Below, piece after piece: positions 1 to 64,000 of a DNA stretch of 64,000 bases. Location of the stretch: NCBI RefSeq assembly GCF_016612535.1, contig NZ_JAENXS010000002.1, positions 2,170,001-2,234,000 on the forward strand, read 5' to 3'. The translations under genes were made by a program, and so were the position numbers. The number at the start of each line of letters is the position of its first letter. The first letter of the stretch is position 1. This DNA is from Bradyrhizobium diazoefficiens. GTDB lineage: Bacteria > Pseudomonadota > Alphaproteobacteria > Rhizobiales > Xanthobacteraceae. The notes under the pieces were generated by a model, which saw only the letters and a list, made by a program, of their open reading frames with translations, was not told the DNA's origin and did no database searches.

Positions 1-964
1 CGGTGCAGCTCACCAGGATCGCGAGCTTGTCGCCGGCAATCCCATCGGAAAGCGCGTTGCGCGCCTGCCGGCCCGCCTCGCCTGCACCCGCAGCGAGGCT
101 GTCGAAATTGGCACGCATCAATTGCGCCGTACACCCTTCCGGAATGTCGGCGGCAAACGTCAGCGTTCCGGCGCTGCGATCCACCGCAAAGACGGAGCGC
201 ACGATCTGCCGATCCGGCTCGGATTCGTCGTGAATGCGCAACGGAAACGCGAGGCCCGAACCAGGCATCGCCGCGGCCTCTTCCTCGCCGAGATAGCGCG
301 TGTAGAGATCCAGTGGCGGCTTGCCGTCGAGCTCAACCACCACGGGCCCCTCCGATTTCGTAACCTTGCGCCGCGGGCCGAACACGTCCCAGCCAGCCGC
401 GCAACCATGCGCGATGCGAAAGGAGGTTCCATAGAAGCCGATTGCCGCGACGCGGTTCGGCAAGGGCTCGCCATCGGCCCCGACCAATGTTTGCTCGAAC
501 CGGGTGCCATCGCCGGCCAAGCCGCCCGTGACTGGCAGATCCGGCCCGAGCACCTCGGTGATACCGGCGAGCAGCTCGGCACCGTTCACGCCCAACCCGT
601 CGGACAGAACGAACAGCCCCGCCAGGTCCGCCGCCATCACCTGGCGAGCAAGACGCACGCCGCAAGCTCGCGACGCCTCGCGTGATTCAATGATTTCGTT
701 CACCACCATCACCTGCGTTCGCGCGAAACGCAAGGCGACGGCAACCACTCCATCATCGCGGATGTCATCGCCGTGGATCTGGCCGCCGGTGCTGCAACCG
801 ATGACATGACTGTCAGGATAACGACCGCGCAGCTCGCGATAGCGCTCGCCACCGGTCAGCCCCTCGCGGCTGCCGAAATAAAGCACGAGTTGGGCTGGCT
901 CGCGCAGGGCATTCGCTCCGCGCCAGCCATGGGCAGCATTCCAGTGAAGATATTGAATGTGCAT
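1..964 (-). CDS. FIST-domain sensory protein (3' end cut by window)
   Basis: About 320 residues are visible; the C-terminus lies beyond base 1. The minus-strand reading begins MHIQYLHWNAAHGWRG and contains the phrases QLVLYFGSREGLTGG, HVIGCSTGGQIHGDDI and GLFVLSDGLGVNG, which fit the FIST-N/FIST-C pattern (a predicted small-ligand, perhaps amino-acid, sensory domain). No transmitter or membrane segment is visible, so this is probably a stand-alone cytoplasmic FIST protein. The ATG at 964 is chosen; an in-frame GTG at 994 is an alternative. It follows cbbE in the same direction after a 180-bp gap, so co-transcription with the Calvin operon is uncertain. Family call from remembered sequence pattern. 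Confidence 0.72.
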   Translation of the reverse strand, partial: MHIQYLHWNAAHGWRGANALREPAQLVLYFGSREGLTGGERYRELRGRYPDSHVIGCSTGGQIHGDDIRDDGVVAVALRFARTQVMVVNEIIESREASRACGVRLARQVMAADLAGLFVLSDGLGVNGAELLAGITEVLGPDLPVTGGLAGDGTRFEQTLVGADGEPLPNRVAAIGFYGTSFRIAHGCAAGWDVFGPRRKVTKSEGPVVVELDGKPPLDLYTRYLGEEEAAAMPGSGLAFPLRIHDESEPDRQIVRSVFAVDRSAGTLTFAADIPEGCTAQLMRANFDSLAAGAGEAGRQARNALSDGIAGDKLAILVSCT

Positions 965-1144
965 CCCACGCGCTCTCTGCGATCCTTGAACCACAGATTG
1001 TGTCGCAGCGCATTGCGTCGTCGTTAATCGGACATCGGCTTCACCGCCGTTGGTTACCCCGGCATGAAGGATAAAGTCGACTAGCGGTATATTCTCCGTA
1101 AGACCCCGGAGAAGGGTCACGTGCTCGCGCAGCGCCTCCGTAGT

Positions 1145-1882
1145 CTACCGGATGCGCACGGCTTCTCCTGCGCGCATCGACGGCGCGGAAATATTCTGCA
1201 GTTTCGGAACCCGACCGGCTTCCGCAGCAATGCGAATGGCCGCGATATTGCCGGCATAGTCGACGCTGCGTTTGCCACGGAACACGGCGGAACCCGCCAC
1301 CAGCGTATCGGCGCCCGCGGCAGCAACCGCGGCGGCATTATCGCGCGTGACGCCGCCATCGACTTCGAGCCGGATCGGCCGCTCGCCGATCATGGTTCGA
1401 ATACGCGCGATCTTATCGAGCTGGGATTCGAGGAAGGACTGGCCGCCGAAGCCGGGATTGACCGTCATCACCAGCACGAGATCGACACGGTCGAGCACAT
1501 AGTCGATCGCGCTCTCGGGCGTGACCGGGCACAGGCTGACACCGGCCTTCTTACCGAGCGCGCGGATCGCCTGAAGCGACCGATCGAGATGCGGACCGGC
1601 TTCGGCATGAACCGTGATGACGTCGGCGCCCGCCTTGGCAAACGCCTCAAGAAAGGGATCGGTCGGCGCTATCATCAGATGCACGTCGAAGACCTTCTTC
1701 GTCAGCGGACGGATCGCCTTGATGATATCGGCGCCAAAACTGATGTTCGGCACGAAGTGGCCGTCCATGACGTCGCAATGGATCCAGTCGGCGCCGGCCG
1801 CATCGATGGCCGCGATCTCCTCGCCGAGACACGCGAAGTCCGCTGCCAGGATCGAGGGCGCAATGACAATCTCGCTGCTCAT
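1145..1882 (-). CDS. cbbE: ribulose-phosphate 3-epimerase
   Basis: A 245-residue TIM-barrel enzyme that interconverts ribulose 5-phosphate and xylulose 5-phosphate, refilling the ribulose pool for phosphoribulokinase. Family signatures are present in order: [10 protein letters not shown] at the N-terminus, [12 protein letters not shown] (metal and catalytic residues), [15 protein letters not shown] and [10 protein letters not shown]. Its ATG overlaps the cbbX stop as ATGA, which indicates translational coupling at the 3' end of the cbb operon. The C-terminal tail of about 25 residues after the barrel is longer than in the shortest homologues. The symbol rpe would also be valid; cbbE is used because of the operon. 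Confidence 0.95.
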
Positions 1883-2811
1883 GGCTTGGCACTCCGCACG
1901 TCGGCTCCGCCGCTGAAGACGCGGCTCGCGAGAACGTCAACCGGGTCGATGGTCTCGAGATCGGCGACGTCGAGCATTCGATCAAGATCGGACACCAGGC
2001 GATCGGCCTGTCGCAGGCGGATGCGGTCGACGGCGTTGCGGATCGAGCGCGCATTGGAGAAGAACGGCTGGGTCCGGCGTAACTCAATGTACTTCTCGAA
2101 CGCCTCGCGCGCGGCGGCCGAGAACCGATAACCGCGCTCCCGGAGCATGAGCTCGGCGATGACGAGGAGCTCGTCTTGCGCATAGTCCGGGAATTCGATG
2201 TGGTGGGCGATCCGCGAGCGGAAGCCGGGATTGGAGGCGAAGAAGCTCGTCATGCGTTCGCCGTAGCCCGCCAGGATCACCACGAGGTCCTCGCGCTGGT
2301 TCTCCATCACCTGGAGCAGGATCTCGATCGCCTCTTGGCCATAGTCGCGCTCATTGTCTGGCCGGTGCAGATAATAGGCTTCATCGATGAACAGCACGCC
2401 GCCCATCGCTTTCTTCAGGATCTCTTTGGTCTTCGGGGCGGTGTGACCGATATACTGGCCGACGAGATCGTCGCGCGTCACCGAGATCACCTGCCCGCGC
2501 CGCACGAAGCCGAGGCCGTGCAGGATCTTGGCCATGCGCAACGCCACCGTGGTCTTGCCGGTGCCGGGATTACCGGTGAACGACATGTGCAGCGTCGGCG
2601 GCGCGGAGGCCAGCCCTGCGCGCTGCCGCATACGCTCGATCAGCAATAGTGACGCGATCTGGCGCACGCGGTTCTTGACTGGCCTGAGCCCAATCAATTC
2701 CTGCTCGAGCTGTTGCAACGTGTCGGTGATCCCTGCCGCTTCGGCTTCCTTGCGGAGATCGAAACTGGTCTCGTTGGGCTCGGTTGTGGTCGCGTGAGGA
2801 ATGTCGAGCAT
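1879..2811 (-). CDS. cbbX: red-type RuBisCO activase CbbX
   Basis: A 310-residue AAA+ ATPase that remodels sugar-phosphate-inhibited red-type RuBisCO, acting as a hexamer on the CbbL C-terminus. Walker A is GNPGTGKT (residues 80-87), Walker B is VLFIDE (about 139-144), and the aromatic pore loop QYIGHT is at about 119-124. The reading frame stays open to about 3177, but the start at 2811 ([10 protein letters not shown]) gives the usual CbbX length and has a GAGGTG-like ribosome site just upstream. It sits 98 bp after cbbS, with a terminator-like hairpin in the gap, and overlaps cbbE by 4 bp. Presence of cbbX agrees with the form IC large subunit. Confidence 0.95.
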
Positions 2812-2830
2812 CGGCACCTCGAAGAAAAGA

Positions 2831-2857
2831 GCTTCGCCGCGGGAGGAGCGGCGAAGC
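2831..2857 (-). terminator. intrinsic terminator or attenuator between cbbS and cbbX
   Basis: Perfect 10-bp inverted repeat GCTTCGCCGC / GCGGCGAAGC with a 7-nt loop. In the direction of cbb transcription the second arm is followed by TCTTTTCTT, the form of a rho-independent terminator with an imperfect U tract. It lies in the only long gap (98 bp) of the operon, so it would let a fraction of transcripts stop after cbbLS and lower expression of cbbX-cbbE. It could instead be a 3'-end stabiliser of the cbbLS message. Confidence 0.65.
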
Positions 2858-2909
2858 AGTGGTCCGCCAAGGATACGGAGCAGGGAGTGCTCCGCGCGGA
2901 GAGGAATGG

Positions 2910-3317
2910 CTATTGCGAAGCGTGAGCGGCCGGCTTCCGCACGGTGGTGTAGCGGATGGCGCGGCCGCCAACCTCCTGCCGCACCAGCTCGAACTCGGCC
3001 TCCTGCGGCGGGCGGTTGACGAGGAAGGAGATCCGCACCGACTCCCAGCCATGGCTGGAGTCGAAGCCGCTGATGCGGATGTAACTGTTGCCACAGACCC
3101 GACGGCACTCCGCTAGCTCCATCATCACGCCGGCGGCGTCCTGGAGATCGAACATCGGCAGGCCCCACATCTCCCAATAGGTGTTACGGGGATGCGGATC
3201 ATCGGTGAACTCGATATTCACCGCCCAGCCGTTGGCGAGGCAGTACTGCACCTGCTTGGTGATCTGGTCGTCGGTCAAGTCAGGCAGGAACGAGAAGCAG
3301 CCCTGGGTCAGTTTCAT
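2910..3317 (-). CDS. cbbS: RuBisCO small subunit, form IC
   Basis: A 135-residue small subunit of the L8S8 enzyme. It begins [16 protein letters not shown] and carries [10 protein letters not shown] and the [16 protein letters not shown] block, followed by the C-terminal extension expected of red-type small subunits. The start at 3317 is preferred over an upstream in-frame ATG at 3332 because AGGAG lies at a proper distance before it and it matches family N-termini. It is 11 bp downstream of cbbL. Confidence 0.96.
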
Positions 3318-3328
3318 GTTGCGTCTCC

Positions 3329-5904
<2,576 letters not shown>

Positions 5905-5918
5905 GACAAATCCTCCTG

Positions 5919-7940
5919 TTATTGCTTGCCTGCGCGGGCAATCGCCCGCCGAGCGGCTTCCGCGACGCTCTGCGGTGTGATGCCGAATTCGCGATAGAGC
6001 ACTGGCGCGGGTGCCGAGGCACCGAAGCCGCGCATCCCGACGAACTCGCCCTCAGCACCGATCCAGCGATGCCAATCACCGGCGACGGCCGCCTCGATGC
6101 CCACGCGCGGCGCCGTGCCGAGAACCGCGGCGCGATAATCGTCCGGTTGCTCTGCGAACAGAGCGAAGCACGGCGCGGATACGACCGCGGCGCGGACATG
6201 CTCTGTTGCAAGCAGGCGCGCAGCTTCCAACGCGATCGAGACTTCTGAGCCGGTCGCCATCAGCGTTACGTCGCGTCCGCCATCGGGTGAAACAATCACA
6301 TAGGCGCCGCGCGCGACCCGATTCCTGCCGCGGATATCGCTGCGGAAGGTCGGGAGCGCCTGCCGGGACAGGCACAGCACCGAGGGCCGATCCTTGGCTT
6401 CGAGCGCGCAGTCCCAGGCTTCCAGCGTCTCGACTGCGTCGGCTGGACGGAAGACCAGAAGGTTCGGAATGACGCGCAGTGCGGCAAGATGCTCGACCGG
6501 CTGGTGCGTCGGGCCATCCTCGCCGAGCCCGATGGAATCGTGGGTCATCACATGGACGACGCGAAGCCGCATCAAGGCAGCAAGGCGGATCGCCGGCCGG
6601 CTGTAATCGGAGAAGGCGAGGAATGTGCCGCCATAGGGAATGAAGCCGCCATGCAGCGCGAGGCCGTTCATCGCCGCCGCCATGCCGTGCTCGCGGATGC
6701 CGTAATGGATGTAGTCACCGGCGAACGCGTCGCGCCTGACGGGCGACTGCCCCTTGGCATGCGTCAGGTTCGAATGGGTCAGGTCGGCGGAGCCGCCGAC
6801 AAATCCCGGGATGGTCCCTGCGATGCAGTCGAGCACCTGTTGCGAGGCTTGCCGCGTCGCGAGCTTCGGACGCTCGGTGGCAAAGCGCTCGCGCAATTTG
6901 GCCGAAGCCCGGGCATAGGCGTTCGGCAGGGCAACCGGGCTGCCCTCAACGAACAGATCGCGCTGCTCAGGCGTCGCGCATTCGTAGCGATCGAGCCAGG
7001 CGAGACGCTCGACCTGCCCGCGCTGGCCGATCATCCGCCACGCTTTCAGTATGGGAATCGGCACGACGAAGGGCTGATAGTCCCAGCCGAGCGTCCGACG
7101 CGCCGCCGCCGTCTGCTCGACGCCGAGCGGCGCGCCATGCGCCTTCTCGGTGCCCTGCCGGTCCGGCGCGCCATAACCGATGATGGTGCGGCAGGCGATC
7201 AGCGACGGTTTTGCGCTCTCGCGTTCTTCGGCGATCGCCTGCGCAGTCGCTTCGGGATCGTGTCCGTCGACGCGGCGTACCGACCAGCCGGAGGCGGCGA
7301 AACGCGCGCACTGGTCATCCGAGGTCGCAAGCGACGTTGGCCCGTCGATGGAGATGCCGTTGTCGTCGAACAGCACGATCAGGCGGCCAAGTCCAAGATG
7401 GCCGGCGAGCGAGATCGCCTCCTGGCTGATGCCTTCCATCAGGCAACCATCGCCGGCGATCACATAGGTGAAGTGATCGACGAGGCCGTCGCCATGCCGC
7501 GCGTTGGCCATGCGCTCGGCGAGCGCCATGCCGACGGCCGTCGCGATCCCCTGCCCCAGCGGTCCGGTCGTAGTCTCGACGCCCGGCGTGTGGCCATATT
7601 CAGGATGCCCCGGCGTTTTCGAGCCCCATTGCCGGAACGCCTTGATGTCGTCGAGGCTGACATCGCCGCCGGTCAGATACAGCAACGCGTAGAGCAGCAT
7701 CGAGCCATGGCCTGCCGACAGGACAAAACGGTCGCGGTCCGGCCAGTTCGGGTGCGCGGAGTCGAACTTCAGGAAGCGCGAGAACAGCACGGTCGCGACG
7801 TCGGCCATACCCATCGGCAGGCCGGGATGACCGGACTGCGAGGTCTCGATGGCGTCGACTGCGAGGAAGCGGACGGCATTGGCGAGATCGTTGTGCGTGA
7901 CGGCCGTGAGGTCGGCGTCGGCATGGACGGAGATGTTCAT
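5919..7940 (-). CDS. cbbT: transketolase
   Basis: A 673-residue thiamine-diphosphate enzyme that transfers two-carbon ketol units in the regenerative part of the Calvin cycle. The N-terminal domain has SGHPGLPMG, the diphosphate motif [13 protein letters not shown]...DDN and the substrate histidine region [16 protein letters not shown]. The middle domain has [12 protein letters not shown] and [19 protein letters not shown], and a C-terminal domain follows. It sits 16 bp after cbbP and 14 bp before cbbA. A housekeeping transketolase is expected elsewhere. Confidence 0.96.
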
Positions 7941-7956
7941 CGGATCCTCCCCTCGT

Positions 7957-8832
7957 TCACTTCAGATTTCGCTTGCGCTCGATCAGCTGCATGATCAGCG
8001 GCGTCAGGATCAGCTGCATCGCCAGATCGAGTTTCGCGCCGGGACACACAATGGAGTTCGCACGGGACATCCAGCTGTGCGGAAGCATCGAGAGCAGATA
8101 GGGAAAATCGATGCCGCGCGGATTCTTGAAGCGGATCACGACCATCGATTCGTCCGGCGTCGGGATCCAGCGGGCGATGAACGGATTCGAGGTGTCCACC
8201 GTCGGCACGCGCTGGAAGTTGATGTCGGTCTCGCTGAATTGCGGGCAGATGTAGTGGATGTAGTCCGGCATCCGCCGCAGAATGGTGTCGGTGACGGCCT
8301 CGGTCGAATAGCCGCGCGCGCTGCGGTCGCGGTGCAGCTTCTGGATCCATTCGAGATTGATGACGGGCACGACGCCGATCTTGAGGTCGGCATAGCGCGC
8401 GACATTCACTTTGTCGGTGACGACGGCGCCGTGCAGACCCTCGTAGAACATCAGGTCCGAATTCTCCGGCAGTCGCTCCCATTCGGTGAAGGTGCCGGGT
8501 GCTACGCCATGCAGCGCGGACTCCTCGGCGTCGTGAACGTAGTGCCGCGTCACCGCCGTGCCGGTCTCGCCGTAGTCGCGGAAGGCGCGCTCCAGCTCCT
8601 CGAACAGATTGGTCTCGGGGCTGAAATGGCTGAAATGCTTGTTGCCGCGCTCGGCCTCGTTCGCCATCTGCGTGCGCATCTCGACGCGATCGTAGCGATG
8701 GAAGGCGTCGCCCTCGATGTAGACGGCGTCGACGCGCTCGCGGAAGAAGATCTGCTCAAACGTCTTCTTGACCGAGGTGGTGCCGGCTCCGGAGGAGCCA
8801 GTGATCGAGATGATCGGATGCTTCCTGGACAT
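7957..8832 (-). CDS. cbbP: phosphoribulokinase
   Basis: A 291-residue bacterial-type (class I) kinase that phosphorylates ribulose 5-phosphate to the RuBisCO substrate. P-loop GSSGAGTTS is at about residues 12-20, and [12 protein letters not shown] and [12 protein letters not shown] follow as family blocks. Bacterial enzymes of this length are often activated allosterically by NADH (family knowledge). It is placed 12 bp after cbbF and 16 bp before cbbT in one tight operon. Confidence 0.97.
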
Positions 8833-8844
8833 GGGTTGCCTCCA

Positions 8845-9882
8845 TCACAGCCGGAAGAAGCCGCGCCGCGCGAACAGCGGCGCAGAGACGCTGGCGACGA
8901 ACAGCGGATCGCAGTGCAATTCCGCGACGCGCCGCACCTCGTTGCTCGATCCCATGACCAGCGGTACGCGCTGGTGCAGGCTGTCTGCGGCGAGGTCGAG
9001 GATGCGCTCGCGTCCGGTCGAGGCCGAGCCACCGGCCTGCTCGATGATCATCGCCATCGGGTGTGCCTCGTAAGTGAGCCGCAGACGGCCGTCGCCATAG
9101 CCGGGGCGTGCATCGGACGGATACAGGAACACGCCGCCGCGGGTGAGGATGCGATAGGTCTCCGCGACCAGCGAGCCGATCCACCGCATGTTGAAATTGT
9201 GATTGGCGGGCCCGTCGACGCCGGCGAGGCACTCGTCGATGAAGGCGCGCACCGGCGGATCCCAATGACGGCGGTTGGAGACGTTGATAGCGAATTCTTC
9301 GCAGGCCTCGGCGATCTGCACGGCGCCGCGCGCGAGACGGAAGCAGCCGGCCTTGCGGTCGAGCGTGAAGATGTCCACGCCCTCGCCGAGCGTCAGCACC
9401 AGCGAGGTCTGCGGCCCGTAGGTGACGAAGCCCGCCGCCAGCTGGGCCGAGCCGCGCTGATGGAAGGCGAGCGCGAGATCGTCCGGCGCGGGCAGGATCG
9501 AGAAGATCGTGCCGACGGTCATGTTGAGATCGATGTTGGAGGAGCCGTCGAGCGGATCGATCGCGACGCAGATCCTGGCTTCGCGGTCGCCGATCTGGGG
9601 CTCACGCATCTCCTCCGACGCCAGCGCCGCGATCGGCAGTTTGCTGAGGCAGCGGCGCAGGATCGCGTCCGCCTGCACGTCGAGATCGCGCTGGAGATCG
9701 CCATCGCTGTTACGGCCGGTGGTCAGGCCCGAGGCATCCGCGAAATCACCGGTGGCGATGAGGTCGGCGATCTCGATCGCCGCCGCCGCGATGGCGTCGA
9801 CTGCGGCTGCAACCGCCAACGCACGCGGCGCCGTCTCGGAATAGCGTTGAAGGTGGTCGTCCAGCCTGAGTTGCCCGGTCAT
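8845..9882 (-). CDS. cbbF: fructose-1,6-bisphosphatase class I
   Basis: A 345-residue phosphatase that hydrolyses fructose 1,6-bisphosphate, and in CbbF often sedoheptulose bisphosphate. The metal and substrate motif [10 protein letters not shown] is intact, with ASEEM upstream and GGVFLYPSD and [14 protein letters not shown] toward the C-terminus. The start [11 protein letters not shown] at 9882 gives normal family length; the open frame to 9954 is not supported. First gene of the cbb operon, divergent from cbbR. Confidence 0.96.
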
Positions 9883-10000
9883 CTGCGTCCATCCCTTGTG
9901 GGTGCCGCATCCAGTTCCCTCCCGGCGGAGGCAGGTCGCGGTCATTCCCAGCACGAGGAGATTGACAGGGGCAGCTTAATAAGGAAAATTTCTATTCATA
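9883..10000. promoter_or_regulatory. cbbR-cbbF divergent promoter with a LysR-type box
   Basis: The 118-bp divergent gap must hold both promoters. An AT-rich stretch at 9978-9996 reads AATA-N11-TATT around a GGAAAATTTC core, fitting the T-N11-A pattern of LysR-family operators. It lies immediately before the cbbR start, so CbbR bound here could repress its own gene and activate cbbF leftward. A second recognition or activation half-site was not identified with certainty. Confidence 0.55.
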
Positions 10001-10978
10001 ATGAGCGCCAAAGAATTTTCTTATAATGGCCCTAGCCATGCAGCGACCCAGCTCCGGCATCTGACGATCCGGCAGTTGCGCTCCCTTGCGGCGCTTTCGG
10101 CCAAGGGCAGCGTCACCGCGGCCTCGACCCAACTCGGGCTGACACAGCCGGCCGTGACCCAGCAGCTGCGGCAGCTTCAGGACCTCGCCGGCCTGCCGCT
10201 GGTGCAGCGGACCGGCGACGGCATGCTGCTGACGGAAGCGGGCAAGGAAGTGCTGTCGCTCGCCGAGCGCGTCGAAGCCGCGATCGCCGACTGCCAGGGC
10301 GCACTCGACCTGCTTGCGGGCAAGACCGGCGGCACGGTGCATCTCGGCGCGGTCTCGACTGCGAAATATTTCGTGCCGCATGCGATCGCGGCATTCTCCA
10401 AGCGCTCACCGAAGATCGAGATCAAGCTCACCGTCGGCAACCGCGAGGAGATCCGCGAGGCCATGCACGGCTACGAGCTCGATTTCGCCGTGATGGGTCG
10501 GCCACCGGCCGACGTCAGCGTCGACGTCCGTCAGCTCGGGCGCAATCCGCACATCATCGTCGCTCGCAAGGGGCACTGGCTGGAGAAGGATAGAGGTCTC
10601 AGCCTGACCGATCTCGTGCACGAGACCTTCCTCACCCGCGAGCCGGGATCCGGCACCCGCACGCTGATGGAGGGCATGTTCCAGAAGTCCGATCTCGAGC
10701 CGATCATCGGCATGGAGATGAGCAGCAACGAGACCATCAAGCAGGCGGTCATTGCAGGCCTCGGCGTCGCCTTCATCTCGGCCCACACAGTGGCGCATGA
10801 GCTCGCCGAGGGTCGCCTCATCGTGCTCGACGTCGCAGGGCTTCCCATTGTTCGGCAGTGGTACGTGATCCGCCGCAGCGACAAGGTGCTGCTGCCGCCG
10901 GCGCAGGCGATGTTCGATTTTCTCGGCTCGGAGGGAGCGAACTATCTGCCCGAGTTGCCCGAGTTCGGCGGGCGATAG
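10001..10978 (+). CDS. cbbR: LysR-family regulator of the Calvin operon
   Basis: A 325-residue regulator with an N-terminal winged HTH (LRSLAALSAKGSVTAASTQL, then GLTQPAVTQQLRQLQ, about residues 26-60) and a periplasmic-binding-protein-like effector domain (from about 110). In the CbbR family the effector reflects cellular energy or redox state (for example RuBP, PEP or NADPH). Divergent placement from cbbF strongly supports the name. The ATG at 10001 is the first in frame; about 18 residues precede the conserved LRHLTIRQLRSLAAL, so a later non-ATG start is possible. Confidence 0.93.
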   Translation: MSAKEFSYNGPSHAATQLRHLTIRQLRSLAALSAKGSVTAASTQLGLTQPAVTQQLRQLQDLAGLPLVQRTGDGMLLTEAGKEVLSLAERVEAAIADCQGALDLLAGKTGGTVHLGAVSTAKYFVPHAIAAFSKRSPKIEIKLTVGNREEIREAMHGYELDFAVMGRPPADVSVDVRQLGRNPHIIVARKGHWLEKDRGLSLTDLVHETFLTREPGSGTRTLMEGMFQKSDLEPIIGMEMSSNETIKQAVIAGLGVAFISAHTVAHELAEGRLIVLDVAGLPIVRQWYVIRRSDKVLLPPAQAMFDFLGSEGANYLPELPEFGGR

Positions 10979-10987
10979 CGCTGGCGT

Positions 10988-11080
10988 TCAGCCCATCAGC
11001 TTCATTGCGACCGTCGCCGCGAGGATGACGATGATCTGAAGCAGGCGTTCTGTCGTGAAGATGCGGTTGAAGGTGGTCAT
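10988..11080 (-). CDS. 30-residue single-pass membrane peptide, hypothetical
   Basis: The minus-strand reading MTTFNRIFTTERLLQIIVILAATVAMKLMG is not split by stops. It has a short polar start followed by one hydrophobic helix (LLQIIVILAATVAM). It ends 9 bp from the cbbR stop, tail to tail. The ribosome site is weak (GGGACG). Peptides of this size and shape are frequent in bradyrhizobial annotations, but coding here rests only on the hydrophobic pattern. Confidence 0.35.
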   Translation of the reverse strand: MTTFNRIFTTERLLQIIVILAATVAMKLMG

Positions 11081-11257
11081 CGCGCGTCCCGGCCGTCGTG
11101 AAGGAGATCTGGGCAAGTTGCTAGCACGCGCGAGCCGCGGGGTAACTCCGTAGTCGTCACGGGTTCTGCTCGCCGACCTGAGCTCCCGGTTGCATCCTCG
11201 GGGATTCTGCGGTCCCATCGTCTGTCGTTCGCCCGTGAACATCGAGATGGTTAACGA

Positions 11258-11467
11258 TCAGGCGGCGAGCGGTGAGGCGCAGTCGGCACGGCCGGCGAAA
11301 TAGGCTTCCAGCTCCGACAGCGCGCGGGCTTCCCACTCGCTGGCCTGCTCCAGCAGTGACCAGCGCTGGCCCGGCCGAAACGCCGCGGTCTGGCGATAGA
11401 GCGATGCGATGCCGCGATAGCGGCGCACATTCTCAAAAATGGCGTGACCGTTGATCTGGCCGTTCAT
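11258..11467 (-). CDS. small hypothetical protein, 69 residues
   Basis: Begins MNGQINGHAIFENVRRYRG, then SLYRQTAAFRPGQRWSLLEQ and SEWEARALSELEAYF. Predicted mostly alpha-helical and soluble. GGGAG lies before the ATG. The shape (a helical pair with an aromatic-rich first half) resembles short uncharacterised rhizobial proteins. No function can be assigned. Confidence 0.6.
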   Translation of the reverse strand: MNGQINGHAIFENVRRYRGIASLYRQTAAFRPGQRWSLLEQASEWEARALSELEAYFAGRADCASPLAA

Positions 11468-11605
11468 GTCGAAAACTCCCTCGTCATTCCCGCGGGAGAA
11501 ATTGCGGCCAAATCTTTTTCGAAAAGTTAGCGGCGCCATCCGGCTGCGTGGATGGTTGCCGGACTGTTGCACGCGCGCAACGCGCCTCTCGCGCGCGGCA
11601 CCTGT

Positions 11606-12025
11606 TTATTGCGAATTCGTAGCCGCCTTCTTGCCGGATGACTTCAACCCGCCGCGACTGGTGATCGTCATGGTCTCGCGGCAGAGATCGGCAAGGCCGA
11701 TCACGAGCAGGGCGAGCAGGCAGAACAGGTTGACGGAATCCGCGCTCGCACTGGACAGCGTCGTGAACGCGAAGAAGGGCGGGATGAACGCCCACCATAC
11801 CAGCGGAATGGTGAGCAGCGCGGCGAACATCGCCGCCGGTGCGCCCGCGACGATGCCGAGCACGAACAGGCTGGGCAGGAACGCCGCGAAATAGAGCTTT
11901 GCGCCGAGTGCGACACAGGCGCCCTGAAGCGCAGCCGACGCCGCGACGACGATAAATCCGAGCAGAAACGCCTGCCATGACCATGGCCGTACTCGCGGTA
12001 CGCCATGCAGTCCCGCACGCCTCAT
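11606..12025 (-). CDS. small membrane protein with DUF4118-like helices
   Basis: A 139-residue protein with about four hydrophobic segments. The pattern KLYFAAFLPSLFVLGIVAG then AAMFAALLTIPLVWWAFIPP resembles the membrane domain (DUF4118) that precedes histidine-kinase modules in KdpD-like sensors, but no kinase domain follows; the tail is short and basic (SSGKKAATNSQ). It may be a stand-alone or truncated sensor membrane domain. A good Shine-Dalgarno (GGGAGGGCC) precedes the ATG at 12025. Confidence 0.6.
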   Translation of the reverse strand: MRRAGLHGVPRVRPWSWQAFLLGFIVVAASAALQGACVALGAKLYFAAFLPSLFVLGIVAGAPAAMFAALLTIPLVWWAFIPPFFAFTTLSSASADSVNLFCLLALLVIGLADLCRETMTITSRGGLKSSGKKAATNSQ

Positions 12026-12164
12026 AGGCCCTCCCTGCCGCCATTAACCAGGCCGCTTGCGACCAAAGTACTACAGCCGCAGGGAAACCGCGAGGTGCAA
12101 ATTGCATCACCCAGGCCGCCTCATCCAAGGCTTGGTAAACGGGCCACGGCGCACAATCGTACCG

Positions 12165-13358
12165 CTATTCGGTCGTCGCATAGAGCAGGCTGGCTATGGG
12201 CAGCGCAAGGCCGATGGCCGAGGCCAGCGTCCAGCCGCCTTGCACGAACGCCCAGGCGCCGAGCGCGGATCCGGCGGCGCCGGCCGTGAAGAACGTCGCC
12301 ATATAGAGGCCGTTGAGGCGGCTGCGGTGCGCGTGCCCGAGCACGAAGATGGCGCGAAAGCCCAGCACGACATTGCCCTGCACACCGAAATCGATGGCGA
12401 TCGCGGCCACGACGAGACAGGCGAGGTTGAGCATCGATCCGGCCGCGCCGACATGCGTCGCCAGGAAGCCCAGGGCGACGAACAGCATCGCGGCGATCGT
12501 GGCGATGCGGCTGTGGCCGCGATCGGCGAGCCTGCCTGCGATCGGTGCCGAAAGCACGCCGGACACGCCGGCGAGCGCGAACAGCGCAATGCCGCGCTGG
12601 GTGAAGTCGAATTGGCTGGCGAGCTGGAGCGGCACCACCGTCCAGAACAGGGTGAAGGCGCCGAACAGGCCGGCCTGGTAGAGCGCGCGCCGCCGCAGCA
12701 GCAGGGTGGTGCGCACCAGATGCGGCATCGACATCAACAGCGCACCGTAATGCATGCGTGCGACCGGCTTGCGCTTCGGCAGCGTGATGCGCAGCACGAT
12801 CGCGAGCGCGATCATCAACGCCGCCGAGCAGAAGAACACCGCATGCCACGACAGCGCCGCGGTGACGAAGCTCGACGCCGGCCGCGCCAGCATGATGCCG
12901 AGCATCAATCCGGTCGAGACGTTGCCGACGACGCGGCCACGAATCGCTTCCGGCGCCAGATGGGCCGCATAGGGAATGATGATCTGAACTGCGACCGAGC
13001 CGAGGCCGATGAACAGCGCCGCGACCAGGAACGGCAGCGCATGGGTTGCGAACGCAGCGGCAAGCAGCGCCGCGGCGCCGAGCGTGATCACGGTGCAGAT
13101 CAGCATGCGGTTCTCGACGAGATCGCCGAGCGGCACGATGAACAGCAATCCCGTACCATAGCCGATCTGCGTCATGGTCACGATCAGGCCCGCGGCCGCA
13201 TGCGACAGGCCGAGCGCGGCGCTGATCGGCGCGATCAGCGGCTGGGCATAGTAGATGTTGGCGGCGACCATGCCACAGGCCGCGGCAAGCACGAAGGTCA
13301 GTCGTTGCGACACCGCATCGCTCTCGGGCGCGGCCTCGATCGTGGCATTCATCGTCAT
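12165..13358 (-). CDS. MFS drug/metabolite efflux transporter
   Basis: A 397-residue integral membrane protein with about 12 hydrophobic helices, a proline- and alanine-rich first helix (AANIYYAQPLIAPISAALGL) and the MFS loop region GYGTGLLFIVPLGDLVENR. Similar in outline to YnfM/arabinose-efflux-type MFS proteins, so export of a small molecule is likely; the substrate is unknown. A TetR-family gene lies directly upstream on the same strand, and a 20-bp palindrome 71 bp before this start matches one before tetR, suggesting drug- or metabolite-induced derepression. Confidence 0.88.
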   Translation of the reverse strand: MTMNATIEAAPESDAVSQRLTFVLAAACGMVAANIYYAQPLIAPISAALGLSHAAAGLIVTMTQIGYGTGLLFIVPLGDLVENRMLICTVITLGAAALLAAAFATHALPFLVAALFIGLGSVAVQIIIPYAAHLAPEAIRGRVVGNVSTGLMLGIMLARPASSFVTAALSWHAVFFCSAALMIALAIVLRITLPKRKPVARMHYGALLMSMPHLVRTTLLLRRRALYQAGLFGAFTLFWTVVPLQLASQFDFTQRGIALFALAGVSGVLSAPIAGRLADRGHSRIATIAAMLFVALGFLATHVGAAGSMLNLACLVVAAIAIDFGVQGNVVLGFRAIFVLGHAHRSRLNGLYMATFFTAGAAGSALGAWAFVQGGWTLASAIGLALPIASLLYATTE

Positions 13359-13428
13359 CCCAGACTCTCCGACACTGCCGAAATCTTCGGCACTTGCAAA
13401 ATCTTCGTCACTTCAAGGTCTCCAGATA

Positions 13429-13448
13429 TAGGAAACAATCATTTCCTA
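13429..13448. promoter_or_regulatory. putative TetR operator before the MFS gene
   Basis: Inverted repeat TAGGAAA-N6-TTTCCTA, perfect in both arms. Read on the minus strand it matches the site at 14093-14112 in 17 of 20 positions. It lies between the tetR stop and the MFS start, where an operator for the transporter promoter is expected. Confidence 0.72.
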
Positions 13449-13461
13449 ATTTGACAACAAT

Positions 13462-14082
13462 TCAGGCAAGCAGCTTCATCGCGACGCCGACCAGGCGCTC
13501 GCCGTCGAGCGGCAGCCGCGCCTTGCCGACGACGCGCAGACCCTGCGTGATGCAGATCATCAGCCGCGCGGTGTCGTCGGCCTCGACATGGCGGGGGATC
13601 GAGCCGTCCGCCTGCCCCTCGCGAATGAGGCCGGCGATGAAGCTTTCGTTGGTCTTGAGCTGCGCCGTGACACGCGCGCGGATGACCGGATCGACCGCCG
13701 ACAGCTCGACAGCGCTGCCGACCACGATGCAGCCGCGCCGCCCTTCTGCGCCTTGCGAGTGCTCGACATAGGACAGCAGCACGTTGCGCAGCTTTTCAGC
13801 GCCATTCGCACCTCGCGCCGCAGCGCACCGGGTCTGCTCCCGGCGCACCGTTACGTAGCGCTCGAAGGCGGCGACGAATACGGCATGCTTGTCGCGAAAC
13901 GCCTTGTAGACGCTGCCGGTGGCAAGCCGCATCGCAGCGGTGAGGTCTCCGATCGAGGTGGCATGATAGCCGCGCTCGCAAAACACCCGCACCGCCCCGT
14001 CGAGGGCGGTGTCCATGTCGAACTCCCGGGGACGGCCGGGTGGCTGGGGGGCAGGCAGGGATTGGCGGACGGCTTTTTGCAT
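13462..14082 (-). CDS. TetR-family repressor
   Basis: A 206-residue regulator. The N-terminal HTH spans about residues 22-70: AVRVFCERGYHATSIGDLT, then LATGSVYKAFRDKHAVFVAAF. The ligand domain follows, including the C-terminal GSIPRHVEADDTARLMI of TetR_C families. The start at 14082 (MQKAVRQSLPAPQ) is chosen over the upstream open frame because the operator-like palindrome lies 11 bp before it. It probably represses itself and the MFS transporter encoded next. Confidence 0.88.
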   Translation of the reverse strand: MQKAVRQSLPAPQPPGRPREFDMDTALDGAVRVFCERGYHATSIGDLTAAMRLATGSVYKAFRDKHAVFVAAFERYVTVRREQTRCAAARGANGAEKLRNVLLSYVEHSQGAEGRRGCIVVGSAVELSAVDPVIRARVTAQLKTNESFIAGLIREGQADGSIPRHVEADDTARLMICITQGLRVVGKARLPLDGERLVGVAMKLLA

Positions 14083-14092
14083 TGCGGAATAA

Positions 14093-14112
14093 TAGGGAAT
14101 GATCGTTTCCGA
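14093..14112. promoter_or_regulatory. putative TetR operator before tetR
   Basis: TAGGGAATGATCGTTTCCGA, 17 of 20 positions identical to the reverse complement of the site before the MFS gene. It lies 11 bp upstream of the tetR start, fitting autoregulation. Confidence 0.7.
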
Positions 14113-14170
14113 ATAAAGACACTTGGTTGTGATTGGGGGCGGGCGGTTTGCAACGACGTCGCTGCCAGAC

Positions 14171-14330
14171 CCGTCATCCCCGCGCAATGGCGAAGCCATT
14201 GTCGCTGGAGGTGTGAGCGATGGGGCGCGGAGCGTCCCATCGGGAGCCTCGAAGGATGCACGGCCCCGCTGGAGCCGGGCCGTCGCCCTTCGAGGGCCGC
14301 TGAAGAAGCGGCCACCTCAGGGTGACGGGG
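14171..14330. repeat. dispersed compound palindromic repeat
   Basis: The block opens with CCGTCATCCC and closes with the inverted GGTGACGGGG. It contains nested inverted repeats, for example GCGGCC...GGCCGC and CTTCGAGG/CCTCGAAG-like arms. This is the composition of high-copy intergenic repeats in Bradyrhizobium genomes (family knowledge). No coding sequence is supported here. Confidence 0.6.
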
Positions 14331-14356
14331 ATGGATGAGCGCTCTCGGCTTTGACT

Positions 14357-14437
14357 CCGTCATTGCGAGCGCAGCGAAGCAATCCAGAATCCCTCCGCGG
14401 AAAGACGCTGGATGCTTCGCTGCGTTCGCAATGACGG
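14357..14437. repeat. REP-like palindrome with 30-bp arms
   Basis: Inverted repeat with outer ends CCGTCATTGCG and CGCAATGACGG. The arms continue inward through GCAGCGAAGC and GCTTCGCTGC to CCAG/CTGG around a short GA-rich loop. It could form a long hairpin in either strand. The CATTGCGAGCG...AAGC motif is very common in alphaproteobacterial intergenic DNA. With the preceding block it fills the gap between tetR and the next gene (14113-14661). Confidence 0.75.
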
Positions 14438-14661
14438 AGCAAGGGGCAACATCGCATCCTCCAGTGCACATTCAAATCGCAGTTGGTAGGCCTCGCAGAT
14501 ACACCTTCGCATCCTCGCGGCCCATTCCGGACGCCCTGTAAGCGCGGAACTTTCGTTGCCAATCTGCAACGGTTCCCGACGATCTAATACCGGCCAAAAG
14601 AAACGCCCATTGCGGCCACGAACCCTGCTCACAACGCCGTGAGACAAGCAGGGGAACGACG

Positions 14662-14886
14662 ATGCGTGCACAACGCGTTTGGAACGTGAATGGAGCCGCC
14701 AGCATCGGGCAGCTTCAGTCCAGATTGGACGATTTGAACAAGCGGCTCAGCCAACTCGAGAGCCAGCATCCGGAGAGCTGGAAGATCGACGAGCTGAAAT
14801 CGAGCGCGCTCAGCCTGTCGCGGGAGATCGACGACATCCGCTGCGCCGAGGCGACGGCTGCGTTGCGGGACTTGCTGCGCAAATAA
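14662..14886 (+). CDS. small coiled-coil hypothetical protein, 74 residues
   Basis: Strong ribosome site (AGGGGAACG) before the ATG. The sequence SIGQLQSRLDDLNKRLSQLE continues with heptad-like spacing to SLSREIDDIR, predicting one long coiled coil. No membrane segment or known domain. A homodimerising regulator or structural peptide is possible; function unknown. Confidence 0.6.
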   Translation: MRAQRVWNVNGAASIGQLQSRLDDLNKRLSQLESQHPESWKIDELKSSALSLSREIDDIRCAEATAALRDLLRK

Positions 14887-15068
14887 GTCTGCGGCCGGCG
14901 CGGCGTGGTTGGGATCAGCCGAGCGCCTATCGTTTGTGCACAATCCAGCCACATCTTGAACGTTTATTCCGAGCCGCCACATCTCCCGGAACGCGCGCGC
15001 GGCCTCGCGCGCGAGCCAGGAAGCTGACTGCAGAATCATGGCCGCACATCGCAGAAATTGACCAAGCC

Positions 15069-16073
15069 ATGAGCAATTCTGCATCGGCCAGCCCTGAACG
15101 CCAAATCGTCGTTCTCGTCTATCCGGACATCATGGCGATGGACGTCTGCGGGCCGATGGAAGCCTTCGCCATGGCGAATGCGCTGGCCGGTCGCGTCCTG
15201 TACCGCCTGTCCGTCACCGCCGTCACGACCGATCCGATCACGACATCGCTGGGGTTTTCTATCGTCCCCAACTCCGCACTCACCGATCTCGACGGGCCGA
15301 TCGACACGCTTCTGGTCGCGGGCGGATATGGCCACGTCGCCGCGCTGCGTGACCCAGCCCTGATCGGGTGGCTGCGCGAAGCCGCGCCCCGGGCGCGACG
15401 GTATGGCTCGATCTGCACCGGGGCTTTTCCGCTCGCGGCGTCCGGCCTTCTCGACGGCAAGCGCGCGACCACGCACTGGGCGCTTGCGCTGTCTTTCGCG
15501 CAGAGTTTTCCGTCGACGACGCTCGAGATCGACAGCATCTTCGTGCGCGACGGCCAGACCTACACGTCCGCGGGCATCACGGCCGGGATCGATCTCGCGC
15601 TCGCCTTGATCGAGGAAGATCACGGGCGGACGTTTGCGCTGCGCGTGGCCCGCAGCCTGGTGGTGTTCCTCAAGCGCCCGGGCGGGCAGTCGCAATTCTC
15701 GACGCATCTTCAGGCGCAGTTCAGCGCGGTTCCCGCCCTTCGCAAGGCGCAGGAATGGGCGCTGGCTCACCTCGCTGACGACCTCAGCGCCGAGGCGCTT
15801 GCGGCCCATGTCGGGATGAGCGAGCGGAATTTTCGCCGGCTGTTCGTCGACGAACTGCACGAGACACCACGCGAATATGTCGAGCGGATCCGCCTCGACG
15901 AGGCCCGCCGCCAGATCGAGGATACCGACCTTCCCGCCCAGACTGTCGCAAAACGATGCGGCTTCGGCACCGTGCACAGCCTGCGGCGTGCCTTCGTCCG
16001 TCAGCTCGGCGTGACGCCGCAATGGTATCGCGCGCAGTTCCAGAAGAACGAAGCGGCAAGCGACGGCACCTAA
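15069..16073 (+). CDS. GlxA-family AraC-type regulator with DJ-1/PfpI domain
   Basis: A 334-residue two-domain regulator. Residues 10-180 form a DJ-1/PfpI-like glutamine-amidotransferase fold with the elbow SICTGAFPLAASGLL (Cys116). Residues about 230-325 hold the double AraC HTH: LSAEALAAHVGMSERNFRRLF and PAQTVAKRCGFGTVHSLRRAF, ending LGVTPQWYRAQF. The family includes regulators of arginine, carnitine and glycine-betaine catabolism, but no such operon is adjacent, so the target is unknown. Start MSNSASASPERQ at 15069 is chosen; the open frame upstream overlaps the previous gene in another frame. Confidence 0.9.
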   Translation: MSNSASASPERQIVVLVYPDIMAMDVCGPMEAFAMANALAGRVLYRLSVTAVTTDPITTSLGFSIVPNSALTDLDGPIDTLLVAGGYGHVAALRDPALIGWLREAAPRARRYGSICTGAFPLAASGLLDGKRATTHWALALSFAQSFPSTTLEIDSIFVRDGQTYTSAGITAGIDLALALIEEDHGRTFALRVARSLVVFLKRPGGQSQFSTHLQAQFSAVPALRKAQEWALAHLADDLSAEALAAHVGMSERNFRRLFVDELHETPREYVERIRLDEARRQIEDTDLPAQTVAKRCGFGTVHSLRRAFVRQLGVTPQWYRAQFQKNEAASDGT

Positions 16074-16216
16074 ACTTCCGGTTGCAATCTTTGGCCGGAT
16101 TTATTCGTTCTTTGGCCAAGACTGCACACGCGGCGCGATGGCCGGCGCGCGCATTTCGATGTTTAATCGCGACATTGCCCGCCGCACGTCGCGGCGTCGA
16201 AAGGAGCGCATACCAG

Positions 16217-16864
16217 ATGCGCACCAATGAAATTGTAAATCTATTTCCGGACAATGATTTTCACGCCGTGCCGGCGGTTCTGGACCATCTCTCGGCCGGC
16301 GTGGCCTTGCTCGATCGCAGGCTCCACGTCCAGTTTGCCAACAAGGCCTTCCGGGCCATGACGAATGACGGCGCGCTGGCGCTGCGCGGCCGGACGCTTT
16401 CAAGCACATGGCCAGCCTCGGCACGGCAATTCGATCGCATGACCCGTTCTGCCTTGCTTGGTGCGCCCGGCGGCACGATGGCCATTCCCCATCCGGGCGA
16501 CGGGCGCCTCATCACCATTCTGGTGACGCCGGCGCACGGCCGCGCGCTCGACGGCTTCGGAGATCTCGGGGATCGCGAGAGCGCGGCGATCATCTTCATG
16601 CTCGACCCGGCCCGGCCAACGGCGCTGCCGCCGCAATGGATCATGGACGCCTACAAGCTGACCAGGGCGGAGGCGCAGGTGGCGCTGCAGGCTTCGCTCG
16701 GCCACTCCGTGTCCACCATCGCCGTCCGGCTCGAGATTTCACCGAACACGGTGAAGACCCATCTGCGCCGCGTCTTCGCCAAGACCGGCGTCCGTGGCCA
16801 GGCCGAGCTGGTGGGCCTGCTCTCGGCGCTGCGCTCCGTGCGCGGAGACGGTTGCGGGGCCTGA
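16217..16864 (+). CDS. PAS/LuxR-type transcriptional regulator
   Basis: A 215-residue protein. The first about 140 residues look PAS-like (AVLDHLSAGVALLDRRLHVQFANKAF). The C-terminus is a LuxR HTH (LTRAEAQVALQASLGHSV, then TIAVRLEISPNTVKTHLRRV, then KTGVRGQAELV). AAGGAG precedes the ATG at 16217. No receiver aspartate domain, so it is probably a one-component sensor. Divergence of target genes cannot be judged from the surroundings, which hold only tiny proteins. Confidence 0.85.
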   Translation: MRTNEIVNLFPDNDFHAVPAVLDHLSAGVALLDRRLHVQFANKAFRAMTNDGALALRGRTLSSTWPASARQFDRMTRSALLGAPGGTMAIPHPGDGRLITILVTPAHGRALDGFGDLGDRESAAIIFMLDPARPTALPPQWIMDAYKLTRAEAQVALQASLGHSVSTIAVRLEISPNTVKTHLRRVFAKTGVRGQAELVGLLSALRSVRGDGCGA

Positions 16865-16960
16865 GGCAGGGCCATCGCGCCGATCGTTGCGGCGATTCGA
16901 CAGGCCTCAGGGAACCAACGCCCGCGCGCGCCATTGCCATGAAGAGCATGGAGCAAAATC

Positions 16961-17074
16961 ATGACCAGGCACCTGACGCGAGCCCATTTCGCGCGCGGTG
17001 TGGCCGGCGCTGTTTCCACGCTGGTCCTGTGCGCAACGATGGCCTTCACCATCGCGCGCCACTTCGCGCTGTGA
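16961..17074 (+). CDS. 37-residue membrane peptide, hypothetical
   Basis: Reading from the ATG at 16961: MTRHLTRAHFARGVAGAV, then a hydrophobic stretch STLVLCATMAFTIA and RHFAL. Basic N-terminus plus one helix suggests an inner-membrane peptide. It lies 12 bp before the next small gene in the same direction. Support is limited to codon pattern and hydrophobicity. Confidence 0.4.
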   Translation: MTRHLTRAHFARGVAGAVSTLVLCATMAFTIARHFAL

Positions 17075-17086
17075 GGAAACATTCCC

Positions 17087-17413
17087 ATGATGTCCGACCC
17101 CGAGGAGTCGGTGCGGCTGCAAGGTTTCGGTGAGATGACGTTGCGCACTGCGATCGCAACGGTGATGTTGCTTGCCCCGCGCGAACGCGCGGAGGCCGCG
17201 ATTTTTCGCGTGCGTGACGACGTGCGCCTCGCCGCGAGCGAGATCGCTGAGCTCGCCGCGGACTGGGGCATTACGCCGATGGCCGAGATCAGGTCTCCAA
17301 GGCTCGTCCCGGAGCAGCACTGGCCGGAGATTGTTCGCGGCATGGTGCGCGAGGCGCCGCTGCCGTCGCTGATGGTGGCGTTTTTGCTGGGCGTGCTGGT
17401 GACGCGGCGGTAG
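17087..17413 (+). CDS. hypothetical protein with C-terminal membrane helix, 108 residues
   Basis: The soluble part (FGEMTLRTAIATVMLLAPRERAEAAIFRV and a helical EIAELAADWGITPMAEI) is followed by a C-terminal hydrophobic anchor (SLMVAFLLGVLVTRR). The anchor resembles the glycine-zipper ends of DUF883/ElaB-type stress proteins, but the rest does not clearly match. Two ATGs in tandem at 17087 and 17090 make the exact start uncertain. Function unknown. Confidence 0.5.
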   Translation: MMSDPEESVRLQGFGEMTLRTAIATVMLLAPRERAEAAIFRVRDDVRLAASEIAELAADWGITPMAEIRSPRLVPEQHWPEIVRGMVREAPLPSLMVAFLLGVLVTRR

Positions 17414-17483
17414 CGTACGGTCACCTGAGCCAAGTGGTAGGCGAGCATGTAGACGCGGACCAGACTAGCGTCTTCCCCGGATA

Positions 17484-17511
17484 TGATATATATAGACGAT
17501 ATCATATATCA
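17484..17511. promoter_or_regulatory. AT-rich palindrome before the toxin-antitoxin pair
   Basis: TGATATA at 17484 is inverted as TATATCA ending at 17511, with an inner ATGATAT/ATATCAT pair. It sits 13 bp before the antitoxin start, the usual position of the autoregulatory operator bound by a ribbon-helix-helix antitoxin-toxin complex. Confidence 0.6.
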
Positions 17512-17524
17512 AGGGACAGTCGCA

Positions 17525-17740
17525 ATGCGGACCTTAGTCGATCTTGGCGACAACCAAATTCAGGCGCTGGACGAGTTGTCCAAGAAGGAAAAGCGTTCGC
17601 GCGCCGCGCTCATTCGTCAGGCGATCGACGACTATCTTGCGAAGCGGCAGGGCAAGAACGAAGGCGATGCGTTTGGTCTCTGGGGTAAACGCAAAGTAGA
17701 TGGCCTGGAGTACCAGGCGAAAGCGCGTCGCGAATGGTGA
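17525..17740 (+). CDS. ribbon-helix-helix antitoxin (VapB-like)
   Basis: A 71-residue CopG/RHH protein: strand MRTLVDLGDNQIQALDEL, then helix KEKRSRAALIRQAIDDYLA, then a disordered C-terminal tail that would wrap the toxin. AAGGGA precedes the ATG at 17525. It overlaps the toxin start by 7 bp, typical of coupled type II toxin-antitoxin genes. Confidence 0.85.
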   Translation: MRTLVDLGDNQIQALDELSKKEKRSRAALIRQAIDDYLAKRQGKNEGDAFGLWGKRKVDGLEYQAKARREW

Positions 17741-18099
17741 AGGCGCTATTCGACACCAACATCCTCGTCGACTACCTCAATGCCGTTCCCGAAGCCCGCA
17801 CGGAGCTTCGGCGCTACAGGGAAAAAGCCGTCAGCATCATTACGTGGATGGAGGTCATGGTAGGTGCCGTTCCCGATCTCGAAGCTGCGACGCGCAACTT
17901 TCTGAACGGATTCGATGTCATCGCCGTCGATGAACACGTCGCAGAACGTGCCGTCGGTCTTCGTCGAAACCATCGGATCAAATTGCCGGATGCCGTGATC
18001 TGGGCAACAGCGCAGGTGCATTCCATGCTGCTCGTGACGCGCAACACCAGGGATTTTCCGGATGACGATCCGGGTGTCAGGGCGCCTTACAAGCTGTAG
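17734..18099 (+). CDS. PIN-domain ribonuclease toxin (VapC-like)
   Basis: A 121-residue PIN-domain protein. Acidic metal-binding positions are visible as ALFDTNILVDYL at the N-terminus, ITWMEVMVG in the middle and KLPDAVIWATA near the C-terminus. Family members cleave tRNA or rRNA when freed from the antitoxin. It lies just outside the tRNA-Pro attachment fragment at 18261, so it belongs either to the flank or to an older insertion in the same tRNA. Confidence 0.88.
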   Translation: MVKALFDTNILVDYLNAVPEARTELRRYREKAVSIITWMEVMVGAVPDLEAATRNFLNGFDVIAVDEHVAERAVGLRRNHRIKLPDAVIWATAQVHSMLLVTRNTRDFPDDDPGVRAPYKL

Positions 18100-18260
18100 A
18101 GCTGCGATCGAGAAACGGGCTAGAGCCATGCCGGAGGCACAGCCCGCCCTGCCCGGCTAAATCGGCCGTGGACCCGCCCCCAAAATCGTTGCAATAAGGC
18201 GTTCCGAGGCGCTGGCGGCCGGTCCGCCAAGCCTCTGGAAAACGTCGACTTTTGGAAGAA

Positions 18261-18307
18261 TGGTCGGAGTGGCAGGATTCGAACCTGCGACCCCTGCGTC
18301 CCGAACG
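18261..18307 (-). repeat. tRNA-Pro(CGG) 3' fragment, left attachment site
   Basis: Read on the minus strand: GTTCGGGACGCAGG (3' half of a CGG anticodon arm), then GGTCGCAGGTTCGAATCCTG (T arm), then the acceptor stem and encoded CCA (CCACTCCGACCA). No D arm or 5' acceptor strand precedes it, so it is not a functional tRNA. The same 47 bases recur at 25333-25379. This is the direct-repeat signature of a tyrosine integrase that uses a tRNA 3' end. Confidence 0.85.
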
Positions 18308-18558
18308 TTGGGGGCTTTCCGGAAGATCGTGTAACTACAGGGATTTCCATTTCGTCTGGCCCGCAATGATCCCAGTCTGTTCACGCCATTTCGGTGGTTG
18401 ATCGGTGGTTGGGTTGGTCCAGGCAGTCTCGTCCGGCACGCCCAGAAGCGATTAGAAGCCCACCCATTCGTTCTCTCTTCGTTCATGCGCCGGATAGCCC
18501 CAAACCAGGAAATCGATCCTAGGGCCTCCTAACGCGATCTGAAGGCCATCCAAAAAAG

Positions 18559-18978
18559 ATGGACACCGTGAGCCCCGAACAGCGCAGCCGAAACATGGCT
18601 GCCATCAAGGGAAAGAACACGAAGCCGGAGCTGGCGGTGCGTCGTTTCCTTCACGCCCATGGTCTCCGATATCGGCTGCACGCTGCCCAGCTACCGGGGA
18701 AGCCGGATATGGTCTTCCCGCGGAGAAGCGCGATTGTCTTTGTGCATGGCTGCTTCTGGCATCGCTGTCCCCACTGCCGAGTAGGTGCTCGCTCAGTCCG
18801 ATCGAACACCGGCTACTGGTCCGAGAAGATCAAGCGTAACCAGGCGCGTGATGCTGTGGCGCTCAAGGTTCTGCGATCGGCCGGATGGAAAGTCTTCGTG
18901 GTCTGGGAATGCCAAGTCGCTGACCACAGTCGCCTCAGGCGTCTCGCTAAGGCGCTCAAGGCCCTGCCTCAAGACTAG
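18559..18978 (+). CDS. vsr: very short patch repair endonuclease Vsr
   Basis: A 139-residue strand-specific nuclease that nicks next to T:G mismatches arising by deamination of 5-methylcytosine. Family blocks present: SPEQRSRNMAAIKGKNTKPE, RRFLHAHGLRYRLH, LPGKPDMVFP (catalytic aspartate), FVHGCFWHRCPHC (metal/zinc site) and WEKI-like YWSEKIKRN. Its stop overlaps the restriction gene stop tail to tail in a shared CTAG. Pairing with a C5-cytosine methyltransferase is the expected arrangement. Confidence 0.95.
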   Translation: MDTVSPEQRSRNMAAIKGKNTKPELAVRRFLHAHGLRYRLHAAQLPGKPDMVFPRRSAIVFVHGCFWHRCPHCRVGARSVRSNTGYWSEKIKRNQARDAVALKVLRSAGWKVFVVWECQVADHSRLRRLAKALKALPQD

Positions 18979-20207
18979 TCGGTGTCCCGCGGATCCGACT
19001 TCACCGCCTCAGGACCGGGCTTGTCGTAGTCGGAATCCTTCTCCAGCGCCTGGATCGGCATCTTCTTTTTGCGCCCTTTCGCCGTGGTCTTCTCGACGAC
19101 GGCAGCTTTGGCCAGCGCTGGCCATACCCCCTTCATCCGCCGCGACAGGCTGGCGAGAAACCCGGCCTCCGCGTCGATGTTTGAGACCGCCGCTTCCGGT
19201 GCGACTTCCAAAGCCCAATACGAAAACGATGGAGCGTCCGTGCCAATGGTGCGGTTCACAATGATGGGCGACGGCGTCGTTGCCGATGCCGCATCGGGAT
19301 CAAAAACGAAGATCCAGGCAGGACACTCGGCGGACCGGGTCTGACCGGGCTTCAAGAGGCTGAACGTGCCGTCAGGTTCAGCGATCACCTGCGGGTTTCC
19401 AAGGTGCCGGTCCCAGCTGTCCCAGACGGACTTAGGGATCGCAAGAATGCACCCTGCGCAGCGGCCGTGTTGACCCAACTGGAACTTGAACATCATCTGG
19501 TAGAACGTGCGCTTGAACACGTTCGCGATGTTCGGCCCCTCAATCCCGTCAGACAACCAGCCCTGGTTCTTCTGTAGCGTGTCGGCGAACGTGCTCTTGT
19601 GCAGCCTGAGTCCGTCCTTCAGGTTTCGCACCGCGTGCTGGTAGGAGCCGTGGAAGTCGGTCGTCTGGATCTCCAGGATGCCAAAGCGCCCGATCTCTGG
19701 AACACCCTCCTGGAGCGTTATTTCGATGATCGTGACGTCGAAAGCGAACTCGGGGGACTTGTCGGTCGCTGGGATCGACAGCTCCCCTCCCATCTTCTCG
19801 TCGAAGTAAGTGAAGACGGGCTGCCCAGCCTCAAGACGCTGATGGATGTCGCTTCGCACCTCCTCCTTCACGAGATTGACCGCCGGAGTGACGAACGGGT
19901 CTACCTGGTCAGGGAGGCCGAACAGGCGCCGCACGGCGCCATTAACGATCTCAGGACTGAGCGCACGGTACGGACAGACAAGCCAGTCTTGGCGCACACC
20001 ATTGCTGGGACAGCTGACAGAGCAGACGCCCCTCGACCTGACATTCTTGATGCAGACACGGTCCTCCCCAGTCGCCTGGCTGAGGAAGGGGCACCGCTCC
20101 GAGTTCTGATCGGCGATCGCCTGTGCTGACGAAACCACCGACGGATACACGCGGTGACCGAACCACTCACTGACAAAATTCCCCGCGTCCGACTTGCTCT
20201 TGGCCAT
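18975..20207 (-). CDS. NotI-family restriction endonuclease
   Basis: A 410-residue protein with the cysteine pattern C39, C52, C62, C66, C78 (CPFLSQATG; RSRGVCSVSCP; WLVCP), resembling the rubredoxin-like iron site of NotI. A PD-(D/E)xK-type core follows: FAFDVTIIEI (Asp157) and ILEIQTTDFHGSY (Glu179, Gln181). The E-x-Q form instead of E-x-K is the NotI variant (family knowledge). It is 2 bp downstream of the methyltransferase gene. The recognition site may be GCGGCCGC-like but cannot be read from sequence. The lysine-rich tail (about 370-400) is a likely nonspecific DNA contact. Confidence 0.82.
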   Translation of the reverse strand: MAKSKSDAGNFVSEWFGHRVYPSVVSSAQAIADQNSERCPFLSQATGEDRVCIKNVRSRGVCSVSCPSNGVRQDWLVCPYRALSPEIVNGAVRRLFGLPDQVDPFVTPAVNLVKEEVRSDIHQRLEAGQPVFTYFDEKMGGELSIPATDKSPEFAFDVTIIEITLQEGVPEIGRFGILEIQTTDFHGSYQHAVRNLKDGLRLHKSTFADTLQKNQGWLSDGIEGPNIANVFKRTFYQMMFKFQLGQHGRCAGCILAIPKSVWDSWDRHLGNPQVIAEPDGTFSLLKPGQTRSAECPAWIFVFDPDAASATTPSPIIVNRTIGTDAPSFSYWALEVAPEAAVSNIDAEAGFLASLSRRMKGVWPALAKAAVVEKTTAKGRKKKMPIQALEKDSDYDKPGPEAVKSDPRDTD

Positions 20208-20209
20208 TC

Positions 20210-21478
20210 CTACTCCGCCGCGAGCTGGAACAGGTCGGTCGGGATCTGGTATCGGGACTTGACAGGTGGCTGCTGCACTGGCCCTCGACGCCGCAGCATC
20301 TCGCGGATTTCGAGGCCGACAGCTCGCGCAAGCAGCGGTGGCACGGCGTTCCCTACCTGGTCGTACTGAGCTGAGTAACCGCCCTCGAATACAAACCAGT
20401 CGGGGAAGCTCTGAATGCGTGACGCCTCGCGGATGCTGATGGTTCGGTCCTGCTCTGGGTGGATGTACTCGCCTGATTTCGGGTCGCGGAACCGTGTGAT
20501 GATGGATCGAGCAATCCCCTCCCAGCGCATGCGCCGAAACCGCCTTGTGTGGTCCTTCCGGAGTGCACGCTGCATGCTCGGCGGCAGCAGTTCGCGTGGC
20601 AGGTCACGCCAGTCCTGACCGGGTTTCAGCGCCCTGATGCGCGCCAAGTTCTGATCGGAGAGCCGCGGTGCATAGTGGTTCGCAAGCGACTGGGGCGCGG
20701 ACCGCCGCATCGCTTCCTGGTACAGGCTCTGCGGTGCTCGGGAATATCTGGTTTCGATTTCACCAGCTTGGACGCGAGGCAGATCAGCAAGTGCTTCGCG
20801 GATGGTCACAAACCCGGCGGAGTCCTCCGGGGAGATCGTGTTGTTCGGATACAGGTCACCAATGCCGGACCTCCCGTGCGTGGGCTGCGGGAAACCGCCG
20901 CGCTTCCCAAGATCATTGCGCCAGCCGATAAAGAACATGCGCCACCGCATTTGCGGCACGCCGTACTGAGCGGCAAGAAGCTCGGCGCAATCGATCGAGT
21001 AGCCAGCATCGCGGAAAGCACCACCGATCTGACGAAGGACCGCGCCGTCCGCCAGCGTCGCGAGACCTGGCACGTTCTCGATTACCACGCACTTGGGCCG
21101 CAGCTCCTCCGCCAGCCGCAGGAACTCCCGAAAGAGGCCGTTCCGAACGTCCCAGATTTCGCGCTGACCTATGATGCTGAAGCCTTGGCAGGGCGGCCCG
21201 CCGATCAGCAAGTCCAATTCGCCGCGCTTGAGGCCGGCACCGCGGAGTATATCGCGCCCGCTTAGCTGCTCGACGGACGCCTCGGCGAATGGGATGTCAG
21301 GAAAGTTGCGGCGATGAGTGACGGCGCAGGTCTGATCGCGGTCCGAACAGAACACGATGTCGAAGCCCGCGTTCAGAAGGCCAAGAGTGATGCCACCCGC
21401 ACCTGAAAATAGATCGACGGCGGTCGGCTTCGACTTGATGCGGATTTGCTCGGGCTTTCGCAATAGGTAGGGGTTCAT
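20210..21478 (-). CDS. C5-cytosine DNA methyltransferase
   Basis: A 422-residue enzyme with the canonical motif order: I DLFSGAGGITLG (about 22-33), IV GGPPCQGFS with catalytic Cys97, VI VVIENV, VIII QMRWRMFFIG, IX RLSDQNLARIRAL/TIREA region, X AQYDQVGNAVPP. It transfers a methyl group from S-adenosylmethionine to cytosine and would protect host DNA from the downstream NotI-type nuclease. Start ATG overlaps the RHH gene stop (ATGA), so methylase is translated before nuclease in the operon. Confidence 0.95.
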   Translation of the reverse strand: MNPYLLRKPEQIRIKSKPTAVDLFSGAGGITLGLLNAGFDIVFCSDRDQTCAVTHRRNFPDIPFAEASVEQLSGRDILRGAGLKRGELDLLIGGPPCQGFSIIGQREIWDVRNGLFREFLRLAEELRPKCVVIENVPGLATLADGAVLRQIGGAFRDAGYSIDCAELLAAQYGVPQMRWRMFFIGWRNDLGKRGGFPQPTHGRSGIGDLYPNNTISPEDSAGFVTIREALADLPRVQAGEIETRYSRAPQSLYQEAMRRSAPQSLANHYAPRLSDQNLARIRALKPGQDWRDLPRELLPPSMQRALRKDHTRRFRRMRWEGIARSIITRFRDPKSGEYIHPEQDRTISIREASRIQSFPDWFVFEGGYSAQYDQVGNAVPPLLARAVGLEIREMLRRRGPVQQPPVKSRYQIPTDLFQLAAE

Positions 21479-21669
21479 GGCTTGCGCTCTGGCGGGGCGG
21501 AGCTTTGAAACATCTCGCGCTGCAACTGAAACTTTTCGCGGTCAAGATGCTCGCGTATAAGGCGAACGATCAGGGTCGACTTCTTGAAGCCCTGGCTCCG
21601 GCAATAGGCGTCGAAGCGCTCGGCCTCTTCCTCTGGGATCAAAACGTGAACACGAGCAGAATTTGACAT
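21475..21669 (-). CDS. ribbon-helix-helix DNA-binding protein, candidate R-M controller
   Basis: A 64-residue protein: MSNSARVHVLIPEEEAERFD (strand and first helix), then CRSQGFKKSTLIVRLIREHL (second helix), then a charged tail. The fold is CopG/Arc-like. It is the first gene of the RHH-methylase-nuclease operon and is coupled to the methylase by a 4-bp overlap. TGTGCAC repeats lie 40-100 bp upstream of its start. It may play the role that C proteins play in other R-M systems; this is inference. Confidence 0.7.
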   Translation of the reverse strand: MSNSARVHVLIPEEEAERFDAYCRSQGFKKSTLIVRLIREHLDREKFQLQREMFQSSAPPERKP

Positions 21670-21710
21670 TCGGAGCCATCAGTCAAGCCCACCGATTTCG
21701 TTCGTCATCA

Positions 21711-21766
21711 TGTGCACTGTGGGGCAGAAATGTAAACGACTGGTCACGGCTGTGCACAGATGCACA
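21711..21766. promoter_or_regulatory. TGTGCA repeat cluster before the R-M operon
   Basis: TGTGCACTGT at 21711-21720, palindrome CTGTGCACAG at 21750-21759 and inverted TGCACA at 21761-21766. Spacing of 40 bp between the first two puts them on about the same helix face. Positioned 40-100 bp upstream of the RHH start, they are good candidates for its operator. Confidence 0.5.
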
Positions 21767-21833
21767 CTTCTGCATCAGTGAACGCCTCGTTGAGGTATAC
21801 CCCTGCGAGACGTCTGACTGAGACGAAAGTTAT

Positions 21834-21898
21834 GTCTCAATAGGATTGATTTCGGACTTCTGAGACGTCAATCTCATGACTCTAGATCCTACTGAGAC
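21834..21898. promoter_or_regulatory. res-like inverted repeats before the resolvase
   Basis: GTCTCAATAGGAT at 21834-21846 is inverted as ATCCTACTGAGAC at 21886-21898 (12 of 13 match), and a smaller pair TGAGA-N6-TCTCA lies between them (21861-21876). Another CTGAGAC occurs at 21818. The cluster ends 15 bp before the resolvase start, the usual place of a res recombination site that also regulates the gene. Confidence 0.6.
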
Positions 21899-21913
21899 AA
21901 AAGGGAGCTGACG

Positions 21914-22456
21914 GTGACTGTGATTGGCTACGCCAGGGTGAGCACGACGGACCAGAACTTGGAGCTGCAAGAGGCCGCACTTCGAGCTGCAGGTTGCGAC
22001 CTGATCCGATCGGAGAAGCGCAGCGGCACCTCTACAACAGGACGCGACGAACTGCGCACCATCCTGGATTTCCTGCGAGCCGGTGACGTCCTGATGGTCA
22101 CACGGATCGACCGGCTCGCGAGGAGCATCGGCGATCTCCAGGACATCGTCCGCACCGTGAAGGCGCGCGGCGCCTCGCTGAAAGCTACAGAGCAGCCGAT
22201 CGACACCAGCACCGCGGCAGGCAAAGCCTTCCTCGACATGCTCGGCGTGTTCGCAGAGTTCGAGACCAACCTGCGGAAGGAGCGGCAGCTTGAAGGGATC
22301 GCCGATGCGAAGGCTCGCGGCGTGTACAAAGGGCGGAAGGCGTCGATGGACGCCGCCAAGATCAAGGAGCTGAAGGCAAGCGGCATGGGACCAACTGCGA
22401 TCGCCAAGGCTCTCAAGATCGGTCGCGCTTCCGTGTACCGCGCACTGGAGGACTGA
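21914..22456 (+). CDS. serine recombinase (resolvase/invertase)
   Basis: A 180-residue small serine recombinase. Catalytic serine lies in IGYARVSTTDQNL. Also present are the arginine motif VTRIDRLARS and the dimer helix FDMLGVFAEFE-like segment FLDMLGVFAEFETNL, followed by ERQLEGI and a C-terminal HTH (MGPTAIAKALKIGRASVYRAL). The start is GTG at 21914 with AGGGAG upstream. Length is normal for Tn3/Gin-type proteins. No transposase is adjacent, so it may resolve multimers of the excised element or invert DNA at the palindromes upstream. Confidence 0.93.
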   Translation: MTVIGYARVSTTDQNLELQEAALRAAGCDLIRSEKRSGTSTTGRDELRTILDFLRAGDVLMVTRIDRLARSIGDLQDIVRTVKARGASLKATEQPIDTSTAAGKAFLDMLGVFAEFETNLRKERQLEGIADAKARGVYKGRKASMDAAKIKELKASGMGPTAIAKALKIGRASVYRALED

Positions 22457-22795
22457 CAACCTGCTGGCTATGACGCTGCTGTTCGCCGGCCTGGCTCGCC
22501 ATGGCGAAGATGTCTGTGGAAGAAGCTGAGAACAAACAGCGAGCAACGTTCCTCCTCCGTTCGACCAGACCGCCTCGCGCCGCGCGGGCTCTACGGCGGT
22601 CGGAAGCACTAGCCACAGGCGCGCAGTAACTGGCAAACAAGCTGAGAATGCCTGGTTGTTCGGCCACACGAGTAACCGACGCTCAGCGCGTGGGGAAAAG
22701 CAGGACGAGGCGGCCGATCTCCCTCCCCGGCGTGGACTCTGGCAGTCCGACGCCGCACCATCGCGGGACCATTTTTTTATTGAACAGGCCCCCCG
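22457..22795. other. noncoding gap with a bulged hairpin and T tract
   Basis: No credible gene in 339 bp. At 22729-22754 GGCGTGGACT pairs with AGTCC-g-ACGCC (one bulge, 5-nt loop), and a run of seven T lies at 22772-22778. It could be a distant terminator for the resolvase gene or, given the HUH gene just downstream, part of a replication or transfer origin. Confidence 0.4.
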
Positions 22796-23029
22796 GTGCG
22801 AGAGACGACCCCACACTACGATTTCGTAAAAGACGAATTTCGGCCCAAAGCTCCCGGTCGAGTTCTGACACCAAACACCAACCTCAAAGTTCAAGGCAGC
22901 AAACGAGCAGGTTCCGAAGAAGGAACACCGCTCGCCGCCCTGTTCCTGCGCAGTTTCCGCGAACTCCAGGACATTCAGCGCCACCTGCGGCGTGATGGTC
23001 TGTCTTATACGGTTGTGGAGATGCAGTGA
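22796..23029 (+). CDS. hypothetical small protein coupled to the HUH gene
   Basis: A 77-residue reading from a GTG: VRETTPHYDFVKDEFRPKAP, ending with LRSFRELQDIQRHLRRDGL and SYTVVEMQ. Its TGA overlaps the next ATG (TGATG), suggesting translational coupling. The C-terminal part is a plausible charged helix; there is no recognised domain. The weak ribosome site makes the start uncertain, and it may be shorter. Confidence 0.4.
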   Translation: MRETTPHYDFVKDEFRPKAPGRVLTPNTNLKVQGSKRAGSEEGTPLAALFLRSFRELQDIQRHLRRDGLSYTVVEMQ

Positions 23030-23862
23030 TGCCGGTGGAAGAATCCTCGGAGTTGATCGCGGACTGTGTGCACACCACAGAGGAGGGCTTCAAGAACTGG
23101 ACCACGAAGCGCCGCATCGGAAGGCGGAAGGTGTCCCGCAGCATCCCGGGAAGGGCTGTCCGCGCCCTAGAAGCTGCATGGCATTTTTCCAGGGCTATCG
23201 CCAAGCCGATGAACCGGTTCGTCACGATCCGACCATCCGACATCGACGAGTGCACGCCGGTGGAGCGGATCGAGATCTGGCAGCGGTGGAGAAACCGACT
23301 GGCCCAATTCGCCCGGGACAACGGCTTTCCATTCACAAGCATCTGGACGAGGGAATCGGAGCCTGACACCGGCCGGAAGGAACACCTGCACTTGCTGATG
23401 CACGTTCCCCGGAAGCGGCTGGCGCAATTCGACGAGTTGATGGCGGCGTGGGATGGCGGAACGGAGCAGATCCTGAACGAGCCGGCCGACTATGGAACGA
23501 AGGTCACCGACACCGGACGATACAAGAACGTGTTCAACTACCTGACCAAGAACAGCCCCCAGGCCGCGTACAAGCGGAAGCGATACTTCCGCAGCGGTGG
23601 TCCCATCCTCGGGAAACGGTTCGGCACGACCGCGAACATCGGCGGCAAGGCCCGCGCGGTGGCGGAGGTCCGCGGTGGTCTCAGGCGTGATCTGGGACTG
23701 GCGCCCGCGTCCGCCGCGAGCACAACTTACGCATCCCATAAAAGGGGAATTTCAATTTACGACGGCAATTCCGGCAAAACACCTGTATTCACGACAGAAA
23801 TGTCCCCTTCGAAAATCCCCGGTAATTCGAATTACCCCTCGAAAACTGAAAAGGCCGCCTGA
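23029..23862 (+). CDS. HUH-type Rep/relaxase-like endonuclease
   Basis: A 277-residue protein with the order of HUH rolling-circle nucleases: RFVTIRPSDID (motif I strand, about 63-73), EHLHLLMHVP with the metal-binding pair His119/His121, and NVFNYLTKNSP with Tyr171 as candidate nucleophile (motif III). A basic stretch YKRKRYFRSG follows, then a low-complexity tail. It is coupled to a small upstream ORF and overlaps the excisionase-like gene by one base (TGATG). Likely nicks element DNA for replication or mobilisation. The family name is not certain; no helicase domain is present. Confidence 0.7.
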   Translation: MPVEESSELIADCVHTTEEGFKNWTTKRRIGRRKVSRSIPGRAVRALEAAWHFSRAIAKPMNRFVTIRPSDIDECTPVERIEIWQRWRNRLAQFARDNGFPFTSIWTRESEPDTGRKEHLHLLMHVPRKRLAQFDELMAAWDGGTEQILNEPADYGTKVTDTGRYKNVFNYLTKNSPQAAYKRKRYFRSGGPILGKRFGTTANIGGKARAVAEVRGGLRRDLGLAPASAASTTYASHKRGISIYDGNSGKTPVFTTEMSPSKIPGNSNYPSKTEKAA

Positions 23863-24287
23863 TGCAAGGCCCCGACGCGCCACAGTTTGATCGGCAGAGC
23901 CAGATGCCGATCTTCACCGAGAACGATCTAGTCCGCATGATCCATGCGGACACCCCGTTACGTCTCGACGATGCAGTTAAGTTCGGCTTTCCACACGGTG
24001 GCATGACCGTCTCAGGTCTCCGCCGCGAGATCGCCCGTGGTCGCTTGACCGCAGAGCTGATCGCCGGAAAATTGTTCACGACCCTCAGAGCTATCCAACA
24101 GATGCGAGAGCTATGCCGCGTACAAGCAAAGGACCACGACTCTGGAAACGCCCATCCCGTCGGAAAGACGGCAAGCTCATCGCGTCAGCGGTCTGGATCA
24201 TCAAGGACGGTGGCAAGCATATCGCCACGGGATGCGTTGCAAGCCCAGGTGACACAGCTCCGCCAAAAGAAGCGCAGCAGGCGCTGA
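23862..24287 (+). CDS. excisionase-like DNA-binding protein
   Basis: A 141-residue protein. The middle part GGMTVSGLRREIARGRLTAE, IAGKLFTTLRAIQQMRELCR forms a helix-turn-helix/wing like that of small integrase-associated DNA-binding proteins in rhizobia. The tail (HPVGKTASSSRQRSGSSR) is polar and disordered. The last 175 bp overlap the integrase start in another frame, an arrangement recurring next to this class of integrases. Probable directionality factor that promotes excision. Confidence 0.65.
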   Translation: MQGPDAPQFDRQSQMPIFTENDLVRMIHADTPLRLDDAVKFGFPHGGMTVSGLRREIARGRLTAELIAGKLFTTLRAIQQMRELCRVQAKDHDSGNAHPVGKTASSSRQRSGSSRTVASISPRDALQAQVTQLRQKKRSRR

Positions 24288-25324
24288 GCGAGTACATCGC
24301 GACCAAGTACCGGCCGGAACGCCGTCACCGCGACATCGAGGATATCGATTGCGCCGACGTGCTGGCGATCTACCTTGCCGATCGCGGCGAGGCGGTCAGC
24401 GAGAACGATGATCTGGCAGCCCGGATCGAACGCCTCAACCAGTTTTGGGGCGGGAAGATGCTCGCCGACGTCAACTCAAGTTCCTGCGCTGCTTACGTGC
24501 AGCATCGTGGCAGAGCCGGTGGTGCACGCCGTGACCTGGAGGCCTTTCGAGCGGCGATCAATCACCACGCCAAGGAAGGCCTTCATCGTGGCGTAGTACG
24601 GGTGAGCTTGCCTTCAAAGGGTGAGCGCCGTGACCGCTGGCTGGAGCGCCAGGAGGCTGCCGCGCTGATCTGGCACTGTTGGCGATACCGAGAAAAGCAG
24701 ACGGTTCACGCCGGACAGAACAAGGGTTCGCTGGTCCACACTGACCGCAGGCCGCTACGCCACATAGCCAGGTTCATCCTGATCGGCCTCTACACAGGCA
24801 CGCGGGCCGGCGCCATCGCCACGGCCTCTCCGGACCGAGAGGAAGGCATGTCGTTCGTCGACCTGGAGCGCGGGATCTTCTATCGCAAGGCTATTGGCAA
24901 GAAGGCGACGAAGAAGCGCCAGACGCCAGCGCCGATCCCGCCCCGACTGTTGGCCCACATGCGCCGCTGGAAGCGCCGACAGCTCATCGCCAAGTGCTTC
25001 GTCGAGTATAACGGGAAGCCGATCAGCTCCGTCAAGAAGGGGTTCGCGAGCGCCGTGCGCCTCGCCGGACTGCCAGGGAAGGTCAGCCCTCACACCCTCC
25101 GCCACACGGCTGCAACATGGCTGATGCAGCGCGGAGCCGCCCTCTGGGAAGCTGCTGGGTTCTTAGGGATGTCCGTCGAGGTTTTGCAGGAGAACTACGG
25201 GCATCATCATCCCGACTACATGCAGGGAGCAGCGACCGCGATCACAGCTAAAGCCCGGACCATTCCGGTGGTTGAAACGGTGGTCAGCCTTGAAAGCATC
25301 CGGGAAAGAAGGCAAAAAGCCTAA
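24113..25324 (+). CDS. tyrosine site-specific integrase
   Basis: A 403-residue integrase. The N-terminus MPRTSKGPRLWKRPSRRKDG and ERLNQFWGGKMLADV form the arm and core-binding parts. The catalytic domain has LIGLYTGTRAGAI (Arg), HTLRHTAATWLMQRG (His-x-x-Arg) and YGHHHPDYMQGA (His and the likely Tyr nucleophile). The gene ends 8 bp from the tRNA-Pro fragment at 25333, the standard integrase-attachment geometry. It probably catalysed insertion of this island into tRNA-Pro(CGG). Confidence 0.95.
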   Translation: MPRTSKGPRLWKRPSRRKDGKLIASAVWIIKDGGKHIATGCVASPGDTAPPKEAQQALSEYIATKYRPERRHRDIEDIDCADVLAIYLADRGEAVSENDDLAARIERLNQFWGGKMLADVNSSSCAAYVQHRGRAGGARRDLEAFRAAINHHAKEGLHRGVVRVSLPSKGERRDRWLERQEAAALIWHCWRYREKQTVHAGQNKGSLVHTDRRPLRHIARFILIGLYTGTRAGAIATASPDREEGMSFVDLERGIFYRKAIGKKATKKRQTPAPIPPRLLAHMRRWKRRQLIAKCFVEYNGKPISSVKKGFASAVRLAGLPGKVSPHTLRHTAATWLMQRGAALWEAAGFLGMSVEVLQENYGHHHPDYMQGAATAITAKARTIPVVETVVSLESIRERRQKA

Positions 25325-25332
25325 TGAAATCT

Positions 25333-25379
25333 TGGTCGGAGTGGCAGGATTCGAACCTGCGACCCCTGCGTCCCGAACG
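25333..25379 (-). repeat. tRNA-Pro(CGG) 3' fragment, right attachment site
   Basis: Identical over 47 bp to 18261-18307. The minus-strand sequence just beyond (CACTGCG before TTCGGGA) could complete the anticodon stem, but no D arm follows; instead unrelated sequence begins. Hence this is a junction with a second element or a decayed end, not the intact target tRNA. Confidence 0.85.
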
Positions 25380-26104
25380 CAGTGAGCATCTTCTAAGTTA
25401 TTGATCTTTCTCGCTGTGGCAGTCGCACCAGTCCCGTTCTGTTCACGGTCGTTTCACCCAATTCATTGCGATTTCGTTGCGGCATTCATGGACGCGAACG
25501 AGAGGTGCTGAGGACGTTGGAGGCGGATGCGGGGCTGGGACGACTAAGATCTTCGTCGCCGGTGGAGGGCTGTTTCCAAATGCCTGTTTCCGAGTGAACA
25601 ACGGGAAGCCGGCCGCAGAATCTTGATCTCACTGGGAACGTCTGGTCTGAACTAACGCCAGCATGACGGAGAACACCTTGATCTAGCGCAACGAATGCAA
25701 GCACTCTGCATCGCCGATGCGTTGCGGCAACGACGTAGAAATGGATGGGAACGTTCAAAAGTGGATCGGCGATGAAACACACGATCCTATGGACCTCGCG
25801 GCATGCCGTGCATGGTGAAAGTGCCGCTGCACACTCGCTCGTCGAGTTGGACGGAAGGCCGAACATCAAGGTGCCCCTCAGTCTAGACGATCCGGATCCA
25901 ACGGCCTCCTTCACGTCCGCCGATGGATGCCACCGCAGCAGTCGTTCTGAATCTCATTCCGTCCGTAGTGGCTGTGCCTCCCGGCTTTTTTCGATCTGCC
26001 GGCACTGACACCCTATCAAACGCCCCTAACGAGGTGACCTTTGGCCCGCGTGCCCAGCGGCCCCGTCCAACTCGTGCGTCGTCATGGCGGCGCCAGCGAC
26101 CCGC
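25380..26104. other. 725-bp region without a recognisable gene
   Basis: Short open frames exist on both strands (for example 25486-25914 minus), but none shows a known domain, a good ribosome site or convincing composition. The segment TCTGTTCACGGTCGTTTCAC at about 25439 resembles TCTGTTCACGCCATTTCGGT next to the left tRNA fragment, so the first bases probably are the distal end of another tRNA-Pro element. The remainder looks like decayed DNA. Confidence 0.5.
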
Positions 26105-27301
26105 CTACTGCTTCGTCCCGGGGTTCTGTTCCATCAGCCTTGACCAGTGCGTTCCATCGAACTGCAGAAGCTGCAGCCTTTCGAATATTCGATAGTTCGC
26201 GGGCGACGTGTTCGCCGTGATACCAGGCAACAGCATCGGCACCCTTACATCGCTGAGGTTGGAAGCGATCCGAATGAGATTCTCGCGCGACAGATCGTCG
26301 CCTGCGGTCGACAGAACATGCGTGAGCAAGCCGGCAGAAACATAGGCAAGAACATTGAGATCATCGGTCGGATCGCCACCCGGGTAGTATTTCCTGATCC
26401 AGGCGAGATAGTCCTTGTATTCGGGGTCGTCCGCCCACGCCGGATCGGACGGCGTTTTCACAAATCCCGTCGAGATCAGGCCTGCGAGTTCGCCGGGACT
26501 TCCACCTGGCGAAAGCACCTTCGGCGACGAGACAGCGTAGGGCAAGAACTGGATCGGCTTCCAGCCGAGTTCGCGCACGCGCTGAATCGCTTGAGCGGTG
26601 AACTTTCCAAGGCTGAAGTTCATGAGAATGTCGGCGTTCGAGGCTCGTAGCGTTACGATCTGCGACGAAATCATCGGCTCAGTGACCTCGTACGCCGCTT
26701 GCGCAACAATCATCTTGTCGGCCACGTCGCCCAATGCGGCCTTGAACGCCGAGACATAGGTACGGCCGTAGTCGTCATTCTGGAAAAGGATCGCAATCCT
26801 GGCGTTTGGCAGCCGCTGCAAAATGTGCCTGGCGAAAACCGCGGCCTCTACCCCGTAGTTCGGCACGCCGGGTACCGTGTAGGGATAGGTCTTCGGATCG
26901 CTGAAGGTATCCGCCCCCGTGGCCAGGAACAGTTGCGGCACGCGCTTGGCGTTCAAATACCGTTGCGTAGCCCGATTTGTCGCAGTGCCAAGTGATCCGA
27001 AGATCAAGAGTGCTTCGTCCTGCTCAATGAGGCGGCGCGTCTGCTCGACCGTCTTCGGCGGAGAAAAGGCGTCGTCAAGGCTCAAGAGGCGCACCTTACG
27101 ACCGTTGATGCCCCCTCTCTCATTGATCATATCGAAATATGCTGCATGAGCTTTTCCAACCGTTCCTCCAGAACTCACGGGCCCGCTGTAGGGCATGGTC
27201 TGGCCAACGACGATCTCCCCTTTTGCGGGCTGCTCCGCAGCATGGGCACCGGTTGCCGCAAACACCCACAACAGCGCTGCGCCGACTGTTTTGCCAAACA
27301 T
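26105..27301 (-). CDS. ABC transporter substrate-binding protein, LivJ/LivK type
   Basis: A 398-residue exported protein. A signal peptide ends near GAHAAEQ. Mature part: GEIVVGQTMPYSGPVSSGGT, then INERGGINGRKV, then the Peripla_BP_6 fold with ILFQNDDYGRTYVSAFKA. GGAAGG precedes the ATG. In catabolic clusters of rhizobia such proteins bind aromatic acids as often as amino acids. No permease or ATPase gene is adjacent; the liv genes at 52.8-56.5 kb lack a binding protein, so they could share a system, which is inference. Confidence 0.9.
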   Translation of the reverse strand: MFGKTVGAALLWVFAATGAHAAEQPAKGEIVVGQTMPYSGPVSSGGTVGKAHAAYFDMINERGGINGRKVRLLSLDDAFSPPKTVEQTRRLIEQDEALLIFGSLGTATNRATQRYLNAKRVPQLFLATGADTFSDPKTYPYTVPGVPNYGVEAAVFARHILQRLPNARIAILFQNDDYGRTYVSAFKAALGDVADKMIVAQAAYEVTEPMISSQIVTLRASNADILMNFSLGKFTAQAIQRVRELGWKPIQFLPYAVSSPKVLSPGGSPGELAGLISTGFVKTPSDPAWADDPEYKDYLAWIRKYYPGGDPTDDLNVLAYVSAGLLTHVLSTAGDDLSRENLIRIASNLSDVRVPMLLPGITANTSPANYRIFERLQLLQFDGTHWSRLMEQNPGTKQ

Positions 27302-27445
27302 GAGAGACCTTCCTCATCAAACTGGAGCTATACGCCGAGAAATCGGAGAGGCTTCGTTGCACTTGCGGTGGGCTCGGACCAGCATCGCTGCAATGGTGCT
27401 TTTCGACGTCAGCGAGTGTCGCGCTGCCGTGCTGCGAACACTCGT

Positions 27446-28492
27446 CTATCGGGCACCCACCTGGCTTTGACCGAGCGCCGCCGAAGCAGTATCGGCTGGC
27501 CGCATCAGGCTCCGGAACTCATCGCCGCTCATGATTTCCCGCCCCAGACCAGCGACCATGGTGCGCACGATCTCGAAAATCTCGGCATTGCTTTGAATGA
27601 GCTCGTCGCGGTGGGGCCACTTCCAGACGGTATCCTCGGAACCCACGCGCACATGATGCCCCATCAACAATGCGAGATTGGCGAGGTAGAGGCTGGCACG
27701 ACCTCCTGCGCAGGCGACAATCGTCGCACCGGGATCGACATGGGTGATGAGTCGCGTGATCCGAAGATAACCGTCGATCATGCTCTGCGGGTCGTACATG
27801 GGGCTGCACCCCGGCAATCCCGGCACCACAAGCCAGGTGAGCGGCCCAGAAACCAACCCGGAATCGATCAGAAAACGCCGGGCATTATCAACATCCGCGT
27901 CAGTGTAGACGGCGATCTGGGGCGTGAGCCCGGCTTCGAGCACCAACCGCGTCTTCTCGAGGATCGCGTGCGGCGGCTTAACAAACAAATTGTCGCCGAG
28001 AATGATCGCCGTCGTATTCACCGGCACGGCGTCGATCAGGCCGGTCTTGAGCATCTTCCTGAGATCATCGCACTCCTCGCCGTTGACGGCGACAAGACAG
28101 GCATCGAATGCAACGCTTGGGTGTTTCGCCCGCAATTCCGCAAGGACGTCGCTGAAGCCCGATTCCGACAGGACGTTGTAGCCCCGCTGGTCGCGCGCGT
28201 GAACGTGAATGATTTGAGCCCCCCGCTCGATGCACGCCTCGGCCGAAGCAATGATTTCATTCGCCGAGTGTGCCTGGCTGGGGTTCTCGCGCTTAGTAAA
28301 GAATGCACCATTGATCGCCGTGGAGACGATCGCCTTTTGTGGCACCCGCCAGCGAGGCATCTGCTCCGCATCCGAAAACGCCGACGAAGCGACGCTCATG
28401 ATCGCCGGGTACCCGTAAGGCCGCCAGTAGGTGGAGATGTTCTCCCGCTCGACCCATTTTTCGACGACCGGCCATTTCACGGTGTTCTTCAT
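27446..28492 (-). CDS. BKACE-family (DUF849) beta-keto acid cleavage enzyme
   Basis: A 348-residue TIM-barrel zinc enzyme. The blocks INGAFFTKRENPSQAHSANE, IIHVHARDQRGYN (zinc His-x-His), ACAGGRASLYLANLALLMG and VGSEDTVW match the 3-keto-5-aminohexanoate cleavage family. BKACEs condense a beta-keto acid with acetyl-CoA, giving acetoacetate plus a CoA ester. The start at 28492 (MKNTVKWPVVEKW) is preferred; an upstream ATG at 28519 is possible. Neighbouring CoA ligase and CoA-transferase genes make a role in degrading a ring-derived keto acid plausible; the substrate is unknown. Confidence 0.85.
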   Translation of the reverse strand: MKNTVKWPVVEKWVERENISTYWRPYGYPAIMSVASSAFSDAEQMPRWRVPQKAIVSTAINGAFFTKRENPSQAHSANEIIASAEACIERGAQIIHVHARDQRGYNVLSESGFSDVLAELRAKHPSVAFDACLVAVNGEECDDLRKMLKTGLIDAVPVNTTAIILGDNLFVKPPHAILEKTRLVLEAGLTPQIAVYTDADVDNARRFLIDSGLVSGPLTWLVVPGLPGCSPMYDPQSMIDGYLRITRLITHVDPGATIVACAGGRASLYLANLALLMGHHVRVGSEDTVWKWPHRDELIQSNAEIFEIVRTMVAGLGREIMSGDEFRSLMRPADTASAALGQSQVGAR

Positions 28493-28517
28493 GGAACCTA
28501 GCCTCTTGGGATGCGGC

Positions 28518-28564
28518 ATTGACGATAGAGCGATATATCTTTCATAACTAGACCTATTGTCAAT
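28518..28564. promoter_or_regulatory. inverted repeat upstream of the BKACE gene
   Basis: ATTGACGATAG at 28518-28528 is inverted as CTATTGTCAAT at 28554-28564 (10 of 11). It lies 26-72 bp before the BKACE start, where a promoter and operator are expected. The rest of the gap up to the HxlR gene end at 28847 shows no gene. Confidence 0.4.
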
Positions 28565-28846
28565 CAGCTCATTGACGCAGCATCGTGAATTCGCACAAAT
28601 AGCCAAAAATGCCAATCTATCTCCAATTTACGATTACTTGGCTTCCTGCGACCGGATTGCGAACCTGTCTCTTTACTGAACTTATGAGAATTAAGGGATA
28701 GGCCAACGCCGGGCAGACGTGCGGCGGTCTCGGCTTCGGCAGTGCGCACAAGTGCGCGACGACACGGAAGCGCTGAACCGTTCGGGAGTGCGTTCATTAT
28801 GCAGGTATTGACTTCGACGAGCTCGACGTCGGCAGGCGGCCCGCGT

Positions 28847-29803
28847 TCAGGTCGGGCGCGTGACGGTCACATCCCAGGCCCGCAACGTCGCTCGGCACGA
28901 GGCGCAAACGAAACGAGCCTCGGTGACGGCTTCGCAGCAATGTATCATGATCTGAGGGGGTCCCTTGCTGCCCGCCAGCCATCGATCGGCCCAATCGATC
29001 AGACTATGCAGCATGGGGTAGATGTCTTCGCCGCGAGGGGTAATGCGATAAACAACGCGCCGACCGTTCGGTTCTGCTTCCACGAGATCGAGCGCAATCA
29101 ACTTCTTCAATCGAGACGAGAGGATGTTCGAGGATATGCCGAGCGTATCCTTGATGTCCGAATAGGAACTCGTTCCCTGGAACAGGCTGAACAGCACCAG
29201 ATTGCTCCAGCGATCCCCGACGATGCTGGTCGCAACGAGATCATCGGGCCGTCCGGACGAACCTTTCAAGAAGGCGCTCTCGTTCTCCCGGGAATGCCTC
29301 GGACCGGGCGGCGGGTCCATTCCGCGCTCTGGCGAGTCTATCAAGGTTACATCGCGGCGGACGACGGGCTTGTCACACTGTCGACAGATGAACTCGGCCC
29401 TGAGCGCGCTGCCGCACGGCCGATGGTACAAGGTGTCGGGCAGGAAAAGCTGCCTGTCACTCCACCGCCGGTGCCAGACCCACACCGAGACAATGAAGTT
29501 ATAGAGATCCAGGCCCTTGGGCGTCAGATGGTACTCCTGGATCAACGTTCGATGTCGGACCGCCTTGCGAAATAGAACCTGGTTGTCGGCAAGCGCGGCC
29601 AGCCTCAGCATCAGCGTCTGCCGGGGGATCTGGAGGCTATCGTGAAATTCGTGGAAGCGCCGGCGCCCCTGGAACGCCTCTTTGAGGATCAGGATTGTCC
29701 AGGCGTCGCCGACGATCTCAAGGGCCCTCACGAGCGAGCTGGCGGGAATGCCCTGGGCTGAGCTTTTCTTCCGTTTCGAGTTGGCCACAGACACCCAAGG
29801 CAA
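28847..29803 (-). CDS. tandem double-HxlR transcriptional regulator
   Basis: A 318-residue protein with two HxlR winged-helix domains in one chain: first ALEIVGDAWTILILKEAFQG (about 26-130), second ATSIVGDRWSNLVLFSLFQG (about 190-285). Each is followed by a CxxC pair (FICRQCDKPV and FVCASCRATL). HxlR proteins are normally single-domain dimers of about 110-150 residues, so this looks like a fused dimer with possible zinc knuckles. No ATG starts the frame; TTG at 29803 or GTG at 29794 or 29788 must serve. It follows the CoA-transferase gene by 19 bp and probably regulates that operon. Confidence 0.85.
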   Translation of the reverse strand: MPWVSVANSKRKKSSAQGIPASSLVRALEIVGDAWTILILKEAFQGRRRFHEFHDSLQIPRQTLMLRLAALADNQVLFRKAVRHRTLIQEYHLTPKGLDLYNFIVSVWVWHRRWSDRQLFLPDTLYHRPCGSALRAEFICRQCDKPVVRRDVTLIDSPERGMDPPPGPRHSRENESAFLKGSSGRPDDLVATSIVGDRWSNLVLFSLFQGTSSYSDIKDTLGISSNILSSRLKKLIALDLVEAEPNGRRVVYRITPRGEDIYPMLHSLIDWADRWLAGSKGPPQIMIHCCEAVTEARFVCASCRATLRAWDVTVTRPT

Positions 29804-29822
29804 CGTTCGGGAAATGAATCGG

Positions 29823-31034
29823 CTAGGTTATTCCTTTCATAAAGGCCTTTTGCGATGGCGGATCAAGCCCTAGTTCGCGGAGAATTTCCGGCGTGTGAGC
29901 ACCCAGATGCGGCGCGCTGGCGCGCACGCCTGCGGCGCTGCGGGAGAGTCGCACGGGCGGCTGAACCAGCAACGCTTGATGGACACCGCCGACCACCGGA
30001 AGGCGAGTCCATAGGCGCATCGCCTCCATGTCCGGATCCTTCAAGGCTTTGGCAGGGCTGTTCACTGGCGCGCAGGGAAGCCCAGCGGCGCGAAACTCGG
30101 ACAAGCAATGATCTGTGGTGCGGGCCGAGCAGAACGCTACCATATGAGCGTTCAGTGCGTCCGAGTTTCGTCCCCTTTGCTCGTCCGTTGCGAAGCGTTG
30201 GTCATCCAACCAATCCAGCCGGCCCACCAGCTTGGCGCAGCGGCGAAACATCGACTTGCCGATCACCTGCAACAGAACGTTGCCATCTCGGGTCTGGTAG
30301 ATGTCGGCCGGGCCCGCAAGTTGTGACCGATTGGCTGTTCCGACCCGCCCGACTCCAAGGCTGTCCTCCTCGATCAGGTTGGAAGCCATCGCGAAGACCG
30401 AAGTATGGATGAGCGAAGCATCCACAATCTGTCCTCTGCCCGTTCTGTCTCGATCGCGAAGCGCAGCCATGATCCCGAAGGCAGAAAAGGCGGCGGTCAT
30501 GTGGTCGACCCAATGGCAATAGCTCTTGCGCGGTTCACCAGCCTCGCCGCTCAAATACGCCGCTCCAGACATGGCTTGGCCAATCCCATCGAAGCCCGGC
30601 AGATCGGAAAGGCGATTGTTTCGGCCATAGGCCGTGCAGATCGAAAGAATGACGCGCGGGTTGAGCTGTGAAATGCGCTCATACTCCAGACCCATCGCCG
30701 AGAGCGTCGCGGGCGGCGCGTTCACGACTACGACGTCCGCCGTACCGAGGAGCCGATCGAGCGCGGCGCGGTTGTCGTGATCGAAAGGGTCGAGGGCAAG
30801 AGAGCGCTTGTTGCGATTGACCTGCCAGTACGCCGCACCGCCAGGCCACCCCTCGCCCATCGGCTGAACGAAGCGATCGGCATTCCCCTCCGGCTTCTCG
30901 ACCCTGATGACATCAGCTCCGAAATCGGCCAGCAACGCGGCACACAGTGGTCCCGCAATGAACTGCCCGAAATCCAGAACCCGAACTCCCCGGAGGGGTG
31001 GGTCGCTCCCCTCAGCAGATTCCGTCGAGATCAC
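29823..31034 (-). CDS. class III (CaiB/BaiF-type) CoA-transferase
   Basis: A 403-residue family III CoA-transferase: VRVLDFGQFIAGPLCAALLA, DFGADVIRVEKPEGN, NRNKRSLALD, LPGFDGIGQAMSGAAYLSG, TGRGQIVDASL. It moves CoA between acids through an aspartyl anhydride. The frame is open to 31151, but a GTG at 31034 overlapping the carotenoid oxygenase stop as GTGA gives the family N-terminus and fits the tightly coupled operon. It could activate or recycle the acid formed by the upstream oxygenase; substrate unknown. Confidence 0.9.
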   Translation of the reverse strand: MISTESAEGSDPPLRGVRVLDFGQFIAGPLCAALLADFGADVIRVEKPEGNADRFVQPMGEGWPGGAAYWQVNRNKRSLALDPFDHDNRAALDRLLGTADVVVVNAPPATLSAMGLEYERISQLNPRVILSICTAYGRNNRLSDLPGFDGIGQAMSGAAYLSGEAGEPRKSYCHWVDHMTAAFSAFGIMAALRDRDRTGRGQIVDASLIHTSVFAMASNLIEEDSLGVGRVGTANRSQLAGPADIYQTRDGNVLLQVIGKSMFRRCAKLVGRLDWLDDQRFATDEQRGRNSDALNAHMVAFCSARTTDHCLSEFRAAGLPCAPVNSPAKALKDPDMEAMRLWTRLPVVGGVHQALLVQPPVRLSRSAAGVRASAPHLGAHTPEILRELGLDPPSQKAFMKGIT

Positions 31035-32581
31035 TCGAAAATGTCCTTGCCGTCGATCCAGGTCGTATGGAAGCCGATCGAGATGCGGTGCGGGATCTTC
31101 ACCTTCGCGACCGGCCCACGGCTGATGTCGGCGGCGTCGAATACCAGACATGCCGAAGACCAGTCGTTGGTGTCCGTTACGAACGTTACCGGGTAAGCTT
31201 CGGTCTCCGCCGTCGCCGCGGTTGCGCCACGACGTGGCGCGACAGGAGCTTCGTTTCCGTAGACGCCATCACCGTAGTCGTAGCGCTGCATGGAGCCCGT
31301 CTCGAGATCGTAGCGAACCAACGCGTCGAAGGTCTGGGACTGCCCCGAGGTGTGGCCTTCGACAGGAAGCGGAATGACCTGATTGAACGAGTATCTGGAC
31401 CGCCGTCCCAGATAGTTGAAGTTCACAGTCGGGAATTCAGTATTCAAGTCATCGATAGGCCCCTCGCGAACCTCCCCTGTCTTCATGTTGAACGACCATT
31501 TGTACATCTCATGCAGCCGTCGGCGCTGCGCGAGCATCGAGGCCAACTCCCGATCCTTGGGATCACGGGCATAGCCAGGGTTCGATTGCCGGCATCCGAT
31601 CTGGTGAACCCAGTCCCCCTCTTCCCAGCAATTCACCAAATGGAGGATGTAACACGGCTCGGCTTCGAACCAGCGGATCTCGTGCGACTGCCCACGGCGC
31701 GGGATGACGCCGAAACGTGCCGGTATGTCGGCGTGGAAGCGCACCATCCGCTTCCCGTGTTTCTTCAGGACCTCGATATCGTGGAAGAACGGCAGGTCAT
31801 GCAGGATCGCATGACGCTCCGTCAGCCCGAGATCGTGAGGTGACCGCGGTCCGGGAATGTCGATTGGAACGTCGTGCACCAATTGTCCGGTCGGGCTACC
31901 CACGCCGTACCTCATGTAGGGAGCCGTGTCGGAGTAGGTGAAGAAGTACAAATGACCGTCGCTAGGATCGACCTTCGAATGCGCAGACAGCGTATGCGCC
32001 AGTGAGCCGCCGAATGTCTCCTTGCCAACCGTCTCCAACGTCGTTGGATTGATCTCGTAGGGATCGCCGGCCATGTGCCAAAGTGACAACAGCTTGCCCG
32101 CATAGAAAATCACGTCCGTGTTCGATACGTCCTTGATCGGCGAGCCCGGAAGCTTGAAATTGTAGGGACCCGCTATCCCGGGCCAGATGCTGCGCTGGGC
32201 GATATCCTCCACCACGAATGCCTCGTTGCGAATCCAGCGTTGCCGGAAGGAGGCTTTTCCGTCACGGAAGTAGATCGCGCGCAGCATCGCGTCGCCGTCG
32301 TAGTAGTGATACTTATTGACGGGAGCGAACCGCTGGGAAGGACCATTGAGCACGTACGCGCCGTAAAGGTCCTTGGGCAACTCGCCCTCGACTTCAAGCG
32401 AATCCGCATCGTATTCCCGCAGCGTCGGCGCGAAGGCGCCGTGCAGATAGGGATGATCGGCGCCCCAGATCCAGTCGGGGGCGTCCGGCGGCGGCTTGCC
32501 GTCCGCAGACAGCATGCGCACGTTGGCTTGGGTAATGAGAAGGTCCTGAACGCCTTGGGCCGCGTGAGCCTGCATATTCAT
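31031..32581 (-). CDS. carotenoid/stilbene-cleaving oxygenase (RPE65 family)
   Basis: A 516-residue non-heme iron oxygenase with a seven-bladed propeller fold. The four histidine iron ligands can be placed at SLAHTLSAHSKVD, FFHDIEV, CYILHLVNCWEE and the C-terminal SIGFHTTW; YVLNGPSQRF and YHYYDGDAMLRAIYF are family blocks. Bacterial members cleave interphenyl C=C bonds (lignostilbene to vanillin-type aldehydes, isoeugenol) or carotenoids. Neighbouring aromatic catabolic genes favour a phenylpropanoid or stilbene substrate. A good ribosome site (GGAG) precedes the ATG at 32581. Confidence 0.9.
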   Translation of the reverse strand: MNMQAHAAQGVQDLLITQANVRMLSADGKPPPDAPDWIWGADHPYLHGAFAPTLREYDADSLEVEGELPKDLYGAYVLNGPSQRFAPVNKYHYYDGDAMLRAIYFRDGKASFRQRWIRNEAFVVEDIAQRSIWPGIAGPYNFKLPGSPIKDVSNTDVIFYAGKLLSLWHMAGDPYEINPTTLETVGKETFGGSLAHTLSAHSKVDPSDGHLYFFTYSDTAPYMRYGVGSPTGQLVHDVPIDIPGPRSPHDLGLTERHAILHDLPFFHDIEVLKKHGKRMVRFHADIPARFGVIPRRGQSHEIRWFEAEPCYILHLVNCWEEGDWVHQIGCRQSNPGYARDPKDRELASMLAQRRRLHEMYKWSFNMKTGEVREGPIDDLNTEFPTVNFNYLGRRSRYSFNQVIPLPVEGHTSGQSQTFDALVRYDLETGSMQRYDYGDGVYGNEAPVAPRRGATAATAETEAYPVTFVTDTNDWSSACLVFDAADISRGPVAKVKIPHRISIGFHTTWIDGKDIFE

Positions 32582-32594
32582 GGCAATTCTCCGT

Positions 32595-34298
32595 TCATGC
32601 CGATTTCTTGGGTTCGACGTTGGTGATTGAGCGGTCCGCGATCATCCGGGCGAGCTCGCGCCTCAAAACCTTTGCCAACGCGTTGCGCGGCAACGCTTCG
32701 AGGTATTCGACGCGCTCCGGCCATTTGAACCGTGCAAGGCCTGCCTGCTCACATACTCCTGCGATCTCGGCGAGCGGGACAAGCCTTCCGGCCCTCGGAA
32801 CGACGAAAGCACACACACGCTCGCCAAGCCGCTCGTCCGGCATCGCGACGACGGCGGCCTCCCTGACGTCCGGATGCGTCGAAATCACCGCGTCCAGCTC
32901 GGCCGGCGCGATCTTCATGCCGCCGCGCACGATCAATTCCTTCGAGCGGCCGACGAAACGGAGATATCCGGCCTTGCCGTTCTCCTCGACGATCTCGAAC
33001 AGATCTCCCGTGGCGAAATAGCCGTCCGCATCAAAGCCGCGCCGATCAAGCTCGCCGCTCTGCCAATATCCGGGGAAAACGGCCGGGCCTCTTATACGCA
33101 TTTCGCCGACCTCTCCGGCCGTGCTGATGATGTTGCCGGCCTCGGAGACCAGGCGAAAGCGTCCGGCGTTTGCGGTCAGCCCCTCGGCGGTCCATGTCTC
33201 GTCGCCGTCACGCGGAAATACGCGCGCGCGGAGACAGGGATCCTGTACCGCGGCGGGATGCGAGCACAGATTTACGCCCTCGTTCGACCCGAAGATATTG
33301 ATCACAGGCACCCCGAATCGTTCTTCGAACTTTCGCACCACGGACGGGTCTGGCGGTGCGGATCCGGTGCCAACCGCACGAAGCCCGCGCAACGCGTCGG
33401 GCCGATCGCTATCGAGCAGGGACGACATCAGCGCGGGCGCAACGACCGTGTACGCTACCCGTTCGCAAGCGATCTGCTGCAGAAATACGTCGAGATTGAA
33501 AGGATGATGAAGCACCAAGCTCCCCGCGGAGCCGAGCCAGATCATCATCAGTCCGCCGATCGCAGCGGCATTGACGAACGGGAACGGCGCCAGGATCGCG
33601 TCGCCTGGGGCGACGGCAGCCAATGACGTGACGGACGTGGCGCTGGAGAGCCAGTTCTTATGAGTCTTGGGTACGCCTTTGGGCACGCCCTCGGTGCCCG
33701 AAGTCCAGCAAATGGAAAACAGCGAGTCGGCGCTCGGCCGCTCCGCGACGATGAGACCAGCTTCCCCGTCGGAGTAGCGAGACAGATCAACGATGCGATC
33801 CGGCAGATTGCTCCCAAAGCCGAACAGCTTGCCGCCGAAAGGCACGTTCTCCCTGAACTCACGCAGCAACTCGAGCCCGGCAGCCCTGACGACCGAGCAA
33901 AACCCCTTGGGTTTCAGAACCTCGACAATCTTCCGAAGCTCGCCGTGGCGATATTGGATCGGAACTGGACTGATCACGATTCCGGTCTTCGCCGCCGCCA
34001 GATAGAGCGCGACCAGTTCGTGGACGTTCGGCATCTGTACGAGGAGAATATCTCCACAGCGCAAACCTGCCGAGAGAAGCGCGATCGAGACACGATCGAC
34101 CAATCCCAAGAATTCGCCATAGGTCAGGCGCGAGGCCGCGCCGAACGCAAACGTCGACCGGTTAGGAGGATCAACGATTGCGGTCCTACCCGGAGCAGCC
34201 TCCACATTCGACGCGAACCGGTCGTAGATGGTCTGCGATCGCCACAGACCACGTTCGCGAAATTCTGCGACCAGTGCTGGCGGGAAATGACCGGTCAT
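32595..34298 (-). CDS. AMP-forming acyl/aryl-CoA ligase
   Basis: A 567-residue ANL-superfamily enzyme. P-loop ICWTSGTEGVPKGVPKTHKN, adenine motif NIFGSNEGVN, YFATGDLFEI (catalytic aspartate) and the hinge KELIVRGGMKIAPAELD are visible. The final lysine is in RNALAKVLRREL. It activates a carboxylic acid as acyl-adenylate then CoA thioester. Its ATG overlaps the NMO stop (ATGA), and it lies 13 bp before the carotenoid oxygenase. Substrate likely an aromatic or phenylpropenoic acid, from context only. Confidence 0.92.
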   Translation of the reverse strand: MTGHFPPALVAEFRERGLWRSQTIYDRFASNVEAAPGRTAIVDPPNRSTFAFGAASRLTYGEFLGLVDRVSIALLSAGLRCGDILLVQMPNVHELVALYLAAAKTGIVISPVPIQYRHGELRKIVEVLKPKGFCSVVRAAGLELLREFRENVPFGGKLFGFGSNLPDRIVDLSRYSDGEAGLIVAERPSADSLFSICWTSGTEGVPKGVPKTHKNWLSSATSVTSLAAVAPGDAILAPFPFVNAAAIGGLMMIWLGSAGSLVLHHPFNLDVFLQQIACERVAYTVVAPALMSSLLDSDRPDALRGLRAVGTGSAPPDPSVVRKFEERFGVPVINIFGSNEGVNLCSHPAAVQDPCLRARVFPRDGDETWTAEGLTANAGRFRLVSEAGNIISTAGEVGEMRIRGPAVFPGYWQSGELDRRGFDADGYFATGDLFEIVEENGKAGYLRFVGRSKELIVRGGMKIAPAELDAVISTHPDVREAAVVAMPDERLGERVCAFVVPRAGRLVPLAEIAGVCEQAGLARFKWPERVEYLEALPRNALAKVLRRELARMIADRSITNVEPKKSA

Positions 34299-35269
34299 AC
34301 GGCTACGCTCCCAGCCGCGATCTCGGCAAGCGCGGCGCGATATTCCCGATCGAGCCGATCTACGATCTGCGCGACTGGCTCAATCTCACGGATCGTGCCA
34401 ACGCCTTGGCCCGCGGACCAAATCCCCTTCCAGGGCTTGACCTCGGCCCCCTCCAGGCCGGTGAAGTTCATCTTTGCCTTGCTGCTCGCCACCGTTTCAA
34501 GGTCGAGTCCCTGAGCCACAATGCTCGGGATCAGCATGTTGGCGCGCGCTCCCGTGAAGGCGCGCGTGACAATCAAATCCTCAGCCGAACTCCTGACCAG
34601 CATCTGTTGGTGGCCTTGGTCGGTTCTGCTCTCCGATGCCGCCATGAAGGATGTGCCGATATAGGCGAAGTCGGCCCCCAGGGCCCGCGCCGCCAGTACA
34701 GCCCGGCCGCTCGAGATTCCTCCGGCCAGCGCGATGTATCCCGGAAAGAAACTGCGCACTTCTTCGACGAATGCGTTGTTGCAGAGGTCGCCGGTATGCC
34801 CGCCCGCCCCCGCGCAAACCAGAACGAGCCCGTCGACACCGGCCGCGGCAGCTTTTCGCGCGTAGGCGACGGAGTTGACGTCTGCGAAAACTAGACCGCC
34901 ATAGGAATGCACGACTTCCACCGCCGGGCGAGGTCCGCCCAACGCCGTAATCACGATCGGCGGCTGAAACGCTTCCGTCAGCTTGAGGTCTTCCGGCAGC
35001 CGCTTGTTGGTCGAATGCGTCACCAGATTCAAGGCCCAGGGCAGCTCCGGCCGATGACTCAGGCCGGATTTGATCACCTCGAGAATTTCGCGCAATTCAG
35101 CGGCATTTCTGGCGTTCGGTGCCGGCAATGAGCCGACGATGCCCGCTTCGCAGCAGCCCAACAGGAGTTCCGGCCCGGAAACCAAAAACATCGGGGCTGC
35201 GAACACCGGGAGACGGAGACGCTGAAGGGCAAATCTGGCGTCCGGTATCCTGAGCATGCACCTATCCAT
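34295..35269 (-). CDS. nitronate monooxygenase-family flavoprotein
   Basis: A 324-residue FMN-dependent TIM barrel: RLPVFAAPMFLVSGPELLLG, CEAGIVGSLPAPNARN, VLVCAGAGGHTGD, LAGGISSGRAVLAARALGADF and AYIGTSFMA. This is the 2-nitropropane dioxygenase/NMO fold, which also contains enoyl reductases and quinone reductases, so nitronate oxidation is not assured. The ATG at 35269 or 35257 is the start; the longer frame to 35752 runs into the divergent hydrolase. It heads the minus-strand operon ending with the HxlR regulator. Confidence 0.85.
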   Translation of the reverse strand: MDRCMLRIPDARFALQRLRLPVFAAPMFLVSGPELLLGCCEAGIVGSLPAPNARNAAELREILEVIKSGLSHRPELPWALNLVTHSTNKRLPEDLKLTEAFQPPIVITALGGPRPAVEVVHSYGGLVFADVNSVAYARKAAAAGVDGLVLVCAGAGGHTGDLCNNAFVEEVRSFFPGYIALAGGISSGRAVLAARALGADFAYIGTSFMAASESRTDQGHQQMLVRSSAEDLIVTRAFTGARANMLIPSIVAQGLDLETVASSKAKMNFTGLEGAEVKPWKGIWSAGQGVGTIREIEPVAQIVDRLDREYRAALAEIAAGSVAV

Positions 35270-35356
35270 TTGCCACGCGTTGACCTCGACCAATTGATTG
35301 CATAACTGAACTTCTAATGCAATAAGCTCCAGATGCATCCTGGACAGGAACATGAA

Positions 35357-36103
35357 ATGGTCTCGTCGCAAGTAACTTCCCACCCAATCGTCCTGCTTTC
35401 CGGCCTGAACACGACGCCAGCAGTTTGGGATGGTGTTGTCCGGAGTCTTCCGAGGGAACTCGACGTCCGAACCCCAAATCTGCCGGCACTCGACGACGTC
35501 GACGCCATCGCGGGCGTGCTGCTCGAGGAGATGCCGCCGCAATTCCACCTTTGCGGATATTCGTTCGGCGGCTACGTCGCACTCGCCCTGCTCGCGCTTT
35601 GTCCGCAACGGTTTCGGAGCCTGCTCTTGCTGAGCAGTACGCCGGAAGGCGACACGGATCAGCAGAAGCAGCTTCGACACTCTCTGATCGGAAAACTTCA
35701 GGCAGGCGAGCACGACGCGATCATCGACAATCAGGCAAGATGGATGCTTCATCCGAACAACGCTGAACGGCCCGAAATCTCCCGAATCTGGTTCAATGAA
35801 GCCCGCAGTTACGGTTCAGCGTCCCTGATCGCCCATCTGAGGGCGTGCATCTCGCGTCCCAACCGGCTCGATCTGCTTCGGGAAACGCCAGTACCTGTGG
35901 CGATCGTCACGGGAGCCGGCGATCAGCTGTTTCCCGGCGCGAGACAGCAGAAGCTGGCCGACGCGGTCGGTGCTCGCTTATTCCGGACCGTTCCTGACGC
36001 CGCACACGGATTGCCGTTCGAACAGCCCATCGAAGTCGCTGAAATCGTCGCGGATTGGACGCATCGCATCGATGCAGGTCTTTGCGGAAGTCAACCGGCG
36101 TGA
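35357..36103 (+). CDS. alpha/beta-fold hydrolase
   Basis: A 248-residue hydrolase with nucleophile elbow CGYSFGGYVALALL, acid TGAGDQLFPG and histidine PDAAHGLPFE, the full Ser-Asp-His triad. The second ATG (35357) has AGGA seven bases upstream and is preferred to 35333. It is divergent from the NMO operon, the two starts lying less than 100 bp apart. Candidate activities are ester, thioester or C-C bond hydrolysis of a ring-cleavage product; the sequence does not decide. Confidence 0.88.
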   Translation: MVSSQVTSHPIVLLSGLNTTPAVWDGVVRSLPRELDVRTPNLPALDDVDAIAGVLLEEMPPQFHLCGYSFGGYVALALLALCPQRFRSLLLLSSTPEGDTDQQKQLRHSLIGKLQAGEHDAIIDNQARWMLHPNNAERPEISRIWFNEARSYGSASLIAHLRACISRPNRLDLLRETPVPVAIVTGAGDQLFPGARQQKLADAVGARLFRTVPDAAHGLPFEQPIEVAEIVADWTHRIDAGLCGSQPA

Positions 36104-36168
36104 CGTCGCGCACGACCGCCGCGGCCGCGGGAGATGATTCTGCGGTCGACGCGAGCCCCTCGGGACGA

Positions 36169-37527
36169 TCACGAGAGCCGAAGCGAGCCCCCCGCTGATC
36201 GAGGTTGATCGAGGTTGGCGATCGACACATCTGCGGGTCCTTCCGAAGGCTGCAAATTGGCGACTAACCGTTTTGCGATCAGCAGCATCAGGATCGCGGT
36301 CGCGAGGAGACCGCTCAAGAGGAGAAAGCCCCACTCGAAACTGTGATACGTGTCCTTGAGATGGCCAATCAATGTAGGCGTTGCGGCGCCTCCCAGGCTT
36401 CCGATCATGCTGATGAACGCGATCGTTCCGGGCGCTGTCGACCGGGACAAATAAGTCTGCGGGATCGACCAGAAGACCGGCATTCCCGACAGAACACCAA
36501 CGCTCGCGATCGTAAACCCGATTATGATGTACGTTGGAGCAGTAGCTTGCGCGACGATGACGAACCCGATCATCGCGGCGAGCAGCGCTGCGATCAAGGT
36601 ATTGAACCGCTCCTTCCTCTTGTCCGAGAACCGCGCCACCGCGATGATTGCCATCAGGCTCACCGCAGCCGGGACCGCCGACAGCAAGCCGATCTGAGTG
36701 TTGGGTGTCCCGTACGCCTTCAGTATCTGGGGCATCCAAGAGAATAGATTCGCGTTGGCGGCGAACAACGCGAAATAAGCGACGCAGAGAGAGAGTACGG
36801 ATGGAGACATAGCCGCCTTCAGCAGACCGAAGCTGATCTTCGCGGTCTTTCTTTGCTCCTGCTCAAGGTTATCGCTGAGCCACCTCTTCTCCTCGCTGCT
36901 CAACCATTTTGCGTCGTTCGGTTTGTTCGGAAGGGTCCAGTACGCGCAAAGACCGAGCAGAATGGTCGGCAACCCTTCGACAATGAAAAGCCACTGCCAA
37001 CCTCGCAAATTGAATGTCCCATCCAGCGCCAGAAGAGGGACCGAGATCAGCGAAGACACCAGATACGAAATCGGCACGGCATAACTGATCATCGCGTTAC
37101 TTTGCGCGCGATGCGCCGCGGGAAGCCAGAAGGTGAGATAGAGCATTATTCCGGGGAAGAGCCCGGCTTCGCCTGCGCCAAGCAGAGCCCGGAAGGAGAA
37201 GAAGCTGATTGGCCCCACCACGGCCGCCATTCCGATGGTCGCCAGTCCCCACATGAAAGCGATGCGGCTGAGGGTCAGTCGCGCACCCCATCGGTCGAGC
37301 GCGAGATTGCTCGGTATCTCAATGAGCCCATACGCTGCGTAGAAGATGCCGATGCCTGCACCAAACATGGCCGACGTTAGGCCCAGGTCGTGGTTCATCT
37401 GCAGCGCAGCGAACGCGATATTGTTGCGGTCGATGATGGCCATGAAGTAGAGGCCAAGTAGAATCCATAGGACGTGTCGTAGAAATTTTCGGGCTATGGC
37501 ATCGCCAAACCGATGTTCGTCGGACAT
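36169..37527 (-). CDS. MFS transporter, anion:cation symporter type
   Basis: A 452-residue transporter of the ACS family (phthalate/4-hydroxyphenylacetate/tartrate type): LYFMAIIDRNNIAFAALQMN in helix 1, YGLIEIPSNLALDRWGAR in the 2-3 loop, FRALLGAGEAGLFPG in helix 4, and about 12 helices. AAGGGAA stands before the ATG at 37527. Probably imports the carboxylated aromatic substrate of this cluster. A perfect 11-bp inverted repeat lies 65 bp upstream and a TetR gene follows in the upstream direction. Confidence 0.92.
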   Translation of the reverse strand: MSDEHRFGDAIARKFLRHVLWILLGLYFMAIIDRNNIAFAALQMNHDLGLTSAMFGAGIGIFYAAYGLIEIPSNLALDRWGARLTLSRIAFMWGLATIGMAAVVGPISFFSFRALLGAGEAGLFPGIMLYLTFWLPAAHRAQSNAMISYAVPISYLVSSLISVPLLALDGTFNLRGWQWLFIVEGLPTILLGLCAYWTLPNKPNDAKWLSSEEKRWLSDNLEQEQRKTAKISFGLLKAAMSPSVLSLCVAYFALFAANANLFSWMPQILKAYGTPNTQIGLLSAVPAAVSLMAIIAVARFSDKRKERFNTLIAALLAAMIGFVIVAQATAPTYIIIGFTIASVGVLSGMPVFWSIPQTYLSRSTAPGTIAFISMIGSLGGAATPTLIGHLKDTYHSFEWGFLLLSGLLATAILMLLIAKRLVANLQPSEGPADVSIANLDQPRSAGGSLRLS

Positions 37528-37591
37528 GAATTCGTTTCCCTTCCCTCGTTTCTCGTCCCATTGCGGCGCGGCGGACGAAGCAACCGGTTTA

Positions 37592-37617
37592 TTATTTTGT
37601 CCTTTTGGACAAAATAA
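37592..37617. promoter_or_regulatory. perfect palindrome before the MFS gene
   Basis: TTATTTTGTCC-TTTT-GGACAAAATAA, 11-bp arms without mismatch, 65-90 bp before the MFS start and downstream of the TetR gene. AT-rich and symmetrical, it is a strong operator candidate for that TetR protein. A terminator of the TetR gene is less likely because there is no GC stem. Confidence 0.65.
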
Positions 37618-37794
37618 CTTACTCCGAGTTCGGAGACAACACCCATGCGGCGAAATATCGCCACGCGCGAGCAGCACGGCTCTCCCTACCGCTTGGTCAC
37701 GGTGGTTCTTATTGGAGCAGAGACGGTCGAGCGGCCGGCTTAAGGAAAGGAGCCCACGGCTCCTTGAAGCTGGGCCGGATATTGTAGGGAAAGG

Positions 37795-38631
37795 CTACCG
37801 TTTGCGCGCCTTTCGCGACGCGGGAGTTTTACGAAGACCGCTTGCCGAAGGCCGAACCGAGCGTTTGCTCAAAGCTCCGGCTCCGCCTTGCGGACCGGCA
37901 GGAGCATCCCGGAAGAACAGCGAACAGCAAATAGTCACGTGCCGTTCGACGAAACTCGGCGAGAACGGCGATTGCCCCATGACGATCTCCGCTTCCGCCG
38001 CCTGCATGAAAATACGGGTAACGGCGCCGATGAACAGATAGAGGAGATGATCGGGATCGCCCTCAACGTATCGTCCCGCGCGCTGTGCCGACCGGATCAG
38101 CTTGGCAACGGACCGGAAGAATGTGCCGGTACGGTTCTCCACGATCCAGCGCAACCTGTCGGTAGACCGATCGCCTTCGTTAGCCATCAGCCAATGGAAG
38201 TCGGCATTGACGGCGGCAAACCTGACGAAGTCTTCCTGGATCAGTCGAAGCTTGGCAACGTCATCCAACCCGTCCATAGCGGACATTCGCGCCTGCCACT
38301 GGGCCGTGAAGTTCGATCCTGCGGCCGTCATGACGGCCTTCCACAGTCCTTCCTTGCTCTTGAAATGATAGATCACCAATGGATGTTGGACGTTGGCTTT
38401 GGCTGCAATGGTACGCGTAGAAGTCCCCTCAAATCCAAGCTCCGCGAACTCGGAATACGCGACTTTCAGGATGCGCTCGCGAGTATCGGCCGACCTCTGT
38501 TGTCGTCGCCGCTTCTTGACGTACTCCGAGGTCTTTTCCTCGAACATCTTGGTGTCGGTCGAATCTGTTCCCATAAAGCTCAATCTGCGGTTGGTCGTCT
38601 CCTCGTGTACGCTGTTTACGATGATGCTCAA
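37795..38631 (-). CDS. TetR-family regulator
   Basis: A regulator of up to 278 residues. The HTH is ILKVAYSEFAELGFEGTSTR, TIAAKANVQHPLVIYHFKSK. The ligand domain follows (FVRFAAVNADFHWLMANEGD; HLLYLFIGAVTRIFMQAAEAE) and ends in a basic tail SASGLRKTPASRKARKR. The start is unclear: ATGs at 38631, 38574 and 38547 all precede the HTH, and none has an ideal ribosome site. It is located between the ferredoxin reductase operon and the MFS gene and probably represses the latter. Confidence 0.85.
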   Translation of the reverse strand: MSIIVNSVHEETTNRRLSFMGTDSTDTKMFEEKTSEYVKKRRRQQRSADTRERILKVAYSEFAELGFEGTSTRTIAAKANVQHPLVIYHFKSKEGLWKAVMTAAGSNFTAQWQARMSAMDGLDDVAKLRLIQEDFVRFAAVNADFHWLMANEGDRSTDRLRWIVENRTGTFFRSVAKLIRSAQRAGRYVEGDPDHLLYLFIGAVTRIFMQAAEAEIVMGQSPFSPSFVERHVTICCSLFFRDAPAGPQGGAGALSKRSVRPSASGLRKTPASRKARKR

Positions 38632-38730
38632 AAAATTGAAAGCGAAAGGCCCCTTATCGACACGGCTTCCGAGACGCCGAAGTCGCGCGGGATCGGCGAT
38701 TGGTCTCTATATCGCGCTTCGAGACACCGC

Positions 38731-39972
38731 TTAGCGGCTGTGCAGCCGGGCAAAAAGCGACTTAATGTCGAAAGCGCTATCGGCCGCCTGCTTGGGCGTG
38801 ATCGAGACGCCCTCACCGATCAGGCGCCTAGCGGCCAAATGATCGCCGGGGCGATTTACCGTCTCAACACAGCGTAGAATGCCGGATTTGAACGAGAAAA
38901 CGGAAAAACTTCGCGATGCCGGCGCTCCTCGGAGGACGGATGAATCGCAATCTCCGACAAGCCCGGCCATCTGCAGTTTCAGGTCGCCCTGATCGCTCCA
39001 GAACCACGGAAGACTCGCATAGCTGGCTGTTCTCCCTACCAGCTTCCGCGCCACGACACGTGCTTGGTCTACGGCGTTCTGAACTGATTCGAGTCTCGTC
39101 GTATCCGCAGCGAACGAATTGAAACGCAACGCGCAGTCCCCGATGGCCGATATCGTCTCGTCGCTGCTGGTTAGGCCGACGTCGACGCTGATGCCATTGC
39201 GACAATCGAGACCCGCTTCCCGCGCGATCTCGTCGAGAGCAAGCGTTCCGATTCCCACAAGTACAAGGTCAGCAGGCAGCCTGCGACCTTCCGACAGGAC
39301 CACGCCGGTGACTCTTCCTCGATCACCTTCGATCCTCTCGACTTGGCACCCAAAATGAATCGTGCAGCCAAAGTCGCCATGGGCCTGCCTGAAGAAGTTC
39401 GAGATATTCTCTGAGACCGCCCTAGCCATAACGCGGGAAGCCGACTCGACCACATGAACCTGCGCGCCGGCCTTGACCGCCGTGGCAGCGAATTCGAGAC
39501 CAATGAACCCTGCTCCGATGACGACGACTTGAGCCGCCGAGGACAAGTGCTCTCGGATCAGGCACGCATCATCGAGGTTTCTCAGCCTCAACACGCCATC
39601 GAGTTCTGCGCCCGGCAACGGAATATCGCGCACCCTTGAGCCTGTAGCGATGATCAGATGCCGGTAGCTCAATCGCCCACCCGACCGAAGGACGACCTCT
39701 CTTTGCGCCCGATCGATTGCTTCGACGGCCTCCCCCAGAGCGAGCTCGATTCGCTGGTCCGTGTAGAAGGCGGGGCCACGGAGCAGCAACGCGTCCCCCA
39801 TTTTCTCCTTGGTCATGAACGCCTTCGACAAGGGAGGCCGCTGATATGGCAGGTGTTCCTCCCCGCTAAGCAGAAGTATCCGGTCGTTGAAGCCTTCTTC
39901 CCGCAGCGATGCAGCGGCCTGCACTCCTGCGTGGCCCGCGCCGATGATGACTACAGGGGCGTCAGCGCGCAT
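38731..39972 (-). CDS. FAD-dependent ferredoxin reductase of a Rieske oxygenase system
   Basis: A 413-residue BphA4/HcaD-like flavoprotein: FAD motif VVIIGAGHAGVQAAASLRE, LPYQRPPLSK, NAD motif VVVIGAGFIGLEFAA, second FAD motif ISAIGDCALRF and the C-terminal SLPWFWSDQGDLKLQMAGL typical of the family. It passes electrons from NADH to a ferredoxin for the Rieske oxygenase encoded at 45.1 kb. Last gene of the leftward operon. No ferredoxin gene is found in the window. Confidence 0.93.
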   Translation of the reverse strand: MRADAPVVIIGAGHAGVQAAASLREEGFNDRILLLSGEEHLPYQRPPLSKAFMTKEKMGDALLLRGPAFYTDQRIELALGEAVEAIDRAQREVVLRSGGRLSYRHLIIATGSRVRDIPLPGAELDGVLRLRNLDDACLIREHLSSAAQVVVIGAGFIGLEFAATAVKAGAQVHVVESASRVMARAVSENISNFFRQAHGDFGCTIHFGCQVERIEGDRGRVTGVVLSEGRRLPADLVLVGIGTLALDEIAREAGLDCRNGISVDVGLTSSDETISAIGDCALRFNSFAADTTRLESVQNAVDQARVVARKLVGRTASYASLPWFWSDQGDLKLQMAGLVGDCDSSVLRGAPASRSFSVFSFKSGILRCVETVNRPGDHLAARRLIGEGVSITPKQAADSAFDIKSLFARLHSR

Positions 39973-40000
39973 TCCGTCGTCCTCGATCTGCCCTGACGAA

Positions 40001-40657
40001 CTATCGCGACGACCGACTTTGCAGAGAATGGTAGCGCAGCTGCTCTCGCGCCTTGTCCAAGCGCATTCCGCCGAGCACAGCCTCCCGAATCTTGGCCTCC
40101 GAGTCGGCGATTTGCCTGGCGACCCGGACGATCTCCTCCAACCTCTCGGCAGGGAGCACCAGGACGCCGTCTGCGTCCCCTACAATCCAGTCCCCCGGCG
40201 CGACGCGTGTCCCCGAAAGCTGGACGGGAGTGTTGTACGAGACCGCAGCGACACGATCCTTTCCCGTCCGCATCGTGTTCGCCCGCGCGAAGATCGGGTA
40301 GCTGACTTCGATGCTACGGCCGATATCCCGGCAAACACCGTCGATGACAGTTCCACCGATTTTGCGCCGATCGGCAACCATCGTGAGGATGTCCCCCCAG
40401 ACTGTGGCGTCCAGACGGCCATTGTTATCGATGACGACGACCTGTCCAGGTTCGACGTCATCGATATAATCACCGACGGAAGCACCCGTTGTGCCGACTG
40501 GCAGCATCTGAATTGTGAATGCGCGACCAGCAAGGCTCATCGAACGGTCGAACGGCATGATACCGAGGCATTGCCCTTCGATACCGAGACGGTCCAATGC
40601 ATCGGAAAGTGTCGTAACGCCAATAGCCTTGAGGGTCGCAGAGGTTTCAGTCGACAT
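40001..40657 (-). CDS. RraA/LigK-family aldolase-like protein (1 of 3)
   Basis: A 218-residue RraA-fold protein: TTLSDALDRLG, VVVIDNNGRLDATVWGDILT, GTVIDGVCRDIGRS (the conserved Arg-Asp of metal-dependent class II pyruvate aldolases) and PGDWIVGDADGVLVLP. Closest functional models are 4-carboxy-4-hydroxy-2-oxoadipate aldolase (LigK/GalC type) or dimethylmenaquinone-methyltransferase-like proteins. It starts one base after the stop of the second paralogue. Which of the three is the aldolase cannot be told from sequence. Confidence 0.85.
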   Translation of the reverse strand: MSTETSATLKAIGVTTLSDALDRLGIEGQCLGIMPFDRSMSLAGRAFTIQMLPVGTTGASVGDYIDDVEPGQVVVIDNNGRLDATVWGDILTMVADRRKIGGTVIDGVCRDIGRSIEVSYPIFARANTMRTGKDRVAAVSYNTPVQLSGTRVAPGDWIVGDADGVLVLPAERLEEIVRVARQIADSEAKIREAVLGGMRLDKAREQLRYHSLQSRSSR

Positions 40658-40658
40658 A

Positions 40659-41315
40659 TTAGCGCTCCTTCTTCAGCATGTTCTCGTATGCAGCGCTCAT
40701 AACCTCATCGATCGGATCGCCGCGATTGATCGCCGTAGCCATCGCCTGTTCGCGCTGATAGATAACTTCGGCCGTTCGAATGACCTCTTCGGCCCGTCGC
40801 CGGCTGACGAAGACGACCCCACTGCCGTCGGCCAGCACGAGATCACCGGGCATCACGTCCACGGAGCCGAAACTGATCGCCTCCTGGAAGGAATGCTCTG
40901 CGACTCTGCCTCGGGCGGTCACCGGAACCGCCGCCTTCGCGAATATTGGCAGCCCCAATTCCCGGCTCTCGTCGATATCGCGACAGGCCCCATCAACCAG
41001 CACGGCAGCGACACCCTTTCGCACGGCGCCACGACTGAGCAATCCGCCCCAGCCAGAGACGTCCGTGCGCCCGCAATGTTCGACGACGATGATGTCCCCG
41101 GCTTCGGCCGCCATAATGGCGCCCGCACCTAGATGCCTTGTCGAAGCTCCCCCGAGCGGGGCGCCAAGCTTGACCGTGACCACTCGACCCGCCACCTTCG
41201 CGGGCCCGGTCAACGGGCCGATACCGATCACAGCGCCAGGTAAACCGAGCCTATCTAGCGCGTCGGAGACCGAACACGCGTCCAGCGTACCTAGTCTTAC
41301 GATATGGTCGCTCAT
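40659..41315 (-). CDS. RraA/LigK-family aldolase-like protein (2 of 3)
   Basis: A 218-residue paralogue: CSVSDALDRLGLPGAVIGIG, IIVVEHCGRTDVSGWGGLL, VLVDGACRDIDESRELGLPI and PGDLVLADGSGVVFV. The catalytic Arg-Asp pair (CRD) is kept. The start MSDHIVRLGTLDA at 41315 is chosen over the upstream open frame because it aligns with paralogue 1. It lies 22 bp after the RidA gene. Likely works on a 2-oxo-4-hydroxy acid formed by the LigJ-like enzyme, or processes a related compound. Confidence 0.85.
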   Translation of the reverse strand: MSDHIVRLGTLDACSVSDALDRLGLPGAVIGIGPLTGPAKVAGRVVTVKLGAPLGGASTRHLGAGAIMAAEAGDIIVVEHCGRTDVSGWGGLLSRGAVRKGVAAVLVDGACRDIDESRELGLPIFAKAAVPVTARGRVAEHSFQEAISFGSVDVMPGDLVLADGSGVVFVSRRRAEEVIRTAEVIYQREQAMATAINRGDPIDEVMSAAYENMLKKER

Positions 41316-41337
41316 TGCACCTCCTTGCTTGCAATCA

Positions 41338-41724
41338 CTAAGCGACCGCGGTCGCGTCGCACTGCACGAGCATGTTCGACGGCAGGTGATCGTTTTGGAA
41401 CGTATGACGCGCCGGGCGGGAAGTCGGATCCGGGAAAGCAAGCAGCCAATGCTTGTTGACTGCGGCGCGCGCTTCGGGCGCTTTAACGTATACCGTCATC
41501 TTGACGACCTGCTCCATGGTCGCGCCGGCGGCCGCTATGATCCGTGTGAGGTTGTGAAACATGAGTTCCGCCTGTTTCTCAACATCGTCCGGGATCTTGC
41601 CGGTCGCAGGATCGAGTCCGTAGATTCCCCCGGTCATCACGATATTGCCGACGCGGGAGGCAGCGGGGATTGGCTGCGCCCCGTGACTGAACCCTTCGAC
41701 CTGAATGCTTTTCCGTACGCTCAT
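41338..41724 (-). CDS. RidA (YjgF/UK114) family protein (1 of 2)
   Basis: A 128-residue trimeric enamine/imine deaminase-type protein: NIVMTGGIYGLDPATGKIPD, AGATMEQVVKMTVYVK and SRPARHTFQ (the arginine that holds the substrate carboxylate). Some members are dedicated catabolic enzymes such as 2-aminomuconate deaminase, so a pathway-specific role is possible here. Placed between the LigJ-like amidohydrolase and RraA paralogue 2 in one operon. Confidence 0.88.
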   Translation of the reverse strand: MSVRKSIQVEGFSHGAQPIPAASRVGNIVMTGGIYGLDPATGKIPDDVEKQAELMFHNLTRIIAAAGATMEQVVKMTVYVKAPEARAAVNKHWLLAFPDPTSRPARHTFQNDHLPSNMLVQCDATAVA

Positions 41725-41748
41725 GGTGTCTCCTGCCGGTAGGGTTGT

Positions 41749-42753
41749 TTAGACGTCGAGGCGCGAAAAGAACTTCCTTGCGTTGTGTTCGAACACTCCC
41801 TTTTTCTCCTCCGCACCGATGGTTTCGATCGACTCGATGACAGGCTTGAGGTCGTCGTAGGCCCTCTTGGACTGCGGATCGATCCCCCCGCCACTGCCTG
41901 GCCGTTCCGTTCCGAACATGCATCGATCCGCCCCAACGACGTCGAACAGAAGTTCGAGAGACTTTCTGTTATGGACGACCGTGTCGAACCAGAACCGCTT
42001 CAGAGAAGCATCAAAGCTCTCGGTGTCCTTCGGCAGACGACCTGCGGCGATCGCCATCTGCCTATTCGACCGCCAACGACCGACCTGATACGGCACTGAA
42101 CCGCCGCCATGGCTTACAAGCAGTTTCAGCGATGGAAACCGTTGAAACACGTCCGACCGCGTGATCGAAGTAATAGCGAGGCTCTCTTCGGTGATGAAGT
42201 GCTCGTCGTAGGTCTCACGACCGCAGCAAGCGCAACTGTGAATGTGTGCCGGGATATCGTGTCGGCAGAGAAACTCGTAGAGCGGGAACCAGTATGGATC
42301 CGCGAGAGTCGGGGATCTTCCGGTGCCTTCGGATGGGTCCGGATTCAGCAGAACGCCGACGAATCCGAGATCGTCGATGCACCGCTTGATTTCGTCGAAC
42401 ATCGCCTCGACGGGAGCTCCAACCGCCTGCGGGAGCCCCCCGACGCCACGAAATCGCTTCGGGTGCATCCTTACCGTACGGGCGATCACGTTGTTGTTGT
42501 CCTCGGCCCAGGTGACGACGTCTTCCCAGCGGTTTTCGCCGTGCACCATCATAAAAGGACGGGGCGATATGATCTGTAGATCGGTGCCGACTCCATCCAT
42601 GATCGAAACGTTCTGCGCCGCCGATTTCTCAAGATCGGCATCCGAAATCGAAGCGGGATACTTTCCGTATTGGCCGCGAGCAACGACGAGATTGCTCCTG
42701 TGGGCGTAAAGTGTCGGCGGTGCGACGAGATGTGCGTGGGCGTCGATGATCAT
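41749..42753 (-). CDS. amidohydrolase-2 family enzyme, LigJ-like oxalomesaconate hydratase candidate
   Basis: A 334-residue TIM-barrel metal enzyme: IIDAHAHLVAPPTLYAHR, the metal histidine in IPAHIHSCACC, LLVSHGGGSVPYQVGRW, and the terminal block MFGTERPGSGGGIDPQ then LKPVIESIETIGAEEKKGVF. The C-terminal block resembles 4-oxalomesaconate hydratase (LigJ) of protocatechuate/gallate meta-cleavage more than decarboxylases of the ACMSD branch. It would hydrate oxalomesaconate to the substrate of a LigK-type aldolase, and RraA-fold genes flank it. Decarboxylase activity remains an alternative. Confidence 0.82.
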   Translation of the reverse strand: MIIDAHAHLVAPPTLYAHRSNLVVARGQYGKYPASISDADLEKSAAQNVSIMDGVGTDLQIISPRPFMMVHGENRWEDVVTWAEDNNNVIARTVRMHPKRFRGVGGLPQAVGAPVEAMFDEIKRCIDDLGFVGVLLNPDPSEGTGRSPTLADPYWFPLYEFLCRHDIPAHIHSCACCGRETYDEHFITEESLAITSITRSDVFQRFPSLKLLVSHGGGSVPYQVGRWRSNRQMAIAAGRLPKDTESFDASLKRFWFDTVVHNRKSLELLFDVVGADRCMFGTERPGSGGGIDPQSKRAYDDLKPVIESIETIGAEEKKGVFEHNARKFFSRLDV

Positions 42754-42786
42754 CTGAATGCTTCTCCGTTTGCTCGAACGCGTTTC

Positions 42787-43440
42787 CTAGAGATCGTAGA
42801 CATCGACAGTGAGAGCGCCGTCTCTTATGCGGGAAATTATGGCCGCCTCCTTTTCCTCACGTACGAGAGATGCCGGAATCGCGAATCTCGCCTGATCCGG
42901 CGTAAGCACGACGACTCCGTCGGCATCCCCGAAGACGAGATCCCCTCTGGCGATCTCGACATCGCCGATTGTTACGGGTTCACCAATCGCCCCATCGCCA
43001 TTGCGATCCTTCACGGTGCCGCGAATATTGACGCAGGCGGAGAACGTCGGCAGCCCCAACGTACGCAATGCCAGCGTGTCTCGTACGCCGCCGTTGATGA
43101 CGATGCCCGCCAACCCGCGCGTGGCCGCGGAAGTCGCCATGATCTCTCCCCAGTAGCCAAATTCGATGCCGTCACCGGCCGATACGACAAGAACGTCGCC
43201 CGGCTCCGCGACAGCAAGCGCGCGGTGGATCCACAGATTATCGCCAGCAGGCGTACGTACCGGGAATGCGGGGCCGCAGACGCGCATTTCCGGCTCGATC
43301 GGCTTTATCGCGCTCGGAAGCGCGCCCAGCCTGCCGACGCTTTCGTGAAGAGTAGCGGACGAGAGCCAAAGAGCCTTCCTTAGGAGCTGCGGGTCGATCA
43401 CACCGCTTCTCCCGCTTTCCGCGGGTTTTTGACCGGTCAT
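42787..43440 (-). CDS. RraA/LigK-family aldolase-like protein (3 of 3)
   Basis: A 217-residue paralogue, the most divergent: TLHESVGRLGALPSAIKPIE, VLVVSAGDGIEFGYWGEIMA, IVINGGVRDTLALRTLGLP and RGDLVFGDADGVVVLTP. The Arg-Asp pair is kept (VRD). The start MTGQKPAESGRSG at 43440 has GAGGGAG upstream. First gene of the leftward operon, 177 bp from the divergent dioxygenase. Its first-gene position and LigK-like GEIMA/INGGVRD pattern make it the best single candidate for the 4-carboxy-4-hydroxy-2-oxoadipate aldolase. Confidence 0.85.
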   Translation of the reverse strand: MTGQKPAESGRSGVIDPQLLRKALWLSSATLHESVGRLGALPSAIKPIEPEMRVCGPAFPVRTPAGDNLWIHRALAVAEPGDVLVVSAGDGIEFGYWGEIMATSAATRGLAGIVINGGVRDTLALRTLGLPTFSACVNIRGTVKDRNGDGAIGEPVTIGDVEIARGDLVFGDADGVVVLTPDQARFAIPASLVREEKEAAIISRIRDGALTVDVYDL

Positions 43441-43470
43441 GCAGAGGCGCTCCCTCGAATTTTTATATAT

Positions 43471-43480
43471 ACCACGTGGT
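43471..43480. promoter_or_regulatory. CCACGTGG operator 1 in divergent catabolic promoter
   Basis: Perfect palindrome ACCACGTGGT flanked symmetrically by TATATATA and CTATATA-type sequence (43465-43487). It is 31 bp before the leftward operon start. It shares its core with the site at 43571. No adjacent gene encodes an obvious cognate regulator. Confidence 0.65.
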
Positions 43481-43570
43481 CTATATAATTGTTCGCGTCG
43501 ATAGACAAGCGAGCTTTTCGGGCGTCCCAGCCATGCCGAGGATTGCCAAACGCGGCACCTCACTATATTG

Positions 43571-43580
43571 TCCACGTGGT
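43571..43580. promoter_or_regulatory. CCACGTGG operator 2 in divergent catabolic promoter
   Basis: TTGTCCACGTGGTCAA (43569-43583 region), nearly perfect dyad with the same CCACGTGG core, 38 bp before the dioxygenase start. The pair is spaced exactly 100 bp centre to centre, so DNA looping or independent control of each operon is possible. Confidence 0.65.
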
Positions 43581-43617
43581 CAATTTATAAGAAGCGATCG
43601 ATTACGAGGAGATCGAA

Positions 43618-44610
43618 ATGGCCGAGGTCGTATTTAGCTTCGCGGCGTCGCATACGCCGATGCTCACGCTCGAAGGCAAGCGCTGGACGGAACGGGCCAG
43701 AGACGACCTCAAGAACCAGAGGCTCAATCTTTCCGATGGCCGCTTCATAAGTTACGACGAGTTGGCCAGGGAGAACGGCGCGCCCTACGTCGACGTCGCT
43801 ACGGAGGAGAATTTCCTCGAGATCGAAAGGGCTTCGCAGAAGGCCCTCGATAAGATCGCCGATCGACTCGAGCAGGCCAATCCCGATGTAGTTATTATCG
43901 TGGGCGACGATCAGGCCGAGCTGTTCAGTCTCGCCAACATACCCGCCATGTCGATCTTCTACGGCGAAGAGATCCTTACCCACGAAAGGCATCTGACGAC
44001 GCAAACACCAAGCTGGGTAAGCGCGGTAGTGAAAGGGTATGCAATGGACGCCGTCCATGCCTTCCCGGGGCATCCGGAACTCGCCCTCGAATTGATACGC
44101 GGTCTAATCGACAAGGATGTCGATATCGGCGCGGCCGCCAAGGTAGATGATCCCCTCAAGGCCGGGTTCGGCCATGCTTACGGGTTCATCATTGAACGAT
44201 TGTTCAAAGGCCGCGCTATTCCCGTCGTCCCAATCCTGCTCAACACTTACTATCCGCCCAACGCTCCCACGGCGCGACGATGCTATGATGTGGGCCGAGC
44301 TTTGACGGAAACCATCGCGGCCAGCAAGAGCAATTTGCGCGTCGCGGTGGCGGCGAGCGGAGGGCTCAGTCATTTCGTGGTGGACGAGGCGCTCGATCGC
44401 AATATCCTTCAGGCGATCAAGCAAAAAGACGTCCAGACTCTAAAGGCTCTGTCCCGCAACCAACTGAACTCGGGATCGTCGGAAATTCTGAATTGGATCA
44501 TGGTCGCGGGCATGTCGGAGAAGCTCGCCAACGATTGGAGCGAGTACTATCCGGCATACCGGACGCCCGCGGGCACCGGAACGGGCATTGGATTCGCGAC
44601 CTGGTCCTAG
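43618..44610 (+). CDS. class III extradiol ring-cleavage dioxygenase (LigB/DesZ-like)
   Basis: A 330-residue iron(II) enzyme. The N-terminal AEVVFSFAASHTPMLTLEGK holds the first iron histidine (His12). VVIIVGDDQAELFSL, PGHPELALELIRGL and AASGGLSHFVVDEAL (conserved catalytic histidine) follow. The length and the block MAEVVFSFAASHTPM with RFISYDELAREN resemble single-chain gallate or 3-O-methylgallate dioxygenases rather than LigAB, and no LigA subunit gene is present. Strong ribosome site ACGAGGAG. First gene of the rightward operon. Confidence 0.88.
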   Translation: MAEVVFSFAASHTPMLTLEGKRWTERARDDLKNQRLNLSDGRFISYDELARENGAPYVDVATEENFLEIERASQKALDKIADRLEQANPDVVIIVGDDQAELFSLANIPAMSIFYGEEILTHERHLTTQTPSWVSAVVKGYAMDAVHAFPGHPELALELIRGLIDKDVDIGAAAKVDDPLKAGFGHAYGFIIERLFKGRAIPVVPILLNTYYPPNAPTARRCYDVGRALTETIAASKSNLRVAVAASGGLSHFVVDEALDRNILQAIKQKDVQTLKALSRNQLNSGSSEILNWIMVAGMSEKLANDWSEYYPAYRTPAGTGTGIGFATWS

Positions 44611-44703
44611 GCCAGAGCCAAAACTGATACTCAAAGGCGGTCGGGCGGCGTCCAGTCGACGCGAACCCGAAGTCATAAAATCAACCAGGAGGAAAGGTCA
44701 GAT

Positions 44704-45114
44704 ATGCACGAGCATCAAAGCGGCTCCGGGCGACGCTCGGTTTACGTCGACGGGCTCAATTTCAAGGGCGTGCCCATTCCGTTCGGCAGCAAGGCCGGCA
44801 GGTTCTTCGTCTCGAGCGGTATCTCGGGCACCGATCCGGCGACACACGAACTCGTCGATGGAGACGCCGGTCAGATAGAGCAGATGTTCGAGAATATGCG
44901 GCTGGGCGTGGAAACTGCCGGCGGTTCCATCCAAGGCATATTGAAATGCACGTTTCACGTACGTGACGAGTCCGTGCGCACGCACATCCACGCTCAATGG
45001 CTAAAAATGTTTCCCGATCCTGCCAGTCGGCCGGCCCGGCACACCATGATCTACGGCTTTCCGAAGGACGTGGCCGCGATGGTCGAATTCATGGCTGTTC
45101 TTCCCGCCGACTGA
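44704..45114 (+). CDS. RidA (YjgF/UK114) family protein (2 of 2)
   Basis: A 136-residue protein: RFFVSSGISGTDPATHELVD, GGSIQGILKCTFHVRD, SRPARHTMIYGFP with the conserved arginine, MVEFMAVLP. It is only moderately similar to the other RidA at 41.3 kb, so the two probably have distinct partners. Located between the ring-cleavage dioxygenase and the Rieske oxygenase. Confidence 0.87.
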   Translation: MHEHQSGSGRRSVYVDGLNFKGVPIPFGSKAGRFFVSSGISGTDPATHELVDGDAGQIEQMFENMRLGVETAGGSIQGILKCTFHVRDESVRTHIHAQWLKMFPDPASRPARHTMIYGFPKDVAAMVEFMAVLPAD

Positions 45115-45133
45115 GGGCTGAGAGGGTCTCAAC

Positions 45134-46441
45134 ATGCAAGAGTATCAATCGACGGAAGCCGCGATCGGTGCCTCCCGATGGGTTAACGAGGACCCAGCAA
45201 AGGGAAAATTCGACGTCCGCCGCACCGCCTTTACAGCGCAACTCGTCGAGGTCGAGATGCGCAAGGTCTTCGAGCGTTCCTGGCTGTACGTCGGCCACGA
45301 GTCCGAGATCCCCAACAAGAACGACTTCATTGCCCGTAGGGTGGTAAATAGGCCCGTAATAATGACCCGCGCTGCAAGCGGGGAGATAAAGGTTCTGTTG
45401 AACACCTGCTCACACCGCGGCGCCGAGGTGTGCCGCGAGGCCAAAGGAAACGCCCGGCTGTTCATCTGTCCCTATCATGCCTGGACTTTCCAGAACGATG
45501 GTGTTCTGCGCGGAGCATCAATTCCCGAAGGTGCATCCCCTGGCTTCGACAGATCAACTATGGGGCTCAAATCGCCGGCCCGCATGGAAGCCTATCGAGG
45601 TTTGGTATTCATCAGCTTCGATAGTGGCGTGCCCGACCTCCCGACCTACTTCGGTAATGCAAAGCAGTACCTCGACATGATCCTGGATCAGGGCGAGGTC
45701 GGGACCGAAATTGTCCAAGGCTCGCACGAATATTCCATCGATGCCAACTGGAAGCTCCTGGTCGAGAACAGCATCGACGGGTACCACGCGGCATCTACAC
45801 ACGACCGATATTTCTCATATCTGAGGCGCAACGACGGCGCGATCGATTTCGACGGTTCGCGCATTTCGCGCGGTCTGGACCTTGGCGACGGCCATGCTTT
45901 GATGACGGGACAGGCCCGCTTCGCGCGGCCCGTCGCACAATGGTCCCCCATGATGGGAGAGCCGGCGAAGAGTCAGGTCGAAGCGGTCTATGCCCGGCTG
46001 GTTGAAAGGTTCGGTTCCGAACGAGCCAACTTGATCGCCAAGCACACCCGCAACCTCTTCATCTTTCCGAATCTTATCATAAACGACGTCCAGGCAGTAA
46101 CCGTCCGCACATTCTATCCGGTGCGCCACGACCGGATGAGCGTCAACTCCTGGGCGCTCGGGCCGAAGAACGAGCCAGCCGAACTGAGAAAATTGAGACT
46201 CGACAACTATCTCACGTTCCTCGGGCCGGGCGGCTTCGCCACGCCCGATGATGTCGAGCTCCTCGAAAGCTGCCAGCGTGGTTTCGCCAATCGAGAAGCC
46301 GAATGGTCCGACATCTCTCGGGGCATGGGAAATCCGGCCCAAGATGCTTTGGGTGAGGAGCAGATGCGCGCGTTCTGGCGGCGGTGGGCCCAACTGATGG
46401 ATGACGGCGGTGTGGACGTGACTAGTGGAGGACAAGTATGA
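45134..46441 (+). CDS. Rieske aromatic ring-hydroxylating oxygenase, alpha subunit
   Basis: A 435-residue catalytic subunit. The Rieske [2Fe-2S] site is TCSHRGAEVC...ICPYHAWTF (Cys92, His94, Cys112, His115). The mononuclear iron site is LVENSIDGYHAASTHDRY (His218, His223, bridging Asp215). It binds the beta subunit encoded next through a 4-bp overlap. Possible reactions are dihydroxylation, decarboxylating hydroxylation or O-demethylation of an aromatic acid; the substrate cannot be read from sequence. GAGGG is present before the ATG at 45134. Confidence 0.95.
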   Translation: MQEYQSTEAAIGASRWVNEDPAKGKFDVRRTAFTAQLVEVEMRKVFERSWLYVGHESEIPNKNDFIARRVVNRPVIMTRAASGEIKVLLNTCSHRGAEVCREAKGNARLFICPYHAWTFQNDGVLRGASIPEGASPGFDRSTMGLKSPARMEAYRGLVFISFDSGVPDLPTYFGNAKQYLDMILDQGEVGTEIVQGSHEYSIDANWKLLVENSIDGYHAASTHDRYFSYLRRNDGAIDFDGSRISRGLDLGDGHALMTGQARFARPVAQWSPMMGEPAKSQVEAVYARLVERFGSERANLIAKHTRNLFIFPNLIINDVQAVTVRTFYPVRHDRMSVNSWALGPKNEPAELRKLRLDNYLTFLGPGGFATPDDVELLESCQRGFANREAEWSDISRGMGNPAQDALGEEQMRAFWRRWAQLMDDGGVDVTSGGQV

Positions 46442-46923
46442 CCTTCAGACCACTACGCCTCGAGGTCGAGGATTTCCTGTATCGTGAGGCAGCCCTTCTC
46501 GATTCATGGCGCCTTGACGAGTGGCTGTCCCTCTTTTCGGAACGCGGCACGTACGAAATACCGGCGCCCGACGATCTGAACGGAAATTCGGATAGTTCGC
46601 TCTTCGTTGTTGCAGACGACTTTGCCAGGCTGAAAGACCGTGTCGTGCAGCTTCTTGGCGATAAGGCATGGGCGGAACGCCCGCGCTCGCGTACGCGACG
46701 CATCTTGAGCAATGTGATAGCGGAGGAGCTTCAGACTGGGGAGGTCGACGTCTGGACGAATTTCGTCGTCTATAGAACTAGGCTCGACAAGATCAGTGTC
46801 TTCTTCGGACGTCATCAACATATTTTGGCCCGCCACGAAAGTAGCTTCAAAATTCAAAAAAGGCGCTCGGTGCTGGATTTGGAATCGCTGCAGTCCGTGG
46901 GCAAAGTCAGCTTCATTCTCTAA
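46438..46923 (+). CDS. Rieske oxygenase beta subunit
   Basis: A 161-residue SnoaL/NTF2-like small subunit: EVEDFLYREAALLDSWRLDE, WLSLFSERGTYEIPAP, RTRRILSNVIAEE, and a C-terminal VLDLESLQSVGKVSFIL. Supports the alpha3beta3 hexamer. Its ATG overlaps the alpha stop. Confidence 0.93.
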   Translation: MTFRPLRLEVEDFLYREAALLDSWRLDEWLSLFSERGTYEIPAPDDLNGNSDSSLFVVADDFARLKDRVVQLLGDKAWAERPRSRTRRILSNVIAEELQTGEVDVWTNFVVYRTRLDKISVFFGRHQHILARHESSFKIQKRRSVLDLESLQSVGKVSFIL

Positions 46924-46931
46924 GGCGGCCC

Positions 46932-48011
46932 ATGACAGTTCAGAACAGGCAGTGGATTTTGGCACGACGACCCAGGGGTGAGGTACGAGTCGACGACTTT
47001 GAACTGATCTCCAAACCCCTGACGACGTTGCAGAGCGGACAGGTTTTGGTCCGCGTACAAGCCTTCGCAAACGCACCCGCGATGCGCGAGTGGATGGACG
47101 ACGCCTGGGAAGGCACAGCCCCGACGATGCCGTTATGCGAACCAGTTCAGGGACGCGGGGTCGGCGTTGTGACGGCGTCCGAACATCCCAAATTTCGCCC
47201 GGGCGACCAGATCACGGGACTTTTGGGCTGGCAGGAATATGCGATCGTCAATCCGGACGACCGGTGGGGACCGGAGGGACGTTCCTGGGCCGGCTCGCAG
47301 AAATTCTGGCAGTTGCAAACAAACTCGGATCCGGCCCGCGTTCTCGGCGTTCTCGGCGGAAATGGACTGGCCGCCTACTTGGGGATGGTCGACGTCATCA
47401 AACCAAAGAGTGGGGAGACCATCGTGGTGTCGGCGGCCGCTGGCGCCACCGGCTCCTTGGCCGGGCAGATCGCGAAGTTGCACGGCGCTCGCATCGTCGG
47501 GATAGCGAGCGGTAAGGAGAAAACCAGCCTGCTGACCGAACGGCTCCGGTTCGATGTTGGTGTCGACCGAAAATCACCCGATTTCGAAGATGAACTGCGC
47601 CGCGCCTGCCCGGCCGGCATAAGCGCTTACTTCGACAACACGCAAGGAGAGGTCTTGGACGCCTGCCTGCCGCTCCTTGTGAAGCGCGGGCGCGTCGCCA
47701 TGTGCGGCGGAGTGGGGGTTCTCAACGCCGCTGCCGGACGCGGCAACTACAACCTCATGCACGTGATCTGGAAACGAGCTCGACTCGAAGGGTTTAGTAT
47801 CTTCGAGTACTCGGACGAGCAGCGCAAGGAAGCGGTCGCAAATCTCGCCTCGTGGATCGAGGAGGGTTCGCTCGCGATCCTTGAGGACAACCTGTACGGA
47901 TTCGAAATTCTGCCGACTGCGTTTATCGATCTGCTGGCGGGTCGCAGTGTCGGACGCCAACTGGTGTGGATAGAGCGCAGAGACCCGGCCTCGACCGTTG
48001 GGAAGCTCTAG
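46932..48011 (+). CDS. zinc-independent MDR NADP-dependent oxidoreductase (CurA-like)
   Basis: A 359-residue medium-chain reductase: NRQWILARRPRGEVRVDDF, VQGRGVGVVTASEHPKF, GGNGLAAYLGMVDVIKPKSG, the NADP motif VSAAAGATGSLAGQIAKLHG and RGRVAMCGGVGVLNA. It belongs to the leukotriene B4 dehydrogenase/curcumin reductase branch, which reduces alpha,beta-unsaturated ketones or aldehydes. It may reduce a double bond in an oxygenated side chain or ring intermediate. Last gene of the rightward operon, 8 bp after the beta subunit. Confidence 0.9.
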   Translation: MTVQNRQWILARRPRGEVRVDDFELISKPLTTLQSGQVLVRVQAFANAPAMREWMDDAWEGTAPTMPLCEPVQGRGVGVVTASEHPKFRPGDQITGLLGWQEYAIVNPDDRWGPEGRSWAGSQKFWQLQTNSDPARVLGVLGGNGLAAYLGMVDVIKPKSGETIVVSAAAGATGSLAGQIAKLHGARIVGIASGKEKTSLLTERLRFDVGVDRKSPDFEDELRRACPAGISAYFDNTQGEVLDACLPLLVKRGRVAMCGGVGVLNAAAGRGNYNLMHVIWKRARLEGFSIFEYSDEQRKEAVANLASWIEEGSLAILEDNLYGFEILPTAFIDLLAGRSVGRQLVWIERRDPASTVGKL

Positions 48012-48352
48012 CTAGGAGAGCGTCGATTGGCTGACGTCTGTTGCGGCTTGCCACGTGGTGCGGGCACGCTAATGCTGATGCGTTCGGAGGTACGGTCTAT
48101 GTGTCATGTACCGAACGAGCCGCGAGAGCGTCTTGGTTGGTATATGCCATCAGATAGATCCGATGATGGCCGGCTCGTTTACGGCGCGGTATTTGTACGG
48201 GATGTCTCGTTAAATTGATCTAAACCCTAATGGCTATACCCTATGGGCGAGTCTGCCCCGGGGGCATCGCGAGAAGGACGATTCGCTACCCCATCAAGGC
48301 GACTCGGTCTGCAAGTGCCCATCAACAAGATTCGCGCCTGAGGAGACGGAAG
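48012..48352. other. gap with a third CCACGTGG site
   Basis: No supported gene in 341 bp; the open frame at 48027-48218 lacks a domain or ribosome site. CCACGTGG occurs at 48051-48058, the same core as at 43471 and 43571. A partial repeat TTCGGaGGTAC/GTACCGAA lies at about 48079-48117. AGGAG at 48341 serves the next gene. Confidence 0.4.
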
Positions 48353-50056
48353 ATGTCGTTTGGCATGCGGCGTCAATTCAAGTTCACGATCGGCGTCAAG
48401 ATCTATGCGCTGATCGGTTTGAGCTTCATTGGCCTGGCGGGAGTTGCTACCCTCGATTCTTGGGAGCGCGGCGCGAGCCTGAAGCAGCAGAAGCAGGTCG
48501 AACTACAGCACTTGACGGAGCTTGCGCTCAGTATCCTTGCCGAGGAGTACGACGCCACGCAGAAGGGTGCCATCCCGGTGGCGGAGGCGCAGAAGCGGTC
48601 CCTTGAGCGCATCTCGATCCTGCGCTACGGCGGCCGCGAGTTCTTCTTTGTCACCGATATGACGCCGCGTGTCCTGATGCACCCCTTTGCGAAGCAGTTG
48701 GTCGGCCAGGATGTGTCGGGCGCCACTGACGCCAACGGCAAGCATGAATTCGTCGAAATGGTCGATGTCGCCCGCCGCCTCGGTCATGGCTTCGTCGACT
48801 ATGATGCGCCAAAGCCAGGCTCCGACAAAGCGCAACCCAAGCTAAGCCATGTCGCTATCTTCGCACCGTGGAATTGGATAGTCGGCACCGGGGTTTATGT
48901 CGACGATCTCTCGGCGCAGGTTTGGGCCTCTACCCTGCATTCGCTGATGGCGGCTGGCCTGGTCATGCTGATCACGGTGGCAGTCTCGATGGCCGTGGCT
49001 CGCGGTATCACCAATCCCTTGCATCGGATGACGGCGGCGATGAAGGCGCTCGCAGGAGGGCGGCTTGACCTCGACGTGCCCGGCAGCGGACGCGGCGACG
49101 AGATCGGCGAGATGGCCGGCGCCGTCGAGGTGTTCAAGAGCAACGCAGTGGCGCGCCAAGTCCTGGAGGCGGAGCAGAAGGAAAGCGAGGCACGCGCAAC
49201 AGCTCAGCGCAAGGCAGACATGTACAAGATGGCAAACGATTTCGAGGCCGCCATTGGTGAAATCGTCGAAACCGTCTCGACCGCGTCATCAAAACTTGAG
49301 CTGTCCGCACACAGGCTAAGCGATACGGCCGAACGCGCTGAAGATCTCGCGACCACGGTTGCCGCAGCGTCCGAGAAGGCCTCGACCAACGTGCAATCGG
49401 TTGCCTCGGCGACGGAGGAGATGGCCTCTTCCGTTACCGAGATCAGTCGGCAAGTACAGGAATCGGCTCTCATGGCGGGCGAAGCGGTGGAGCAGGCGAG
49501 AAGGACCAACGATCGGGTCAGCGAGTTGTCCAAGGCGGCAAGTCGTATCGGTGACGTCGTCGAATTGATCAACTCCATTGCCGGGCAGACCAATCTGTTG
49601 GCGTTGAATGCCACGATCGAGGCAGCCCGGGCCGGAGAGGCCGGCCGCGGCTTCGCAGTGGTGGCTTCCGAAGTAAAGGCACTCGCCGAACAAACCGCGA
49701 GAGCAACTGACGAGATAGGCCAGCAGGTCGCGGGCATTCAGACTGCGACCCAGGAGTCCGTCGGTGCAATCGAGACGATCTCGGCCACAATCGGACGGTT
49801 GTCGGAAGTGTCTTCAGCGATCGCGGCCGCGGTGGAAGAACAGGGCGCAGCGACGCAGGAGATATCGCGCAACGTGCAGCAGGCTGCGAACGGGACACAA
49901 GACGTCTCGGCTAACATCACGGATGTACAGCGTGGCGCCAGCGAGACCGGGACGGCCTCGTCGGAGGTGCTCGAAGCGGCGCAGCGGCTTTCCAGCGACA
50001 GTACCCGCCTGAAACAAGAAGTCGGTCGCTTCCTGACCGGTATCCGCACCGCATAG
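48353..50056 (+). CDS. methyl-accepting chemotaxis protein with sCache domain
   Basis: A 567-residue receptor. TM1 is [18 protein letters not shown]; the periplasmic single-Cache domain covers [20 protein letters not shown] to [19 protein letters not shown]2 is [23 protein letters not shown] is [18 protein letters not shown]; the signalling tip is [20 protein letters not shown]. sCache domains often bind small carboxylates. It directly follows the catabolic operon, so attraction to the degraded compound is a fair guess. Confidence 0.95.
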
Positions 50057-50527
50057 TCGTGACCGTGTAACTCTTTGAGATTCAAAAGGTCGCTTGGCCA
50101 TCACGTGCTGGCGGCGGGATCACGCGATCATCGTTTGCGGCCGGATACCATCTCGGCTTTTTCCACCAGGAGAGTTCAGTCAGCGCGCCTTCAGGCACCT
50201 CGACGCCTCACGGCATCTGCGAATCGGCCAAACAACTGAAGCAGACGAGAGCGGTGCTCGGCTAATCGCAGGCGGGCTCAGGAACCCTCTACTCCGGCAA
50301 CATAACGGCGAGCGTCGTGTCGGCTACGTACTGCTCGGCCCACGGAACCGACGCCTAAAGTGCCATCGAGCGCCATTGCCAGCGAGGCCTCTCGACCGGT
50401 TCCCCTTATCAATCGTTCGTTTTTGCTGCTGTTGCTCTGCCGCCTGTCGGCACATTGCCTACTATCAATGCACGGCTCTTTAACTTTACCTTCGTAAAAT
50501 ATAATCGTGGGCGAAAGGTATTCCAAA
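50057..50527. other. intergenic region between chemoreceptor genes
   Basis: No gene supported in 471 bp. The composition becomes AT-rich near 50480-50520 (TTTAACTTTACCTTCG, TAAAATATAATCG), a likely promoter for the second receptor. Confidence 0.45.
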
Positions 50528-52615
50528 ATGATGACCCGTGTGACCGTAACGAGCTTCTTGACGGCTGTTATTGCCTTTATGGCCCTTTCAGTGGTGGCTC
50601 TCGTCTCCTGGAACGCATGGAACTCGGTCGATCGAGCTAGAAGAGCCGATCAGCTCGCGTCGGTGGCTCAAGCTTCGGAGACCACCTTTAGAGTGATGAG
50701 CAATCTTCTTAAAGTTCGAGCCGTCACAGTTTATGGCTTTAATGGATCGGCACCGATTGATCCAAAGTTACAGGCATACCTCACCAAGTTTCGCGTGGCA
50801 GCGCGAGAGGAAATCCCGACGCTTTTCGCGATCTTGCAAGCCATCAGACCACCTCTGCAAATTATGACCGAGTCGCTCGAATTGCAGATGAATGCATTTT
50901 CAAGGTTGGACGACACTGCATTCGAGGTAATCAGCAAGTCGAAATCCGAACGTCCCGCGGATATTGCCCAACGGTATGCGGACGTGAGCTCTGCACTCCT
51001 CGGCAGTTTAGAAACTATGTCCGGTGAACTAGACGCGCGAGCGAGCCGAAGCGATCCATTCGTGGACCGGTTGGTCGTCTTCAAACAACTTGCTTGGCGG
51101 CTCAGGAATGCCGGCGGCGAGGTCTCGACCTTGATCGGGCATAAGATCGAAGGCGGTCCACTGGCCGAAGATCGGCAAAATTATGCGCGGCTACAGGGTA
51201 AGATCGAGATGGCCTGGTATTCCATTGAAGGCCTCAGATCCCAGACGTTGCTTCCGACTGAGGTCGCTGAAGCTGTCGGAGCCGTCAAGTCCGGGTATTT
51301 TGCCCCCGACTATCTTGCGCTTCGTGACCGCCTGTTCGAAGCCACGTCGAAAGGCCAGAAGCCGGAGATGAACGTCGCGCAATGGGTGGATTACCATGCT
51401 CCACGTCTGGCGACGGCGCAGACTCTTGCCCAGACCTCCCTTGAAACCGCACGACGATACGCCGCAGAACAGAAGGCGATCGCGACCCATGAATTGATCG
51501 GGCAGATTGCGTTGTTTATCTGCGCGGTTTCAGTCGCCTTGGCCAGCATAATTGGCCTTCGTCGGCATGTTACCGCCCCGCTACGACGTATCCGAGATGC
51601 CATGATTGCTCTCGCCGACGGAAATCTGTCGATTGCGGCGGATTTTTCCGAAAGGAAAGACGAAATAGGCGCGCTTGCGCGCGCAATGTCTACGTTCAAG
51701 GTGAATGCACTGGAGAAGGCACGAATCGAGGAGGAGCAGCAGGCTCACACCGCAACAACCATCGAACGTCAACGGACGATAGACAGGCACATTGCAGCGT
51801 TCGAAGAGCAAATGTCAGGCGCACTTTCATCCCTATCGTCAGCGTCCGATCAGATGCGGACGATGTCCGATGATATGTCGCGCGTATCTGTCGAAACGAG
51901 CTCCCAAGTGACGTCGGCAGAACGAGCCTCAGGCGACGCCTCCTTGAGTGTACAGAACGTTGCCTCCGCTTCGGAGGAACTAAGCGCGACGATCGCCGAT
52001 ATTGCGCGGCAGTCGACTCAAGCTGCCAGCTTTGCGGCTCACGCCGTCGAACAGGCTGCCAATACCGATACGACCGTACAAGGATTGGCCGAGAGCGCCG
52101 GCAAGATCGGCACCGTAGTCGAGCTCATTACTGGCATCGCTGCTCAGACCAACCTTCTCGCCTTGAATGCCACGATCGAGGCCGCCCGCGCAGGTGAATC
52201 CGGCAGAGGATTCGCAGTCGTCGCCTCAGAGGTCAAGTCGCTCGCGACCCAGACGGCAAGAGCGACGGAAGAAATCTCCGCCCAAATCTCGACCGTACAG
52301 ATGGTTGCTCAAGAAGCAGTCGCGGCGATCAAAGCGATCGGCGGGACAATTGGACAGGTCAGTCAGGTTGCGGCTTCGATCGCCGCGGCAGTGGACCAGC
52401 AAGGAGCGGCAACTCGTGAAATCAGCGCAAGCACTCAGGTCGCGGCAGCGAGTACTGTAAGAGTGTCGGAAGGCATTTCGGGGGTCACCGCAGGCGCGGA
52501 GGCAGCAGGAGTCGCCGCACGCAATGTGATGGTGGCGGCACAGGCTCTGGATTCCGAAACAAACGCGCTTCGAAACCGAATCCACACCTTTATGAATCAA
52601 ATCCGAGCCGCTTAG
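50528..52615 (+). CDS. methyl-accepting chemotaxis protein with long helical sensor domain
   Basis: A 695-residue receptor. TM1 is SFLTAVIAFMALSVVALVSW. A periplasmic region of about 310 residues, predicted mostly helical, lacks a Cache signature. TM2 is IALFICAVSVALASIIGL; HAMP is TAPLRRIRDAMIALADGN; the tip [20 protein letters not shown] is almost identical to that of the first receptor, while the rest diverges. Start ATG at 50528 follows AAAGG; a GTG at 50507 is in frame. Probably senses a different ligand than its neighbour. Confidence 0.93.
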   Translation: MMTRVTVTSFLTAVIAFMALSVVALVSWNAWNSVDRARRADQLASVAQASETTFRVMSNLLKVRAVTVYGFNGSAPIDPKLQAYLTKFRVAAREEIPTLFAILQAIRPPLQIMTESLELQMNAFSRLDDTAFEVISKSKSERPADIAQRYADVSSALLGSLETMSGELDARASRSDPFVDRLVVFKQLAWRLRNAGGEVSTLIGHKIEGGPLAEDRQNYARLQGKIEMAWYSIEGLRSQTLLPTEVAEAVGAVKSGYFAPDYLALRDRLFEATSKGQKPEMNVAQWVDYHAPRLATAQTLAQTSLETARRYAAEQKAIATHELIGQIALFICAVSVALASIIGLRRHVTAPLRRIRDAMIALADGNLSIAADFSERKDEIGALARAMSTFKVNALEKARIEEEQQAHTATTIERQRTIDRHIAAFEEQMSGALSSLSSASDQMRTMSDDMSRVSVETSSQVTSAERASGDASLSVQNVASASEELSATIADIARQSTQAASFAAHAVEQAANTDTTVQGLAESAGKIGTVVELITGIAAQTNLLALNATIEAARAGESGRGFAVVASEVKSLATQTARATEEISAQISTVQMVAQEAVAAIKAIGGTIGQVSQVAASIAAAVDQQGAATREISASTQVAAASTVRVSEGISGVTAGAEAAGVAARNVMVAAQALDSETNALRNRIHTFMNQIRAA

Positions 52616-52682
52616 CCCATCTCAAAGACCAAGCTTACGTTCGGGTCTACCAATTGCGGATCTCTTGTTAGGTCCCGAAAGG

Positions 52683-52709
52683 AGGCCCGGCGCCGCCAAC
52701 GCCGGGCCT
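52683..52709. terminator. GC-rich hairpin between chemoreceptor and livM
   Basis: Perfect 10-bp inverted repeat AGGCCCGGCG / CGCCGGGCCT with a 7-nt loop. It lies between convergent genes (chemoreceptor plus, livM minus). Neither side has a clean U tract, though minus-strand transcripts continue CCTTTCGGG. Probably a shared bidirectional terminator. Confidence 0.55.
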
Positions 52710-52835
52710 CTAGTTCTGAGATGCTCGATCGTTCGGGCTCTCAGGGTCCGGCGGGAGGAGCCGGAACTGCGTCAACCGTCCTTGCAGTGATCGGCGATCC
52801 GCTACGCATCAGCTTCGAGATGGAGAGCCTTTCCA

Positions 52836-53870
52836 TTAAGGTCTCCAGGCTCCAGTTTTTGTACGATTGTTGGTTAGCCACTGGCCGACGATCGTAATCT
52901 GCCTTGCGCCATGCGGCACGAGGTAGATGACGAGGAACAGGAGCACGCCGAACACGGCACCGGAGAGGCCCTTTGAAATGCCCTCTGCGATATTCGGCAC
53001 GAAGATGATGAAGGCGGCACCGACAATCGAGCCGGGCAGCCAGCCGACGCCGCCGACGACCATGCCGAGGAACAGCTGGATCGCAAGCGTGATGGTGAAG
53101 CTGTCGGGCGCGACGAACTGCACCGCGATCGCGCTCAGGCCGCCGGCGACGCCGGTGATGGCCGCGGAGACGCCGAAGGCAAGCGTCTTGTAGAGCGCGA
53201 CGTTGACGCCCATGGCCGAGGCCGCGATCTCGTTGTCGCGGATCGCCATGAAGGCGCGGCCCGAGCGAGACCGCAGCAGGTTGACCGAGAAGATGTAGAT
53301 CGCGAGCACGACGACGAGCGAGAAGTAGTACAGCCACATGTCCTGCGACATCGGCAGGCCGAACGGCGCGTCGGGCTTGGTCACGACCAAGCCCTGCACG
53401 CCGCCGGTCCAGGGCTCGAGGAAGTTCAGCTTGAGCAGCTGCGGCATCGCGGTGGCGAGCGCGAAGGTCGCGAGCGCCAGGTAGACGCCGGAAAGCCGCA
53501 GCGCCGGCTGGCCGAACAGGAAGCCCGCGCCGAAGCAAACCACGCCCGCGACCGGCAGGCAGAGGAAGTAGGGGATGTTGAACTGCTCCATCATCACCGC
53601 GGTGACGTAGGCGCCGATGCCGTAGAACGCGCTCTGGCCGAGCGAGAACTGGCCCGAGCCGCCGGTCAGGATGTTCAGCGCCAGCACGGCCAGGCCCAGA
53701 TACAGGAGCTGGGTCAGCTGGAAGATCACGAAGTTCTTCGCAAACAGTGGAACGGCGATGAGAAGCAGCAGCACCACGATCGAGGTGCTAGTGCCCAGCG
53801 TCATGGCCCGCTTCGGAACGGCTTCGACCGCCGCGTGGCCTTCGGCGACGACTTCTTCGGCTGCGCTCAT
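52836..53870 (-). CDS. livM: branched-chain amino acid type ABC permease LivM
   Basis: A 344-residue inner-membrane permease with about 9-10 helices. The conserved block LTGGSGQFSLGQSAFYGIGA is near helix 3, and RSRSGRAFMAIRDNEIAA follows with the EAA-like cytoplasmic loop; GVAGGLSAI is also present. The start MSAAEEVVAE at 53870 follows the livH stop by 2 bp. Partner of LivH, LivF and LivG. Confidence 0.93.
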   Translation of the reverse strand: MSAAEEVVAEGHAAVEAVPKRAMTLGTSTSIVVLLLLIAVPLFAKNFVIFQLTQLLYLGLAVLALNILTGGSGQFSLGQSAFYGIGAYVTAVMMEQFNIPYFLCLPVAGVVCFGAGFLFGQPALRLSGVYLALATFALATAMPQLLKLNFLEPWTGGVQGLVVTKPDAPFGLPMSQDMWLYYFSLVVVLAIYIFSVNLLRSRSGRAFMAIRDNEIAASAMGVNVALYKTLAFGVSAAITGVAGGLSAIAVQFVAPDSFTITLAIQLFLGMVVGGVGWLPGSIVGAAFIIFVPNIAEGISKGLSGAVFGVLLFLVIYLVPHGARQITIVGQWLTNNRTKTGAWRP

Positions 53871-53872
53871 GA

Positions 53873-54751
53873 TCAAACTCGCTTGACGATGGGCCGGCCG
53901 AAGAGGCCGGCCGGTTTGACGACCAGGACGGAGATGATCAGCGCCAGCGCGATCGGGAGTTTCAGCTCATTGCCGACACCGGGGATGTAGGTACCCGCGA
54001 GGTTCTCGAAGATGCCAACCAGGAAGCCGCCGAGCACGGCGCCGAACGGGCTGGTCAGGCCGCCAACCACGGCAGAAGCGAAGCCGTAGATCAGCACGCC
54101 GCCCATCATGTTGGGCTCCAGGAACACGACCGGTGCGATCAGCATGCCGGCGATCGCGCCGATCGCGGTCGCCATGCCCCAGCCAAGCGCGATCATCCAG
54201 GAGGTGTTGATGCCGACCAGCCGGGCCGACTCAGGCAGCGAGGCCGCGGCCCGCATGGCGAGGCCGATCCTGGTGTACTGGAAGAAGAAGTAGAGACCGA
54301 GCAGCAGCAGCACGGTGACGCCGATCATGCCAGCCTGGTGGGTCGAGATCAGCTGGCTGCCGAGGAACGGCGAGGAGCCGAACGGGGTCGGGTACTGCTT
54401 GATGGTGAAGTCCCAGATCAGGCCGGCCGAGGAATTGATGATCGCAAACAGCGCGATGAAGCCGGCGACATTGGTCAGCACCGGCGCTTTCGCCAGCGGC
54501 TTGAACAGGATGCGCTCGATCGCGACGCCGCCGACGAAGGCGAAGACCAGCGTGATCACGAACGCGCCCCAATAGGGTACGCCCCACTGCATCAGCTGCC
54601 AGGAGACGAAGGTTGAGAACATCGCCATCTCGCCTTGCGAAAAGTTTAGATGGCCGATCGCCTGGTAAATCATGACCACGGCGAGCGCCATACAGGCGTA
54701 GATCGCGCCGGTGGCGATCCCAGCCAGGACCTGGTTGACTAATAGTTGCAT
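53873..54751 (-). CDS. livH: branched-chain amino acid type ABC permease LivH
   Basis: A 292-residue permease: IATGAIYACMALAVVMIYQA, HLNFSQGEMAMFSTFVSWQL, RIGLAMRAAASLPESARLVG (cytoplasmic EAA-like loop), GGLTSPFGAVLGGFLVGIFE. The start MQLLVNQVLAGIA at 54751 fits family length. It is 221 bp downstream of livF, a gap holding a dispersed repeat. Confidence 0.93.
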   Translation of the reverse strand: MQLLVNQVLAGIATGAIYACMALAVVMIYQAIGHLNFSQGEMAMFSTFVSWQLMQWGVPYWGAFVITLVFAFVGGVAIERILFKPLAKAPVLTNVAGFIALFAIINSSAGLIWDFTIKQYPTPFGSSPFLGSQLISTHQAGMIGVTVLLLLGLYFFFQYTRIGLAMRAAASLPESARLVGINTSWMIALGWGMATAIGAIAGMLIAPVVFLEPNMMGGVLIYGFASAVVGGLTSPFGAVLGGFLVGIFENLAGTYIPGVGNELKLPIALALIISVLVVKPAGLFGRPIVKRV

Positions 54752-54787
54752 CGTCCTGGCTCCTAAAGCGTGACGGATTCTAAGGTC

Positions 54788-54810
54788 GACCTCTCCCATG
54801 AGGAGAGGTC
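54788..54810. repeat. short intergenic palindrome, dispersed-repeat type
   Basis: GACCTCTCC-CATGA-GGAGAGGTC, perfect 9-bp arms. The surrounding text (CCCTCACCCG, GATGCTTCGCATCG) is of the kind repeated in many Bradyrhizobium intergenic gaps. Here it separates livH from livF and may affect message stability. Confidence 0.6.
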
Positions 54811-54972
54811 GCGCCGCAGGCCCAAATTAGGGGATGAGGTCTCCCAGTAGAGCTGCGGCCCCTCACCCGATTTGCACCGGACGATGCTTCGCATCGCCAG
54901 GCGCAGATCCGCCTCTTCCCGCTGAGAAAAAGTGGACCGAGTGCGCAGACAGATCGATTCCATCATCGCTCC

Positions 54973-55682
54973 TCAGTAGCCCAGATAGGATTTGCGGATT
55001 TCTTCGTTGTTCGCGATGTCCTTGGCATTGCCCGACATCACGATACGGCCGGTCTCGATCACATAGGCCTGGTCGGCGAGCTCGAGCGCGAGCTGGGCGT
55101 TCTGTTCGACTACCAGGATCGACACCTTGTCCTCGCGGTTGATCTTGCCGAGAATGCCGAACAGGTCGCGCACCACCAGCGGCGCAAGTCCGAAGGACGG
55201 CTCGTCCAGCAGCATCAGTCGCGGCCGCAGCATCAGGGCGCGGGCGACCGCGAGCATCTGCTGCTCGCCGCCGGAGAGCGTGCCGGCCTGCTGGGTATGC
55301 CGCTGCTTCAGCACCGGGAAATACGCATACATGCGCTCGATGTCCGAGACGATGCCGGCATTGTCCTTGCGGGCGATGGCGCCGAGCTGCAGGTTTTCCT
55401 CCACCGTCATGGTGGTGAAGGTGCCGCGGCCCTGCGGCACATGGGCGATGCCGAACCGCACGATGCTTTCGGTCGAGCGGTTGTTCAGCGGCTTGCCGTC
55501 GAACTCGATGCCGCCGGTGGAGCGTACCATGTTGCAGATCGCGCGCAGCGTCGTGGTCTTGCCGGCGCCGTTGGCGCCAAGCAGCGTCGTCAACGAGCCC
55601 TCGCTGAGCGAGAAGGAGAGGCCGTGGAGCGCCTGGACCTGGCCGTAATAGGCGCGCAGGTCCTTGACGTTGAGCAGCGTCG

Positions 55683-55686
<4 letters not shown>
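54973..55686 (-). CDS. livF: ABC transporter ATPase LivF
   Basis: A 237-residue ATPase: Walker A LLGANGAGKTTTLRAI, Q-loop region HVPQGRGTFTTMTVEENL, signature LSGGEQQMLAVARAL, Walker B LMLLDEPSFGLAP, H-loop residue replaced by the LivF-typical VVEQN. Its ATG overlaps the livG stop (ATGA). Confidence 0.95.
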
Positions 55687-56477
<791 letters not shown>

Positions 56478-56646
56478 GAAACGCGCCTTCGCTCCTGCCG
56501 ACAAAGCCGACCAAGACGATCGCCCACCTCGCGTCCGCCCAACAAAAACGTTCTTCTTGCAATGCAACGCTTGCCCTCCCCACATTGTCCTCTTCACGCC
56601 CAAGTGGCGATCGGCAGTAGCTCCATTTGCGCCCTGGCGCAGCCGA

Positions 56647-59600
56647 TCACGCGACTAACGGCTTCGCGGACTTGATAGCCGCGCGTTCCTTCTCGACCTG
56701 CGCGACGTGCCGTTCGCGCACATGGCCGTAGCCGCGGATTTTCTCCGGCAACGATGCCAGCGCGACCGCCCTATCGACGGTTTCCTTGCCGAGCGTCACG
56801 ATCAGCGTCTCGATCTCCGCCTCGTAGTCCGCAAGCAGGCGCAGTGCGAGTTTCCGCTCAGTGTTATTCCGGAACGGATCGAGCACCGTGCCACGCAGCC
56901 GCCTAAACCTCTTCAGCAGACGGAAAGCGGTCATCAGCCAAGGCCCAACCTCTTTCTTGTACGCACGGCCGTTCTGGTCGACGCCACCGAACGGCCATGC
57001 ACCGACGTTGAAGCGAATTTTGTAGTTGCCCTCGAAGGTCGCCTGCAGCTCCTTCCTGAAGGTGCCCGACGAGAAGAGTCGCGCGACCTCGAACTCGTCC
57101 TTGATCGCGAGCAGCTTGAAGTAGTAGCGCGCAACCGCGGTGCTAAAACGATCGTCAAGCCCGCGGCCTTTTTCCGCAGCAATGGCGCGATCCACCAGCG
57201 CCTTGTAACGCTGCGCATAGGTGGTGTCCTGATAGTCGGCGAGATAGGCCATCGAACGTTCAACGATGGCGTTGCTCGACATATCGATGCGCTTCGGCGG
57301 CTGCCAGCTCGCATTCACGGCGGCCTTCTCGACAGCGTGGGGATTGACGGCGGCGCGCCGACCCCACAGGAAACTTCTCTTGTTGAAGTCGACTTGCACG
57401 TTGTTGAGCTCGATTGCCTTCGTGATCGACCTCAGCGACAGCGGTACATATCCCATCTGCCAGGCCACGCCGAGCATGAACATATTGGCGGCAAGCGTGT
57501 CACCCATCAGACCGGCCCCGATGCGCAGCCCTTCGATCGCCAGCAGATTGCCGCCGCCGCAGCGATCCCGTATCCGCTGAATCAGTGCTCCCTGATCCAT
57601 GTGCCAGTCCGGGTTTCGGGAGAAGTCGGTTGTCGGCACGAGATCGCTCGCGACTACGACCCGACTTTGCCCCGGCTTCAAGCGGGCGAGAGCCTCAGCG
57701 CCTGCCGTGACCACGAGATCGCAGCCGATCACCACGTCGGCCTCTGCATCCGCTATGCGGGTCGCGTGCAACTGCTCGGCCGCCGGCGCGACACGGACAT
57801 GCGACATCACCGCTCCGTATTTTTGCGCAAGCCCCGTCACGTCAAGAACCGAAACAGCGAGGCCTTCAACATGAGCTGCCATGCCGAGAACCTGGCCGAC
57901 GGTGACGACGCCAGTACCGCCCACGCCGGTGAGAAGTATCGAATGACCGCGTGTGAGTTGAGGGATTCTCGGCATCGGCGGGTCCGGAAAATTGACGTCG
58001 CTGAAGCCGTCCTTCCTGGCCTTTCGCAGAGATCCTCCGTACACGGTCACGAAGCTTGGACAAAAGCCCTCGATGCAACTGAAGTCCTTGTTGCAGGAAC
58101 TCTGATTGATCTTGCGCCTTCGGCCGAATTCGGTCTCGAGCGGTTCAATCGACATGCAGTTCGATACTTTCGAACAATCGCCGCAGCCTTCGCATACCGC
58201 CGCATTGATGAAACTGCGCTTGGCGGGATCGGCCCACTTGCCACGCTTGCGCAGGCGGCGTCTTTCCGTAGCGCAGGGCTGGTCGTAAACGATAATTGAG
58301 ACGCCTTCCGTCTCGCGGCAGTGCCGCATCACCGCGTCAAGATCGGTTCGCGGCAAGAGTGATACACCAACAGGCAAGCCCATATTGCCGTATCTATCGA
58401 GGTCGTCGGTCAGAACGAAAATCGCTTTGGCTCCCTCGGCCGTCAGTTCTGTGACGATTTGATGAACCGAGAGCTCGCCATCGATCGGCTGGCCGCCTGT
58501 CATCGAAACGAAGCCGTTGGCGAGAATCTTGTACGTGATGTTCGCCTTTGCGGCGATTGACTGCCTGATCGCGAGAAAGCCCGAATGGAAGTATGTGCCG
58601 TCACCAATGTTGGCGAATACGTGCTTTTCGTCCGTGAACTTGTGCTGGCCCAGCCAGTGGACGCCCTCCGCCCCCATCTGCGCGAAAATCGGCAATGTCT
58701 TGGCCGGATCGCTGTACGCGGCCATGCCATGACAACCGATGCCGGCGATCGCCCGCGAGCCGTCCGGCACCTGGGTCGAGCGATTGTGCGGGCAACCGGA
58801 ACAGAAGCCGGGGCTGCGATTGGGGGTGCCGGGATCGGTCGGCGCCCCACGTTCTGCCGCGGGCGGCTTCGGCAGGATGTTCGAGAGATCGCGATTCAGC
58901 TTGCACAATTGCACAAAGATCGCGCGACTGATCGATGCCGACGAAAGCTCGCCCCAGCCTTGCAGGATCACCTCTCCGCGCTCCGGTGCGAAGGCCTGCG
59001 CGTTGTCATACTTGCCGACAATCCGAGGGCGATTCGGAAGGGCCAGGTCATACAAAATGGCCTTCAACTGATCTTCGAGAATGCCGCGCTTTTCCTCGAC
59101 CACGAGAATTGCATCGAGCCCTGCGGCAAACTCGCGAATGAATTCGGGATCGAGCGGCCAGGTCATGCCGACCTTGCCAACACGAATGCCCAGTTGCATC
59201 TGACGGTCTTCGCTGAGATCAAGGCCGGCCAACGACTGCATCACGTCCTGGAACGACTTGCCCGCAGACAGGATGCCCAACCGGGCATCGCGCACCTCTC
59301 GAACCACATAGTTCAAATGGTTCGCGCGCGCATAGGCGATCGCCGCCGGCAGCCGGTGATTGACGAGCCTCTCCTCCCCGACCAGCGGCGGATCGAAGAC
59401 GCGCAGGTTGCGGCCTTCGGGCCCAAGTTCCGGCGCTTGCGGAATGTCGGGCATTGTGATCGTGGGCGCATCGGCCCCGACATAGACAGACCCGCCGCCC
59501 TCCACGACGTCGTTATGCACTTTGAAGCCCACGGCGCAGCCCGAGAAGCGGCTCAGCGCGATCCCATGCAACCCAAGCTCCAACAGTTCCTGGGTATTGG

Positions 59601-60132
59601 AGGGATAGAGCAAAGGCATGCCCGTGGCGATGAAGATCGGGTCCGAAAAATTATAGACGGTAGACGACTTGACGCCATGATCGTCGCCCGCGATCGCGAG
59701 AACGCCGCCGTTCTTGCTCGCGCCGGCCACGCCCAGATGACGTAAGGCGTCCGTGCTGCGGTCCGTGCCCGGCCCTTTGCCGTACCAGATCGAGAACACG
59801 CCATCGACCTTGGCGCCCGGGATCTGACCGACATACTGCGCGCCCCAAACGGCCGTCGCGGCAAGGTCTTCGTTGATGCCTGGCATGAAGTGGATGTTGT
59901 GCCGCTCCAGCAGGTTTTTCTGCGCCCACAGCTCCATGTCGTAGCGACCAAGCGGAGAACCGCGATAGCCCGAGATGAATCCCCCCGTGTTCAATCCAGC
60001 CGCCTTGTCGCGGATCGCCTGCTGGATCGGCAGCCGCGTCAAGGCCTGCGTGCCGGTGAGGTAAATCCAGCCGTCCTGAACATTGAACTTATCGTCGAGC
60101 GTGACGTCGGCTCGGAAAACAGGGGTATTCAT
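56647..60132 (-). CDS. indolepyruvate ferredoxin oxidoreductase, fused alpha-gamma type
   Basis: A 1161-residue thiamine-diphosphate enzyme that decarboxylates arylpyruvates or branched 2-oxo acids to acyl-CoA with ferredoxin. N-terminal TPP domains: LTGTQALTRLPIQQAIRD, FISGYRGSPLGRYD, IGDGTYFHSGFLAIRQS. Iron-sulfur cysteines: FCSGCPHN, VCEGCGDCSKVSNC and CNKDFSCIEGFCPSF. C-terminal gamma domain: SILLTGVGGTGVVTVGQVLG. ATG at 60132 is used; TTG at 60138 is in frame. Shares strand with the leu genes, 121 bp after leuB. Confidence 0.93.
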   Translation of the reverse strand: MNTPVFRADVTLDDKFNVQDGWIYLTGTQALTRLPIQQAIRDKAAGLNTGGFISGYRGSPLGRYDMELWAQKNLLERHNIHFMPGINEDLAATAVWGAQYVGQIPGAKVDGVFSIWYGKGPGTDRSTDALRHLGVAGASKNGGVLAIAGDDHGVKSSTVYNFSDPIFIATGMPLLYPSNTQELLELGLHGIALSRFSGCAVGFKVHNDVVEGGGSVYVGADAPTITMPDIPQAPELGPEGRNLRVFDPPLVGEERLVNHRLPAAIAYARANHLNYVVREVRDARLGILSAGKSFQDVMQSLAGLDLSEDRQMQLGIRVGKVGMTWPLDPEFIREFAAGLDAILVVEEKRGILEDQLKAILYDLALPNRPRIVGKYDNAQAFAPERGEVILQGWGELSSASISRAIFVQLCKLNRDLSNILPKPPAAERGAPTDPGTPNRSPGFCSGCPHNRSTQVPDGSRAIAGIGCHGMAAYSDPAKTLPIFAQMGAEGVHWLGQHKFTDEKHVFANIGDGTYFHSGFLAIRQSIAAKANITYKILANGFVSMTGGQPIDGELSVHQIVTELTAEGAKAIFVLTDDLDRYGNMGLPVGVSLLPRTDLDAVMRHCRETEGVSIIVYDQPCATERRRLRKRGKWADPAKRSFINAAVCEGCGDCSKVSNCMSIEPLETEFGRRRKINQSSCNKDFSCIEGFCPSFVTVYGGSLRKARKDGFSDVNFPDPPMPRIPQLTRGHSILLTGVGGTGVVTVGQVLGMAAHVEGLAVSVLDVTGLAQKYGAVMSHVRVAPAAEQLHATRIADAEADVVIGCDLVVTAGAEALARLKPGQSRVVVASDLVPTTDFSRNPDWHMDQGALIQRIRDRCGGGNLLAIEGLRIGAGLMGDTLAANMFMLGVAWQMGYVPLSLRSITKAIELNNVQVDFNKRSFLWGRRAAVNPHAVEKAAVNASWQPPKRIDMSSNAIVERSMAYLADYQDTTYAQRYKALVDRAIAAEKGRGLDDRFSTAVARYYFKLLAIKDEFEVARLFSSGTFRKELQATFEGNYKIRFNVGAWPFGGVDQNGRAYKKEVGPWLMTAFRLLKRFRRLRGTVLDPFRNNTERKLALRLLADYEAEIETLIVTLGKETVDRAVALASLPEKIRGYGHVRERHVAQVEKERAAIKSAKPLVA

Positions 60133-60253
60133 TGTCAACTATCCGCTACGTCTCGATATCCATAGGGCCAGCTCCGCACCACTTCGACCGCCCAGCGGCA
60201 ACGCTGCCGTGGAAAGAGCCAGCTTCGAATGCGAGAAACGACAGGCATCTCGA

Positions 60254-61369
60254 TCAATTCAAGAGAGCCGTCAGTTTCGACGCCACGGCATCTCCCATTT
60301 CCGCAGTCGAGAGATGCCTGCTGCCGTTGGCGATGTCCGCCGTCCGGGCTCCGGATGCTACCGCGTCCGAAATCGCCCGTTCGATCAGATCAGCTTCTTT
60401 TCCCATGCCGAACGAGAAGCGAAGCATCATGGCGACACTCAGGATGGAGCCGATCGGATTTGCCAGCTCCTTGCCGGCGATGTCGGGCGCGCTCCCGTGC
60501 ACCGGCTCGTAGAGGGCCGCGCGCCGTCCGTCGTCCTCGACCGGCCCCAGCGAGGCCGATGGCAACATGCCCAGAGAGCCGGTGGCCATCGCGGCGCAAT
60601 CGGACAGAATATCGCCGAATAAATTGTCGGTCACGATGACGTCGAATTGAGCCGGTGCACGCACCAACTGCATGGCACAATTATCTGCAAGCATGTGGGT
60701 CAGTTCCAAGTCGGCATAGTCGGCATCGTGAACCGCCTGGACCTCCTCGCGCCAGAGCCTGCCTGCCTCCATCACGTTCTCTTTGGCAACCGAGCAGACC
60801 CGCCCCTTTCTCGTACGCGCAAGCTCAAATGCGACGTGAGCAACGCGCCGAATTTGGGTTGATGTATAGGCATGTGTGTTGACGCCGCGGCGTTCACCGT
60901 CGGGAAGCGTTTCGATACCGCGAGGCTCGCCAAAATACACGCCGCCGACGAGCTCTCGGACGATCACCATATCGAGGCCCTCGAGCACACGTTGCTTGAG
61001 CGAGGAGGCCTCATAGAGCGCCGGCATGACCTTGACCGGTCGCAGGTTCGCGAACAGATTGAAGTCGCGTCGCACGACCAGGAGGCTGCCGGCCTTGCGG
61101 GCCTGCGCAGGAATCGCATCGAAAGCGGGTCCGCCGGTCGCACCGAACAGAATAGCATCGGCGTCGCGCATCGCGCGACGCGTCAAGTCCGGCAGCACCT
61201 CGCCGTGCGCCTTGTACGCGTCTACGCCATAGTCGACGTCCACCAATTTCACTGGAAGCGACCGCTTTTCGGCGACCAGTTCGAGAATTCGACGACCCTG
61301 GGCGGTAACCTCGAGCCCGATTCCGTCTCCGCCGATCACTGCGACGCTGCGAATGTCGGGGCGTGTCAC
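60254..61369 (-). CDS. leuB: 3-isopropylmalate dehydrogenase-like enzyme
   Basis: A 371-residue beta-decarboxylating dehydrogenase: VAVIGGDGIGLEVTAQGRRI, NLRPVKVMPAL, VIVRELVGGVYFGEPRG (Tyr of the active site), VTDNLFGDILSDCAAMATGS (metal Asp) and EPVHGSAPDIAGKELANPIG (NAD). The start is GTG, overlapping the leuD stop as GTGA. All catalytic blocks are intact. In this context it could act in leucine synthesis or on a related malate; no leuA is in the window. Confidence 0.9.
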   Translation of the reverse strand: MTRPDIRSVAVIGGDGIGLEVTAQGRRILELVAEKRSLPVKLVDVDYGVDAYKAHGEVLPDLTRRAMRDADAILFGATGGPAFDAIPAQARKAGSLLVVRRDFNLFANLRPVKVMPALYEASSLKQRVLEGLDMVIVRELVGGVYFGEPRGIETLPDGERRGVNTHAYTSTQIRRVAHVAFELARTRKGRVCSVAKENVMEAGRLWREEVQAVHDADYADLELTHMLADNCAMQLVRAPAQFDVIVTDNLFGDILSDCAAMATGSLGMLPSASLGPVEDDGRRAALYEPVHGSAPDIAGKELANPIGSILSVAMMLRFSFGMGKEADLIERAISDAVASGARTADIANGSRHLSTAEMGDAVASKLTALLN

Positions 61370-62001
61370 GACCGCACCTCGGCGATCTCATAGACCCACG
61401 GCCGACGCATGCGATCGCGTTCCTGATGCGCAGCGATCACGGCTTCACGTTTGAGCGTGATTCCGATGTCATCCAATCCTTCGAGCAGAGCCTCTCGTCG
61501 CAATCCTGGAATTTCGAAGGCATGTTCCTTCCCCCGAGGCGATACGACCCGTTGACGCTCAAGATCGACCGTCACGACCGCCCGTCCCGCATCCGGTTCC
61601 AGCTCGGACGCAATCTCCTCAATGGCGCTGCGCGCGAGCGCAACCGGCAGCACGCCGTTTTGAAAGCAATTGTTGTAGAAGATTTCGCCGAAGCTCGGCG
61701 CCAGCACAGCCTTCAGACCGATTTGCATCATGGCCCAAACCGCTCCCTCGCGAGAGGACCCGCAGCCGAAGTTCGCGCCCGCCAGCAGAATCTCGGATCC
61801 GCGATAAGGTGACTGGTTGAGAACAAACTCGGGATTCTCCGATCCGTCGGGCAAATAGCGCAATGCGCCAAAGCACCAGCGGCCCAGTTCGCTATGATCG
61901 GTCATGCCGACAAGCTTCTCGATCCGAATGATGACATCGGTGTCAATGTTGTCACTCAGAAGCGGAGCTGCCGTCGCCGACAGAACCCGAAACGGCTTCA
62001 T
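61366..62001 (-). CDS. leuD: 3-isopropylmalate dehydratase small subunit
   Basis: A 211-residue swivel subunit: PLLSDNIDTDVIIRIEKLVG, GANFGCGSSREGAVWAM, IFYNNCFQNGVLPV. The start MKPFRVLSATAAPLL at 62001 is one base after the leuC stop. Full family length. Pairs with LeuC to isomerise 2- to 3-isopropylmalate or a related citraconate-type substrate. Confidence 0.92.
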   Translation of the reverse strand: MKPFRVLSATAAPLLSDNIDTDVIIRIEKLVGMTDHSELGRWCFGALRYLPDGSENPEFVLNQSPYRGSEILLAGANFGCGSSREGAVWAMMQIGLKAVLAPSFGEIFYNNCFQNGVLPVALARSAIEEIASELEPDAGRAVVTVDLERQRVVSPRGKEHAFEIPGLRREALLEGLDDIGITLKREAVIAAHQERDRMRRPWVYEIAEVRS

Positions 62002-62002
62002 G

Positions 62003-63406
62003 CTAGACTCCGAGGCTGCGCACGTCTGCGATATGCCCGGCGATGGCGGCAGCCACCGCCATCGCCGGACTCGCGAGATGGGTGCGAGCCCCCGGTCCCT
62101 GACGGCCGACGAAGTTTCGGTTTGAGGTCGAGACCGATCGCTGACCGGCCGGAATCGTCTCGCCATTCGCCGCAAGGCACATTGAGCAGCCAGGCTCCCG
62201 CCATTCGAAGCCGGCTTCGGTGAACACACGGTGAAGCCCTTCGGCCTCGGCTTGCCGCTTGATAGCCTCTGAACCCGGCACGACCCAGGCACGCACGGTC
62301 GGCGCGACCCGGCGTCCGCGGGCGATCTCGGCTGCCGAGCGTAGGTCGGATATGCGACTGTTGGTACAAGAGCCGATGAAAACCCAATCCACGGGCGTAC
62401 CCGCAATCGGCTTACCGGGCTCAAGCCCCATATAGGCCAGCGCTGCGATCGCAGCAGTTCGCTTGCTGGTTTGGGCCATGGCGCCGGGATCAGGAATTAC
62501 GCCGTCGATCGGCAGCACCTGTTCGGGACTTGTACCCCAGGTCACATGCGGCGCGATGCGGCCAACGTCGATCTCGACCTCTCGATCAAACTCCGCATCA
62601 ACATCTGACGTGAGAGTGCGCCAATAGCCGAGTGCGCGATCCCAAAGCTCCCCGCTCGGCGCGAATCTGCGCTCCTTCAGATACGCGAAGGTTGTGTCGT
62701 CCGGCGCGACCATTCCCATCTTCGCACCCAGTTCGATCGATAGATTGCAGATCGTCAGCCGACCCTCGATGCCCATGTTGCGGATCGCACTGCCTGCATA
62801 CTCTACGGCATAGCCGTTGCCTCCGGCGGCCCCGATCGTTCCGATCAGATGCAGGATGAGGTCCTTCGACGTCACCCCGGGACCCATGGCCCCCTCGAAG
62901 CAGACGCGCATCGTCTTCGGTCGCGGCTGCACCAATGTTTGCGTCGCAAGCACGTGAATGAGCTCCGTCGACCCAATTCCGAACGCCAGGGCTCCCATCG
63001 CGCCCTGCGTACAGGTGTGGCTATCACCGCAAACGAGAAGGACACCCGGCAATGTCAGTCCAAGCTCGGGTCCGATGACGTGGACGATACCCTGCCCAGG
63101 CTCACCGACATCGAACATGCGCACACCGGCCGCACGAGCCCCTGCACGCAGGCCGTCGAGGAGGCGAACGCCGGTTTCCGTCGTACCGGCGCGCCCCTGT
63201 GCACTCGAAATGGCATGGTCGGCCGTTGCGAAGGTTAGCTCGGGATTGCGGATGCGCAGTCCTCGCTGGTGCACGTCGCGCATCGCCGCAGGTCCTCCGA
63301 GATCGTGCATCATGTGACGGTCGATGTGCAACAGGAAGAAGTTGTCGCCAAGATCGGCGACGACGTGATCGTCCCATATCTTCTGGAACATGGCTCTGCC
63401 AGCCAT
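62003..63406 (-). CDS. leuC: 3-isopropylmalate dehydratase large subunit
   Basis: A 467-residue aconitase-family subunit with the [4Fe-4S] cysteines in GSCTNSRISDLR and EPGCSMCLAANGE. LHIDRHMMHDLGGPAAM and VCGDSHTCTQGAMGALAFGI are also visible. AGGATCAGG precedes the ATG at 63406. Head of the leuC-leuD-leuB unit, whose genes overlap or abut. Confidence 0.92.
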   Translation of the reverse strand: MAGRAMFQKIWDDHVVADLGDNFFLLHIDRHMMHDLGGPAAMRDVHQRGLRIRNPELTFATADHAISSAQGRAGTTETGVRLLDGLRAGARAAGVRMFDVGEPGQGIVHVIGPELGLTLPGVLLVCGDSHTCTQGAMGALAFGIGSTELIHVLATQTLVQPRPKTMRVCFEGAMGPGVTSKDLILHLIGTIGAAGGNGYAVEYAGSAIRNMGIEGRLTICNLSIELGAKMGMVAPDDTTFAYLKERRFAPSGELWDRALGYWRTLTSDVDAEFDREVEIDVGRIAPHVTWGTSPEQVLPIDGVIPDPGAMAQTSKRTAAIAALAYMGLEPGKPIAGTPVDWVFIGSCTNSRISDLRSAAEIARGRRVAPTVRAWVVPGSEAIKRQAEAEGLHRVFTEAGFEWREPGCSMCLAANGETIPAGQRSVSTSNRNFVGRQGPGARTHLASPAMAVAAAIAGHIADVRSLGV

Positions 63407-63526
63407 CCTGATCCTACCCTCTTCCTGCTTGCCTATTGTCTCGCCAACCGGCGACCGCTTCTTCCGGGCCAGACACTAATGCTTCTGACCAAGTTTCACA
63501 TCCTTTGGCATGAGCCGAGGCCAAAC

Positions 63527-63540
63527 ATCACGTATGTGAT
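63527..63540. promoter_or_regulatory. palindrome in the leuC/enoyl-CoA hydratase divergent gap
   Basis: ATCAC-GTAT-GTGAT, a perfect 5-bp dyad about 120 bp from each divergent start. Operator candidate only. The rest of the 255-bp gap (63407-63661) shows no gene. Confidence 0.35.
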
Positions 63541-63661
63541 TATGCGGCCAAATCCGCAGATTGGATGCGGGCCTCGCAGACCTCGCACTCCATCGCGTTT
63601 ACCTCACCGACGCGGCGTGCCACGATGCGATCAGAATTTGTGGTGCAAAGAGAGCAAACGG

Positions 63662-64000
63662 ATGGCCTACGAGCAGATCAAGTACGAGGTCGAGGACCAG
63701 ATTCTCACGATCACGCTGAACCGGCCCGACAAGCTCAACACTTACACCTACGCCATGCAGTCCGAGCTCATCAGCGCATTCGATCGCGCCGACGAGGACG
63801 ACACCATCCGCGCCATCATTGTCACTGGCGCCGGGCGCGCCTTCTGCGCCGGCTCTGATCTGTCCGAAGGCAGCAAAACCTTCGATCAAGCCGCTCGGGC
63901 GGATCGCAAGACCGCGCCCCAGCTCCCGAACGGCGACGTGGAGTGGAGCCACGAAGCGGTGCGCGACGGCGGCGGCCGGCTAACGCTGCGCATCTTCAAG
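63662..64000 (+). CDS. enoyl-CoA hydratase/isomerase (3' end cut by window)
   Basis: 113 residues are visible. They begin MAYEQIKYEVEDQILTITLN and include NRPDKLNTYTYAMQSELISA, TGAGRAFCAGSDLSEGSKTF (oxyanion-hole region), ending at the window edge with LTLRIFK. Crotonase fold. GCAAACGG precedes the ATG. Divergent from leuC, so it may belong to a fatty-acid or ring-degradation unit continuing to the right. Confidence 0.88.
   Translation, partial: MAYEQIKYEVEDQILTITLNRPDKLNTYTYAMQSELISAFDRADEDDTIRAIIVTGAGRAFCAGSDLSEGSKTFDQAARADRKTAPQLPNGDVEWSHEAVRDGGGRLTLRIFK

Follow-up and report, generated by a model that had tools for sequence, protein, structure and literature searches.

Which aromatic ring is opened by the enzymes encoded at positions 26105-48011 of a 64,000-nt stretch of Bradyrhizobium diazoefficiens DNA (the whole stretch analysed, here called the window), and do these genes form one system? 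Profile scanning of the 20 proteins of this region found all the genes that an earlier note on the sequence had listed, with the families given there: an SBP, a BKACE, a CoA-transferase III, an RPE65/carotenoid oxygenase, an AMP ligase, an MFS transporter, a ferredoxin reductase, three RraA and two Rid proteins, one PF04909 amidohydrolase and one LigB-family dioxygenase, the set being completed by Rieske alpha and beta subunits and an MDR reductase. No described match was found in the literature searched, in agreement with the note's view that this is an unrecognised aromatic ring-cleavage system.

Gene content and modular layout

The locus is a mosaic of two modules, A and B, and a probably separate left block. 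Its features are as follows.

26105-35269, minus strand: left block (SBP, BKACE, HxlR, CoA-transferase, carotenoid oxygenase, CoA ligase, nitronate monooxygenase)
28847-29803, minus strand: HxlR regulator
34295-35269, minus strand: nitronate-monooxygenase gene
35333-36103, plus strand: alpha/beta-hydrolase ORF, on the strand opposite to its neighbours
36169-37527 (refined start), minus strand: MFS uptake transporter, HpaX-like (PF07690; HpaX model 293.9 bits, cut-off of 615.4 not reached)
37592-37617, no strand: third operator-like palindrome, 65 bp ahead of the MFS start (loose pattern only)
37795-38574, minus strand: TetR regulator (PF00440)
38731-39972, minus strand: NAD(P)H-ferredoxin reductase, AndAa/HcaD type (NF041682, 320.2 bits, cut-off of 650 not reached)
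40001-40657, minus strand: RraA1, D-X20-R-D form, module A (PF03737)
40659-41315 (refined start), minus strand: RraA2, G-X20-R-D-X2-E form, module A (PF03737)
41338-41724, minus strand: RidA1, module A (PF01042)
41749-42753, minus strand: LigY-type amidohydrolase, putative C-C hydrolase, module A (from scores, tree and diagnostic columns)
42787-43440 (refined start), minus strand: RraA3, module A (PF03737; in the same tree group as 3noj, a solved HMG/CHA aldolase)
43463-43488, no strand: operator-like palindrome before RraA3
43568-43588, no strand: second operator-like site, before the dioxygenase
43618-44610, plus strand: class III (LigB-family) extradiol dioxygenase, module A, 330 aa (PF02900, 73.8 bits)
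44704-45114, plus strand: RidA2, module B (PF01042)
45134-46441, plus strand: Rieske oxygenase alpha, benzoate/anthranilate type, module B (TIGR03229, 285.5 bits, cut-off of 781 not reached)
46438-46923, plus strand: Rieske oxygenase beta, module B (PF00866)
46932-48011, plus strand: MDR oxidoreductase, curcumin-reductase-like, module B (NF058644, 273.7 bits, cut-off of 440 not reached)

The nitronate monooxygenase, HxlR and TetR genes and the opposite-strand alpha/beta-hydrolase ORF were absent from the earlier note. The two divergent operons described there are indeed tight, with intergenic gaps of about -3 to 34 bp and a common promoter region of 177 bp (43441-43617); the gap between the dioxygenase and RidA2 genes is 94 bp. 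The 8 Mb genome contains nine RraA-family matches, three of which lie within 3.5 kb at this locus. Because of this, and because the core recurs in other phyla, the clustering is not due to chance.

Module A consists of the extradiol dioxygenase, the LigY-type amidohydrolase, RidA, the three RraA-fold aldolases and TetR, and is widespread. Module B (RidA2, Rieske alpha/beta and MDR) was found in one other genome among 265 from Bradyrhizobium, and there without module A. The Rieske alpha subunit has a 68% relative in one other genome, while RidA2 was closest, among the rows compared, to the Rid of a related locus, L122. Linkage was counted in 80 dioxygenase loci, 52 of which had at least 8 kb on both flanks. 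The Rieske genes, tried as members of the core, were dropped, being present in none of the 80. A relative of the ferredoxin reductase occurs at one of the 80; this enzyme probably works with the Rieske oxygenase. A whole-genome profile search for the Rieske family and a motif scan of the window for the plant type turned up no ferredoxin gene in the window. The carotenoid oxygenase accompanies none of the 80 dioxygenases and, at E<=1e-100, was found in one of the 265 genomes of the genus, namely the source genome itself; the left block is thus probably separate from module A. Treating the whole region as one system goes further than the linkage allows, since neither the left block nor the Rieske genes regularly accompany the core.

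Enzymes of module A

The amidohydrolase, previously described as LigJ-like, scored 265.6 bits against LigY versus 197.3 bits against the best solved 4-oxalomesaconate hydratase. Twelve of its diagnostic columns are LigY-type and one (W82) is LigJ-type, the latter rising to three when the comparison is limited to two solved enzymes. In a 65-row tree it lies within a 47-row clade apart from the LigJ clade (six rows, support 100/100, branch length 1.81). These results do not agree with the LigJ-like label. On such sequence grounds we favour a LigY-type enzyme, though one in its own clade and not with LigY itself, to which it is 42% identical and which falls in another subclade. The amidohydrolases nearest to LigY in the class scan were those of loci L138 (53% identical) and L139 (50%). 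In both, a dioxygenase of the window's family adjoins the amidohydrolase and Rieske genes are present; Rid and RraA genes lie in L138 too, whereas the available stretch of L139 has neither. On a Polymorphobacter plasmid (L086), the amidohydrolase is sister to SYK-6 LigY (support 97/89) and is accompanied by the dioxygenase and three RraA genes, Rid not being found. A LigJ-clade enzyme adjoins the dioxygenase in two related loci (L046 and L056), and in three of 26 complete loci (L033, L038 and L055) the amidohydrolase belongs to neither the LigY nor the window clade.

The dioxygenase reached 43.6 bits with the gallate-dioxygenase model PRK13367 (cut-off 412), and 25.6 and 25.4 bits against solved gallate dioxygenases. 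Its profile score was higher for LigB (52.9 bits) than for a solved gallate dioxygenase (39.7 bits), and it has 330 aa versus 418 aa for the latter. Since it scores far below the gallate-dioxygenase cut-off and is nearer to LigB, these comparisons with the gallate-dioxygenase model, solved gallate dioxygenases and LigB do not support the name 'DesZ-like'. We take His-His-Glu to be the iron ligands of LigB, with His61 as a metal-binding position. The window dioxygenase retains H12 and E289, but Gln99 aligns with His61, leaving the LigB-type set incomplete at the second His. In an alignment of 93 relatives this column holds Q in 83 rows, H in six, E in two and other residues in two; three of the six His-bearing rows are close relatives (53-54%), and L018 is one of the loci whose dioxygenase has His. 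Most members of this extradiol dioxygenase family carry Gln instead of a metal-binding His.

In RraA-fold class II aldolases, R123/D124 go together with D-X20 or G-X20. This signature was found in the window proteins: R123 is invariant in all rows of the three RraA groups, and D124 is retained in 48/51, 44/44 and 33/33 rows. According to the available text of one source, class II pyruvate aldolases of this fold carry one of two motifs (PMC5065237). RraA3, whose E at position 102 is a motif variant, matched 3noj with 115.8 bits and gave the best score of the three with the LigK/PcmE model TIGR02798 (144.9 bits, cut-off 304.5), a model of the same wider group. The idea that RraA2 is inactive for want of Asp102 was dropped: G-X20-R-D-X2-E is present in 44 of 45 rows, the window row included, and the last place is D in the other. 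RidA1 retains the active-site Arg and has Asp at the Glu120 place; among 53 Rid rows from the loci, 52 carry R at the position of Arg105 and 18 carry D at that of Glu120.

Linkage of the core and operator-like sites

At least one core partner accompanies the dioxygenase in 45 of the 52 full-flank loci and none in the other seven; the amidohydrolase, Rid and at least two RraA genes are all present in 26. A Rid gene was found in 45 of the 80 loci (36 of the 52). The complete core was seen in Pseudomonadota, Actinomycetota and Chloroflexota, and an acidobacterial locus (L082) has the amidohydrolase and three RraA genes, Rid not being found. The six-gene core (dioxygenase, amidohydrolase, RidA1 and three RraA) thus recurs in distantly related bacteria. 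Candidate first oxygenases at related loci are alpha-only Rieske enzymes, P450s or flavin monooxygenases, and profile and PDB searches of these gave no substrate clue. No function for the core was found in print; in its available text, a paper on Rhodococcus R85 assigns none to the cluster (PMC10986565). Conservation across distant bacteria with varied first oxygenases suggests a common central aromatic intermediate off the usual maps.

TetR relatives are present in nine other dioxygenase loci, and TetR likely controls module A. A strict operator pattern, derived from the very sites it matches, had three matches at two places versus 0.03 expected; a loose pattern had six versus 1.46 expected, a number equalled by one of 100 shuffles. 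Binding of TetR to the sites upstream of the divergent operons and the MFS gene would allow joint induction of uptake and breakdown. These sites offer a direct way to the inducers, and hence to the substrate.

Candidate routes and known systems

The best explanation, to which we give a probability of roughly 0.4, is that this mosaic locus encodes a LigZ/LigY-like catabolic route behind interchangeable oxygenases. The initial oxygenase (here Rieske alpha/beta with the reductase) would produce a catechol-type ring with a carbon substituent, which the LigB-family dioxygenase would open. By analogy with LigY, the amidohydrolase would hydrolyse a C-C bond of the fission product to yield a carboxylic acid and a CHPD-type hydroxydienoate. 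Rid might then tautomerise or hydrate the enol or dienoate (the weakest step), and the RraA-type aldolases would cut the product to pyruvate. We regard families, orthology, conserved linkage and operator-like sites as established from the sequence, and offer the reactions and TetR binding as proposals. This route is favoured because of the score, tree position and 12:1 columns of the amidohydrolase, the pairing of LigY-like enzymes with window-type dioxygenases in L138, L139 and L086, the retained RraA residues, the grouping of RraA3 with the HMG/CHA aldolase, the linkage in 26/52 loci and the operator-like sites. It is also favoured because the available text on SYK-6 expects hydration of CHPD to HMG, followed by cleavage by an RraA-type aldolase, and lists the hydration enzyme as not identified (PMC12673573); Rid is a candidate for that step. 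Counting against it are the 42% identity to a LigY in a different subclade, three aldolases where fewer would do, the seven partnerless loci, the divergent amidohydrolases in 3/26 complete loci, the ferredoxin gene not found in the window and the Arg-bearing Rid, which would point to nitrogen.

A nitrogen-bearing ring (an aminophenol acid or N-heterocycle) is a doubtful alternative, in which Rid would hydrolyse an enamine or imine fission product with loss of ammonia before the amidohydrolase and RraA act. The frequency of Rid genes and the near-constant Arg105 fit this, as does anthranilate dioxygenase being the second-best model of the Rieske alpha subunit (270.9 bits, under its cut-off); the available text of PMC4433059 predicts imine hydrolase activity for Arg-type Rid proteins and counts 2-aminomuconate deaminase among the Rid family. 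However, Rid is also present in the LigY-like L138, known LigY chemistry needs no nitrogen step, and L082 and L086 have the amidohydrolase and three RraA with no Rid found. Asp at the Glu120 place in RidA1 and 18/53 rows also argues against it, and no ALDH of the 2-aminomuconate-semialdehyde dehydrogenase (AmnC) kind was seen among the 20 scanned proteins. A 2-pyrone route like that of lumichrome degradation, with closure to a carboxypyrone, opening by the amidohydrolase, then a hydratase and an RraA-type aldolase, seems quite unlikely: the reaction order (Rieske, extradiol, pyrone hydrolase, hydratase, aldolase) matches, but LumY, the hydratase of that pathway, carries a cupin and not a Rid annotation in the part of the source available (PMC12746152). 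Compared at the level of protein families, cupin hydratase, xanthine-oxidase (LumJ kind) and TPP enzymes were missing from the 20 scanned proteins. Cleavage of a gallate-type ring to oxalomesaconate, with LigJ-type hydration and LigK-type aldol cleavage, was the logic of the earlier note and is now very improbable. It would accommodate the likeness of RraA3 to the HMG/CHA aldolase, W82 (and the three LigJ-type columns against the two solved enzymes) and the LigJ-clade neighbours in L046 and L056, but tree, score and 12 columns group the amidohydrolase with LigY, and the gallate-dioxygenase and LigK models stayed far below cut-off; the note had itself named placement of both enzymes outside the gallate/oxalomesaconate clades as grounds for refutation, and two of its criteria already fail, the amidohydrolase falling outside the LigJ clade and the dioxygenase well short of the gallate model.

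A further-reaching version of the LigZ/LigY-like route, which we consider unlikely, is a ring-fission module with no function in print behind interchangeable oxygenases, its dioxygenase mostly having a His-Gln-Glu iron site and its Rid being the missing hydratase/tautomerase of LigY-type pathways.

Among known systems, two were set aside: the isoflavone ifc cluster, which starts with the group A flavin monooxygenase IfcA in the available text (PMC11069340), none being found among the 20 proteins, and the 4-hydroxypyridine kpi genes, whose KpiC is there described as an amidohydrolase-1 family dioxygenase (PMC7356986). The Lum genes of Nocardioides simplex, for lumichrome (riboflavin), resemble the locus in combining a Rieske alpha/beta oxygenase and its separate electron carriers with an extradiol enzyme, a hydrolase and an aldolase, but differ in the cupin LumY, the xanthine oxidase LumJ, TPP enzymes and a ferredoxin encoded with the oxygenase; the accessible text mentions no Rid (PMC12746152). 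The 2-aminophenol meta pathway (AmnBA, AmnE) shares a LigB-family dioxygenase and a Rid-family protein (there a deaminase) with the window, where a LigY-type hydrolase and three RraA replace the dehydrogenase/decarboxylase steps. AmnBA, the dioxygenase of that pathway, belongs to the LigB family, as does LigZ of the DDVA (5,5'-dehydrodivanillate) pathway. Gallate/protocatechuate 4,5-cleavage (DesB, DesZ, LigJ, LigK) is similar in its LigB-family dioxygenase, PF04909 enzyme and RraA-type aldolase, whereas the window amidohydrolase is outside the LigJ clade and its dioxygenase is off the gallate model, with Gln99 for a metal-binding His. The DDVA pathway of Sphingobium SYK-6 (LigX, LigZ, LigY, then HMG aldolase), a lignin-dimer route to which the core looks closer than to gallate cleavage, differs from the window in its alpha-only O-demethylase LigXa, the window having a benzoate-type alpha/beta pair, three conserved RraA, a conserved Rid and an amidohydrolase that belongs to a clade apart from LigY; the block lacks a second PF04909 protein of the decarboxylase kind. 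Both have a Rieske oxygenase, a LigB-family dioxygenase, a LigY-type amidohydrolase and an RraA-type aldolase. Dioxygenase and RraA genes also adjoin LigY-like enzymes in L138 and L086.

Arrangement and conservation of the catabolic core

All the genes named in the earlier note were present in the window, where two operons on opposite strands carry, in order:

Minus strand: RraA3, amidohydrolase, RidA1, RraA2, RraA1, ferredoxin reductase
Plus strand: extradiol dioxygenase, RidA2, Rieske alpha, Rieske beta, MDR reductase

Intergenic gaps within both operons were about -3 to 34 bp, except for 94 bp ahead of RidA2. TetR, HxlR, nitronate monooxygenase and alpha/beta hydrolase ORFs were additionally found; no ferredoxin gene was detected in the window beside the Rieske alpha/beta pair (45134-46923) and the AndAa-type reductase (38731-39972).

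The dioxygenase, amidohydrolase, RidA1 and three RraA proteins form a catabolic core that is real and conserved. An alignment of 21 dioxygenases served to sample loci in a collection limited to one genome per species; they were chosen by the dioxygenase alone, and partners were counted from tblastn hits at E ≤ 1e-10 that spanned half of the query.

Partners among the best 80 of 181 dioxygenase relatives, followed by full-flank loci (8 kb or more on each side, n = 52); counts are not independent events, because near-duplicates (L003/L004; L017/L021/L025/L030) and several metagenome bins are included
Amidohydrolase: 47; 38
Rid: 45; 36
At least one RraA: 44; 36
At least two RraA: 38; 31
At least three RraA: 30; 26
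Amidohydrolase, Rid and two RraA jointly: 29; 26
Any of these partners: 59; 45

The window's own genome has nine RraA-family matches in 8 Mb (about 0.02 expected per 21 kb). The complete core was found in Pseudomonadota, Actinomycetota and Chloroflexota, the last represented by a single metagenome bin (L061) without full flanks.

Partner oxygenases and genomic setting

The window's Rieske alpha, Rieske beta, MDR reductase and carotenoid oxygenase were each found in none of the 80 dioxygenase loci by tblastn, and a ferredoxin reductase relative in one. ORF clusters from these loci comprised phthalate-dioxygenase-type Rieske alpha proteins (40 loci; the putative phthalate 4,5-dioxygenase alpha 7fhr was the second-best solved match of one representative), PDR-type reductases (20), Gfo/Idh dehydrogenases (10) and P450s (8), with TetR in nine loci other than the window's. 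Relatives (E ≤ 1e-20) occurred on 29 plasmid records, four of which were checked for gene neighbours: on Bradyrhizobium plasmids from peanut and Stylosanthes a Liv ABC system and a pair of P450s lie next to the core, with no match to RraA3; FAD-dependent monooxygenase genes accompany the core on a Rhodococcus koreensis plasmid. Two LigY-like loci, L138 and L139, contain several Rieske alpha genes each, and L138 a class II aldolase/adducin gene (9825-10562); they possibly encode another dimer pathway.

Among 265 Bradyrhizobium genomes, the dioxygenase was detected in 15 at E ≤ 1e-80, the match in one (G191) covering residues 102-330 only. The Rieske alpha had a 68% identical relative in a single other genome, G041, the remainder of the 40 genomes with matches showing at most 53% identity. 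G041 carries adjacent RidA2, alpha, beta and MDR genes, after which come a SnoaL/MDR protein and an FAH hydrolase; the core is absent. At E ≤ 1e-100 the carotenoid oxygenase was found in one of the 265 Bradyrhizobium genomes, the window's own, the next best among 347 genomes of the order being 41% identical. The window thus unites modules that are separate elsewhere: the core is joined to a rare Rieske module and to a left block (26105..35269, minus strand) not tied to it in other genomes. The carotenoid-oxygenase-family protein (31031-32581) had a carotenoid 9,10-dioxygenase as best solved match (246.8 bits; lignostilbene isozyme I, 174.7 bits) and matched three NCBIfam models, each with a score under the model's cut-off.

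A C5 cytosine methylase gene and a phage-integrase-family gene (20210-25324) adjoin the block, and G+C content falls from about 0.63-0.67 at 1-16 kb to 0.56-0.62 over 18-52 kb. The lower G+C and these neighbours suggest a mobile island; no tRNA was found in the window. Two chemoreceptor-like (MCP) genes follow the plus-strand operon (48230-52615), the first identified by Pfam and the second read from the sequence. On a plasmid of Bradyrhizobium guangdongense, an MCP with 73% identity is located about 17 kb away from the core; MCP genes near the core perhaps serve chemotaxis to the substrate.

Operator-like sites

The 177 bp between the operons contain two copies of a palindrome, and a third lies 65 bp upstream of the start of the MFS transporter gene (36169..37527, minus strand). 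A strict pattern gave three matches (0.03 expected) at two places, of which one was hit on both strands and neither is the MFS site; a loose pattern gave six (1.46 expected; at least as many in 1 of 100 shuffles) at four places, one of them (2356) apparently unrelated. Because both patterns were drawn by eye from this region and related loci, independence holds only for the MFS site and those at P450 genes. Two sites with at most one mismatch precede the dioxygenase in seven of seven Bradyrhizobium dioxygenase loci scanned, as expected if the pattern derives from most of them. In the three loci whose gene starts were compared (L083, L084 and L006, the last two sharing identical sites), an extra one-mismatch site starts 29-52 bp upstream of a P450 gene; three further two-mismatch matches elsewhere in L083 are close to the shuffled level (mean 1.55, 20 shuffles). 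Six other loci were scanned: L011, L014 and L016 had two matches each, L122 one with two mismatches, and L008 and L051 none. Allowing up to two mismatches, no match was found within or before the left block. TetR may bind at these sites.

Active-site residues and proposed relation to LigZ/LigY

The dioxygenase aligns clearly with LigB through the gap-free stretch VIIVGDDQAELFSLANIP / VILVYNDHASAFDMNIIP. Among 93 relatives, H12 was kept in 90, and H186, H252 and E289 in 91 each. The place of LigB His61, a metal ligand, was occupied by Gln in 83, His in six, Glu in two and another residue or a gap in two. Against a strict Gln rule, L018, L023 and L026, which have His, are close relatives (53-54% identity; the other three rows with His are distant, 28-34%); L018 carries the complete core. 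These three loci offer a natural His-versus-Gln comparison at the altered place.

The RraA tree (132 rows) comprised 128 sequences labelled by best match among the three window RraA proteins, these three proteins, and the solved HMG/CHA aldolase 3noj. RraA2 rows formed one clade (0.996 local support), RraA3 grouped with the aldolase (0.999), and RraA1 adjoined RraA2, two of 52 rows falling on the other side. R123 was present in every row; place 102 was D in 46 of 51 RraA1, G in 44 of 44 RraA2 and E in 29 of 33 RraA3. In Rid rows from the loci, Arg was kept in 52 of 53, and 31 rows had E and 18 had D at the Glu120 place.

The earlier note had read the amidohydrolase as LigJ-like, a reading that the comparisons did not support. 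By phmmer, LigY scored 265.6 bits against 197.3 for the best 4-oxalomesaconate hydratase, which we take to be LigJ. In a 65-row tree the window protein fell within a 47-row clade (88/82), LigJ in a separate six-row clade (100/100), and LigY grouped with Polymorphobacter and Paraburkholderia copies. Placement outside the LigJ clade is firm; a sister relationship to LigY is not, because support for the branching order of the deep groups is poor and some long branches join. Among columns fixed in at least 95% of the window clade, 12 were LigY-type (all five LigY-set rows, none of six LigJ-set rows) and one the reverse, with sets taken from the tree after removal of seven outlying rows; the ratio was 13:1 using the three rows of LigY's own clade and 16:3 using the two solved enzymes alone. 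His6, His8, His172 and Glu283, assigned to the metal site, are conserved in the window, LigY and LigJ sets. Three of the 38 full-flank amidohydrolases (L033, L038 and L055) were outliers and one (L056) belonged to the LigJ clade; the outlier loci all count as complete (n = 26), as does L070, which is absent from the tree. In L046 and L056 the dioxygenase and Rid adjoin a LigJ-clade amidohydrolase, and the dioxygenase family thus also occurs in oxalomesaconate-type contexts.

Among open-licence PMC papers, screened by search listings and, for PMC12746152, PMC12673573, PMC5065237, PMC4433059, PMC7356986, PMC10986565, PMC12997858 and PMC11069340, in their text, we found no description of this gene set, and the core is apparently undescribed so far. 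It is putatively of the kind represented by LigZ and LigY, the DDVA pathway enzymes of Sphingobium SYK-6.
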